A stretch of 64,000 bases of DNA from Anadara kagoshimensis (Eukaryota > Mollusca > Bivalvia > Arcoida > Arcidae), in the NCBI GenBank assembly GCA_021292105.1, contig CM037869.1, positions 186,001-250,000 on the forward strand, read 5' to 3'. How positions within the stretch are numbered: position 1 is the first letter of the stretch; each line of letters begins with the position of its first letter. The notes under the pieces were generated by a model. The model did no database searches, was not told the DNA's origin, and saw only the letters and a list, made by a program, of their open reading frames with translations. Below, piece after piece: positions 1 through 64,000 of the stretch. The position numbers were made by a program, and so were the translations under genes.

Positions 1-1011
1 GCTAAATCCGCTTTTAGTCACGACTAGAACATCACATTGACTTAATAACGATTGCTCCAGAAATAACTTCATCATTCCTGCAGATTCATTTTTGTATCCA
101 ATTTGATCAATATGAACTATCGGCCCGGGAACATCCACATACTGCAGTGGATATCTCTGCTTTGCAATTTCTTTAATTTCTATTGAATCTGAAGCTACAA
201 ATATTAAGTTTTTATCCGGTTGTTTATACTGATCCATAAAATTCCATATTATATCTAGTTCGTTTGTGTGTAATTTTGGAGATATGTCCGTTGGAATGGT
301 GGGGTTTCTGCCCATTCTCATATGCGCACAAACTAACTTCCTTCCTTTAATTTGATTTTCGTTAATAGTTTTCAGTTCCTCTTGTAAAGAATCGTCCAGT
401 TTAAACAGTAATGTTAGAACTGTATGATAGATGTCACTATTGGACATGTGCATTATATCCGGAAATACCTTCACTGCGTCATAATGATGACGTAAGGCTG
501 GTACAAACTCGAGATTTCCTCGGAAGTATATGACATCTTTCGTGTAAAATTGGTTAAAATCAAGTGTAGACAACCTTGCTTTGAATGTGGTACTTTGCAT
601 CGGAAAATGGTTATGTGTTGACAATCCTTCTACTTTAGATTTGGTAATGTACCAGTCGACTATATTGGGTCGGACAAATGATATGATATCCATTGGTTTG
701 GTGTGGACTATCCCAAATGTTCTATTGGCCAAAAGAGATATCAAATAAGCCGCCACGATTCCCTTTTGTCTATCACCAAGTCCACCGCAGAGACCCGAAC
801 ACTCGTATATCATATACCTGTTAGGATTGGAATACTTTGGAAGGAATTGTTCTAAATAAATGTCAGTGTTTTCGTTATTTGGGCATTGCAGCTCACCTGG
901 TTTTAATAGTTTGATTATTTTGCCTGTGTTATTTATAATCCCATCGACACTAAATATGTACAGGAGAATTATAATCAGCAGAAACACGGCGACAGCTTTT
1001 AAATAGATTAT
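1..1011 (-). CDS. Fucosyltransferase-like type II glycosyltransferase, terminal exon, copy 1 (partial)
   Basis: An uninterrupted minus-strand frame runs from a splice acceptor (TTTTTCAG, at 1012-1019) to the window edge, giving 337 codons. It was found by translation; it has no stop inside the window. It opens with a hydrophobic segment (about residues 6-21, AVAVFLLIIILLYIF), a signal anchor typical of Golgi type II enzymes. A CGGLGDRQKGI motif follows near residue 73, then an HMRMG motif (the HxRxG class of fucosyltransferases), a FVASDS strand motif, and finally CDVLVVTKSGF before the edge. These correspond one to one with motifs in the two copies near 35 kb and 41 kb, at roughly 40-45% identity by eye. 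Known family facts: type II GT-B fucosyltransferases use GDP-fucose in the Golgi lumen; donor and acceptor here are inferred. The first exon was not found. The C-terminus lies outside the window. Confidence 0.75.
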   Translation of the reverse strand, partial: MIYLKAVAVFLLIIILLYIFSVDGIINNTGKIIKLLKPGELQCPNNENTDIYLEQFLPKYSNPNRYMIYECSGLCGGLGDRQKGIVAAYLISLLANRTFGIVHTKPMDIISFVRPNIVDWYITKSKVEGLSTHNHFPMQSTTFKARLSTLDFNQFYTKDVIYFRGNLEFVPALRHHYDAVKVFPDIMHMSNSDIYHTVLTLLFKLDDSLQEELKTINENQIKGRKLVCAHMRMGRNPTIPTDISPKLHTNELDIIWNFMDQYKQPDKNLIFVASDSIEIKEIAKQRYPLQYVDVPGPIVHIDQIGYKNESAGMMKLFLEQSLLSQCDVLVVTKSGFS

Positions 1012-1106
1012 CTGAAAAATACAAGTTTTAGGTAAATAATTATTAATATGATACAAGGTACGTTATTTAGGCCTAGTGACTACAGCAAAAATGCCAGTAA
1101 GAATCC

Positions 1107-4100
1107 AAAATACAACAATTAATAAAATGTACACGGTCAAAAATACAACAATTAATAAAATGTACACGGTCACAAAATACAACAAGTAATAAAAAGTACA
1201 CGGTCACAAAATACAACAAGTAATAAAAAGTACACGGTCACAAAATACAACAAGTAATAAAAAGTACACGGTCACAAAATACAACAATTAATAAAATGTA
1301 CACGGTCACAAAATACAACAATTAATAAAAAGTACACGGTCACAAAATACAACAATTAATAAAAAGTACACGGTCACAAAATACAACAATTAATAAAAAG
1401 TACACGGTCACAAAATACAACAAGTAATAAAAAGTACACGGTCACAAAATAATATAAAGTAATAAAAAGTACACGGTCACAAAATACAACAAGTAATAAA
1501 ATGTACACGGTCACAAAATACGATTAATAAAAAGTACACGGTCACAAAATACGATTAATAAAAAGTACACGGTCACACAATACAACAAGTAATAAAATGT
1601 ACACGGTCACAAAATACAAGTAATAAAAAGTACACGGTCACAAAATACAACAAGTAATAAAATGTACACGGTCACAAAATACAACAAGTAATAAAATGTA
1701 CACGGTCAAAATACAACAAGTAATAAAAAGTACACGGTCACAAAATACGATTAATAAAAAGTACACGGTCACAAAATACAACAATTAATAAAATGTACAC
1801 GGTGACAAAATACAAAATACAACAATTAATAAAAAGTACACGGTCACAAAATACAACAATTAAAAAGTACACGGTCACAAAATACAACAAATAATAAAAA
1901 GTACACGGTCACAAAATACAACAAGTAATAAAAAGTACACGGTCACAAAATACAACAAGTAATAAAATGTACACGGTCACAAAATACAACAAGTAATAAA
2001 ATGTACACGGTCACAAAATACAACAAGTAATAAAAAGTACACGGTCACAAAATACGATTAATAAAAAGTACACGGTCACAAAATACAAGTAATAAAAAGT
2101 ACACGGTCACAAAATACAACAAGTAATAAAAAGTACAAGGTCACAAAATACAACAATTAATAAAAAGTACACGGTCACAAAATACAACAAGTAATAAAAA
2201 GTACACGGTCACAAAATACAACAATTAATAAAAAATACACGGTCACAAAATACAACAAGTAATAAAAAGTACACGGTCACAAAATACAACAATTAATAAA
2301 AAGTACACGGTCACAAAATACAACAATTAATAAAAAGTACACGGTCACTAAATACAACAAGTAATAAAAAGTACACGGTCATAAAATACAATATGTAATA
2401 AAAAGTACACGGTCACAAAATACGATTAATAAAAAGTACATGGTCACACAATACAAAAAGTAATAAAAAGTACACGGTCACAAAATACGATTAATAAAAA
2501 GTACACGGTCACAAAATACAACAATTAATAAAATGTACACGGTCACAAAATACAACAAGTAATAAAAAGTACACGGTCACAAAATACAACAAGTAATAAA
2601 ATGTACACGGTCACACAATACAACAAGTAATAAAAAGTACACGGTCACAAAATACGATTAATAAAAAGTACACGGTCACAAAATACAAGTAATAAAAAGT
2701 ACACGGTCACAAAATACAACAAGTAATAAAAAGTACACGGTCACAAAATACAACAATTAATAAAAAGTACACGGTCACAAAATACAACAAGTAATAAAAT
2801 GTACACGGCCACACAATACAACAAGTAATAAAATGTACACGGTCACAAAATACGATTAATAAAAAGTTCACGGTCACACAATACAACAAGTAATAAAATG
2901 TACACGGTCACAAAATACAAGTAATAAAAAGTACACAGTCACAAAATACAAGTAATAAAAACTACACGGTCACAAAATACAACAATTAATAAAAATTACA
3001 CGGTCACAAAATACAACAATTAATAAAAAGTACACGGTCACAAAATACAACAAGTAATAAAATGTACACGGTCACAAAATACAAGTAATAAAAAGTACAC
3101 GGTCACACAATACAACAAGTAATAAAAAGTACACGGTCACAAAATACAACAAGTAATAAAAAGTACACGGTCACAAAATACAACAAGTAATAAAATGTAC
3201 ACGGTCACAAAATACAAGTAATAAAAAGTACACGGTAACAAAATACAACAAGTAATAAAAAGTACACGGTCACAAAATACAACAAGTAATAAAAAAGTTC
3301 ACGGTCACAAAATACAACAAGTAAAAAAAGTACACGGTCACAAAATACAACAAGTAATAAAAAGTACACGGTCACACAATACAACAAGTAATAAAAAGTA
3401 CACGGTCACAAAATACAACAATTAATAAAAAGTACACGGTCACAAAATACAACAATTAATAAAAAGTACACGGTCACAAAATACAACAAGTAATAAAATG
3501 TACACGGTCACAAAATACAACAAGTAATAAAAAGTACACGGTCACAAAATACGATTAATAAAAAGTACACGGTCACACAATACAACAAGTAATAAATGAA
3601 CACGGTCACAAAATACAAGTAATAAAAGTACACGGTCACAAAATACAACAAGTAATAAAATGTACACGGTCACAAAATACAACAAGTAATAAAATGTACA
3701 CGGTCACAAAATACAAAAAGTAATAAAAAGTACACGGTCACAAAATACGATTAATAAAAGTACATAGTCACACAATACAACAAGTAATAAAAAGTACACG
3801 GTCACAAAATACGATTAATAAAAAGTACACGGTCACAAAATACAACAATTAATAAAATGTACACGGTCACAAAATACAACAAGTAATAAAAAGTACACGG
3901 TCAAAAAATACAATTAGTAAAAAGTACACGGTCACAAAATACAAGTAATAAAAAAAAGTACACGGTCACAAAATACAACAAGTAATAAAAGTACACGGTC
4001 ACAAATACAACAATTAATAAAAAGTACACGGTCACAAAATACAAACAAGTAATAAAATGTACACGGCCACACAATACAACAAGTAATAAAATGTACACGG

Positions 4101-7100
4101 TCACAAAATACGATTAATAAAAAGTTCACGGTCACACAATACAACAAGTAATAAAATGTACACGGTCACAAAATACAAGTAATAAAAAGTACACGGTCAC
4201 AAAATACAAGTAATAAAAACTACACGGTCACAAAATACAACAATTAATAAAAATTACACGGTCACAAAATACAACAATTAATATAAAGTACACGGTCACA
4301 AAATACAACAAGTAATAAAATGTACACGGTCACAAAATACAAGTAATAAAAAGTACACGGTCACACAATACAACAAGTAATAAAAAGTACACGGTCACAA
4401 AATACAACAAGTAATAAAAAGTACACGGTCACAAAATACAACAAGTAATAAAATGTACACGGTCACAAAATACAAGTAATAAAAAGTACACGGTAACAAA
4501 ATACAACAAGTAATAAAAAGTACACGGTCACAAAATACAACAAGTAATAAAAAGTTCACGGTCACAAAATACAACAAGTAATAAAAAGTACACGGTCACA
4601 AAATACAACAAGTAATAAAAAGTACACGGTCACACAATACAACAAGTAATAAAAAGTACACGGTCACAAAATACCACAATTAATAAAAAGTACACGGTCA
4701 CAAAATACAACAATTAATAAAAAGTACACGGTCACAAAATACAACAAGTAATAAAATGTACACGGTCACAAATACAACAAGTAATAAAAAGTACACGGTC
4801 ACAAAATACGATTAATAAAAAGTACACGGTCACACAATACAACAAGTAATAAAATGTACACGGTCACAAAATACAAGTAATAAAAAGTACACGGTCACAA
4901 AATACAACAAGTAATAAAATGTACACGGTCACAAAATACAACAAGTAATAAAATGTACACGGTCACAAAATACAACAAGTAATAAAAAGTACACGGTCAC
5001 AAAATACGATTAATAAAAAGTACACGGTCACAAAATACAACAATTAATAAAATGTACACGGTGACAAAATACAAAATACAACAATTAATAAAAAGTACAC
5101 GGTCACAAAATACAACAATTAATAAAATGTACACGGTGACAAAATACAAAATACAACAATTAATAAAAAGTACACGGTCACAAAATACAACAATTAAAAA
5201 GTACACGGTCACAAAATACAACAAATAATAAAAAGTACACTGTCACAAAATACAACAAGTAATAAAAAGTACACGGTCACAAAATACAACAAGTAATAAA
5301 ATGTACACGGTCACAAAATACAACAAGTAATAAAATGTACACGGTCACAAAATACAACAAGTAATAAAAAGTACACGGTCACAAAATACGATTAATAAAT
5401 AGTACACGGTCACAAAATACAAGAAATAAAAAGTACACGGTCACAAAATACAACAAGTAATAAAAAGTACACGGTCACAAAATACAACAATTAATAAAAA
5501 GTACACGGTCACAAAATACAACAAGTAATAAAAAGTACACGGTCACAAAATACAACAATTAATAAAAAGTACACGGTCACAAAATACAACAATTAATAAA
5601 AAGTACACGGTCACAAAATACAACAATTAATTAAAAGTACACGGTCACAAAATACAACAAGTAATAAAAAGTACACGGTCATAAAATACAACATGTAATA
5701 AAAAGTACACGGTCACAAAATACGATTAATAAAAGTACATGGTCACACAATACAACAAGTAATAAAAAGTACACGGTCACAAAATACGATTAATAAAAAG
5801 TACACGGTCACAAAATACAACAATTAATAAAATGTACACGGTCACAAAATACAACAAGTAATAAAAAGTACACGGTCACAAAATACAACAAGTAATAAAA
5901 TGTACACGGTCACACAATACAACAAGTAATAAAAAGTACACGGTCACAAAATACGATTAATAAAAAGTACACGGTCACAAAATACAAGAAATAAAAAGTA
6001 CACGGTCACAAAATACAACAAGTAATAAAAGTACACGGTCACAAAATACAACAATTAATAAAAAGTACACGGTCACAAAATACAACAAGTAATAAAATGT
6101 ACACGGCCACACAATACAACAAGTAATAAAATGTACACGGTCACAAAATACGATTAATAAAAAGTTCACGGTCACGCAATACAACAAGTAATAAAATGTA
6201 CACGGTCACAAAATACAAGTAATAAAAAGTACACGGTCACAAAATACAAGTAATAAAAACTACACGGTCACAAAATACAACAATTAATAAAAATTACACG
6301 GTCACAAAATACAACAATTAATATAAAGTACACGGTCACAAAATACAACAAGTAATAAAATGTACACGGTCACAAAATACAAGTAATAAAAAGTACACGG
6401 TCACACAATACAACAAGTAATAAAAAGTACACGGTCACAAAATACAACAAGTAATAAAAAGTACACGGTCACAAAATACAACAAGTAATAAAATGTACAC
6501 GGTCACAAAATACAAGTAATAAAAAGTACACGGTAACAAAATACAACAAGTAATAAAAAGTACACGGTCACAAAATACAACAAGTAATAAAAAGTACACG
6601 GTCACAAAATACAACAAGTAATAAAAAGTACACGGTCACACAATACAACAAGTAATAAAAAGTACACGGTCACAAAATACAACAATTAATAAAAAGTACA
6701 CGGTCACAAAATACAACAATTAATAAAAAGTACACGGTCACAAAATACAACAAGTAATAAAATGTACACGGTCACAAAATACAACAAGTAATAAAAAGTA
6801 CACGGTCACAAAATACGATTAATAAAAAGTACACGGTCACAAAATACAACAAGTAATAAAAAGTACACGGTCACAAAATACGATTAATAAAAAGTACACG
6901 GTCACAAAATACGATTAATAGAAAGTACACGGTCACAAAATACAACAAGTAATAAAATGTACACGGTCACAAAATACGATTAATAAAAAGTACACGGTCA
7001 CAAAATACGATTAATAAAAAGTACACGGTCACAAAATACAACAAGTAATAAAAAGTACACGGTCACAAAATACGATTAATAAAAAGTATACGGTCACAAA

Positions 7101-8254
7101 ATACAATTAATAAAAAGTACATGGTCACACAATACAACAATTAATAAAAAGTACACGGTCACAAAATACAACAATTAATAACAACTACACGGTCACAAAA
7201 TACAACAAGTAATAAAAAGTACACGGTCACAAAATACAACAATTAATAAAAAGTACACGGTCACAAAATACAACAATTAATAAAAAGTACACGGTCACAA
7301 AATACAACAAGTAATAAAAAGTACACGGTCACAAAATACAAGTAATAAAAAGTACACGGTCACAAAATACAACAAGTAATAAAATGTACACGGTCACAAA
7401 ATACGATTAATAAAAAGTACATGGTCACACAATACAACAAGTAATAAAAAGTACACGGTCACAAAATACGATTAATAAAAAGTACACGGTCACAAAATAC
7501 AACAATTAATAAAATGTACACGGTCACAAAATACAACAAGTAATAAAAAGTACACGGTCACAAAATACAACAAGTAATAAAATGTACACGGTCACACAAT
7601 ACAACAAGTAATAAAAAGTACACGGTCACAAAATACGATTAATAAAAAGTACACGGTCACAAAATACAAGTAATAAAAAGTACACGGTCACAAAATACAA
7701 CAAGTAATAAAAAGTACACGGTCACAAAATACAACAATTAATAAAAAGTAAACGGTCACAAAATACAACAAGTAATAAAATGTACACGGCCACACAATAC
7801 AACAAGTAATAAAATGTACACGGTCACAAAATACGATTAATAAAAAGTTCACGGTCACGCAATACAACAAGTAATAAAATGTACACGGTCACAAAATACA
7901 AGTAATAAAAAGTACACGGTCACAAAATACAAGTAATAAAAACTACACGGTCACAAAATACAACAATTAATAAAAATTACACGGTCACAAAATACAACAA
8001 TTAATATAAAGTACACGGTCACAAAATACAACAAGTAATAAAATGTACACGGTCACAAAATACAAGTAATAAAAAGTACACGGTCACACAATACAACAAG
8101 TAATAAAAAGTACACGGTCACAAAATACAACAAGTAATAAAAAGTACACGGTCACAAAATACAACAAGTAATAAAATGTACACGGTCACAAAATACAAGT
8201 AATAAAAAGTACACGGTAACAAAATACAACAAGTAATAAAAAGTACACGGTCAC
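1107..8254. repeat. 34-bp satellite array (Sat34), left block
   Basis: About 210 tandem copies of an AT-rich 34-bp unit containing AATACAACAAGTAATAAAA followed by GTACACGGTCAC. Two common 31-bp variants replace ACAACAAGT with ACGATT or with ACAAGT. A few units carry CGGCCACAC in place of CGGTCACAA, or AGTTCACGG in place of AGTACACGG. The array starts about 95 bp upstream of the copy 1 splice acceptor, so it probably lies in an intron of that gene. All open frames of 60-75 residues here simply translate the repeat. Confidence 0.97.
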
Positions 8255-8412
8255 ATTCATTCATTCTTTATTTCCTCTTTTACAGAGATTGAATATAATA
8301 CAAATACACTTAACTAATTAACTAACTGACATTTAACAGTAACGCTAACATATTTACAAATTAATTTTATGTATAAAACAGTGTCATTTGTTATATGCAC
8401 TTGCTGATGCTT

Positions 8413-11400
8413 TTACATATGTAAAGCAAATAAATAAGAAGTGTTTAAGGTCTGATGGTTGAGTGATGTTTTGTATTTTCTTCCAAGCAATACTTGAGTT
8501 AGAGTTTCTTCATCGTAACTTGCCAGTTCGGTTGATAAGTTAATGTGGAAATTGTCAAGTATCACCTGGAAGAAAATATTTCTATAAAACTCTGTTTTAA
8601 TACAGGAACACAAGACGTGAGACAAGAGGTCGTTGTAATGTCTTCCACACTGTTCACATATTACATTTTCAGTTTGCCGAGGCACTACTGTCATCTTTGC
8701 GATATAACGTGCTAGTTCCAATTCCTGACGATTCTCGGGAATTTCCAGACTGTAGCTACATCTGAATGGGAGACATCGTGTATAGTTTTAAAACGAAAAA
8801 AGTCTGGATCTGAGTTTGTGCGATCACTGCGAAGTTGTAATTGTTTGACATCTATGGTACTTTTGATTAATCTTTTCCATTCTGTTGGGGGATGCACTGG
8901 TTATGTGTATGTAGTTGTGGAAAAATTCTTGTAAATTGTATTTTGTCATTATATTAAACACATCCGGTATGAATCCAAGTTGGTTTTCTGTACGGTAATT
9001 TGAAAAGTCTCTCACACGTGCATTGAAAATTTGTTTACAGATAGAGTTATCTGCTGTGTGACACAGTCTATTAAAAAATAAAAGTTTTCGCTTTTCTATT
9101 TCGGCATTAAGAGGAATTAAGCCCAACATACTTTCTGTCATATCTGTTCTAGTTTTTGTAGGGAATCCTTGAATTGTCTTTGTGATAAACCTTTGGGAAC
9201 GTTCAATCAAGTCTTTCTCTAGGGCAGTCAGCGTATTCCATAATTCACAACCGTATAATATAGAAGGAGTAACAACTTTACGATATAAGTCGACTGATAT
9301 AAGTGTATTCGCCTGTGACATAAAGTTTATTGCAAAATATGATTTTCTACCCTTTTCACATGCTTGTTGGGTTCTGTTGTAAGATTTCAGTGAAGAAGAC
9401 TGTAGAATTCCTAAATGCATTTGTGAATCGCTTATAGGCAGCCTGTTTTCTCCAATTTTCCAACAAGTGTATAGAGTTGGGGTCTTTTTCTTATTCAAAC
9501 TGTAGATAAGTATGGTTGATTTCTGTGAATTGAAGTGAAATCGCCATTCACATGAGTATTCGTATACAATGTCTAACATTGACTGTAGTCCATCTGGAGT
9601 TAAACTTAAACAAGCAATGTCATCTGCGTAGCCGGGATTTCCACATTTAATCGTGTTTACTTGTAGTGAAGATTTACAGTTTTCAAGCTGTAGTAACAGA
9701 TCATTTATATATACTAAATAAAGGAACGATGACATAACGCCCCCTTGTCTCACGCCTTGCCTGACCAGGAACCAATCAGATTGGGTATTATTTACAATGA
9801 CAGCACTTGATATGTTAGTGTAGAAGTCTCGAATTATGCCCCATAACTTACCAGGGATGCCTAGGGAACTAAGTTTTATTAAGAGGCCCTTATGCCACAC
9901 GGTATCGAATGCTTTAGTTGCATCTAGAAATGCCGCAAACACTTTGCTACCTAACTCTAGATTGTGACATATGGACTCTTGTAGTACAAATGAAGAAGTA
10001 ATACATGAGAGACCCTTTTGAAATCCCTGTTGTTGTTTACTGGGAAAAGTGTCATCTATTTCAAGGGCATGTATCCTATTCATTACTAGCATTTCAAACA
10101 ATTTACAAAGACTACATAGCAATGATACAGGTCTATAACTATCAGGTGAAGTTTTACATTTACTACCACCTTTAAATATTGGTATAACAAGGCTCTGTTT
10201 CCATATTGTCGGTACACGACCCGTTCGCAAGACTGCATTAAAAAGCTTTACAATAACCTCACTCATAATATGACCACCATAAATGATATGTTCATTTTGT
10301 AACTTATCACAACCAGGTGCTTTTCTTAATTTGAGCTTCTTTATAAGTCCGTTTATTTCGAAAACTGTAACTTTTGGAATAATTTCTTTCGAGTTTTCGT
10401 ATAACTCGCATAAACGACTGTATTCGTTTTCGACCCTAATAACATTGTCATCGTTGAAATTTTCATCAGTTTTTGGTGTAAAAACATCGCTGTAATAGCG
10501 TGAAAATGCTTCTGCTACACCAACAGGACTGTTATACACTTGGTCTTTATACTATTTCAGGATATATCTTATTCTTCCGCGGGCGTTGCTTGCTAACAAG
10601 TCTCCAGAACAGTCGTATATCACACCCTGCTGCATCATCAATGTCTTGATACGTTTGTTGTAAGTAGGAATCGCAAGCATTTTGTAGTATATTCCTGAAT
10701 TGTCTCTTGGCATCCTTGTAGTTGCTATATGACAGATGTTGTCGGCCTCTGGGTCTACCTCACAAACCCATATTCGTCTCATCTCACGTTCATGTTTATG
10801 AGCTACTTTTACATCGGCAGTCCAATATGGCTTTGTGTGAGGGTTATATGTTAACTTTGGTAATGTATGGTTAGCCGATTCAATTACTAAATGCACTAGT
10901 TGATCATAGAACACATTAATGTCATCAATGGTTTTTAAATCATAACTAAGAAGGGAGCACAAAACATTATTTAATGTCTCTCTGTAACATGGCAAATTCT
11001 CATTTGTAACTCTATTCCAAGCAATCGTATTGTAATTACTGTTTTTAAGAAAATGTACGTTATATTTTAATTTGAGTGATAGGAAAACTGGTAAGTGATC
11101 TGATGTTATTTGTACACTTCCTTCAGAAAATATTTCACAATCAGTTATACAGTCTTTTAACTTGTTATCAATTAGAATATAGTCTATCATAGATTTTGTT
11201 GGAAGGTATGTAAAATGTTCACCTTTGCAATGTCTTGTTGCATTAACTGGTATAAGATAGTTACTGTCAATAAAATCTGTTAGAGCATTTGATTTATAAA
11301 CATTACATCTATTCCTATCGCTCCTTCTGTAACTGCCATTGAAGTCTCCTGCAAAAATGATCTGTCCGTATTGTTGGTATGTTGTATATATACCGTTGAT

Positions 11401-11797
11401 TGTGTTTAAAGTGTCACGGTATTCTGTAATAGAACTATCTGACGGTAAGTATACAGAGAATATGAAAAGAGCCTTGTGATTTTGTTTTAAGTTCTATACC
11501 AACAATTCTATCACTTATAATACCATCTACCTCTTTTATGCAAAAACTTAATTGTCTTTTATATAAAATTGCAACACCTGACTTACCATAGTGGTTTACA
11601 CCACAATCGTCACTTACTCTGTGAACATTTAAATAATTATTGTCTATGGTGTCTAAATATTGAATTGTTTGACATTTAAGTTTATGCTCACATATGACGG
11701 CTACATCACAGTTTGTTAAGTTTAGCAGTTCACACAAACTGATCGTAGACGACATAATGCCCCGGACATTCCAAGACAGAATACTTAACGAAGACAT
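8413..11797 (-). pseudogene. LINE ORF2: APE endonuclease plus reverse transcriptase, disrupted
   Basis: The start is taken at ATG 11797, giving MSSLSILSWNVRG, the usual N-terminus of an APE endonuclease. Further endonuclease motifs are CEHKL, GDFNGSYRRSDRN (near 11335) and SDHLPVF (near 11098). The RT has FLDATKAFDTVW (motif A), GVRQGGVMSS (motif B) and YADD (9619-9630), so the catalytic aspartates are intact. The C-terminus has a zinc-type CEQC-H-H-C-C pattern (about 8590-8660). Four lesions are visible: a one-base shift near 11455, an in-frame TAG at 10552-10554, a shift in a CCCCC run near 8888 and a shift near 8748. Each is a single change, so decay is mild, but the copy cannot make a complete enzyme. 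Confidence 0.92.
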
Positions 11798-11882
11798 AAT
11801 TGTTATAATACTACATATGTACATAATATTTATGTAATATAATTGTGACATATTTAAATAATTTGTATGAGTCAATAATGCT

Positions 11883-13631
11883 CTAATATTCAAATTTCTC
11901 TTGCCACTCACGGGTATTTAACCAGGGCCTACAAACAACACCTTCTGGCCAAAAACCAGATGACTCCACTTTATGCGCGTGCTCAGCGTGTACATTTAGT
12001 TTTGCAGAAATGCGCCCCCATTTTGTGCGGAAGAATACGAGTTGCGTTACATGAACACCTTCGGACTGTAAGAAATTGAGAACGCCTGTGCGTGATGACT
12101 CGCGACCGATATTACCGATATAATAGCGAGCTGAGCGTTTTCGATAAACATAGCCGACAAAAACGTCATCTCTGTTTTGAGCCTTGGTGTTTGGTGTAGC
12201 TCTGTCAATATTTATTTGCAAATTAGAGTTGTTATTTAATTTTACCTGTCTACCATGTTTATTGTTACTGTTTTCTACAATGAGAGTAGATGATTTCAAA
12301 CTATCAGCATAACTAAGTACTCTTTTTACAGAGTGTGAGTTTTGTAATTTGGGTTCTGGGGTTTCACTGTTACAGGTTTCTAAGCCAGTTTCCAAATGTG
12401 AAGGTGGAGTATCAACGGAAACCGTAAAGTCTTTTTCATCTGTAGAATCATTCATATCACGCTTGTCGATTGATCTGGTTACCGTTACTTGGCGTGAGTT
12501 ACTGTCTTGATCACTAGTCACGGTGGTTGTTGTATATTTTGGCCGTGTTTGTTCAACTGGAACGTAGGTTGTGTCTTGTGTATAACTCCTATCGGAATGT
12601 ATTTTGTCGTCTGCTTGTAGAGAATTCAATGATTTTTCTAATGTTTTTGTTACATTTGATAAGCGCTTGACATCTTTACATACACGATCTAATTTGTTTG
12701 TCTGTATGTTCATGTCGAAGTCATTTAAGTCTTTCACGGTGTTACTCACGGTCTTTATGAAAGCTTCATATTTCACCAGTTTTGGAGATATTTCACTTTT
12801 GAATCTATCAAGTTCTCCAATTAACTTTTCTGTCATGTCTTCTGTTACTTTAAGGCGTTGGATGAGTCTTCTTTCGCTCTCTGTCTTTTCATCATATAAG
12901 TGTTCCAGTGTGTTAACACGGTCTAATAACATATTAATTATGTGATCTGTGTTTGTGTTTACTGTTTTAACAGGTGTATTATGTGGTTGGGTATCGTCCA
13001 AACAATCGTAGTGGACTTTGATTTCGATTTAAAGACTTCGTGAATATCACTGGGGTCACCATTAATAAACATATGTATCATAAAACAATCTTTTGCATAT
13101 TTATATGCACTGGTACTTCTATTGGTGGACTTACGGGTAACCAATCTACCTTGTGGACACGATGAGATTGTTTGAGCTCTGAGAGCTAATACCTTTCTAT
13201 ACCATGTAACAATGTTTTCATCCTCGTTCGTCAATTCTAAAAGTTTATCTAGTAATCTCTCTCGGTAGATTGTACAGTTCATTATCTAGTTTCTCATAAT
13301 ACTCTTGGTTTGGTATGAAACTATCATTTAATGTGGTATCTTGTTGAGACTGTTGAGACTGAGAGGGGTGTATGTCTATGCCAGTATTATTTAAAGTGAC
13401 CTGGACGCCATTGTTTACTCCTTTGTTTACACCCGAGACCCATTGATAATCTGTTTTATCAAAATATACCTCATTATGATTGTTACTTCTATCTCCTGTA
13501 CCGTGTATATCAACCATACGTCTTTGCAATGGTACTGGTACTAGTTCTGTAAGGTGATAATCACTTTTATCACATGGAATCTTTGTATTTTCTTCCACAC
13601 AGGTGGACAACGATTGACCAGTGTCCGCCAT
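11883..13631 (-). pseudogene. LINE ORF1: coiled-coil and RRM-like nucleic-acid-binding protein, disrupted
   Basis: The start is ATG at 13631 (context CAAGATGG, favourable for initiation), coding MADTGQSL. The frame changes near 13250-13280 in a GA run and changes back near 12995-13010, so two compensating one-base shifts break what was about a 580-residue protein. The final third begins with a heptad-rich coiled coil (about 12960-12600), passes through a polar Ser/Thr linker, and ends in a block with YYIGNIGRESSRTGVLNFL and FWPEGVVCRPW. That ending is the usual shape of the RRM-like RNA-binding domain at the end of ORF1 proteins in two-ORF LINEs. Such proteins bind element RNA and help form the particle that is reverse transcribed. 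Recognition is by layout and motif, not by search. Confidence 0.85.
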
Positions 13632-13636
13632 CTTGC
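13623..13636 (-). promoter_or_regulatory. YY1-like motif at the LINE 5' end
   Basis: The minus strand reads GCAAGATGGCGGAC, a close match to the known YY1 core AAGATGGCGGC, and it overlaps the ORF1 start codon. It lies about 20 nt from the apparent 5' end of the element. In mammalian L1 a YY1 site in the same place fixes the transcription start. Use here is inference. Confidence 0.4.
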
Positions 13637-13654
13637 AAACTCCACAATACACTG

Positions 13655-14506
13655 CACAATACAACAAGTAATAAAAAGTACACGGTCACAAAATACAACA
13701 ATTAATAAAAAGTACACGGTCACAAAATACAACAATTAATAAAAAGTACACGGTCACAAAATACAACAAGTAATAAAATGTACACGGTCACAAAATACAA
13801 CAAGTAATACAAGTACACGGTCACAAAATACGATTAATAAAAAGTACACGGTCACAAAATACAACAAGTAATAAAAAGTACACGGTCACAAATACGATTA
13901 ATAAAAAGTACACGGTCACAAAATACGATTAATAAAAAGTATACGGTCACAAAATACAACAAGTAATAAATGTACACGGTCACAAAATACGATTAATAAA
14001 AGTACACGGTCACAAAATACAACTAATAAAAAGTACACGGTCACAAATACGATTAATAAAAAGTATACGGTCACAAAATACAATTAATAAAAAGTACATG
14101 GTCACACAATACAACAATTAATAAAAAGTACACGGTCACAAAATACAACAATTAATAACAACTACACGGTCACAAATACAACAAGTAATAAAAAGTACAC
14201 GGTCACAAATACAACAATTAATAAAAAGTACACGGTCACAAAATACAACAATTAATAAAAAGTACACGGTCACAAAATACAACAAGTAATAAAAAGTACA
14301 CGCACAAAATACGATTAATAAAAAGTACACGGTCACAAAATTCAATTAATAAAAAGTACACGGTCACAAAATACAATTAATAAAAACTACACGGTCACAA
14401 AATACAACAATTAATAAAAACTACACGGTCACAAAATACAACAAGTAATAAAAAGTACACGGTCACAAAATACAACAAGTAATAAAAACTACACGGTCAC
14501 AAAATA
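13655..14506. repeat. 34-bp satellite array (Sat34), right block
   Basis: Continuation of the 34-bp array beyond the LINE, about 25 units. Units show more truncated and single-base-deleted forms (CACAAATACGATT, AAACTACACGG) than the left block, as is common at array margins. Confidence 0.95.
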
Positions 14507-15305
14507 CTGTTCTTAGCTTTTTGAATTCAGGTGAATATTGTTTGGTTTGAACAATGCTGAACTATATACAGCCGAATATGCCTCAACAATAATCAAGTAA
14601 TATAATATAGAAACTTGGCTTTTAAATTTTTACCTTGGATCGTTGGTAGCCTTAGTATATGAACTATCACGCCTGTTACACAGATTTGTTAAAGAAAAAT
14701 AAATTGAGAAAACCTCAACCATGTCGAGATTTCCAAAAAAACTCGTTTTTCTTAACAAACTCTGACCCCTATGCACTGCTCTATGACGTTGAATATATTA
14801 ATATCTTTCCATTTTTTAAATCGATTCGTTATACAAGGTGAAAACAGAACGTGAATTTTTGCACAATTTCCATAAAAAAATGCAACAATTATTTAAAAAT
14901 TTCTTAAATTATCAATTCCTGCTCTATTTTTATTCATAAATCTTTACACTTGTGTAGGTAATTTTATAATTGACCCCTCTTTCACGTTTTTCAACCAAAT
15001 TGTTTTCACTTGAATTTTCCTACTTAGATGACCCTTAATTTTTTGGCTTTTTGGTTTCGTAGAACATAACGTTTACTTGTATTGTTTGTAAGCTTTTTTC
15101 TTGCCTGTATTGGTTTTTGTCAAGTACATTTTACAGTTGCAAATAAATGTCTTCTATAGTCCTAGGGATGCTAGATTTTAAATATATGATGACACTAGTC
15201 ATGTGATTTTATTTCATTTTACCTCCACAAAGTGTAGAGGATATATAGAAGCTTTAGACTGATTGATTAGTTTCCGGATAATAATTAAAGATATATCAAT
15301 TTAAA
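14507..15305. other. AT-rich non-repetitive stretch, no gene supported
   Basis: About 800 bp with no credible exon. A 60-codon plus-strand frame at 14659-14841 has no recognisable sequence. A minus-strand donor-like AAG|GTAAAA near 14635 is not backed by a phase-compatible exon. Confidence 0.5.
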
Positions 15306-16462
15306 AACAAACACAACATATCGGTCCATGTTCAAATCACAACCCCAAAAGTCAAACACAAACATATCAGTCCATGTTTAAATCACAACCCTAAAAAAGT
15401 CAAACACAAACATATCGGTCAATGTTCAAATCAATATCCCAAAAGTCAAACACAACATATCGGTCCATGTTTAAATCACAAACCCAAAAGTCAAACAAAC
15501 ATATCGGTCCATGTTCAAATCACAAACCCAAAAGTCAACACAAACATACCAGTCCATGTTCAAATCACAAACCCAAAAGTCAAACACAAACATATCGGTC
15601 CATATCATGGTCAAATCACAACCCCAAAAGTCAAACACAAACATATCGGTCCATGTTCAAATCACAAACCCAAAAGTCAAAACAAACATATCGGTCCATG
15701 TTCAAATCACAAACCCAAAAGTCAACACAAACATTTCGGTCCATGTTCAAATCACAAACCCAAAAGTCAAAACAAACATTTCGGTCCATGTTCAAATCAC
15801 AAACCCAAAAGTCAAACACAAACATTTCGGTCCATGTTCAAATCACAAACCCAAAAGTCAAACACAAACATATCGGTCCATGTTCAAATCACAAACCCAA
15901 AAGTCAACACAAACATTTCGGTCCATGTTCAAATCACAAACCCAAAAGTCAAACACAAACATATCGGTCCATGTTCAAATCACAAACCCAAAAGTCAACA
16001 CAAACATATCGGTCCATGTTCAAATCACAAACCCAAAAGTCAACACAAACATTTCGGTCCTTGTTCAAATCACAAACCCAAAAGTCAAACACAAAGATAT
16101 CGGTCCATGTTCAAATCACAAACCCAAAAGTCAAACACAAACATATCGGTCCATGTTTAAATCACAAACCCAAAAGTCAAAACAAACATATCGGTCCATG
16201 TTCAAATCACAAACCCAAAAGTCAACACAAACATACCAGTCCATGTTCAAATCACAAACCCAAAAGTCAAACACAAACATATCGGTCCATGTTCAAATCA
16301 CAACCCCAAAAGTCAAACACAAACATATCGGTCCATGTTCAAATCACAACCCCTAAAGTCAAACACAAACATAACGGTCCATGTTCAAATCAATATCCCA
16401 AAAGTCAAACACAAACATATCGACCCATGTTCAAATCACAAACCAAAAAGCAAAATTTTGAA
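15306..16462. repeat. 49-bp satellite family, 46-bp variant (array A)
   Basis: About 25 units with period 46, containing ACAAACATATCGGTCCATG, TTCAAATCACAA and CCCAAAAGTCAAAC. Alignment by eye shows it is a shortened relative of the 49-bp unit at 24965-33960 (AACATACTAATCCATG, AATCACAATCC, AGCAAAGTAAA). Open plus-strand frames of up to 354 codons arise because the unit lacks stops; all frames give the same scrambled peptide. Confidence 0.95.
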
Positions 16463-16736
16463 ATCGGACAAATTAATTATAAGTAAAACAGGTAAACTTC
16501 CATCATAGAATACATTTTTTGTCAAGTTAAATATGTGAATTCATTGTATAATACAAATGCAAAGTTCGATTTCCGTTAAATTAATACTAAACATCTGTCA
16601 TGACGTGTTTTATACAGTTGGGCATGATAAAAACGTGTGTGGGTTAACTTGTTCTCAACATAACACGTGTAGTCTAGCGAAATAATGTATATTAATGAAA
16701 CGTCCTTCGGAAGTAGCATAGGTCTATCATATAATC

Positions 16737-17405
16737 AAAAACAAACATACCAACGAATGTTAAAACCCAAAGCAAAGTAAAAACTTTGAATCTGGCAAAT
16801 GAGGTTAAACACGTTAACATCCACCAGGGAAGTGGAACCAGGTGCTCCGGTAGACCACGTTAACATCCACCAGGGAAGTGGAACCAGGTGCTCCGGTAGA
16901 CCACGTGAACATCCACCAGGGAAGTGGAACCAGGTGCTCCGGTATACCACGTGAACATCCACCAGGGAAGTGGAACCAGGTGCTCCGGTAGACCACGTGA
17001 ACATCCACCAGGGAAGTGGAACCAGGTGCTCCGGTAGACCACGTGAACATCCACCAGGGAAGTGAAACCAGGTGCTACGGTAGACCATATGAACATCCAC
17101 CAGGGAAGTGGAACCAGGTGATCCGGTAGACCACTTGAACATCCACCAGGGAAGTGGAACCAGGTGCTCCGGTAGACCACGTGAACATCCACCAGGGAAG
17201 TGGAACCAGGTGCTCCGGTAGACCACGTGAACATCCACCAGGGAAGTGGAACCAGGTGCTACGGTAGACCACGTGAACATCCACCAGGGAAGTGGAACCA
17301 GGTGCTCCGGTAGACCACGTGAACATCCACCAGGGAAGTGGAACCAGGTGCTCCGGTAGACCACGTGAACATCCACCAGGGAAGTGGAACCAGGTGCTCC
17401 TGTTG
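16737..17405. repeat. One 49-bp-type unit, linker, then 46-bp module B array
   Basis: A single 49-bp-family unit (16737-16780) runs into the linker AAAAACTTTGAATCTGGCAA. About 13 copies of a 46-bp unit follow, with CACGTGAACATCCACCAGGG and AAGTGGAACCAGGTGCTCCG. The same linker and a single copy of this module occur at 33961-34070, 36463-36560, 38890-38995 and 45906-46020, and inverted at 37945-38111 and 39940-40100. Here the module itself has been amplified. Minus-strand frames of up to 213 codons are repeat artefacts. Confidence 0.93.
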
Positions 17406-20400
17406 ACTATAGCTACCTCCTGTTTAGCTAGGTATACCTTCCTGTTTAGCTAGGTATACCTTCCTGTTTAGCTAGGTATTCCTTCCTGTTTAGCTAGGTA
17501 TACCTTCCTGTTTAGCTAGGTATACCTTCCTGTTTAGCTAGATATACCTTCCTGTTTAGCTAGGTATACCTTCCTGTTTAGCTAGGTATACCTTCCTGTT
17601 TAGCTAGGTATACCTTCCTGTTTAGCTAGGTATTCCTTCCTGTTTAGCTAGGTATTCCTTCCTGTTTAGCTAGGTATACCTTCCTGTTTAGCTAGGTATA
17701 CCTTCCTGTTTAGCTAGGTATACCTTCCTGTTTAGCTAGGTATACCTTCCTGTTTAGCTAGGTATACCTTCCTGTTTAGCTAGGTATTCCTTCCTGTTTA
17801 GCTAGGTATTCCTTCCTGTTTAGCTAGGTATACCTTCCTGTTTAGCTAGGTATACCTTCCTGTTTAGCTAGGTATACTTTCCTGTTTAGCTAGGTATACC
17901 TTCCTGTTTAGCTAGGTATACCTTCCTGTTTAGCTAGGTATACCTTCCTGTTTAGCTAGGTATACCTTCCTGTTTAGCTAGGTATACCTTCGGTATACCT
18001 TCCTGTTTAGCTAGGTATACTTTCCTGTTTAGCTAGGTATACCTTCCTGTTTAGCTAGGTATACCTTCCTGTTTAGCTAGGTATACCTTCATGTTTAGCT
18101 AGGTATACCCTCCTGTTTAGCTAGGTATACCTTCCTGTTTAGCTAGGTATACCTTCCTGTTTAGCTAGGTATACCTGCCTGTTTAGCTAGGTATACCTTC
18201 CTGTTTAGCTAGGTATACTTTCCTGTTTAGCTAGGTATACCTGCCTGTTTAGCTAGGTATACCTTCCTGTTTAGCTAGGTATACCTTCCTGTTTAGCTAG
18301 GTATACCTTCCTGTTTAGCTAGGTATACCTTCCTGTTTAGCTAGGTATACCTTCCTGTTTAGCTAGGTATACCTTCCTGTTTAGCTAGGTATACCCTCCT
18401 GTTTAGCTAGGTATACTTTCCTGTTTAGCTAGGTATACCTTCCTGTTTAGCTAGGTATACTTTCCTGTTTAGCTAGGTATACCTTCCTGTTTAGCTAGGT
18501 ATACCTTCCTGTTTAGCTAGGTATACCTTCATGTTTAGCTAGGTATACCCCCCTGTTTAGCTAGGTATACCTTCCTGTTTAGCTAGGTATACCTTCCTGT
18601 TTAGCTAGGTATACCTGCCTGTTTAGCTAGGTATACCTTCCTGTTTAGCTAGGTATACTTTCCTGTTTAGCTAGGTATACCTGTCTGTTTAGCTAGGTAT
18701 ACCTTCCTGTGTAGCTAGGTATACCTTCCTGTTTAGCTAGGTATACTTTCCTGTTTAGCTAGGTATACCTTCCTGTTTAGCTAGGTATACCTTCCTGTTT
18801 AGCTAGGTATACCTTCCTGTTTAGCTAGGTATACCTTCCTGTTTAGCTAGGTATACCTTCCTGTTTAGCTAGGTATACCTTCCTGTTTAGCTAGGTATAC
18901 TTTCCTGTTTAGCTAGGTATACCTTCCTGTTTAGCTAGGTATACCTTCCTGTTTAGCTAGGTATACCTTCCTGTTTAGCTAGGTATACCTTCCTGTTTAG
19001 CTAGGTATACCTTCCTGTTTAGCTAGGTATACCCTCCTGTTTAGCTAGGTATACTTTCCTGTTTAGCTAGGTATACCTTCCTGTTTAGCTAGGTATACTT
19101 TCCTGTTTAGCTAGGTATACCTTCCTGTTTAGCTAGGTATACCTTCCTGTTTAGCTAGGTATACCTTCATGTTTAGCTAGGTATACCCTCCTGTTTAGCT
19201 AGGTATACCTTCCTGTTTAGCTAGGTATACCTTCCTGTTTAGCTAGGTATACCTGCCTGTTTAGCTAGGTATACCTTCCTGTTTAGCTTGGTATACTTTC
19301 CTGTTTAGCTAGGTATACCTGCCTGTTTAGCTAGGTATACCTTCCTGTTAGCTAGGTATACCTTTCTGTTTAGCTAGGTATACTTTCCTGTTTAGCTAGG
19401 TATACCTTCCTGTTTAGCTAGGTATACCTTCCTGTTTAGCTAGGTATACCTTCCTGTTTAGCTAGGTATACCTTCCTGTTTAGCTAGATATACCTTCCTG
19501 TTTAGCTAGGTATACTTTCCTGTTTAGCTAGGTATACCTTCCTGTTTAGCTAGGTATTCCTTCCTGTTTTGCTAGGTATACCTTCCTGTTTAGCTAGGTA
19601 TACTTTCCTGTTTAGCTAGGTATACCTTCCTGTTTAGCTAGGTATACCTTCCTGTTTAGCTAGGTATACCTTCCTGTTTAGCTAGGTATACCTTCCTGTT
19701 TAGCTAGGTATACCTTCCTGTTTAGCTACGTATACCTTCCTGTTTAGCTAGGTATACCTTCCTATTTAGCTAGGTATACCTTCCTGTTTAGCTAGGTATA
19801 CCTACCTGTTTAGCTAGGTATACCTTCCTGTTTAGCTAGGTATACTTTCCTGTTTAGCTAGGTATACCTTCCTGTTTAGCTAGGTATACCTTCCTGTTTA
19901 GCTAGGTATACCTTCCTGTTTAGCTAGGTATACCTTCCTGTTTAGCTAGGTATACCTTCCTGTTTAGCTAGGTATACCTTCCTGTTTAGCTAGGTATACC
20001 CTCCTGTTTAGCTAGGTATACCTTCCTGTTTAGCTAGGTATACCTGCCTGTTTAGCTAGGTATACCTTCCTGTTTAGCTAGGTATACCTTCCTGTTTAGC
20101 TAGGTATACCTTCCTGTTTAGCTAGGTATACCTTCCTGTTTAGCTAGGTATACCTTCCTGTTTAGCTAGGTATACCTTCCTGTTTAGCTAGGTATACCTT
20201 CCTGTTTAGCTAGGTATACCTTCCTGTTTAGCTAGGTATACCTTCCTGTTTAGCTAGGTATACTTTCCTGTTTAGCTAGGTATACCTTCCTGTGTAGCTA
20301 GGTATACTTTCCTGTTTAGCTAGGTATACTTTCCTGTTTAGCTAGGTATACCTTCCTGTTTAGCCAGGTATACTTTCCTGTTTAGCTAGGTATACCTTCC

Positions 20401-21345
20401 TGTTTAGCTAGGTATACCTTCCTGTTTAGCTAGGTATACCTTCCTGTTTAGCTAGGTATACCTTCCTGTTTAGCTAGGTATACCTTCCTGTTTAGCTAGG
20501 TATACCTTCCTGTTTAGCTAGGTATACCTTCCTGTTTAGCTCGGTATACCTTCCTGTTTAGCTCGGTATACCTTCCTGTTTAGCTAGGTATACCTTCCTG
20601 TTTAGCTAGGTATACCTTCCTGTTTAGCTAGGTATACCTTCCTGTTTAGCTAGGTATACCTTCCTGTTTAGCTAGGTATACCTACCTGTTTAGCTAGGTA
20701 TACCTGCCTGTTTAGCTAGGTATACCTTCCTGTTTAGCTAGGTATACCTGCCTGTTTAGCTAGGTATACCTTCCTGTTTAGCTAGGTATACCTGCCTGTT
20801 TAGCTAGGTATACCTGCCTGTTTAGCTAGGTATACCTTCCTGTTTAGCTAGGCATACCTTCCTGTTTAGCTAGGTATACCTGCCTGTTTAGCTAGGTATA
20901 CCTGTTTAGCTAGGTATACCTGCCTGTTTAGCTAGGTATACCTTCTTGTTTAGCTAGGTATACCCTCCTGTTTAGCTAGGTATACCTTCCTGTTTAGCTA
21001 GGTATACCTGCCTGTTTAGCTAGGTATACCTTCCTGTTTAGCTAGGTATACCTTCCTGTTTAGCTAGGTATACCTTCATGTTTAGCTAGGTATACCTTCC
21101 TGTTTAGCTAGGTATACCTTCCTGTTTAGCTAGGTATACCTTCCTGTTTAGCTAGGTATACCTTCATGTTTAGCTAGGTATACCTTCCTGTTTAGCTAGG
21201 TATACCTTCATGTTTAGCTAGGTATACCTTCCTGTTTAGCTAGGTATACCTTCCTGTTTAGCTAGGTATACCTTCCTGTTTAGCTAGGTATACCTTCATG
21301 TTTAGCTAGGTATACCTTCCTGTTTAGCTAGGTATACCTGCCACG
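17406..21345. repeat. 22-bp satellite array (module C), about 179 units
   Basis: Highly regular tandem array of TTCCTGTTTAGCTAGGTATACC, described as TTCCTGTTTAG plus CTAGGTATACC. Each unit holds the 8-bp palindrome GGTATACC and the 6-bp palindrome TAGCTA. Variants are mostly single substitutions (GGTATTCC, GGTATACT, ACCTGCC). A single TAGCTAGCTA-type segment stands in this position in the unexpanded copies of the element, so this array is an amplified module C. The array ends TGCCACGTATTAA, matching the CGCCACGTGT that ends the element elsewhere. Confidence 0.96.
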
Positions 21346-21378
21346 TATTAAATAATTGAGAATCAAAGGGACATTGAA

Positions 21379-21710
21379 CTATGAGACGTCAGATATATCC
21401 AGGACAATCCTGGTCACAGAGACATCATACTCACCAACAATACTGTGATGACGACCATAAAACTTTTTGAGGGCACTGATAAGTCTAGGTTTGCTCACTA
21501 GGATAGATAACATTCACATAATCTCCAATTTTGGGATTATTAAGAGATAACACGTCATGTGTAGTTGAATGATTTGTCGACAGCATTCTCTCCAGATTTA
21601 ACAAAGTTCTCTCTAGCGTTTGTTTTTGCTTCATGCGAATACAGAAACAAACCAGCAAGAACCCCTAATAGTCTGTGCCCATTGGTACTCCGATTTTGTG
21701 CTGAATAGTT
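21379..21710 (-). pseudogene. Reverse transcriptase remnant, Penelope-like type
   Basis: Reading the minus strand from 21710: QHKIGVPMGT (RT motif B), GLFLYSHEA, then a frame with DVLSLNNPKIGDYVNVIY (just after the catalytic DD box, which is damaged here). An internal deletion then joins directly to LISALKKFYGRHHSIV, ending at a TAG (21379-21381). The order of GxPMG, FLYxxE, xxDD and a conserved C-terminal tail is the layout I associate with Penelope-like elements and relatives in marine animals; that class call is inference. It is plainly dead. It sits head-on against the 22-bp array with the same spacing as the unexpanded copies. Confidence 0.65.
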
Positions 21711-22827
21711 ACATTACAAAACACAACAAATATGTTGGTTAACAACAACAACATTTTGTTGATGGTATCTTTAGTATATTTTTGTTTGGAATCTGTATGA
21801 TGCTTGACAAAATAACCAGAATCCCTGTTCAGCACCAGGGCTTAACGCTTTTGTAAACAAATGACAAGCTAATTTGTTTTAGACGCGTGTCACTTAATCT
21901 GGACCGATACGAGGTTGGTTAATAATAACAAATAAGAATTGAAACGAGGATAGTTGCTATTGAAAATTATTTCCCTTTGTGCTTTCGGTTTAAGTGTTCC
22001 ATCTTGTAAAAGAAAAAGTGCCATGAACTAAGAATGATGGGTACACGTGGACATTTACCTAGATCTTAAAGAGAATCACTCATTTTTAAAATGCACCAAT
22101 TGGGATGAAGAATGTTACATTTTGAGGTCCGTATGCCGGTATACGGATAGACAACATGTCTCTATTTTTTTCAGATTTCAAACCTTTACCCAAGGTGGCA
22201 TCTGCAACATCAGTATTATCTTAGCTAAATGAGATTATCATATGACAATAAATGTTAAAACTTACCCGACTCATGATCTCTCAGTAATTCTACTCGGCGT
22301 CGAGGATCAGTGACTCTACCGGCGACGAACATGTATATAGTTATATCACATGTGAGGGAATTGTTTATAACACCCAATATGTTATAGAACACGTTGTGTA
22401 CAACTGTTAACGTGATGTTACTGCCAGATAAGATGCCACATCTCTGATTGTAGTGATCTCATTGATTCTTTAGCTGTTTTTTAAATGATTAAAATTGACT
22501 AAATTGCCATATGTCGTACAAATCAAATGTTTATTATAGTATTTAACAGCTTTTACAGCCAGAAATTATAATACATTGTTAATATTATCTGTAATTTAAT
22601 CGGAGATCATCAGATCATCAGCAATCGTGAAGGTTATAATCTTTAGAATTAAAAAGATTTCATCTTAGGCTAAAACAATTAAACTTTTTAACAATATATT
22701 TTAAACTCTTTCTAGCTTTCAGATTATACTAATATTCTGGGGAATTGATCACAACAATTATATATGCAATTTTTCATTAATATTTTTCAAACCATATTCT
22801 AACATATAAACATTAATATAAAAAGTC
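21711..22827. other. Unique AT-rich spacer, no gene supported
   Basis: No convincing gene. A minus-strand open stretch ending in a good donor (GAGTCGG|GTAAGT, about 22266-22335) reads MFVAGRVTDPRRRVELLRDH. It could be a small first exon, but no matching acceptor or partner exon in the required phase was identified. Confidence 0.4.
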
Positions 22828-24862
22828 TAAAACAAATATACCGGTATATGTTCATATCACAATCCTAAAAGATAAGTAATAACTTTGAAACTTAAATTTC
22901 CAGAGACGTAAATCCGTCTGCAGCCCCAGGAAAGTAAAGCCGTGAGCAGCTCCAGGAAAGTAAAGCAGTGTGCAGCTCCAGGAAAGTAAATCCGTGTACA
23001 GCTCCAGAGACGTAAAGCCGTGTGCATTTCCAGGGACGTAAAGCCGTGTGCAGCTCCAGGAAAGTAAAGCAGTGTGCAGCTCCAGGAAAGAAATCCGTGA
23101 GCAGCTCCAGGAAAGAAAAGCCGTGAGCAGCTCCAGGAAAGTAAAGCCGTGAGCAGCTCCAGGAAAGTAAAGCAGTGTGCAGCTCCAGGAAAGTAAAGCC
23201 GTGTACAGCTCCAGAGACGTAAAGCCGTGTGCATTTCCAGGGACGTAAAGCCGTGTGCAGCTCCAGGAAAGTAAAGCAGTGTGCAGCCCCAGGAAAGTAA
23301 AGCCGTGAGCAGCTCCAGGAAAGTAAAGCAGTGTGCAGCTCCAGGAAAGTAAAGCCGTGTACAGCTCCAGAGACGTAAAGCCGTGTGCATTTCCAGGGAC
23401 GTAAAGCCGTGTGCAGCTCCAGGAAAGTAAAGCAGTGTGCAGCTCCAGGAAAGAAATCCGTGAGCAGCTCCAGGAAAGAAAAGCCGTGAGCAGCTCCAGG
23501 AAAGTAAAGACGTGAGCAGCTCCAGGAAAGTAAAGCAGTGTGCAGCTCCAGGAAAGTAAAGCCGTGTACAGCTCCAGAGACGTAAAGCCGTGTACAGCTC
23601 CAGAGACGTAAAGCCGTGTGCATTTCCAGGGACGTAAAGCCGTGTGCAGCTCCAGGAAAGAAAAGCCGTGTGTAGCTCCAGGAAAGTAAAGCCGTGTGCA
23701 GCTCCAGGAAAGAGAAGCCGTGTGCAGCTCCAGGAAAGAAAAGCCGTGTGTAGCTCCAGGAAAGTAAAGCCGTGTGCAGCTCCAGGAAAGAGAAGCCGTG
23801 TGCACCTCCAGGAAAGTAAAGCCGTGTGCAGCTCCAGGAAAGTAAAGCCGTGTGCAGCTCCAGGGATGTAAAGCCGTGTGCAGCTCCAGGACAGTAAAGC
23901 CATGAGCAGCTCCAGAAAAGTAAACCCGTGTGCAGCGCCAGGAAAGTAAAGCCGTGTGCAGCTCCAGGAAAGTAAAGCCGTGTGCAGCTCCAGGAAAGTA
24001 AAGCCGTGTGCAGCTCCAGGGATGTAAAGCCGTGTGCAGCTCCAGGGATGTAAAGCCGTGTGCAGCTCCAGGAAAGTAAAGCCGTGTGCATCTCCAGGGA
24101 TTAAAAGCCGTCTGCAGCTCCAGAGACGTAAAGCCGTGTGCAGATGCAGGGACGTAAAGCCGTGTGCAGCTCCAGGGAATCAAAGCCGTGTGTATCTCCA
24201 GCGACGTAAAGCCGCCTGCAGACGCAGGGACGTAAAGCCGTGTGCAGCTCCAGGGACGTGAAGCTGTGTGCAGCTCCAGTGACGTAAAGCCGTGTGCATC
24301 TCCAGGGAAGTAAAGCCGTGTGCAGATACAGGGACGAAAAGCCGTGTGCATCACCAGGAATGTAAAGTCGTGTGCAGTTCCAGGAATGTAAAGCTGCGTG
24401 CAGCTCAAGGGAAGTTAAGCTGTGTGCATATCTAGGGACGTAAAGCCGTGTGCAGCTCCATAAAAGTAAAACCGCGTGCGGCTTCAGGAAAATAAAGCCG
24501 TGTTCAGCTCCAGGAATGTAAAGCCGTGTGCAGCTCCAGGGACGTAAAGCCGTGTGCAGCTCCAGGAAAGTAAAGTCGTGTGCAGCTCCAGGGACAAAAA
24601 GTGTGTAGCTCCAGGGACAAAAAGCCCTGTGTAGCTCCAGGAAAGTAAAGTCGTGTTCAGCTCCAGGAATGTAAAGCCGTGTGCAGCTCCAGGGACGTAA
24701 AGCCGTGTGCAGCTCCAGGAAAGTAAAGTCGTGTGCAGCTCCAGGAAAGTAAAGCCGTGAACAGCTTCAGGGACGTAAAGCCGTGTGCAGCTCCAGGGAC
24801 GTAAAGCCGTGTGCAGCTCCAGGAACGTAAAGCCGTGTGTAGATCCAGGGACGTTAATCCTA
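22828..24862. repeat. 26-bp satellite array with one 49-bp-type unit at its left edge
   Basis: One degenerate 49-bp-family unit and the AACTTTGAAACT linker (22828-22895) precede about 75 units of a 26-bp repeat, CAGCTCCAGGAAAGTAAAG plus CCGTGTG. Variants (GGGACGTAAAG, CATTTCC, GAGCAGC) recur in blocks. The unit resembles part of module B (CCAGGGAAGTGAGGCCGGGT), so it is probably the same element amplified with another period. Minus-strand frames of 518, 399 and 348 codons all come from this array: the unit has no stop in that strand and 26 is not a multiple of 3, so all three frames encode one permuted peptide. Confidence 0.95.
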
Positions 24863-24964
24863 CTAGAGAGATATAAATCATCATTAGTATATAACATACA
24901 CGTCAATATAGGTCACATGTTGTAATAAGGAACACCAACATCAATCCAATCAATTAATAATAAT

Positions 24965-27900
24965 AAAATACATACTGATCTATGTCCGAACCACAACTAA
25001 GAAGAAAAGTAACAACAAACATACTAATCCATATTCGAATCACAACCCAAAAGCAAAGTAAAATCAAACATACTAATCCATGTCTGAATCACTATCCAAA
25101 TGCAAAGTAAAAACAAACATACTTATCCATGTCTGAATCACAATCCAGAAACAAAGTAAAAACAAACATACTTATCCATGTCTGAATCACAATCCAGAAA
25201 CAAAGTAAAATCAAACATGCTAATCCATGTCCGAATCAATGTCCAGATGCAAAGTAAAAACAAACATGCTTATCATGTCTGAATCACAATCCAGAAACAA
25301 AGTAAAAACAAACATACTAATCCATGTCTTAATCACAATCCAGAACCAAAGTAAAAACAAACATACTAATCCATGTCTTAATCACAATCCAGAACCAAAG
25401 TAAAAACAAAACATACTCATCCATGTCTTAATCACAATCCAGAACCAAAGTAAAAACAAACATACTAATCCATGTCTTAATCACAATCCAGAACCAAAGT
25501 AAAACAAACATACTCATCCATGTCTTAATCACAATCCAGAACCAAAGTAAAACAAACATACTAATCCATGTCTGAATCACTATCCAAATGCAAAGTAAAA
25601 ACAAACATACTTATCCATGTCTGAATCACAATCCAGAAACAAAGTAAAAACAAACATACTTATCCATGTCTGAATCACAATCCAGAAACAAAGTAAAATC
25701 AAACATACTAATCCATGTCCGAATCAATGTCCAGATGCAAAGTAAAAACAAACATGCTTATCATGTCTGAATCACAATCCAGAAACAAAGTAAAAACAAA
25801 CATACTAATCCATGTCTTAATCACAATCCAGAACCAAAGTAAAAACAAACATACTAATCCATGTCTTAATCACAATCCAGAACCAAAGTAAAACAAACAT
25901 ACTCATCCATGTCTTAATCACAATTCAGAACCAAAGTAAAAACAAACATACTAATCCATGTCTTAATCACAATCCAGAACCAAAGTAAAACAAACATACT
26001 CATCCATGTCTTAATCACAATCCAGAACCAAAGTAAAACAAACATACTAATCCATGTCTTAATCACAATCCAGAACCAAAGTAAAACAAACATACTAATC
26101 CATGTCTTAATCACAATCCAGAACCAAAGTAAAACAAACATACTCATCCATGTCTTAATCACAATCCAGAACCAAAGTAAAAACAAACATACTAATCCAT
26201 GTCTTAATCACAATCCAGAACCAAAGTAAAACAAACATACTAATCCATGTCTGAATCACAATCCAGAACCAAAGTAAAAACAATGATACAATCCATGTCT
26301 GAATCACAATCATGTACCAAAGTAAAAACACAAACATACTAATCCATGTCTTAATCACAATCCAGTATCAAAATAAAAACAAACATACTAATCCATGTCA
26401 GAATCACAATCCAGTACAAAGAAAAACATGTCTTAATCACAACTCCAAGTAACCAAAGTAAAAACAAACATACTAATCCATGTCTGAATCACAATCCAGA
26501 ACCAAAGTAAAAAAAAACATACTAATCCATGTCTTAATCACAATCCAGAAACCAAAGTAAAAACAAACATAATAATCCATGTCTTAATCACAATCCAGAA
26601 CCAAAGTAAAACAAAACATACTAATCCATGTCTGAATCACAATCCAGAACAACCAAAGTAAAAACAAACATACTTAATCCATGTCTTAATCACAACCAGA
26701 ACCAAAGTAAAAACAAACATACTAATCCATGTCTTGATCACAATCCAGAACCAAAGTAAAAACAAACATAACTAATCCATGTCTGAATCACAATCCAGAA
26801 CCAAAGTAAAAACAAACATACTAATCCATGTCTGAATCACAATCCAGAAACAAAGTAAAACAAACATACTAATCCATGTCTGAATCACTATCCAGACAAA
26901 GTAAAAACAAACATACTAACCCATGTCTGAATCACAATCCAGAACCAAAGTAAAAAACAAACATACTAATCCATGTCTGAATCACAATCCAGAAACAAAG
27001 CAAAAACAAACATACTAATCCATGTCTGAATCACAATCCAGAAACAAAGTAAAAAAAACACTAAATCCATTCTGAATCACTATCCAGATGCAAAGTAAAA
27101 AACAAACATACTAATCCATGTCTGAATCACAATCCAGATGCAAAGTAAAACACAAACATACTAATCCATGTCTGAATCACAATCCAGATGCAAAGTAAAA
27201 ACCAAACTAACTAATCCATGTCTGAATCACAATCCAGAAAAAGTAAAAACAAACATACTAATCCCATGTCTGAATCACTATCCAGATGCAAAAAGTAAAA
27301 ACAAACATACTAACCCATGTCTGAATCACAATCCAGAACAAAAGTAAAAACAAACATACTAATCCATGTCTGAATCACAATCCAGAAACAAAGTAAAAAC
27401 AAACATACTAATCCATGTCTGAATCACAATCAGAAACAAAGTAAAAACAAACATACTAATCCATGTCTGAATCACAATCCAGAAACAAAGTAAAAACAAA
27501 CATACTAATCCATGTCTGAATCACAATCCAGATGCAAAGTAAAACAAACATACTAACCCATGTCTGAATCACAATCCAGAACCAAAGTAAAAACAAACAT
27601 ACTAATCCATGTCTGAATCACAATCCAGAAACAAAGTAAAAACAAACATACTAATCCATGTCTGAATCACTATCCAGATGCAAAGTAAAAACAAACATAC
27701 TAACCCATGTCTGAATCACAATCCAGAACCAACGTAAAAACAAACATACTAATCCATGTCTGAATCACAATCCAGAACCAAAGTAAAAACAATGATACTA
27801 ATCCATGTCTGAATCGCTATCCAGATGCAAAGTAAAAACAAACATACTAACCCATGTCTTAATCACAATCCAGAAACAAAGTAAAAACAAACATACTAAT

Positions 27901-30900
27901 CCATGTCAGAATCGCAACCCAGAACCAAAGTAAAAACAAACATACTAATCCATGTCTTAATCACTATCCAGAACCAAGTAAAAACAAACATACTAATCCA
28001 TGTCTGAATCACAATCCAGAACCAAAGTAAAAACAAACATACTAATCCATGTCTTAATCACTATCCAGAACCAAAGTAAAAACAAACATACTAATCCATG
28101 TCAGAATCGCAATCCAGAACCAAAGTAAAAACAAACATACTAACCCATGTCTTAATCACAACCCAGAACCAAAGTAAAAACAAACATACTAATCCATGTC
28201 TGAATCACAATCCAGTACCAAAGTAAAAACAAACATACTAATCCATGTCTTAATCACAATCCAGTATCAAATAAAAACAAACATACTAATCCATGTCTGA
28301 ATCACAATCCAGTACAAAGTAAAAACATGTCTAATCACAATCCAGTACCAAAGTAAAAACAAACATACTAATCCATGTCTTAATCACAATCCAGAACCAA
28401 AGTAAAAACAAACATACTAATCCATGTCTGAATCACAATCCAGAACCAAAGTAAAAACAATGATACTAATCCATGTCTGAATCGCTATCCAGATGCAAAG
28501 TAAAAACAAACATACTAACCCATGTCTTAATCACAATCCAGAACCAAAGTAACAACAAACATACTAATCCATGTCAGAATCGCAACCCAGAACCAAAGTA
28601 AAAACAAACATACTAATCCATGTCTTAATCACAACCCAGAACCAAAGTAAAACAAACATACTAATCCATGTCTGAATCATTATCCAGATGCAAAGTAAAA
28701 AGAAACATGCTATCATGTCTGAATCACAATCCAGAACCAAAGTAAAAACAAACATACTAACCCATGTCTGAATCACAATCCAGAACCAAAGTAAAAACAA
28801 ACATACTAATCCATGTCTTAATCACAATCCAGAACCAAAGTAAAAACAAACATACTAACCCATGTCTTAATCACAATCCAGAACCAAAGTAAAACAAACA
28901 TACTAATCCATTTCTAAATCACAATCCAGAACCAAAGTAAAAACAAACATACTAATCCATGTCAGAATCGCAACCCAGAACCAAAGTAAAAACAAACATA
29001 CTAATCCATGTCAGAATCGCAACCCAGAACCAAAGTAAAAACAAACATACTAATCCATGTCTTAATCACAACCCAGAACCAAAGTAAAAACAAACATACT
29101 AATCCATGTCAGAATCGCAACCCAGAACCAAAGTAACAACAAACATACTAATCCATGTCTTAATCACAACCCAGAACCAAAGTAAAAACAAACATACTAA
29201 TCCATGTCTTAATCACAACCCAGAACCAAAGTAAAAACAAACATACTAATCCATGTCTGAATCACAATCCAGAACCAAAGTAAAAACAAACATACTAATC
29301 CATGTCTGAATCACAATCCAGAACCAAAGTAAAAACAAACATACTAATCCATGTCTGAATCACAATCCAGAACCAAAGTAAAAACAAACATACTAATCCA
29401 TGTCTGAATCACAATCAAGAAGCAAAGTAAAAACAAACATACTAATCCATGTCTTAATCACAACCCAGAACCAAAGTAAAAACAAACATACTAATCCATG
29501 TCTTAATCACAACCCAGAACCAAAGTAAAAACAAACATACTAATCCATGTCTGAATCACAATCCAGAACCAAATTAAAAACAAACATACTAATCCATGTC
29601 TGAATCACTATCCAGATGCAAAGTAAAACAAACATACTAATCCATGTCTGAATCACAATCCAGAACCAAAGTAAAAACAAACATACTAATCCATGTCTGA
29701 ATCACAATCAAGAAGCAAAGTAAAAACAAACATACTAATCCATGTCTTAATCACAATCCAGAACCAAAGTAAAAACAAACATACTAATCCATGTCTGAAT
29801 CACAATCCAGAACCAAAGTAAAAACAAACATACTTATCCATGTCTGAATCACAATCAAGAAGCAAAGTAAAAACAAACATACTAATCCATGTCTTATTCA
29901 CAATCCAGAACCAAAGTAAAAACAAACATACTAATCCATGTCTGAATCACAATCCAGAACCAAAGTAAAAACAAACATACTAATCCATGTCTGAATCACT
30001 ATCCAGATGCAAAGTAAACACAAACATACTAATCCATGTCTGAATCACAATCCAGATGCAAAGTAAACACAAACATACTAATCCATGTCTGAATCACAAT
30101 CCAGATGCAAAGTAAACACAAACATACTAATCCATGTCTGAATCACAATCCAGATGCAAAGTAAAAACAAACATACTAATCCATGTCTTAATCACAATCC
30201 AGAACCAAAGTAAAACAAACATACTAATCCATGTCTGAATCACTATCCAGAACCAAAGTAAAAACAAACATACTAATCCATGTCTGAATCACTATCCAGA
30301 TGCAAAGTAAAAACAAACATACTAATCCATGTCTGAATCACAATCCAGATGCAAAGTAAACACAAACATACTAATCCATGTCTTAATCACAACCCAGAAC
30401 CAAAGTAAAAACAAACATACTAATCAATGTCTGAATCACAATCGAGAACCAAAGTAAAAACAATGATACTAATCCATGTCTGAATCACAATCCAGTACCA
30501 AAGTAAAAACAAACATACTAATCCATGTCTGAATCACAATCCAGATGCAAAGTAAAAAAAAAACATACTAACCCATGTCTGAATCACAATCCAGAACCAA
30601 AGTAAAAACAAACATACTAATCCATGTATTAATCACAATCCAGAACCAAAGTAAAACAAACATACTAATCCATGTCTGAATCATTATCCAGATGCAAAGT
30701 AAAAAGAAACATGCTTATCATGTCTGAATCACAATCCAGAACCAAAGTAAAAACAAACATACTAACCCATGTCTGAATCACAATCCAGAACCAAAGTAAA
30801 AACAAACATACTAATCCATGTCTTAATGACAATCCAGAACCAAAGTAAAACAAACATACTCATCCATGTCTTAATCACAATCCAGAACCAAAGTAAAAAC

Positions 30901-33900
30901 AAACATACTAATCCATGTCTTAATCACAATCCAGAACCAAAGTAAAACAAACATACTCATCCATGTCTGAATCACAATCCAGAAACAAAGTAAAATCAAA
31001 CATACTCATCAATGTCTGAATCACAATCCAGTATCAAAATAAAAACAAACATACTAATCCATGTCTGAATCACAATCCAGTACAAAGTAAAAACATGTCT
31101 TAATCACAATCCAGTACCAAAGTAAAAACAAACATACTAATCCATGTCTGAATCACTATCCAGAACCAAAGTAAAACAAACATACTAATCCATGTCTGAA
31201 TCACTATCCAGATGCAAAGTAAAAACAAACATACTAATCCATGTCTTAATCACAATCCAGAACCAAAGTAAAAACAAACATACTAATCCATGTCCAAATC
31301 ACAATCCAAAAGCAAAGTAAAAACAAACATACTAATCCATGTCTGAATCACAATCCAGAACCAAAGTAAAAACAAACATACTAATCCATGTCTTAATCAC
31401 AATCCAGATGCAAAGTAAAACAAACATACTAATCCATGTCTGAATCACAATCCAAAAGCAAAGTAAAAACAAACATACTAATCCATGTCTGAATCACAAT
31501 CCAGAACCAAAGTAAAAACAAACATACTAATCCATGTCCAAATCACAATCCAAAAGCAAAGTAAAAACAAACATACTAATCCATGTCTGAATCACAATCC
31601 AGAACCAAAGTAAAATCAAACATACTAATCCATGTCTTAATCACTATCCAGAACCAAAGTAAAAACAAACATACTAATCCATGTCTTAATCACAATCCAG
31701 AACCAAAGTAAAAACAAACAAACTAACCCATGTCTGAATCACAATCCAGATGCAAAGTAAACACAAACATACTAATCCATGTCTTAATCACAATCCAGAA
31801 CCAAAGTAAAAACAAACATACTAATCCATGTCTGAATCACAATCCAGATGCAAAGTAAAACAAACATACTAATCCAGGTCTGAATCACTATCCAGATGCA
31901 AAGTAAAACAAACATACTAATCCATGTCTGAATCACTATCCAGATGCAAAGTAAAACAAACATACTTATCCATGTCTGAATCACAATCCAGAACCAAAGT
32001 AAAACAAACATACTAATCCATGTCTGAATCACTATCCAGATGCAAAGTAAAAACAAACATACTAATCCATGTCTGAATCACAACCCAGAACCAAAGTAAA
32101 AACAAACATACTAATCCATGTCTGAATCACAATCCAGAACCAAAGTAAAAACAAACATACTAATCCATGTCTGAATCACAACCCAGAACCAAAGTAAAAA
32201 CAAACATACTAATCCATGTCTGAATCACAATCCAGAACCAAAGTAAAAACAAACATACTAATCCATGTCTGAATCACAATCCAGAACCAAAGTAAAAACA
32301 AACATACTAATCCATGTCTGAATCACTATCCAGATGCAAAGTAAAAACAAACATACTAATCCATGTCTGAATCACAATCCAGAACCAAAGTAAAAACAAA
32401 CATACTAATCCATGTCTGAATCACAATCCAGAACCAAAGTAAAAACAAACATACTAATCCATGTCTGAATCACAATCCAGAACCAAAGTAAAAACAAACA
32501 TACTAATCCATGTCTGAATCACAATCCAGAACCAAAGTAAAAACAAACATACTAATCCATGTCTGAATCACAACCCAGAACCAAAGTAAAAACAAACATA
32601 CTAATCCATATCTGAATCACAATCCAGAACCAAAGTAAAAACAAACATACTAATCCATGTCTGAATCACAACCCAGAACCAAAGTAAAAACAAACATACT
32701 AATCCATATCTGAATCACAATCCAGAACCAAAGTAAAAACAAACATACTAATCCATGTCTTAATCACAACCCAGAACCAAAGTAAAAACAAACATACTAA
32801 TCCATGTCTGAATCACAACCCAGAACCAAAGTAAAAACAAACATACTAACCCATGTCTTAATCACAACCCAGAACCAAAGTAAAAACAAACATACTAATC
32901 CATGTCTGAATCACAATCCAGTACCAAAGTAAAAACAAACATACTAATCTATGTCTGAATTACAACCCAGAACCAAAGTAAAAACAAACATACTAACCCA
33001 TGTCTTAATCACAACCCAGAACCAAAGTAAAAACAAACATACTAATCCATGTCCAAATCACAATCCAAAAGCAAAGTAAAAACAAACATACTAATCCATG
33101 TCTGAATCACAATCCAGAACCAAAGTAAAAACAAACATACTAATCCATGTCTTAATCACAATCCAGATGCAAAGTAAAACAAACATACTAATCCATGTCT
33201 GAATCACAATCCAAAAGCAAAGTAAAAACAAACATACTAATCCATGTCTGAATCACAATCCAGATGCAAAGTAAAAAGAAACATACTAATCCATGTCTTA
33301 ATCACAACCCAGAACCAAAGTAAAAACAAACATACTAACCCATGTCTTAATCACAACCCAGAACCAAAGTAAAAACAAACATACTAATCCATGTCTGAAT
33401 CGCTATCCAGATGCAAAGTAAAAAGAAACATACTAATCCATGTCTGAATCACAATCCAGAACCAAAGTAAAAACAAACATACTAATCCATGTCTTAATCA
33501 CAACCCAGAACCAAAGTAAAAACAAACATACTAATCCATGTCTTAATCACAATCCAGAACCAAAGTAAAAACAAACATACTAATCCATGTCTGAATCACA
33601 ACCCAGAACCAAAGTAAAAACAAACATACTCATCCATGTCTTAATCACAATCCAAAACCAAAGTAAAAACAAACATACTAATCCATGTCTGAATCACTAT
33701 CCAGAACCAAAGTAAAAACAAACATACTTATCCATGTCAGAATCGCAACCCAGAACCAAAGTAAAAACAAACATACTAATCCATGTCTGAATCACTATCC
33801 AGATGCAAAGTAAAAACAAACATACTAATCCATGTCTGAATCACTATCCAGAACCAAAGTAAAAACAAACATACTAATCCATGTCTGAATCACTATCCAG

Positions 33901-33960
33901 TACCAAAGTAATAACAAACATACTAATCCATGTCTGAATCACAATCAAGAAGCAAAGTAA
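24965..33960. repeat. 49-bp satellite array (array B), about 183 units
   Basis: Period 49: AAACAAACATACTAATCCATG, read as AAACAAACATAC then TAATCCATGTCTGAATCACAA, then TCCAGAACCAAAGTAAA. Main variants alternate CTGAATC with CTTAATC, and AGAACCAAAG with AGATGCAAAG. Rare shortened units (CAGTACAAAGTAAAAACATG) recur near 26412, 28313 and 31078. Units at about 26280-27300 carry many one-base indels. The array ends in the element linker AAAAACTTTGAAACTGACAA. Confidence 0.97.
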
Positions 33961-34070
33961 AAACTTTGAAACTGACAAGTTAGGCTAGACACGTGTACTT
34001 CCACCAGGGAGGTGAGGCCGGGTGCTCCGTAAGCACCTCCTGGTTAGCTAGCTTCACTTACAATAGTAGT
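33961..34070 (+). repeat. Unexpanded linker, module B and module C after array B
   Basis: AACTTTGAAACTGACAAG, then CACGTGTACTTCCACCAGGG, AGGTGAGGCCGGGTGCTCCG and CACCTCCTGGTTAGCTAGCT, each once. This is the ordered core that follows 49-bp units elsewhere in the window. Confidence 0.8.
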
Positions 34071-34232
34071 AAACAATGTGGTTGTCTGGAAGTTTTTATT
34101 TATGTAGACGAACATATTATTATATTGTTAATATGTTAAAGCCATTTTAATATCGGCCTAGTTGTTTAGCTAAGGTTTTCTATATGGACACCAGTGCCAA
34201 ATAACTGACCAATAACATTCATCATTAATAAT

Positions 34233-34450
34233 TTAAGCATAATTTTGTGGAAAGAGGTGACTTCTGATCCTGGACACAGAGACGTCAAACTTGTCAACAA
34301 TACTGTGATAACGCCTTATTAACATGTGTGTAATCAAAATTATTAATGAAAGGAATATGGAACAATTGGACTTTAAACATATCCAGGGTAATCCTGGATA
34401 CAGAGACATCATATCAAATACGGGAACAGGATATACAAAACTATACAAAT
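34233..34450 (-). pseudogene. RT C-terminal remnants
   Basis: The minus strand contains RYHSIVDKFDVSVSRI, matching the C-terminal tail HHSIVDKFDVSVSRIALDIF of the remnant at 39375-39900. A second partial copy of the same 3' end (ATCCAGGGTAATCCTGG) follows at about 34375-34420. This is a short, dead fragment; it marks the edge of the element beside array B and overlaps the left end of the segmental duplication. Confidence 0.6.
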
Positions 34451-34851
34451 CCTAAGCGAAAGGCCAAAAGGGGCTGAAGTGCTCAAACGGCAAAAGACCT
34501 TTGCATAGTTTCTTTAAATTGGGTCTCCGAAAACCCCGTTATATCTGTTAAATTCTAAGTTATCTATTTTAATGTTTCAAATTTGAAGTCACTTTGTAGA
34601 AAATTGAACCCACAATGATCATTTTAGTGATTTTGCTATTTATAGCAACAGCAGACATCTTTGATATAATAACTGGTTGCCTTGTACAAACTTTGATCTA
34701 GCCCATCTTTAAGCCTTCCACATCAAATTTAGTTTAAATAGACCCTTTTGATTTCAGAGAAGATTAAAGTATACGCAGCACGCTCCATCAAGCCATAAGC
34801 CCAGATTGCTATAGCCAGTTAAGTTAAACAAACCCTTAAATTTCAAGTTTT

Positions 34852-34857
34852 TTTATT
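34852..34857 (-). terminator. Candidate poly(A) signal of glycosyltransferase copy 2
   Basis: AATAAA on the minus strand, about 16 nt past the stop codon. Copy 3 has the overlapping pair AATAAATAAA near 40374-40383. Such a short 3' UTR is possible but unproven. Confidence 0.35.
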
Positions 34858-34872
34858 TCAGGTCATAAATCA

Positions 34873-36027
34873 TCATTGTATATTATATATGTTAATTAGT
34901 AACTCTCGTACACAAGGAACAACTTCATTATTTATCAGGCAGTATAACTCCCTGGAATGATTCCGGAGAAAAGCCGCCATTACTCCGTAACCACTTCTCG
35001 TAAGAACGAGAACATCGCAGGAACTTAGAATCATTTGCTCCAGAAATACTTTGTTGAACTCACTTCGTGAACTTTGACCTCTAAGTCTGTCTACATGCAC
35101 TGTGTCTCCTTGTGTATCAATGATCTGTTTTCCAAACTTATTTCTAGCAATATTTCTGACCTCATTAGAATCAGATGCTATAAAGAGTTTGTATTTGTGA
35201 ATGTCGTTATATCTCTGTAGAAATTTCCAGATAAGATCGAGTTCGTTAATTTGAAGTCTCGGCTTCTGATCATTCGGAATTGTCGGATTTTTACCCATGC
35301 GTATGTGAACACACACCAGTTTCGAGCGATCCACTTGTTCTTTAAGCAAACTTTGTTTTTGTGCGATCAAATTTTCAGATGGCTTGAACAAAATATTAAG
35401 AATATTTGAATAAATGTCACAGTCTGACATTGATATCAACCATGGTAACTGTTTACTGGTGTTACTATGGTGACGAATGGTGGAAACATAGTCAAGGTTA
35501 CTTCTGAAATAGATCACGTCCTCTTTGAAGAATATGTTTAAGTTCCGTACTGATAACAAATGTTTTAATTTCCTATTTCCCACAGCTAAGAATCTAATGG
35601 AAGTATGATGTTTCAGTGTTGATGGTTTTATGTCCCAGTTTACCATATTGGGTTCCATATAATCAGACAAATCAAACGCCTTCTGATGAATTATACCAAA
35701 CGTTCTGTTGGTTAACATCGATATTAAATAAGAACCAACTATCCCTTTCTGACGATCAGCAAGACCTCCACAACTTCCACTGTCACAGACGTAGATGAAA
35801 AACCTCGGGTTAGATTGCTTTGTAAGCATTTTCTCCACAATGTCGAATTTGTTGACACTACATGGACTCTGAGATACCATTTTCTCTATAACATTATATT
35901 TGTTGACACCAAATAGACTTGTGACCTGTCTTTTTACGTTAGTACGCGATAGCAAGATCGTTTTCCATTTTGGAATAACTTCCAAAATTAAGAATATTGT
36001 ACCTATTATAATACACACCACAAGATC
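34873..36027 (-). CDS. Fucosyltransferase-like type II glycosyltransferase, terminal exon, copy 2
   Basis: The exon starts at 36027, just after the acceptor CTATTTTCAG. The longer open frame to 36099 is intron read-through, because its CIIYFQ is the pyrimidine tract plus AG. It gives 384 residues plus stop. Residues about 2-19 (LVVCIIIGTIFLILEVIP) are a membrane anchor. A short stem holds the tandem duplicate VNKYNVIEKM / VNKFDIVEKM. Catalytic-domain motifs are CDSGSCGGLADRQKGI, CVHIRMGKNPTIP (HxRxG class), LFIASDSNEV and CDVLVLTRSGYGVMAAFL. Known of such enzymes: they sit in the Golgi lumen and transfer fucose from GDP-fucose; which acceptor is not visible. It shares about 97% of residues with copy 3 (12 differences counted). 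A first exon with the cytosolic N-terminus is implied but not found. Confidence 0.82.
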   Translation of the reverse strand, partial: DLVVCIIIGTIFLILEVIPKWKTILLSRTNVKRQVTSLFGVNKYNVIEKMVSQSPCSVNKFDIVEKMLTKQSNPRFFIYVCDSGSCGGLADRQKGIVGSYLISMLTNRTFGIIHQKAFDLSDYMEPNMVNWDIKPSTLKHHTSIRFLAVGNRKLKHLLSVRNLNIFFKEDVIYFRSNLDYVSTIRHHSNTSKQLPWLISMSDCDIYSNILNILFKPSENLIAQKQSLLKEQVDRSKLVCVHIRMGKNPTIPNDQKPRLQINELDLIWKFLQRYNDIHKYKLFIASDSNEVRNIARNKFGKQIIDTQGDTVHVDRLRGQSSRSEFNKVFLEQMILSSCDVLVLTRSGYGVMAAFLRNHSRELYCLINNEVVPCVRELLINIYNIQ

Positions 36028-36094
36028 CTGAAAATAGATAATACAATAATATAGAGCATTTGTATAAAAAGAAACATAACCAATCGATGTCCAA

Positions 36095-36462
36095 ATCACA
36101 GTCCTAAATCATAGTAAAAACAAACATACCAATCAATGTCCAAATCACAGACCTAAAGCAAAGTAAAAACAAACATACCAATCAATGTCCAAATCACAGA
36201 CCTAAAGCAAAGTAAAAACAAACATACCAATCCATGTCCAAATCACATACGTAAAGCAAAGTAAAAACAAACATACTTATCCATGTCCAAATCACAATCA
36301 CAAAGCTAAGTAAAAACAAACATACCAATCCATGTCGAAATCACAATCCCAAAGCAAAGTAAAAACAAACATACCAATCTATTTCCAATTCACAGACCTA
36401 AAGCGAAGTAAAAACAAACATACAAATCCATGTTCAAATCACAATTCCAAAGCAAAAAAACG
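36095..36462. repeat. 49-bp satellite, short array C (about 7-8 units)
   Basis: Units with AAACATACCAATCAATGTCC and AAATCACAGACCTAAAGC, starting about 65 bp upstream of the copy 2 acceptor. The corresponding array in the duplicate (41625-45905) has about 88 units. Confidence 0.93.
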
Positions 36463-36560
36463 AATTTTGAAACTGACAAATCGTGTTAAATACTTTCCAC
36501 CAGGGAAATGAGACCGGTTGCGCCGGGAAGTTAAGTACTTCCTTTTAAGCTACCTATCCC
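36463..36560 (+). repeat. Element core after array C
   Basis: ATTTTGAAACTGACAAAT, TTTCCACCAGGGAAATGAG, a degenerate GGTTGCGCCGGG and CCCGCCACGTGT. This is a single diverged copy of the linker and modules B and C, and it matches 45906-46020 closely. Confidence 0.75.
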
Positions 36561-37711
36561 CGCCACGTGTGAGTAAAACGAGGCGCAATATACAAGGAGC
36601 CAAGAAGAGAATTGGGAAGTAAGTCGACAGCATTTTGTTAAACTTTCTACAGTTATGTGCAGAAGCATCAATGTAACATGATATTGTGTTTAAACACACA
36701 AATAGGAATACTGACGTCTGTATTCGAAATTCAAATTCTTTGCAGGTTTTCTCGGTGTTGCACCTATTTTTACATCACCATTTTCAGAATTTTACCATTT
36801 CTGTATGTAAAAGCTTTGTTTTCATATGGACTATAAAGACTCGTACCCTAAAAGACCAGCGATACCCCTTCACGGAACGACTCAACAACGCCTTTAGTAT
36901 ACTTTTGTACAGAGTGTGTCTGACTTTGTGTCTTATAAACTACGGTGGTATCGCTCGGCTTATTGGGTATGAGTCTTTAAAACGTAAATAAACACAAACT
37001 TAGTAAATTAAAACAAATGAAACAAAAACCTGCGTACCCTCTTCATAATGATCATCTTTATATCACCTTGGATTACATCCCACAACAACACGTATCCTCT
37101 TAGTTATAAACAATAGAGATTTTTTCTTTTTGGATGTATCAATAATTTATGTTGATAAATCCAACATGTAGTTTCACTCTTATCTTAGATCTGGCATATA
37201 CCTTAAAATGTCACAAGAAGTCCTATCGGGTAATTTTAAATTGTATATCAAATTGACTCAAGTTCCATTATACAATTATAAATGTGAAGTTATTTCATAA
37301 AAAAAAAATTAAACAAAAAATAAAAATAAAAAACATCTAAATCCTGTTAAAATAAAGCATCATGTTAACTTTTGCTCATTGTACTGACATAAAACAAATC
37401 TACTAAATTAAAATGTGTGTTTTGTGAAATGTTAAAATCCTAGCTGTAAAACTACATGTAGCTTCCGAACACAAAATGAATCATGTCTTTTCTCTCTCTA
37501 AGTTAAAACACAAAACAAAAAAGGTACTAAAACAAAGATAATGCATCAGCTGGCTTGTATACCTTACATAATACACAGTGTAGGTATTATCCTTATATGT
37601 ATGAGAGCGACATCTGGAGGTATAGAATGGAAAAACAAGGATAAACCCTTGTAATACTTTATGTTTTTGTGGTCCAATAACTTAATCTGAACTGATGAAA
37701 TGTCCTTTACC
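36561..37711. other. Duplicated non-coding flank, no gene supported
   Basis: Matches 46021-47133 throughout. A 101-codon plus-strand frame at 36686-36991 is broken in the duplicate by indels (CTCGGTGTTGCACC against GTTTTGCACC), so it is unlikely to be coding. A first exon or promoter of the minus-strand glycosyltransferase could lie here, but I cannot point to one. Confidence 0.55.
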
Positions 37712-37910
37712 TTATTTCCCAATTAATACGCTATGGTATAGCTTGTTCGCTCTACGGTAACTTTATAGACCAAAGCAAGCTGCTTACAAATAAATTGTTG
37801 ACCCAGGGATAATGCCAGCTTAGGTTTATTATGGATCTCAACAGTACTGTTGATAAGTTTTGTGTCTCTGTGTGTCCAGGATTGCCCTGGATATGTTTGA
37901 CGTCCCATAG
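37712..37910 (+). pseudogene. RT C-terminal remnant, degenerate (copy D)
   Basis: Reads ISQLIRYGIACSLYGNF and LLTNKLLTQG, then an in-frame stop and a scrambled HSTVDKF-type tail ending CCCATAG at 37910. It is the same protein region as the remnant at 39640-39900, which has SQLIRYGRACSYYGDF. It begins exactly where homology between the two duplication units stops. Confidence 0.6.
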
Positions 37911-38111
37911 TTCCATGTTCCTTTTGCTCAATTTTGATTACACATGTTGCAGGTGTAGCTAGTTAAATAGAAGGTGTTTAGCTTTCCGGAGCACCCGACC
38001 TTACTTTCCTTGTGGAAGTTCACATGCTTAACCTAACTCCTTATTTTCAAAGTTTTTACTTTAATTCTGGGTTGTAAATTGGACAAGGATTAGTATGTTT
38101 GTTTTTGGTGA
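37911..38111 (-). repeat. Unexpanded element core and one 49-bp unit (copy D, inverted)
   Basis: On the minus strand, in order: one 49-bp unit, AAAAACTTTGAAAATAAGG, TGAACTTCCACAAGGAAAG, GGTCGGGTGCTCCGG, a TAGCTAC-type module C, then a spacer to the RT stop. Each module is present once. Confidence 0.75.
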
Positions 38112-38785
38112 AATGTTGGCGATAATGGGAAGTAAATGGCGAACATGGCGGTGTTTAAACCGGAAATAATGTCCTTAGTGACATGCTACGTCATTTACAC
38201 AACGGGATCCGCCATTTGCCTGGGTTTTTTTAAACGTATTAAATCCCCATAACTCCAACGTTTTACTCTGTAGAAATATTCTAGGCTATACATATGACAC
38301 ACATATATATTTCCTGTTACGAGACAGTGACAAATATTGATCTTTATTCAAGTTTATTTGATTTTCTATGGAAAAAAGCATAAAACACTGTCACAAATAC
38401 AATAAAATGAACAGTAAATGAGTACAAGTGTTGTAATTGATTTGTTTTGTTTTCATTAAGCTAGACTATTTGTATTGGCGTACGTGACCATTTACTGACA
38501 TGCGTGATGTAAGCAAACTGGCAAATTAGGCTAAATATGTGATCTTTCACCAGGGAATCTGTTTCTGGCTCGAATAAATGCAGCTAAATGTCAATTTTAT
38601 GCCTTGACTCTTTTTATTTCTTCCCTAAATGATGACGAACATCTGACTATATATATGTGTCATTACGTTCTTCTTCATTCGTCATATCAGACGTTTCTAA
38701 ACAATAATACTGCTGCCAGCCATGTTTAATACTACTACTGTTACTTCTGTGACGTCATACAAACGGGAAAAATCTAGATTCAAAC
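38112..38785. other. Non-coding spacer with a MITE-like fragment
   Basis: No gene seen. At about 38325-38400 a segment beginning GAGACAGTGAC and ending CACTGTCAC shares TTTATTTGATTTTCTATGGA with the hairpin at 62637-62791, so it is a dispersed element. At 38518-38575 there is another damaged linker (GCAAACTGGCAAATTAGG). Confidence 0.5.
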
Positions 38786-38995
38786 TATAATCAAAATATT
38801 AAAACCAAACATATCAAACCATGTCCAATCACATTCTCAAGGCAAAGTAAAAACAAACATATCAAACCATGTCCAAATAACAATCCCAAATACAAATAAA
38901 ACCATGAAACTGAGAAATTGGGTTAAACACATGAACTTCCACCAGGAAAGTGAAGTTGGATGTTCCGGAATAGTAAACACCTTCTGTTTAGCTAG
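38786..38995 (+). repeat. Two 49-bp units plus element core (copy E)
   Basis: Two degenerate 49-bp units (AACATATCAAACCATGTCC), then ATGAAACTGAGAAATTGGG, TGAACTTCCACCAGGAAAG, GGATGTTCCGG and TGTTTAGCTAGCTA. The core runs straight into an RT remnant on the opposite strand. Confidence 0.75.
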
Positions 38996-39075
38996 CTATG
39001 GGACGTCAAATATATCCATGGCAATCCTGGACACAGAGACGTCAAACTTGTCAACAATACTGTGATGACGGCTTA
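38996..39075 (-). pseudogene. RT C-terminal remnant (copy E)
   Basis: The minus strand reads ISRHHSIVDKFDVSVSRI then AMDIFDVP and a stop at 38996. This is the last part of the RT seen more fully at 39375-39900, truncated on its 5' side. Confidence 0.6.
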
Positions 39076-39374
39076 TCAACACGTGTGCAATCAAAATTAT
39101 AAATGAAAGGAATATGGAACAATTGGACTTCAAACATATCCAGGGTAATCCTGGATACAGAGACATCATATCAAATACGGGAACAGGATATACAAAACTA
39201 TGCAAAATACAATAATATTAGACTTATTATTATCCTAAGCGAGAGGCCAAAAGGGGCTGAAGTGCTCAAGCGGCAAAAGACCTTCTTTGCATAGTTTCCT
39301 TAAATTGGGTCTCCGAAAACACCGTTATATCTGTTAAATTGTCAGTTATCTATTTTCTATGATTTAACCTTGTT

Positions 39375-39900
39375 AAATCTGGAGAGAAGACTGTCGCCAA
39401 ATCGTTCAACTCAACCTACAGATATAAAGATGACGTTCTGTCTTTAACAATCCTAAATTTGGAGACTATGTAAATGTCATCTATTCTAGTGAGCTTGAAA
39501 TAAAAGACACGACTGATTCCTCAAGTTCTGTTTCATATTTAGACTTATACCTGAATTATGACGCACACGAAAGGCTATATTTGAAACTTTATGACAAACG
39601 TGATGACTTCAATTTTTCTATTGTCAACTTTCCTTTTCTATGCAGCAATATAATATACCTGCTTCTCCTGCTTATGGCGTATTTGTTTCCCAATTAATAC
39701 GCTATGGTAGAGCTTGTTCCTACTACGGGGACTTTGTACAACGAAGTAGGCTGCTTGCAAATAAATTGTTGACTCAAGGATATTGCAAGCCTTGGCTTAT
39801 CAAGGCCCTCAAAAAGTTTTATGGCCGTCATCACAGTATTGTTGATAAGTTTGATGTTTCTGTGTCCAGGATTGCCCTGGATATATTTGACGTCTCATAG
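39375..39900 (+). pseudogene. Reverse transcriptase remnant, Penelope-like type (copy F)
   Basis: From 39375: a KSFNST segment, then RYKDDVLSL with the catalytic YxDD box as YKDD (39423-39434). A missing base follows, then NNPKFGDYVNVIY, SYLDLYL, LYDKRDDFNFSIVNFPFL, a second shift near 39652, and SPAYGVFVSQLIRYGRAC to the tail HHSIVDKFDVSVSRI and stop at 39898-39900. The xxDD box followed by YLDL and KRDDF is known to me from RT genes abundant in marine invertebrates and fish; assignment to Penelope-like elements is by layout. At least two frameshifts and the loss of the N-terminal half make it non-functional. Confidence 0.68.
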
Positions 39901-40100
39901 TTCCATCTTCCTTTCACACAATTTTGATTTAACACGTGGCGGGTGTAGCTAGCTAATCAGGAGGTACTTACCCTTCTGGAGCACCCGGCCTCACTTCCCT
40001 GGTGGAAGTTCAAGTGTCTAACCTAACTTGCCAGTTCCAAAGTTTTTACTTTGCTTCTGGATTGTGATTCGGACATGGATTAGTATGTTTGTTTTTTAGT
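39375..40100 (+). mobile_element. 5'-truncated RT element insertion with core and one 49-bp unit (copy F)
   Basis: Present in duplication unit 2 but missing from the matching place in unit 1 (about 34560-34580), which gives its approximate ends. In plus orientation it holds the RT 3' half (to 39900), a spacer with AACACGTGGCGGGTGTAGC, single modules C and B (GAGCACCCGGCCTCACTTCC), the linker (CCAAAGTTTTTACTTTGC), and one 49-bp unit ending at about 40100. It is the clearest view of the unexpanded element. No clean target-site duplication was found. Confidence 0.75.
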
Positions 40101-40409
40101 TCAAATTTTGTAGAAAATTGAATCCACAATGATCATTTTAGTGATTCTGCTATTTATTGCAACATCAGACATCTTTGATATCATAACTGGTTGCCTTGTA
40201 CAAACATTGATCTAGCCCATTTTTTAGCCTTCCACACCAAATTTAGTTTCAATAGACCCCTTTGATTTAAAAAAGATTAAGTATACGCAGCACGCTTCAT
40301 CATGCCATAAGCTCAGTTTGCTATAGCCAGTTAAGTTGAAAAAAATAAAACCTTAAATTTCAATTTCAAGTTTTATTTATTTCAGGTCATAAATAGAACA
40401 TGTATATCA

Positions 40410-41564
40410 TCATTGTATATTATATATGTTAATTAGTAACTCTCGTACACAAGGAACAACTTCATTATTTATCAGGCAGTATAACTCCCTGGAATGATTC
40501 CGGAGAAAAGCCGCCATTACTCCGTAACCACTTCTCGTAAGAACGAGAACATCGCAGGAACTTAGAATCATTTGCTCCAGAAATACTTTGTTGAACTCGC
40601 TTCGTGAACTTTGACCTCTCAGTCTGTCAACATGCACTGTGTCTCCTTGTATATCAATGATCTGTTTTCCAAACTTATTTCTAGCAATATTTCTGACCTC
40701 ATTAGAATCAGATGCTATAAAGAGTTTGTATTTGTGAATGTCGTTATATCTCTGTAGAAATTTCCAGATAAGATCGAGTTCGTTAATTTGAAGTCTCGGT
40801 TTCTGATCATTCGGAATTGTCGGATTTTTACCCATACGTATGTGAACACACACCAGTTTCGAGCGATCCACTTGTTCTTTAAGCAATCTTTGTTTTTGTG
40901 CGATCAAATTTTCAGATGGCTTGAACAAAATATTAAGAATATTTGAATAAATGTCACAGTCTGACATTGACATCAACCATGGTAACTGTTTACTGGTGTT
41001 ACTATGGTGACGAATGGTGGAAACATAGTCAAGGTTACTTCTGAAATAGATCACGTCCTCTTTGAAGAATTTGTTTAAGTTCCGTAATGATAACAAATGT
41101 TTTAATTTTCTATTACCCACAGCTAAGAATCTAATGGAAGTATGATGTTTCAGTGTTGATGGTTTTATGTTCCAGTTTACCATATTGGGTTCCATATAAT
41201 CAGACAAATCAAACGCCTTCTGATGAATTATACCAAACGTTCTGTTTGTTAACATCGATATTAAATAAGAACCAACTATCCCTTTCTGACGATCAGCAAG
41301 ACCTCCACAACTTCCACTGTCACAGACGTAGATGAAAAACCTCGGGTTAGATTGCTTTGTAAGCATTGTCTCCACAATGTCGAATTTGTTGACACTACAT
41401 GGACTCTGAGATACCATTGTCTCTATAACATTATATTTGTTGACACTAAATACACTTGTGACCTGACTCTTTACGTTAGTACGCGATAGCAGGATCGTTT
41501 CCCATTTAGGGATAACTTCCAAAATTAAGAAAATTGTACCTATTATAATACACACCACAAGATC
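40410..41564 (-). CDS. Fucosyltransferase-like type II glycosyltransferase, terminal exon, copy 3
   Basis: The exon starts at 41564 after the acceptor CTATTTCAG, at the same place as copy 2, and also gives 384 residues plus stop. The membrane anchor, the CGGLADRQKGI, CVHIRMGKNPTIP and FIASDSNEV motifs, and the CDVLVLTRSGYGVMAAFL block are all intact. Twelve substitutions against copy 2 were counted; six fall in the stem just after the anchor (E for K, S for R, V for L, S for G, T for K twice), a denser cluster than in the catalytic region. No frameshift or stop in either copy suggests both are or recently were functional. The 5' exon was not found; the intron upstream holds a 4.3-kb satellite. 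Confidence 0.82.
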   Translation of the reverse strand, partial: DLVVCIIIGTIFLILEVIPKWETILLSRTNVKSQVTSVFSVNKYNVIETMVSQSPCSVNKFDIVETMLTKQSNPRFFIYVCDSGSCGGLADRQKGIVGSYLISMLTNRTFGIIHQKAFDLSDYMEPNMVNWNIKPSTLKHHTSIRFLAVGNRKLKHLLSLRNLNKFFKEDVIYFRSNLDYVSTIRHHSNTSKQLPWLMSMSDCDIYSNILNILFKPSENLIAQKQRLLKEQVDRSKLVCVHIRMGKNPTIPNDQKPRLQINELDLIWKFLQRYNDIHKYKLFIASDSNEVRNIARNKFGKQIIDIQGDTVHVDRLRGQSSRSEFNKVFLEQMILSSCDVLVLTRSGYGVMAAFLRNHSRELYCLINNEVVPCVRELLINIYNIQ

Positions 41565-41624
41565 CTGAAATAGATAATACAATAGTATAGAGCATTTATA
41601 TAAAAAGAAACATAACCAATCCAT

Positions 41625-44600
41625 GTCCAACTCACAGACCTAAAGCAAAGTAAAAACAAACATACCAATCAATGTCCAAATCACAGACCTAAAGCAAATT
41701 AAAAACAAACATACTAATCGATGTCCAAATCAGTCCTAAAGCATAGTATAAACAAACATACTAATTCCTTTCTAAATCACAATCTCAAAGTGAAGTAAAA
41801 CAAACATACCAGTCCATGTCCAAATCACAATCCCAAAGCAAAGTAAAAACAAACATACCAATCCATGTCCAAAACACAATCCCAAAGCAACGTAAAAACA
41901 AACATACCAATCCATGTCCAAATCACAGACCTGAAACAAAGCAAAAACAAACATACCAGTCCATGTCCAAATCGCAATCACAAAGCAAAGTAAAAACAAA
42001 CGTACCAATCCATGTCCAAATCACAGACCTAAAGCAAAGTAAAAACAAACATACAAATCCATGTCCAAATCACAGACCTAAAGCAAAGTAAAAACAAACA
42101 TACTAACCCATGTCCAAATCACAGACCTAAAGCAAAGTAAAAACAAACATACTAACCCATGTCCAAATCACAGACCTAAAGCAAAGTAAAAACAAACATA
42201 CTAACCCATATCCAAATCACAGACCTAAAGCAAAGTAAAAACAAACGTACCAATCCATGTCCAAATCACAGACCTAAAGCAAAGTAAAAACAAACATACT
42301 AACCCATGTCCAAATCACAGACCTAAAGCAAAGTAAAAACAAACATACTAACCCATGTCCAAATCACAGACCTAAAGCAAAGTAAAAACAAATGTACCAA
42401 TCTATGTCCAAATCACAGACCTAAAGCAAAGTAAAAACAAACATACAAATCCATGTCCAAATCACAGACCTAAAGCAAAGTAAAAACAAATGTACCAATC
42501 TATGTCCAAATCACAGACCTAAAGCAAAGTAAAAACTACCAATCTATGTCCAAATCACAGACCTAAAGCAAAGTAAAAACAAACATACCAATCCATGTCC
42601 AAATCACAGACCTAAAGCAAAGTAAAAACTACCAATCCATGTCCAAATCATAGACCTAAAGCAAAGTAAAAACAAACATACAAATCCATGTCCAAATCAC
42701 AGACCTAAAGCAAAGTAAAAACTACCAATCTATGTCCAAATCACAGACCTAAAGCAAAGTAAAAACAAACATACCAATCCATGTCCAAATCACAGACCTA
42801 AAGCAAAGTAAAAACTACCAATCCATGTCCAAATCATAGACCTAAAGCAAAGTAAAAACAAACGTACCAATCCCTGACAAAATCACAGACCTAAAGCAAA
42901 GCAAAAACAAACATACCAATCCATGTCCAAATCACAGAACTAAAGCAAAGTAAAAACTACCAATCCATGTCCAAATCATAGACCTAAAGCAAAGTAAAAA
43001 CAAACGTACCAATCCCTGACAAAATCACAGACCTAAAGCAAAGTAAAAACAAATGTACCAATCCATGTCCAAATCACAGACCTAAAGCAAAGTAAAAACA
43101 AACATACAAATCCATGTCCAAATCACAGACCTAAAGCAAAGTAAAAGCAAACATACCAATCCATGTCCAAATCACAGACCTAAAGCAAAGTAAAAACAAA
43201 CATACAAATCCATGTCCAAATCACAGACCTAAAGCAAAGTAAAAACAAACATACAAATCCATGTCCAAATCACAGACCTAAAGCAAAGTAAAAACAAACA
43301 TACAAATCCATGTCCAAATCACAGACCTAAAGCAAAGTAAAAACAAACATACCAATCCATGTCCAAATCACAGACCTAAAGCAAAGTAAAAACTACCAAT
43401 CCATGTCCAAATCATAGACCTAAAGCAAAGTAAAAACAAACATACAAATCCATGTCCAAATCACAGACCTAAAGCAAAGTAAAAACAAATGTACCAATCC
43501 ATGTCCAAATCACAGACCTAAAGCAAAGTAAAAACAAACATACAAATCAATGTCCAAATCACAGACCTAAAGCAAAGTAAAAACAAACATACTAACCCAT
43601 GTCTAAGTCACAGACCTAAAACAAAGTAAAATCAAACATACCAATCTATGTCCAAATCACAGACCTAAAGCAAAGTAAAAACAAACATACCAATCTATGT
43701 CCAAATCACAGACCTAAAGCAAAGTAAAAACTACCAATCTATGTCCAAATCACAGACCTAAAGCAAAGTAAAAACTACCAATCTATGTCCAAATCACAGA
43801 CCTAAAGCAAAGTAAAAACAAACATACAAATCCATGTCCAAATCACAGACCTAAAGCAAAGTAAAAACAAACATACCAATCCATGTCCAAATCACAGACC
43901 TAAAGCAAAGTAAAAACAAACATACCAATCCATGTCCAAATCACAGACCTAAAGCAAAGTAAAAACTACCAATCCATGTCCAAATCATAGACCTAAAGCA
44001 AAGTAAAAACAAACATACAAATCCATGTCCAAATCACACACCTAAAGCAAAGTAAAAACTACCAATCTATGTCCAAATCACAGACCTAAAGCAAAGTAAA
44101 AACAAACATACCAATCCATGTCCAAATCACAGACCTAAAGCAAAGTAAAAACTACCAATCCATGTCCAAATCATAGACCTAAAGCAAAGTAAAAACAAAC
44201 GTACCAATCCCTGACAAAATCACAGACCTAAAGCAAAGTAAAAACAAACATACCAATCCATGTCCAAATCACAGACCTAAAGCAAAGTAAAAACTACCAA
44301 TCCATGTCCAAATCACAGACCTAAAGCAAAGTAAAAACAAACGTACCAATCCCTGACAAAATCACAGACCTAAAGCAAAGTAAAAACAAATGTACCAATC
44401 CATGTCCAAATCACAGACCTAAAGCAAAGTAAAAACAAACATACAAATCAATGTCCAAATCACAGACCTAAAGCAAAGTAAAAACAAACATACTAACCCA
44501 TGTCTAAGTCACAGACCTAAAACAAAGTAAAATCAAACATACCAATCTATGTCCAAATCACAGACCTAAAGCAAAGTAAAAACAAACATACCAATCCATG

Positions 44601-45905
44601 TCCAAATCACAGACCTAAAGCAAAGTAAAAACAAACATACCAATCCATGTCCAAATCATAGACCTAAAGCAAAGTAAAAACAAACGTACCAATCCCTGAC
44701 AAAATCACAGACCTAAAGCAAAGTAAAAACAAACATACCAATCCATGTCCAAATCGCAATCACAAAGCATAGAAAAAAAAAACGTACCAATCCCTGTCAA
44801 AATCACAGACCTAAAGCAAAGTAAAAACAAATGTACCAATCCATGTCAAAATCACAGACCTAAAGCAAAGTAAAAACAAACATACAAATCCATGTCCAAA
44901 TCACAGACCTGAAGCAAAGTAAAAACAAACATACCATTCCATGTCCAAATCACAGACCTAAAGCAAAGTAAAAACAAACATACCAATCCATGTCCAAATC
45001 ACAGACCTGAAGCAAAGTAAAAACAAACATACCAATCCATGTCCAAATCACAGACCTAAAGCAAAGTAAAAACAAACATACAAATCCATGTCCAAATCAC
45101 AGACCTGAAGCAAAGTAAAAACAAACATACCAATCCATGTCCAAATCACAAACCTAAAGCAAAGTAAAAACAAACATACAAATCCATGTCCAAATCACAG
45201 ACCTAAAGCAAAGTAAAAACAAACATACAAATCCATGTCCAAATCACATACCTAAAGCAAAGTAAAAACAAACATACAAATCCATGTCCAAATCACAGAC
45301 CTGAAGCAAAGTAAAAACAAACATACCAATCCATGTCCAAATCACAGACCTAAAGCAAAGTAAAAACAAATGTACCAACCCATGTCCAAATCACAGACCT
45401 AAAGCAAAGTAAAAACAAATGTACCAATCCATGTCCAAATCACAGACCTAAAGCAAAGTAAAAACAAACATACAAATCCATGTCCAAATCACAGACCTAA
45501 AGCAAAGTAAAAACAAACAAACCAATCCATGTCCAAATCACAGACCTAAAGCAAAGTAAAAACAAACATACCAATCCATGTCCAAATCACAGACCTAAAG
45601 CAAAGTAAAAACAAACATACAAATCCATGTCCAAATCACAGACCTAAAGCAAAGTAAAAACAAACATACTAATCCATGTCTTATTCACAGACCTAAAGCA
45701 AAGTAAAAACAAACATACTAACCCATGTCTTATTCACAGACCTAAAGCAAAGTAAAAAAAACAAACATACTGATCCATGTCCAAATCACAATTACAAAGC
45801 TAAGTAAAAACAAACATACCAATCTATTTCCAATTCACAGACCTAAAGCGAAGTAAAAACAAACATACAAATCCATGTTCAAATCACAATTCCAAAGCAA
45901 AAAAA
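41625..45905. repeat. 49-bp satellite array (array G), about 88 units
   Basis: Starts about 60 bp upstream of the copy 3 acceptor. Unit: ACCTAAAGCAAAGTAAAAAC, AAACATACCAATCCATGTCC, AAATCACAG. A shortened unit lacking AAACA (AAAACTACCAATC, 44 bp) and a unit with AATCCCTGACAAAATC recur in blocks, showing higher-order duplication. Its left edge has more varied units (41625-42010). Confidence 0.96.
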
Positions 45906-46020
45906 CGAATTTTGAAACTGACAAATTGTGTTAAACACGTTCCACCAGGGAAATGAGACCAGGTGTGCCGAGAAGTTAAGTACTTCCTTTTTAGCTACCT
46001 ATACCCGCCACGTGTGAGTA
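45906..46020 (+). repeat. Element core after array G
   Basis: ATTTTGAAACTGACAAATTG, GTTCCACCAGGGAAATGAG, CAGGTGTGCCGAG, TTTTTAGCTACC and CCCGCCACGTGT: one diverged copy of the linker and modules B and C, orthologous to 36463-36560. Confidence 0.75.
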
Positions 46021-47133
46021 AAAAGAGGCGCAATATACAAGGAACCAAAAAGAGAATTGGGAAGTAAGTCGACAGCATTGTGTTAAACTTTCTATAGTTA
46101 TGTGCAGAAGCATCAATGTGACATGACATTGTGTTTAAACACACAAATGGGAATATTGACGTCTGTATTCGGAATTCAAATTCTTTGCATGTTTTGCACC
46201 TATTTTTTACATCACCATTTTTCAGAATTTTACCATTCCTGTATGTAAAAGCTTTGTTTTCATATCGACTATAAAGACTGATACCCTGTAAGACCAGCGA
46301 TACCCCTTCACGGAACGACTCAACAACGCCTTTAGTATATTTTTGTTTAGAGTGTGTCTGACTTTGTGTCTTATAAACTACGGTGGTATCGCCCGGCTTA
46401 TTGGGTATGAGTCTTTAAAACGTAAATAAATACAAACTTAGTAAATTAAAACAAATGAAACAAAAACCTGCATACCCTCTTCATAATGATCATCTTTATA
46501 TCACCTTGGATTATATCCCACAATAACACGTGTCCTCTTAGTTATAAACAATAGAGATTTTTCTTTTTGGATGTATCAATAATTTATATTGATAAATCCA
46601 ACATGTAGTTTCACTCTTATCTTAGATCTGGCATATTCCTTAAAATGTCACAAGAAGTCCTATCTGGTATTATTAAATTGTATATCAAATTGACTCAAGT
46701 TCCATTATACAATTATAAATGTGAAATTATTTCATAAATTTTCTTTTAAAAAAAACTAAAAATAAAAAACATCTAAATCATGTTAAAATAAAGCATCATG
46801 TTAACTTTCGCTCATGTTAACATCTACTAAATTAAAGTTTGTGTGTTTGTGAAATGTTAAAATCCTAGCTTTAAAACTTCATGTAGCTTCCGAACACAAA
46901 ATGAATCATGTCTTTTCTCTCTCCAAGTTAAAAAACAAAACACAAAAGGTACTAAAACAAAGATAATGCATCAGCTGGTTTGTATACCTTGAAAGTATTA
47001 TGCTTATATGTAACAGAGCGACATCTGGAGGTATAGAATGGTAAAACAAGGAAAACCCCGAGCAATATTTTATGTTTTTGTGGTCCAGTAACTTAATTTG
47101 AACTGATGAAATGTTGTTTACCTTTATGTATCA
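46021..47133. other. Duplicated non-coding flank, no gene supported
   Basis: Matches 36561-37711 with small indels. No conserved open frame between the two copies on either strand. Confidence 0.55.
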
Positions 47134-48302
47134 AGAATGAATGAGTAAAGATCAAACAAAACATTAAATGTTTGATTTTTTGTCTGGACCAAACAAAACA
47201 TTGTCTGGTCTGAACCTTAATCAAACAAAACATTGACTGGTATGAATACCTAGATCAAACAAAACATTGTCTGGTCTACACCTGAATCAAATAAAACATT
47301 GTCTGGTCTAAGCCTGGATCAAACAAAACATTGTCTGGTCTAAACCTGGATCAACCAAAACATTGTCTGGTCTAAACCTAGATGAAATAAAACATTGTCT
47401 GGTCTAAACCTGGATCAAACAAAACATTGACTGGTCTGAACCTGGATCAAACAAAACATTGATTGGTCTTAACCTGGATCAAACAAAACATTGTCTGGTC
47501 TGAACATCGATCAAACAAAACTTTCTCTGGTCTGAACATCGATCAAACAAAACATTGACTGGTCTGAACATCGATCAAACAAAACATTATCTGGTCTAAA
47601 CCTGGATTAAACAAAACATTGTTTGGTCTAAACCTGGATCAAACCAAACATTGTTTAAACCTGAATCAAAGCAAAACATTGTCTGGTCTGAATCTGGATC
47701 AAACAAAACATTGACTGGTCTAAACCTGGATCAAACAAAATATTAATTGGTCTAAACCTGAAACAGAGCAAAACATTGTCTGGTCTAAACCTGGATCAAA
47801 TAAAATATTGTCTAAACCTGGATCAAATTAAACATTGTCTGGTCTAAGCCTGGATCGAACAAAACATTGACTGGTCTAAACCTGGATCAAATAAAACATC
47901 GTTTGGTCTAAACCTGGATCAGCCAAAACATTGTCTGGTCTAAACCGGTATCAAACAAAACATTGTCTGGTCTAAACCTGGATCAAACAAAACATTGTCT
48001 GGTCTAAACCTGGATGAAATAAAACATTGTCTGGTCTAAACCTGGATCAAACAAAACATTGTCTGGTCTTAACCTGGATGAAATAAAACATTGTCTGGTC
48101 TAAACCTGGATCAAATAAAACATTGTCTGGTCTAAACCTGGATCAAACAAAATATTGTCTGGTCTAAACATTGATCAAATAAAACATTGTCTGGTCTTAA
48201 TCGGTATCAAACAAAATATTGTCTGGTCTAAACATTGATCAAACAAAACATTGTCTGGTCTAAACCGGTATCAAACAAAACATTGTTTGGTATGAACCAG
48301 TG
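47134..48302. repeat. 32-bp satellite array
   Basis: About 36 units of CTGGTCTAAACCTGGATCAA followed by ACAAAACATTGT. Variants have GAACATCGATC or GATGAAATAAAAC. The array is absent from the corresponding flank of duplication unit 1. Confidence 0.94.
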
Positions 48303-49334
48303 TCATAAAAGAAAGAAAATGATCTCTTACCGAATCGAATAAGATAAAAGTAACAACGTGTTTTTGTTATATGCTGGTAAATTGATGCTTTTGACTTTAA
48401 AATTTACATTGTTACATTTCATTTCGAATCGCTTGCATTATTTAACAACATGTCATCTATATTTTCATGTTGTATTTAAGTCAATGCCCCTCCACATGCT
48501 CTCTTAATACGCGTCTTTAAGCGCGTGTTTTCTGGTGAATGACTTTTTCTGAATCCTATCGAATTCCTGCATATAATATTAACTATAATGATTTACATTC
48601 TAATCGTATTAATGCGACACCTGGTGACAACATCGTGTAAAGCTAATTAATACCCGTGTAATTAGTCGTTTATATACGCTACATCAATAACTTAATCCCG
48701 TATAATAATACAGTCCTGCATTAATCAAACACGTACAGGAGCGTAGCTGAGCATGTTGGTAAAGTACGTACTGTAACATAATCCCGTCCTGTATATCAAA
48801 CACGTTATACAGGGGCGTAGCTGAGCATGTTGGTAGAGTACGCATTGTAAACGTCAAAATTCACCAAAAGCGCGTTTTTCTAGGGGTATTGGGGGCAAGC
48901 CCCGCCGAGAAATTTTGAAAATATAACAAAAAATGTGCATTTTCCATGAATTTCGACCCTTATCTACAAGGAAAAAAGATTAAATCAGATAAATTTATCA
49001 TATTTTTTTTCAAAAGCAAAGCATTTATATATTCGTCGATACTTTGTATTTTCTGAATTTTATGGTATTGTGACATATTTTATTCACATATCAGTGCCGT
49101 TAGTTGTAGAGGAGATAGTTGGTCTGGTAAATATGACGAGATCTAGATTTTGTTGAATTGTGAGATTTTCTTAGAAACCATTAGTACCATTTTAATGACC
49201 GAACCTGTAAAATGCACAAATAAATCGCTCAGTGGTATGGACAGAATCTACACGCTGACAAATGTAAAGATTCAAATAGAAAAACTGCTATACTATTTCT
49301 CTGTTTTCATTTTCTGAAAATAATGTACCAGAAA
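48303..49334. other. AT-rich spacer, no gene supported
   Basis: No open frame of note. At 48875-48905 GGGGTATTGGGGGCAAGCCC is GC-rich and looks like part of a dispersed repeat. Confidence 0.5.
48723..48850 (+). repeat. Tandem pair of tRNA-5'-half-like segments
   Basis: ATCAAACACGT, then ACAGGGGCGTAGCTGAGCAT and GTTGGTAGAGTACG, occur twice about 72 bp apart. The TAGCTGAGCATGTTGGTAGAG part resembles a tRNA D-arm and A box. No B box or acceptor-stem pairing was seen, so this is not called a tRNA; it may be a SINE-head fragment. Confidence 0.4.
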
Positions 49335-51591
49335 TTACAGTAACCTACATTATGTGTATGTATTGCCTAGTGTGTGTGTGGCCTACAGTATGTGTATATA
49401 TTGCCTAGTGTGTGTGTGGCCTACAGTATGTGTATGTATTGCCTAGTGTGTGTGTGGCCTACAGTATGTGCATGTATTGCCTAGTGTGTGTGTGGCCTAC
49501 AGTATGTGTATGTATTGCCTAGTGTGTGTGACCTACAGTATGTGTATGTATTGCCTAGTGTGTGTGTGTGGCCTACAGTATGTGTATGTATTGCCTAGTG
49601 TGTGTGTGGCCTAGAGTATGTGTATGTATTGCCTAGTGTGTGTGTGGCCTACAGTATGTGTATGTATTGCCTAGAGTGTGTGTGGCCTACAGTATGTGTA
49701 TGTATTGCCTAGTGTGTGTGTGTGACCTACAGTATGTGTATGTATTGCCTAGTGTGTGTGTGTGTGGCCTACAGTATGTGTATGTATTGCTTAGTGTGTG
49801 TGTGGCCTACAGTATGTGTATGTATTGCCTAGTGTGTGTGTGACCAACAGTATGTGTATGTATTGCCTAGTGTGTGTGTGGCCTACAGTATGTGTATGTA
49901 TTGCCTAGTGTGTGTGTGTGGCCTACAGTATGTGTATGTATTGCCTAGTGTGTATGTGGCCTACAGTATGTGTATGTATTGCCTAGTGTGTGTGTGACCT
50001 ACAGTATGCGTATGTATAACTTAGTGTGTGTGTGGCCTACAGTATGTGTATGTATTGCCTAGTGTGTGTGTGGCCTACAGTATGTGTATGTATTGCCTAG
50101 TGTGTGTGTGGCCTACAGTATATGTGTATGTATTGCCTAGTGTGTGTGTGGCCTACAGTATGTGTATGTATTGCCGTGTGTGTGTGGCCTGCAGTATGTG
50201 TATGTATTGCCTAGTGTGTGTGTGACCTACAGTATGTGTATGTATTGCCTAGTGTGTGTGTGACCTACAGTATGTGTATGTATTGCCTAGTGTGTGTGTG
50301 ACCTACAGTATGTGTATGTATTGCCTATGGTGTGTGTGACCTACAGTATGTGTATGTATTGCCTAGTGTGTGTGTGGCCTACAGTATGTGTATGTATTGC
50401 CTAGTGTGTGTGTGGCCTACAGTATGTGTATGTATTGCCTAGTGTGTGTGTGGCCTAGAGTATGTGTATGTATTGCCTAGTGTGTGTGTGGCCTACAGTA
50501 TGTGTATGTATTGCCTAGTGTGTGTGTGGCCTACAGTATATGTGTATGTATTGCCTAGTGTGTGTGTGGCCTACAGTATGTGTATGTATTGCCTAGTGTG
50601 TGTGTGACCTACAGTATGTGTATGTATTGCCTAGTGTGTGTGTGACCTACAGCATGTGTATGTATTGCCTAGTGTGTGTGTGACCTACAGTATGTGTATG
50701 TATTGCCTATGGTGTGTGTGACCTACAGTATGTGTATGTATTGCCTAGCCTAGTGTGTGTGGCCTACAGTATGTGTATGTATTGCCTAGTGTGTGTGTGG
50801 CCTACAGTATGTGTATGTATTGCCTAGTGTGTGTGTGGCCTACATTATGTGTATGTATTGCCTAGAGTGTGTGTGGCCTATAGTATGTGTATGTATTGCC
50901 GCGTGTGTGTGTGTGGCCTACAGTATGTGTATGTATTGCCTAGTGTGTGTGTGGCCTACAGTATGTGTATGTATTGCCTAGCGTGTGTGTGACCTACAGT
51001 ATGTGTATGTATTGCCAAGAGTGCGTGTAGCCTATAGTATGTGTATGTATTGCCTAGTGTGTGTGACCTACAGTATGTGTATGTATTGCCTAGTGTGTGT
51101 GTGGTCTACAGGATGTGTATGTATCGCCTAGTGTGTGTGTGGCCTATAGTATGTGTATGTATTGCCTAGTGTGTGTGTGGCCTACAGTATGTGTATGTAT
51201 TGCCTAGTGTGTGTGTGTGGCCTACAGTATGTGTATGTATTGCCGTGTGTGTGTGTGACCTACAGTATGTGTATGTATTGCCTAGTGGTGTGTGTGTCGT
51301 CTACAGTATGTGTATGTATCGCCTAGTGTGTGTGTGTGGCCTACAGTATGTGTATGTATTGCCTAGTGTGTGTATGACCTACAGTATGTGTATGTATTGC
51401 CTAGTGTGTGTGTGTGTGGTCTACAGTATGTGTATGTATCGCCTAGTGTGTGTGTGGCCTATAGTATGTGTATGTATTGCCTAGTGTGTGTGTGGCCTAC
51501 AGTATGTGTATGTATTGCCTAGTGTGTGTGTGGCCTACAGTATGTGTATGTATCGCCTAGTGTGTGTGGCCTATCGTATGTGTATGTATTG

Positions 51592-51645
<54 letters not shown>

Positions 51646-51789
51646 CCTACAGTATGTGTATGTATTGCCTAGTGTGTGTGTGACCTACAGTATGTGTATG
51701 TACATGTATTGTCTAGTGTGTGTGTGGCCTACAATATGTGTATGTATTGCCTAGTGTATGCGAGACCTACAGTATGTGTATATATTGTC

Positions 51790-51825
<36 letters not shown>

Positions 51826-51851
51826 TACAGTATGTGTATGTATTGCCTACG
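49335..51851. repeat. 38-bp GT-rich satellite array
   Basis: About 65 units of CCTACAGTATGTGTATGTAT then TGCCTAGTGTGTGTGTGG. Unit length varies through the number of GT steps at the end. Plus-strand frames of 60-103 codons (CGLQYVYVLPSV and similar) are translations of the repeat. Confidence 0.96.
51593..51644. repeat. (TG)n microsatellite, 52 bp
   Basis: Uninterrupted TG dinucleotide run grown from the GT tract of one 38-bp unit; a second run lies at about 51791-51822. Long TG runs can adopt Z-DNA. Confidence 0.95.
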
Positions 51852-52046
51852 GCACGTACTTATGAAAAAATGAGGAAAAAATTAGCTGCTTCTGTGTAGG
51901 ATCGATTGTATACTATTATTGAGTGGTAACATCTTTATACATGACTAAGAAGGGATAAACGACATTAAATGTTCATAAGAGACTGGTGTAACAGATGTTT
52001 TATCAAACGTGGTATAAATACTGTTAAAGTTGACATTTAAGATAGA

Positions 52047-52050
<4 letters not shown>

Positions 52051-52119
<69 letters not shown>
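52051..52119. repeat. (CT)n microsatellite, 69 bp
   Basis: Uninterrupted CT repeat in a spacer between two satellites; a polypurine/polypyrimidine tract. Confidence 0.97.
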
Positions 52120-52121
<2 letters not shown>

Positions 52122-52154
52122 GTTCGCAAAACAATCGATATTTAAAAATAAAAG

Positions 52155-54960
52155 TCACGGGGTCCTTCGGCAGAGACCTTGTGTCACGAAAGGCGTGAAA
52201 AAAGCTCTGTACAATGCCCTAAACGCACAGAGACCTTGTGTCACGAAAGGCGTGAAAAAAGTCCCTGCGCAATGCCCTACACGCACAGAGACCTTGTGTC
52301 ACGAAAGGCGTGAAAAAAGTCCCTGTACAATGCCCTACACGCACAGAGACCTTGTGTCACAAAAGGCGTGAAAAAAGTCCCTGCACAATTCCATACACGC
52401 ACAGAGACCTTGTGTCACGAAAGGCGTAAAAAAGTCCCTGTGCAATGCCCTAAACGCACAGAGACGTTGTGTCACGAAAGGCGTGAAAAAAGTCCCTGTA
52501 CAATGCCCTAAATGCACAGAGACCTTGTGTCACGAAAGGCGTAAAAAAGTCCCTGTACAATGCCCTAAACGCACATAAAGACCTTGTGTCACGAAACGCG
52601 TAAAAAAGTCCTTGTACAATGCCCTAAACGCACAGAGACCTTGTGTCACGAAACGCGTAAAAAAGTCCTTGTACAATGCCCTAAACGCACAGAGACCTTG
52701 TGTCACGAAACGCGTAAAAAAAGTCCCTGTACAATGCCCTAAACGCACAGAGACCTTGTGTCACGAAAGGCGTAAAAAGTCCCTGCACAATGCCCTAAAC
52801 GCACAGAGACCTTGTGTCACGATAGGCGTAAAATAAGTCCCTGCACAATGCCCTAAACGCACAGAGACCTTGTGTCACGAAAGGCGTGAAAAAAATCCCT
52901 GTACAATGCCCTAAACACACAGAGAACTTGTGCCACGAAAGGCGTGAAAAAAAGTCCCTGTACAATGCCCTAAACGCACAGACCTTGTGTCACGAAAGGC
53001 GTGAAAAAATCCCTGTACAATGCCCTAAACACACAGAGAACTTGTGCCACGAAAGGCGTGAAAAAAGTCCCTGTACAATGCCCTAAACGCACAGACCTTG
53101 TGTCACGAAAGGCGTGAAAAAAGTCCTTGTACAATGCCCTAAACACACAGACCTTGTGTCACGAGAGGCGTGAAAAAAGTCCTTGTACAATGCCCTAAAC
53201 GCACAGACCTTGTGTCACGAAAGGCGTGAAAAAATCCCTGTACAATGCCCTAAACACACAGAGACCTTGTATCACGAAAGGCGTAAAAAAGTCCTGTACA
53301 ATGCCCTAAACGCACAGACCTTTTGTCACGAAAGGCGTGAAAAAAATCCCTGTACAATGCCCTAAACGCACAGAGACCTTGTGTCACGAAAAGCGTAAAA
53401 AAATCCCTGTACAATGCTCTAAACGCACAGAGACCTTGTGTCACTAAAGGCGTAAAAAAACTCCCTGCACAATGCCCTACACGCACAGAGACCTTGTGTC
53501 ACGAAAGGCGTGAAAAAAGTCCTTGTACAATGCCCTAAACGCACAGACCTTGTGTCACAAAAGGCGTAAAAAAGTCCCTGCACAATGCCCTACACGCACA
53601 GAGACCTTGTGTCACGAAAGGCACGCACAGAGACCTTGTGTCACAAAAGGCGTAAAAAAGTCCTTGTACAATGCCCTAAACGCACAGAGACCTTGTGTCA
53701 CAAAAGGCGTAAAAAAAGTCCCTGCACAATGCCCTACACGCACAGAGTCCTTGTGTCACGAAAGGCGTGAAAAAAGTCCTTGTACAATGCCCTAAACGCA
53801 TAGAGACCTTGTGTCACAAAAGGCGTAAAAAAGTCCCTGCACAATGCCCTACACGCACAGAGACCTTGTGTCACGAAAGGCACTCACAGAGACCTTGTGT
53901 CACGAAAGGCGTAAAAAAAGTCCGTGCACAATGCCCTACACGCACAAAGACCTTGTGTCACAAAAGGCGTAAAAAAGTCCCTGCACAATGCCCTACACGC
54001 ACAGAGACCTTGTGTCACGAAAGGCACGCACAGAGACCTTGTGTCACAAAAGGCGTAAAAAAGTCCCTGTACAATGCCCTAAACGCACAGAGACCTTGTG
54101 TCACAAAAGGCGTAAAAAAGTCCCTGCACAATGCCCTACACGCACAGAGACCTTGTGTCACGAAAGGCACTCACAGAGACCTTGTGTCACAAAAGGCGTA
54201 AAAAAAGTCCCTGTACAATGCCCTAAACGCACAGAGACCTTGTGTCACAAAAGGCGTAAAAAAAGTCCCTGCACAATGCCCTACACGCATAGAGACCTTG
54301 TGTCACGAAAGGCACGCACAGAGACCTTGTGTCACAAAAGGCGTAAAAAAGTCCCTGCACAATGCCCTACACGCACAGAGACGTTGTGTCACGAAAGGCG
54401 TAAAAAAAGTCCCTGCACAATACGCTAAACGCACAGAGACCTTGTGTCACGAAACGCGTAAAAAAGTCCGTGTACAATGCCCTACACGCACAGAGACCTT
54501 GTGTCACGAAAGGCGTAAAAAAAGTCCCTGCACAATGCCCTACACGCACAGAGACCTTGTGTCACGAAAGGCGTAAAAAAAGTCCCTGCACAATACGCTT
54601 AACGCACAGAGACTTTGTGTCACGAAACGCGTAAAAAAGTTCCTGTACAATGCCCTACACGCACAGAGACCTTGTGTCACGAAAGGCGTAAAAAAAGTCC
54701 CTGCACAATGCCCTACACGCACAGAGACCTTGTGTCACGAAAGGCGTAAAAAAAGTCCCTGCACAATACGCTTAACGCACAGAGACCTTGTGTCACGAAA
54801 CGCGTAAAAAAGTTCCTGTACAATGCCCTAAACGCACAGAGACCATGTGTCACGATAGTCGTAAAAAAAGTCCCTGCACAATGCCCTAAATGCACTGCCA
54901 TGATGTCTTAATACATATTAGTGAAGTATTCTTGACTGGGATGTAGAACCTCTGTCAATC
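52155..54960 (+). repeat. 58-bp satellite derived from the interior of a SINE
   Basis: About 47 units of GAGACCTTGTGTCACGAAAG, GCGTGAAAAAAGTCCCTGTA and CAATGCCCTAAACGCACA. The left edge (AAAGTCACGGGGTCCTTCGG) and right edge (GCACTGCCATGATGTCTTAA, GTATTCTTGACTGGGATGTA) match the flanks of the same segment in the single-copy SINEs at 56440-56752 and 58590-58935 (AGAGACCTT to CATTGCCCTGAGTG). So one internal SINE segment has been amplified in place. A shortened unit (GAAAGGCACGCACAGAG) recurs at 53620-54320. Open frames on both strands are repeat artefacts. Confidence 0.9.
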
Positions 54961-55412
54961 AACTAATCAATCAGTCCGTCCGTCCGTCCGTCCGTCCTTC
55001 CGTCCGACAATCAATCAGTCTGTCCATTGGCCCGTCAATCAATCAATCAGTCCGTCCGTCGGCCCGTCAATCAACCAATCAATCAGTTAGTCCGTCGGCC
55101 CGTCAATTAATCAATCAGTCCGTCCGTCGGCCCGTCAATCAATCAATCAATCAATCAGTCCGTCCGTCGGCCCGTCAATCAACCAATCAATCAGTCCGTC
55201 CGTCGGCCCGTCAATCAATCAATCAATCAGTCCGTCCGTCGGCCCGTCAATCAATCAATCAATCAGTCCGTCCGTCGGCTCGTCAATCAATCAATCAATC
55301 AATCAATCAGTCCGTCCTCGGCCCGTCAATCAATCAATCAATCAGCCCGTCAGTAAATCAATCAATCAATCAATCCGTCTGTCAGTCCGACAATCAATCA
55401 ATCGGTTCGTCC

Positions 55413-55415
<3 letters not shown>
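54961..55415 (+). repeat. Expanded SINE tail array (TCAA/CCGT repeats)
   Basis: Repeats of TCAATCAATCAATCAG followed by TCCGTCCGTCGGCCCG, unit about 28-36 bp. It occupies the position of the short TCAATCAATCAATC tail of the intact SINE at 56440-56752, so the tail has grown and gained a CCGT-rich block. Confidence 0.9.
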
Positions 55416-55443
<28 letters not shown>

Positions 55444-55532
55444 GAAAAACATAGTGTAGGTAATTTTTAGAGAAACCAAATTAAAAAAAAATTAAAAATC
55501 AGTTAAGTTAAAAAAGTAATAGTGCTTTTTTT

Positions 55533-55570
<38 letters not shown>
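55416..55570. repeat. Two poly(T) runs (28 and 36 bp) with an A-rich middle
   Basis: T runs at 55416-55443 and 55535-55570, separated by about 90 bp rich in AAAAATTAAAAATC. On the minus strand these would be poly(A) tails of short retroposed fragments; they are also candidate nucleosome-poor DNA just upstream of the gene at 55742. Confidence 0.85.
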
Positions 55571-55572
<2 letters not shown>

Positions 55573-55741
55573 TGTCTTCATTCCAATTGTTCATATAAGT
55601 TCAATACATGTATTACATATCCAGTTCTAAAGTGGGTACGTTGAAGAAAAACTGAGTGCTCCGATCAAGGAAGCATGTACAGAGGAAAGAGGAAGTAAGA
55701 GGAGGGATTTACAAAACAACAACAACAATAACAAAAACAGC

Positions 55742-56391
55742 ATGGATGAACCGACAAGCTCGACGTCAACTGGACATGTGTTTTCTGACAATTTGACGCC
55801 AACTACGCCGCATGACGAATTAAACACGGAGGAAAATAATCAAGCTCCCTACCGTGAAGGCCGTAAAAGAAAACATTCAGATTGTTCTGGTCAGTCTCGC
55901 GTGAATACTGTCACCAGTGGTTCAGAAAGTGTGCATGTGATTTCTAGTGGTGATGTTGAATCGGTTTCAGAAAATACTCGAATTCAAGAGTTGACATCGA
56001 ATTGGGCAGAAGGAACTCTCAATACACTGAATATAAAATCTAAATTAAATTCCCTGATACCAGCAAACAAAATGATTTCTACTTATCTGCCCCCGTCTAA
56101 TCTGTTGACTTATATTTGGGGTATACCTGTTGAATTATCAAATTTTGTAGAAAATCTGGTACAAGAATGTATTGAAATGATAAATATAGATAGTACACCA
56201 TTCAAACACATAGACATTGATGATATATCAGACCTAAGGAGTTCTTCTGTATACAGACTGATGTATGACTCGCCACCATCTGTAGCAGGACTGTCTAACC
56301 AGGCTAACTTAAGAAAACTAGATGTATGGAGACCAAGGGGAGAGAATCAAAGAAATAATGGTGACCATGTAAAATATTGGATCTATCAAAG
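55742..56391 (+). CDS. Exon 1 of the unknown 388-residue protein
   Basis: The ATG at 55742 has A at -3 and G at +4, a strong context, preceded by an A/C-rich leader (CAACAACAACAATAAC). It codes about 216 residues. Residues 1-80 are Ser/Thr/Asn-rich with GRKRKHSD as a possible nuclear localisation patch (about 38-45). From about residue 85 it looks globular: SNWAEGTLNTLNIKSKL, STYLPPSNLLTYIWGIP and LVQECIEMINIDS. The exon ends after two bases of a codon at AG|GTAAGA; reading on would reach a stop within one codon. Nothing in it identifies a function. Confidence 0.75.
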
Positions 56392-56439
56392 GTAAGAAAG
56401 TGGGTATGCATTTTAGTTGTGGCATGCTAAAGAATCCTC

Positions 56440-56880
56440 CCCGAGCATGGTAGCACATGCTATGGAAGCTTATTTGGTAGAATGTCCGCTTTGTATGTGG
56501 GAGGTTGTGGGTTGAAACCCTGACCAAGTGTGACCAAGACTAGAAAAAGGGTAGTCCTGGTGTTGTGTGCAGGGTTCTTCAGAATAACCTTAAAGCCAAT
56601 GCCCTGTGGCATGTTAAAGATACCTCCCTGCAAATTGCCCTGAGTGCACTGCAAATGTTAAAATTTCTACCACTTCACCTGCAGCTGGCAATGTCTTGAT
56701 ATAAGTGAAATATTCCCTGTACTGGGATGGGAAACCACTTCAATCAATCAATCTATGCAGTGCCCTGAGTGCACTGAAAAGGAAAAATCTGTCACTTTAC
56801 CTATAGCTGGTGAAGTCTTGATATACCGATAAGTGAAATATTCTTGATTTTGACATATAAACCTGTTCATTTAATCTGCA
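56440..56880 (+). mobile_element. tRNA-derived SINE with a partial second copy, in intron 1
   Basis: The tRNA-like head has TTTGGTAGAATGTCCG (A-box-like) and GGTTGTGGGTTGAAACCC (B-box-like). The body contains AATTGCCCTGAGTGCACTGC and ATGTCTTGATATAAGTGAAA, with a TCAATCAATCAATC tail near 56752. A second copy of the 3' half follows directly (GCAGTGCCCTGAGTGCACTG to about 56880). It serves as reference for the amplified copy at 52155-55415. Confidence 0.7.
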
Positions 56881-58405
56881 TTGATTATAATTCCTCATAA
56901 CTTATGATAATCATTGGTGGAGAATCTGAGTTTAACTGTTGCCAGTTCCTTACACAGCTCTATCACTACAAAAGCTCTGGTCTGCAGACAGCAGATGAAT
57001 TAGCCCCATGCTTTCCCTTAAAGTCACGATTGTGATCATACACACCGGTAATATATACCCAGGTATTTAAAATTGTAAAAAAAATTAACAAACACAATAA
57101 CACAGAATCAGATATAATACTCCTACCATTTAATAATTATCGATATAGGCACACAATCAGTTTGTCTATCCTCCACCCTACAAGATATTCAACCCCCACA
57201 CTAATACACTGAGACACAGGGGTCAGTCATTGAGAGACAAAAACGAATAAAACTTCTTGCATATTTGCATTTCATAAGTTCATAGGAGCCAATAATCCAT
57301 CATCATACAAAGATATGAAATTTGATAGTACTGAACACGTCTATCAACTGAAAAAGGCATATTCTAGTAAGCTGAATTAGAAAGAGGTTTTTTTCAGACC
57401 AGAGAGAAATCAGAATCGTGAAAAGCTGTTTTCATATTCTATGTACACTCTCAGATATTTATACAACACCTTATAACAATGTGTTCCATTCAAGAAGAAG
57501 AGGACCCACTCACAGAGGACTTGTTTACAGATTTGTTTCAAACATTTTGTTCAATGTTTGGACTTTTTTCATTGTAGGTAGTATATTATCTATTCAGTGT
57601 TGTCCAACATTTAAAACATTTTTACATTTTAATTCACAAACTCCCTCAGAATTACTGTTCAAATTTAATTTTTGGAAATGTGTTTTTCATAGAACCTTAT
57701 AAAAAGTAATCAAACTTGACTTCTTCCTTGAAGTCATGGAATTCAGTTTTCATCTGAAAAGTTGAGGAATTTGTGAAATGTCATGGAAAGGTGATTGAAT
57801 TTGAAATACTTTATAAAAAAAAAACCTCTCTATTAGTCAGAACATCCCGTTATAACACAAATTCAGGGGAGAATTTGGTCTGATAATTATTACAATTGAA
57901 AGAACCAGTTAGCTCAAATGTGCCATATTACCTAATGTGAAAAGTCAAAACAAGGACCCTGGTATCAGAAGAATTATTTTGTTTGCATGATCAGTGATAG
58001 TCATTGTTCTATTATGGTAATTTGTCTCGGAAAATAGTGAAAATGTCTTGAGAAAATATTAAATGTTGACTGGCCCTGGGTGTATGGATCACATTTCTGT
58101 TTTGTACAATTGAAGGGGTTATGTCCCATTGTGAACACATAGGGAATCAGAGTAGTGGAAATCAGAAACCTTCTTGTTAACAAGTACCAGTGCTAGACTT
58201 CAGTATTTCATATACCGGTATAGCATCCATATTGTATGTAGTTTAAAATCTGTACAAATCTTGACTAGAATTTAAACTAAAAGTCATGTTGACTTGATTT
58301 GTAGTCACTAGACTCTCTAGAATAATGTCTATGTATATCATCTCTGTCTTAGATTAAAATATATTTCAAGAATTTTGGTATTAAATCTTTTATTATTTAT
58401 GACAG

Positions 58406-58541
58406 TAAAGAGAGGAATGGGAAGACATTGAAAATTGGACAAACACTAGTCAAAGCTATACCAGATGTTATTTTTCCAAATTTTAAAGAGTCTAATGAGA
58501 ACAGTATAAGTAAAAACAGGAATATCTTAGCAGTATGTAAG
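58406..58541 (+). CDS. Exon 2 of the unknown 388-residue protein
   Basis: The acceptor TTTATGACAG restores the split Ser codon and the exon reads KERNGKTLKIGQTLVKAIPD, then VIFPNFKES, to ILAVCK and the donor AAG|GTAAGA. It is 136 nt, in phase with both neighbours. It is rich in Lys and Asn. Confidence 0.75.
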
Positions 58542-58589
58542 GTAAGAAGGGTGTGACACTGTAAAATAGTCTTAGTCTCTCTCTGTTAC

Positions 58590-58935
58590 CACATAGTAGC
58601 TCAACCTGGTATAGTACTGGCTTGGTATGTGGGAGGCTGTTGGTTCCAACAACAACAAGGTCTTAACATGACTTGAAAATAGGTAGTGATTATTCTTCCG
58701 CCAAGCACTTGGAATTTAAAATTTTATGAAAGTCACAAGGTCCTTTGGAAGAGACCTTAAAAACCAGTGTCCCATATCATGGCAAGTTATAGAATCCTCC
58801 TTGCACATTGCCCTGAGTGTACTGCAAAGGTTCAAATTTCTGTAACTTCACCTCATGCACCTAGAGCTGGTGACGTCTCGATATTAATGAAACATTCTTG
58901 ACGGGGGCATAAAACCCCATTCAATTAATATCTCT
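58590..58935 (+). mobile_element. tRNA-derived SINE in intron 2
   Basis: Same family: a head with TGTGGGAGGCTGTTGGTTCC, a body with AAAGTCACAAGGTCCTTTGG, AGAGACCTT and CACATTGCCCTGAGTGTACT, and an end with GAAACATTCTTGACGGGGGC then CATTCAATTAATA. It is followed by a CT/GT microsatellite (58928-58967). Confidence 0.7.
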
Positions 58936-59572
58936 CTCTCTCTGTCTCTCTCTCAGTGTGTGTGTGTTAATTAACATATTATTAAACTTCTGTTTTGAAA
59001 AATGGACATATGTTATGGACTTGTCAGTAGGTTTCTGGAGGAACAGTTGTATTCCAAGCAATAGACAATGTCATCTCCTATAGGAACTTTTGAAATTAAG
59101 TATAAAGCTTCATGATCTTCTGCAATATTGCATGTAATTTCAATTTTTGATCTTACACAATAACTTTCTTAAACTAGTATACCCTTGAAAACTTAGTTTG
59201 AATCTTTAAATAATATATATCTGTGTATGGATGTATGCTGTAAAACCATTGCTGCTGCTGCTGATGATAATGATGATAACGATGTTAATGATGATGTTTT
59301 AGCTGCTTTTGAACCTGTCAGCTATTTAATTAAGTTATCAGGTCAAGCATGTTGTAAAAACTTGTAAAAGCACTTGCATAACTTGAAATTATGACTTCAA
59401 ACTTTGAATAGTGATTTACAGTTATAAATATGTATATACTTGTTGCTAGTACTATAACTGATTACTAGAGAATTGTAGGTGATGGAGGAGAAATGGTGAT
59501 GGTTAAATAATTAATAGTCATGTTTATAATTTTGTTGTTTTTAACTTGGTTTTTCTTGATTTTGTATTGAAG

Positions 59573-59749
59573 GTAGAAAACGAATTTGAAGAAACGCCGA
59601 AGCATGAATCTGTAAAAAGGGGAAAAACTATCCATGTAACAAGACACCTGACTGATGAACTACTAGGACAAAATGGAGGAGATTTGTTAGTTTATTTATC
59701 ACAGTTACAGAGGGAGTCTTTGTTAGGAATAGTTGTACAAAAAACAAAT
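59573..59749 (+). CDS. Exon 3 of the unknown 388-residue protein
   Basis: The acceptor is TATTGAAG. It is 177 nt, phase 0 on both sides, reading VENEFEETPKHESVKRGKTI, then HVTRHLTDELLGQNGGDLLV, to IVVQKTN and the donor AAT|GTAAGT. An earlier upstream reading frame exists but is intronic. Confidence 0.75.
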
Positions 59750-59793
59750 GTAAGTCTATGATTATGTTCACATGTCAGAGACCAATAGCATTC

Positions 59794-60612
59794 AAAAACA
59801 AACATACCAATCCATGTCCAAATCACAACCCCAAAACAAACATACAAATCCATGTCCAAATCACAACCCCAAAACAAAGTAAAAACAAACATACAAATCC
59901 ATGTCCAAATCACAACCCCAAAACAAAGTAAAAACAGACATACCAATCGATGTCCAAATCACAATCCCAAAACAAAGTAAAAACAAACATACCAATCCAT
60001 GTCCAAATCACAACCCCAAAACAAAGTAAAAACAAACATACCGATCCTTGTCCAAATCACAATCCCAAAGCAAAGTAAAAACAAACATACCAATTCATGT
60101 CCAAATCACAATCCCAAAGCAAAGTAAAAACAAACATACCAATCCATGCCCAAATCACAACCCCAAAGCAAAGTAAAAACAAACATACCAATCCATGTCC
60201 AAATCACAATCCCAAAACAAAGTAAAAACAAACATACCAATCCATGTCCAAATCACAATGCCAAAGCAAATGAAACAAACGTACCAATCCATGTCCAAAT
60301 CACAATCCCAAAGCAAAGTAAAAACAAACATACCAATCTATGTCCAAATCACAATCCCAAAGCAAAGTAAAAACAAACATACCAATCCATGTCCAAATCA
60401 CAATCCCAAAGCAAAGTAAAAACAAACATACCAATCCATGTCCAAATCACAATGCCAAAGCAAAGTAAAACCAAACATACCAATCCATGTCCAAATCACA
60501 ATCCCAAAGCAAAGTAAAAACAAACATACCAATCCATGTCCAAATCACAACCCCAAAGCAAAGTAAAAACAAACATACCAATCAATGTCAAAATCTCATT
60601 CCTAAAGTAAAA
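59794..60612. repeat. 49-bp satellite, array H (about 17 units) in intron 3
   Basis: Units with AAACATACCAATCCATGTCC, AAATCACAATCCCAAAGC and AAAGTAAA, starting 45 bp past the exon 3 donor. It is followed by a decayed linker (AAAAACTTTAAAACTATTG) with no recognisable module B. Confidence 0.95.
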
Positions 60613-60636
60613 ACTTTAAAACTATTGAAATAGGAC

Positions 60637-60925
60637 TTGTATTGCATCTACATTCAGACTTGATTTAATGAAACTTGATACAAATGTAAAGCAACATGCA
60701 AGGATGTGTCATTAACAAGGTTAGGTCAAAGTCCAAGGTCACAAGGTCAAATCTTAGAATTTTTTGAAAGTCTTTTCTGTATCTCCTACATTTCAACATG
60801 AATTTTACAAAACCCAGTATAAATATAAATCAACATGTGTGGATGTGTTCTGACAGTGGTTAGTTAGATCAAAGCTCAAGGTCATATCTTAAAACTTTTT
60901 GTATGTATTTTGTATCTGCTCTTTA
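60637..60925. repeat. Tandem pair of about 143-bp repeats with AGGTCA motifs
   Basis: Two diverged copies. Each contains an AAATCAACATG or AAAGCAACATG segment, GGATGTGT, and a GTCAAAGTCCAAGGTCACAA or ATCAAAGCTCAAGGTCAT segment. AGGTCA half-sites are nuclear-receptor-like but common in such dispersed repeats; no regulatory role is claimed. Confidence 0.6.
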
Positions 60926-61079
60926 TCTTACGGTGTCACAGAACTTGCACACATGTTAACCAATTATGATTCCATGTATGAGAAAGGTAAAACTGTGTGC
61001 ATGACCGAGCTGCCAACTAACCCACAGCCCATGATGTGCCATGAAACATGTTTAGTCTTAATTTTCTTTTCTTATATAG

Positions 61080-61283
61080 GTGACATTTTCTCATATGAAG
61101 TGTACAGAGAATCAGATACAGAAGATCCAACAGAGACATAACACAGAACCATTGGACATTACTTACAGCAGAACATATAACATTCTTAAAAAAGAGGACA
61201 GGAAAGTTTTGATGCGAGCTTTTCTTACATTAAGTGTTATTCAGACTACTCCAGTTAGTGTTTTCCCTCCCAACTCTCAGTGA
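61080..61283 (+). CDS. Exon 4 (terminal) of the unknown 388-residue protein
   Basis: The acceptor TTCTTATATAG sits after a good pyrimidine tract. The exon reads VTFSHMKCTENQIQKIQQRH, then ILKKEDRKVLMRAFLTLS, to VFPPNSQ and TGA at 61281-61283. Confidence 0.75.
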   Translation: MTFSHMKCTENQIQKIQQRHNTEPLDITYSRTYNILKKEDRKVLMRAFLTLSVIQTTPVSVFPPNSQ

Positions 61284-61349
61284 AAGTGAGGGGTATTACA
61301 TCTGTCCGTCTTTCCATCTCAGTTTTATACATATCAATTCTCTAAAACT

Positions 61350-61640
61350 ATGACAGCCTCAGTGGCTAAGTGGTCTGTCATTAGTGCAGGGGGTTGTAGG
61401 TTTGAACCTTGGCTGGATCATAAGACTTTAATATTTGAGATAATGCTTCTTCACCTGTGGCTTAGTATTATTAAGACAGGATATCTGGACTATTTCACCT
61501 ACTGTTAGGATAATGTGACTGGAGCAATAGAATGCTTGGCTTAGGTCCACAGACTGTGAGCTAGCACCTTAAAGCTGTCCCGAGTGTTCACTAATAAAAG
61601 GCAGGCTGTAACACACATTCACATCTCATACATACATGAA
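61350..61640 (+). mobile_element. Second, different tRNA-derived SINE-like repeat
   Basis: The head GCCTCAGTGGCTAAGTGGTC has a tRNA-Leu/Ser-like A box, and TTGTAGGTTTGAACCTTGGC is a good B box (GGTTTGAACC). The body does not resemble the SINE in introns 1 and 2. The 3' end is not certain. Confidence 0.5.
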
Positions 61641-62094
61641 CTTGTTCTGAGATTGATCATTTGAAATTAATCAACTTGCTCTTGTTGCAAATTGATAAAA
61701 AAAAATGCTGATTCAACATTTCATCAACAAATCCAAAACTGAACCACAATTTTATCAAACTTGGTCCAAAGCATAAACGTATAACATGACTGATTCTAAT
61801 TGGGTAACTAACTAAGGTGCAAGTGACATTGTAGTATTCTGACAATTTAGTAATTACATTATAATTGTCATGGTATGGATAATACTATAATTGTCATGGT
61901 GAGGATTATACATGCCAGAGTATTTTTTGTTATCATTATTGTTTGTTGTTGAACCAATATTAATATTAAAATATTATTATAATAATGCAAAAATGATGAT
62001 ATTATACTGTTATAAATAATAAATAAACGATTATATTAATGACTGTGCCGTAAATAGTAATTGGTTGTTTATGATCAAAGGGAGGTAATTCAAA

Positions 62095-62322
62095 TCATAT
62101 TATAACTCTGGGCTTGGCTTGAGTTACTAGTTTCTTCCACCTTCCTATGTTATAGATAAAGATTTCTGCTTTCTCATACATTTGACCAAAGGATTTAACC
62201 ATTTCATCGGTGCTAGATTTCCCTATCTCGCCCTTGTTGCGACAGATCACATGAACAATCTCCCACATTAATTGGATCTCTCTGACTGTTAAATTTGTTT
62301 CTATGAAAAAATTGAGGGCATT
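62095..62322 (-). CDS. Possible terminal coding exon of an unidentified gene
   Basis: After a possible acceptor (CTCATCCAG, ending at 62323) the minus strand reads NALNFFIETNLTVREIQLMW, then EIVHVICRNKGEIG, and on to a stop at 62095: 75 residues with balanced, helical-looking composition unlike random AT-rich DNA. No upstream exon was found, and the start that extends the frame to 62340 is not an ATG. It may also be a fragment of a mobile element. Function unknown. Confidence 0.3.
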   Translation of the reverse strand, partial: NALNFFIETNLTVREIQLMWEIVHVICRNKGEIGKSSTDEMVKSFGQMYEKAEIFIYNIGRWKKLVTQAKPRVII

Positions 62323-62489
62323 CTGGATGAGACATGTCACTTACGGACACTAAAATGATGATGTCATAATCATTTTACACAAGAACATCAAAAATGACAT
62401 CATTTTCAAAAGGCACAGATGGTGACATAAAAAACTGAACATATGATGCAAATATGTTTTTAGATTGCAAATGTGTGAGAAAAAGAATC

Positions 62490-62800
62490 CTACACCAGTT
62501 ACAGTGTAAGACAGAGATATCTCAAACTCTGGGGAAAAAGCCGGGAATAGCACTCACTAAAGCTCGTTTTGGACAGAAAAATATTCATACACATTTGAGA
62601 TATCTCTGTCTTACACTGTTACCAGTGTAAGATTCTACTGTAGGAACCACTGTGACTGTGACAGTGAAATTCTCTTTATATCCATAGAAAATCAAATAAA
62701 ATTTGAATAAAGATTGATATTTTTCAAATTAATTTGATTTTCTATGGATATAAAGAGAATTTCACTGTCACAGTCACAGTGGTTCCTACAGTAATAATCT
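62490..62800. repeat. Two adjacent hairpin inverted repeats (MITE-like)
   Basis: Hairpin 1: CAGTTACAGTGTAAGACAGA plus GATATCTCAAA (62493-62525) pairs with TTTGAGATATCTCTGTCTTA plus CACTGTTACC (62595-62628). Hairpin 2: about 60 bp from CTGTAGGAACCACTGTGACT (from 62637) pairs almost perfectly with 62731-62791 across a loop of about 35 bp. Arms of hairpin 2 recur in part near 38340-38380. Confidence 0.85.
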
Positions 62801-64000
62801 TCACCCTTTGTGTTTTCTACCACTGTTTATCTTTATCTACATGTTCAGACATGATGTCATTCTGTGGGGACATGACTTTGTCTTACCTCAAAATTTAAAA
62901 TGCTTTTTTGCGTTTCAAATGTTTATTCTGGGAGATAAGAATAAATAACTTTGTTTTCTAACTATATGTAGAAACCAAAATCAGGTACATTTTATTTGAT
63001 TAAAATATTTATTTTTATGTAAATATGTTAAATAACAAACAAAGATTTACAAAGATGGCATCGATGTCTCTGCTACTCATATTTGAAGCCAAAACTTGTC
63101 ATCAGAATGGAAGAAAAAGAATCAATTGTGAGTTTATCTGTGTAGGGTAGGGAAATATCACCCTAGGGATTGATCTCGGCAAGCCACGTCTCTGAGTAAA
63201 ATATTCAACCCTTTGGGTGAGATTGCCCTATTCTACATGGATATTCGTAATAGATTCTATTAATCTGTTCAATTATTTTGTTTATTTTGCTTTATTCAGT
63301 CATTGTACTTGCATTTGAGCAATAATATTTTTAAAGTTAGGAAACTTACTTAAAAACAAGTTATTAAATAGCAAATAATTGAATTTTGTATTTAGAACAG
63401 TAACAATGAAATAATATGCGTGTGTGTGTCTGTGCTATGTGTGTGTGTGTCTGTTATGTGTGTTTGTGCCATGTGTGTGTCTGTGATGTGTGTCTGTAAT
63501 GTGTGTTTGTGTCTGTAATGTGTGTGTTTGTGCCATGTGTGTGTCTGTCATGTGGGTGTGTGTTTGTGGTCATGTGTGGATGTGTGTTTGTGTGTGTGAA
63601 AACAATGCATGGACTATCTCTTTTACTGTATTGTATGTCAGTAATCTGGTAGCAAAAAAAAACTTAATAAAAGCTAATGCTTGTTACAATATCAATTACT
63701 ACATGTATTATATCATTTATGTTTGATACATACTTGTAAAATTATTCATTATATCCGCCTCTGTCTTTTACAATGTTTATTTGTCATAGGACACACACTT
63801 TAATAAAACAATTGAATTATAAACATATCATGGTTTTTCAAAAATATATATAAACATAGTCTATTATTAATCCGTAACATGACAGGAAGGCGGTGTGTCG
63901 CGTATAAAATTTAGATATGAGTATTGAAGGTCAGTGTCACGGATTGAGTTCAAAGGTAAAATAAGGACATAATGTAAAAATGCAAGTACTGTTATCCTCT
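62801..64000. other. AT-rich flank with a GT-rich microsatellite, no gene supported
   Basis: No credible exon. An imperfect TGTGTGTCTGT repeat occupies about 63415-63600 and explains the 78-codon frame there. Confidence 0.5.

Follow-up and report, generated by a model that had tools for sequence, protein, structure and literature searches.

Tandem arrays derived from the 3′ modules of an abundant retroelement in Anadara kagoshimensis: modular in origin, mostly local and private in expansion

The window considered here is the whole stretch of DNA that was analysed, 64,000 nucleotides (C13:186001-250000) of the 1.115-Gb assembly of the bivalve Anadara kagoshimensis, in which tandem arrays were located with Tandem Repeats Finder. 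Ten copies of the 3′ part of a reverse transcriptase (RT) element were examined in it, two of them (E37 and E39) on the + strand and the other eight on the − strand. Read inward from the outer edge of module A, the order is one or more A units, the linker AACTTTGAAACT, module B, module C, a spacer carrying CACGTG, and the RT 3′ end, with several copies ending before the full chain of modules is reached. The features of the ten copies are as follows.

15303–16454 (−): E15, A array of a 46-bp variant, about 25 copies, then a stretch resembling the linker and the degenerate beginning of B
16737–16793 (−): E16, one A unit and linker
16810–17407 (−): E16, B array, 46-bp unit in 13 copies; all 7 genome matches to its exact junction lie here
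17414–21339 (−): E16, C array, 22-bp unit in 178 copies; 101 exact junction matches, of which the 100 listed all lie here
21349–21778 (−): E16, RT 3′ part, disrupted by stops and frame changes
22822–22892 (−): E22, one A unit and linker
22908–24849 (−): E22, B core as a 26-bp unit, about 75 copies; all 22 genome matches to its exact junction lie here
24961–33964 (−): E24, A array, 49-bp unit in 185 copies
33962–34057 (−): E24, linker, one B, one C
34267–34570 (−): spacer and RT 3′-end pieces, paralogous to 39024–39356
36065–36570 (−): E36, A array of 7.7 units (36065–36443), linker, B, C, CACGTG
37712–38108 (+): E37, 5′-truncated RT end, spacer, C, B, linker, one A; every module single
38797–39190 (−): E38, core close to single-copy: two A units, linker, B, C and, beyond these, RT-end pieces
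39361–40098 (+): E39, 5′-truncated insertion with RT 3′ part, CACGTG, C, B, linker, one A
41601–45888 (−): E41, A array of 89 units, the segmental-duplicate counterpart of E36
45905–46016 (−): E41, linker, B, C, CACGTG, all single
59794–60623 (−): E59, A array of 16 units (59795–60611) and linker only, without B, C or RT beyond

Module A is expanded in five of the ten copies, with roughly 25 units in E15, 185 in E24, 8 in E36, 89 in E41 and 16 in E59; E38 has about two, and E16, E22, E37 and E39 about one each. Module B is expanded in E16 as a 46-bp unit (13 copies) and in E22 as a 26-bp unit (~75 copies), and C, among the ten copies, is expanded only in E16, where its 178 units adjoin the expanded B. 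An earlier, sequence-only reading of this DNA had reported four of these arrays, which were found in place (A49 at 24970–33964 and 41601–45888, with 185 and 89 units; B46 at 16810–17407, with 13; C22 at 17414–21339, with 178), and two single-copy cores (37712–38111 and 39375–40100), both real and both on the + strand. Its statement that the modules flanking an expanded one stay single breaks down at 16.8–21.3 kb, where B and C are both expanded, one next to the other, and stands elsewhere. The 26-bp B-derived array at 22908–24849, which follows an A unit and linker, had escaped it, as had further A arrays at 15308–16454 (the 46-bp variant), 36065–36443 and 59795–60611.

The same reading had proposed that the satellites stem from modules of one RT-associated element, and comparison of the units with the E39 core (~204 bp) bears this out: for each of A49, B46, C22 and B26 the local alignment score was reached by none of 1000 dinucleotide shuffles, and under another type of shuffle by 0/1000 for B46 and C22 and by 1/1000 for B26. 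The 34-, 32-, 38- and 58-bp tandem units of the window did not match this core. In all ten window copies the outer edge of A is in phase, to within 7 bp. Short direct repeats in five cores were not above the level of shuffles, so the module boundaries are not specially primed, and microhomology as a special cause of expansion was dropped on the same count. Nor was a conserved RNA fold of C and B retained, its eight predicted pairs (four changed on both sides) giving −2.7 kcal/mol with single-sequence folds in disagreement; a ribozyme within the modules was likewise set aside, there being no Rfam match of ribozyme kind.

Beyond the window, the B core has 15,186 exact copies in the genome (7,520 + 7,666; reversed control 0) and the linker junction 4,141 (control 0). 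Module order was followed at 28 loci, eight of 3 kb and twenty of 10 kb, centred on 28 of the first 31 B matches listed on contig C1, two of the remaining three matches lying inside sampled loci and one being left out. These loci hold 51 B sites with at most two mismatches, whose neighbours were sought within about 130 bases for A or linker and about 90 for C. In this sample, drawn from the first 1.3 Mb of one contig and not from random genome loci, 46 of the 51 sites have A or linker on the expected side and 29 have C there, neither ever occurring on the wrong side; for the 28 centre sites alone the counts are 27 and 19. No sampled site has a second B or two C in tandem. The order reported in the earlier reading, from the RT 3′ end through CACGTG, C, B and linker to A, is real and holds in the genomic sample. 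The refuting pattern named there, repeats usually apart from one another and from the RT remnant, is not what the sample shows, as A or linker accompanies 46 of the 51 B sites.

The arrays themselves differ in how widely they recur. The exact A–A junction has 12,191 genome copies (control 1), of which the first 100 among the matches listed form at least 19 clusters on C1, extending up to 11.94 Mb, the last of them perhaps incomplete, so that the sampling of A arrays covers the first 12 Mb of one contig. The sequence of all 19 clusters was inspected, one as its two edges only. Among these, 11 have the linker, B or both directly inside the array (ten by pattern, locus L054 by eye), one has a linker beside a single recognised unit, and seven have neither; the eleven speak for an association with the element and the seven against it. 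Over the first 4.04 Mb of C1 there are, among the matches listed, six A clusters against 100 exact B copies, and of 63 copies counted outside the window 58 have exactly one A unit, four have two and one has ten. A 46-bp A-variant array of at least 15 units lies at L028:9275-10000, outside the 63 counted copies, and a 91-bp array of other sequence at L036:5591-7746. By comparison, the exact junctions of B46 (7/7), B26 (22/22) and C22 (an exact 30-mer with 101 genome copies, none in reverse, the 100 listed all in this array) were found at one locus each, all within about 8 kb of one another in the window, through exact patterns that would miss diverged arrays. The claim that the element repeatedly seeds satellites of different period is therefore not upheld, since only A arrays were found to recur.

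The RT of the window copies is broken throughout, and the coding part was approached through the RT portion of one copy at another locus, L041, which holds open reading frames of 270 and 185 residues. The former matches RVT_1 at E 6.6e-4 with 19.9 bits, under the curated 29.6, and the latter has no profile match; the window RT fragments and a composite have no match in Pfam or NCBIfam. Searches of PDB sequences with the RT sequences found no RT, two designed helical-repeat proteins matched by the composite (E 5e-5 and 2e-4) being taken as an effect of composition, and two RT structure predictions (mean pLDDT 44 and 51) were too poor for use. L041 carries the motifs VVVPADKA, WIPKLHK, IGIPMGTNCAPLLA and YIDD, which we take to resemble those of Penelope-like RT. 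No LTR was seen, and a hammerhead ribozyme, which in Penelope-like elements lies in the terminal repeats, had no match at E ≤ 1 in the window, L001 or L002, all of which hold 5′-truncated copies. The element is probably a non-LTR retroelement of Penelope-like kind.

Two contigs from symbiont MAGs, one of which bears the name of Bathymodiolus, contain protein relatives; these contigs are presumably host DNA. When C/B was compared with the mussel relatives, its score was reached by 0/1000 shuffles for L002 copy b, 34/1000 for L002 copy a and 360/1000 for L001, so homology of C/B to these sequences is only suggestive; the stretches from L001 and L002b can be aligned to one another at 75%. Neither the 20- nor the 66-bp array of L001 matches the core. 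No relatives were found in viral contigs or plasmids, a 17-base pattern present in 13 viral contigs being taken as chance, as it came without RT matches.

A reference built from L041 gave 131 chains across the window and the other 27 loci. Of these, 107 pass the linker and 67 of the 107 end at the A edge; the other 40 count against an account in which the 3′ end is fixed. The far ends scatter, with a median of 561, a 90% point of 1001 and a maximum of 2276 in reference coordinates. Fifty-nine copies aligned at the A edge, including seven from the window of which four lie at inner array edges, share the consensus AATCAA outside it (59–95% per base), with background reached from base −7, and the edge after AATCAA is the 3′ terminus of the element. 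A common 3′ end in most copies together with scattered 5′ ends is the pattern left by retroposition from the 3′ end, and is a trait of the non-LTR type; a Helitron or Helentron, which has no RT and has both ends fixed, was rejected, as RT sequence precedes the modules and one end varies. The paralogous locus at 34.5–34.7 kb provides an empty site for the E39 insertion (~39361–40098). Target-site duplications were not detected in 58 copies with roughly placed 5′ ends (mean longest shared stretch 5.10, against 5.01 in a control of shuffled pairings), which either speaks against a plain LINE-like process or reflects the poor placing of those ends.

Segmental duplications within the window offer a view of how array length behaves after insertion. 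The stretch 36065–37713 corresponds to 45508–47124, and 34593–36456 to 40107–41989, gene-like open reading frames beside the arrays included; two copies of a 409–411-residue frame (34873–36108 and 40410–41639), with no Pfam match at E 0.001, lie next to the duplicated A arrays. Because of this duplication E36 and E41 are not independent copies, and since their flanks are 91–94% identical and their arrays hold 7.7 and 88.7 units, array length has changed without a new insertion. On C1, the A arrays L060 and L061, about 98 kb apart, with some 13 and 11 recognised units and an outer flank and inner junction in common, are probably another duplicated pair.

Kinship among units was examined in 308 A units kept of 317 found. 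The nearest unit lies within the same array for 181 of 181 units in E24, 24 of 24 in E15, 64 of 74 in E41 and 12 of 16 in E59; the corresponding figures of only 2/7 in E36 and 0/2 in E38 count against local homogenisation, a low value in E36 being expected of a duplicate of E41. The single A unit of E39 is closest to the units of E24, and that of E22 to those of E15, or to E41 when units are trimmed differently, a result that is lightly weighted. Similar copies thus differ in which module is expanded.

The window is also an island of tandem repetition. Counting arrays of period 15 or more and at least three copies, 57.8% of it is array, against a mean of 5.3% (0–22%) in the 20 sampled 10-kb loci around B sites; modules of the element supply 22.1 of the 37.0 kb, and unrelated 34-, 32-, 38-, 58- and 36-bp arrays share the window. 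It begins 186 kb into the 59.3-Mb contig C13, the first 2 kb of which carry 167- and 145-bp tandem arrays and contain neither TTAGGG nor its complement. Judged by eye, 145-bp arrays of similar consensus occur at L065 (C13:1-2000) and at the C1 loci L042:6312-7215 and L028:3930-4401, so this satellite is dispersed and not solely terminal. Within the window, at 1106–14507, a 34-bp array of about 241 copies is split in two by a − strand LINE-like element that has endonuclease and RT domains, ends in (CATT)n and looks like an insertion into the array, and at 62629–62801 there is a long hairpin, 92% self-complementary, whose Rfam microRNA matches fall below gathering scores. As unrelated arrays share the window, the simplest account would be a locality that readily multiplies any sequence, acting here on a common element, and such a regional cause is suggested by this island, although a single island cannot prove it.

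Taken together, these observations make it likely that the 3′ UTR modules of an abundant RT element, single in most copies, were expanded after insertion by local tandem duplication. A very abundant element would leave 5′-truncated copies, most ending at the same 3′ base, with a 3′ UTR of about 200 bp made up of C, B, the linker and, at the terminus, a single 49-bp unit (A). Once a copy had inserted, one or another of its modules would be tandemly duplicated, and the array would then lengthen through slippage or unequal exchange of the ordinary local kind, A at many loci and B and C in the cases found only in this window. In the island, 186 kb from the contig end, several copies have been expanded, and unrelated sequences too. 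The modular origin of the satellites in the earlier reading is on this account true, with expansion mostly local and private. The seven A clusters of 19, among the matches listed, that lack linker and B were counted against it, and they favour the view that the arrays are independent satellites which the element entered or captured, for which the satellite-like repeats carried by oyster Helentrons (PMC7492417) offer a precedent. That view is very improbable: in all ten window copies the A array or unit starts and ends at the element's own boundaries, a fixed phase of both edges that contradicts it, single-copy states dominate outside the window, and the order is reversed at none of the 51 B sites.

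A closer competitor places the origin of the A arrays in reverse transcription itself, the 3′ terminus repeating the edge of the unit (AAAAAC on the complementary strand), so that the enzyme could slip back and produce a variable tandem tail, with the B and C arrays as separate accidents. It would explain why the arrays found to recur are those of A, the terminal module. In the E39 and E37 cores AAAAAC recurs at an interval of 49 bp, and just outside the arrays of L050, L054, L055 and L063 the terminal ATC of the element itself is retained. We nevertheless regard it as unlikely, given that segmental duplicates have arrays of unequal length with no fresh insertion, that units are homogenised within most arrays, and that 58 of the 63 copies counted outside the window have a single A unit. 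Related to it is the tentative, and in our view doubtful, proposal that the 49-bp unit at the terminus acts as a retroelement tail prone to amplification, with A arrays at perhaps 1,800 loci (extrapolated to 1,115 Mb from 19 clusters among the matches listed in ~12 Mb of one contig) arising partly by RT slippage at insertion; if true, one animal retroelement would keep creating homologous minisatellites of very different length genome-wide. The expansion of A, of B with two units and of C in one window, more than half of whose array is supplied by the element, could also be read, with the earlier reading, as a special property by which its 3′ UTR seeds satellites of different period. This is improbable, as the exact junctions of B46, B26 and C22 are each confined to a single locus despite 15,186 exact B copies, none of the 51 sampled B sites has a tandem B or two C, and the unrelated 34-, 32-, 38- and 58-bp arrays share the window. 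Local duplication after insertion remains the reading we prefer.

The locus allows the origin of satellites to be followed directly in an animal genome. The single-copy starting state is supplied by thousands of copies of the element, arrays at the duplicated loci differ in length in place, and in one copy two adjacent modules have been multiplied next to each other. Because every array has a single-copy relative against which it can be aligned, slippage, unequal exchange and RT slippage become testable in this genome as models of how satellites are born.

The general idea of a retroelement 3′ UTR as a source of satellites is already published for plants. In soybean, one account describes five interleaved minisatellite families between the coding region and the LTR of Gmr9/GmOgre (PMC3305785), and another, which cites Macas et al. 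2009, derives nine Lathyrus sativus satellites from short arrays in Ogre 3′ UTRs (PMC7004042). A literature search, covering titles and the openings of abstracts among the papers listed and few subscription journals, found no account of 3′ modules expanded separately in a non-LTR or Penelope-like element. As in the plant Ogre/Tat LTR retrotransposons, different tandem units occupy a fixed place downstream of the coding region in the Anadara element and are expanded at some loci. Ogre/Tat elements are LTR elements whose copies carry short arrays, whereas here no LTR was seen, most sampled copies have each module once, and the exact B and C junctions are confined to one window. Among molluscs, the Helentron/HINE elements of Crassostrea gigas disperse satellite-like repeats (PMC7492417) and are likewise mobile elements that spread such sequences. 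Those elements are described there as non-autonomous, with central repeats mostly of 140–180 bp, whereas the arrays of this window derive from the 3′-terminal modules of an RT-coding element with variable 5′ ends.
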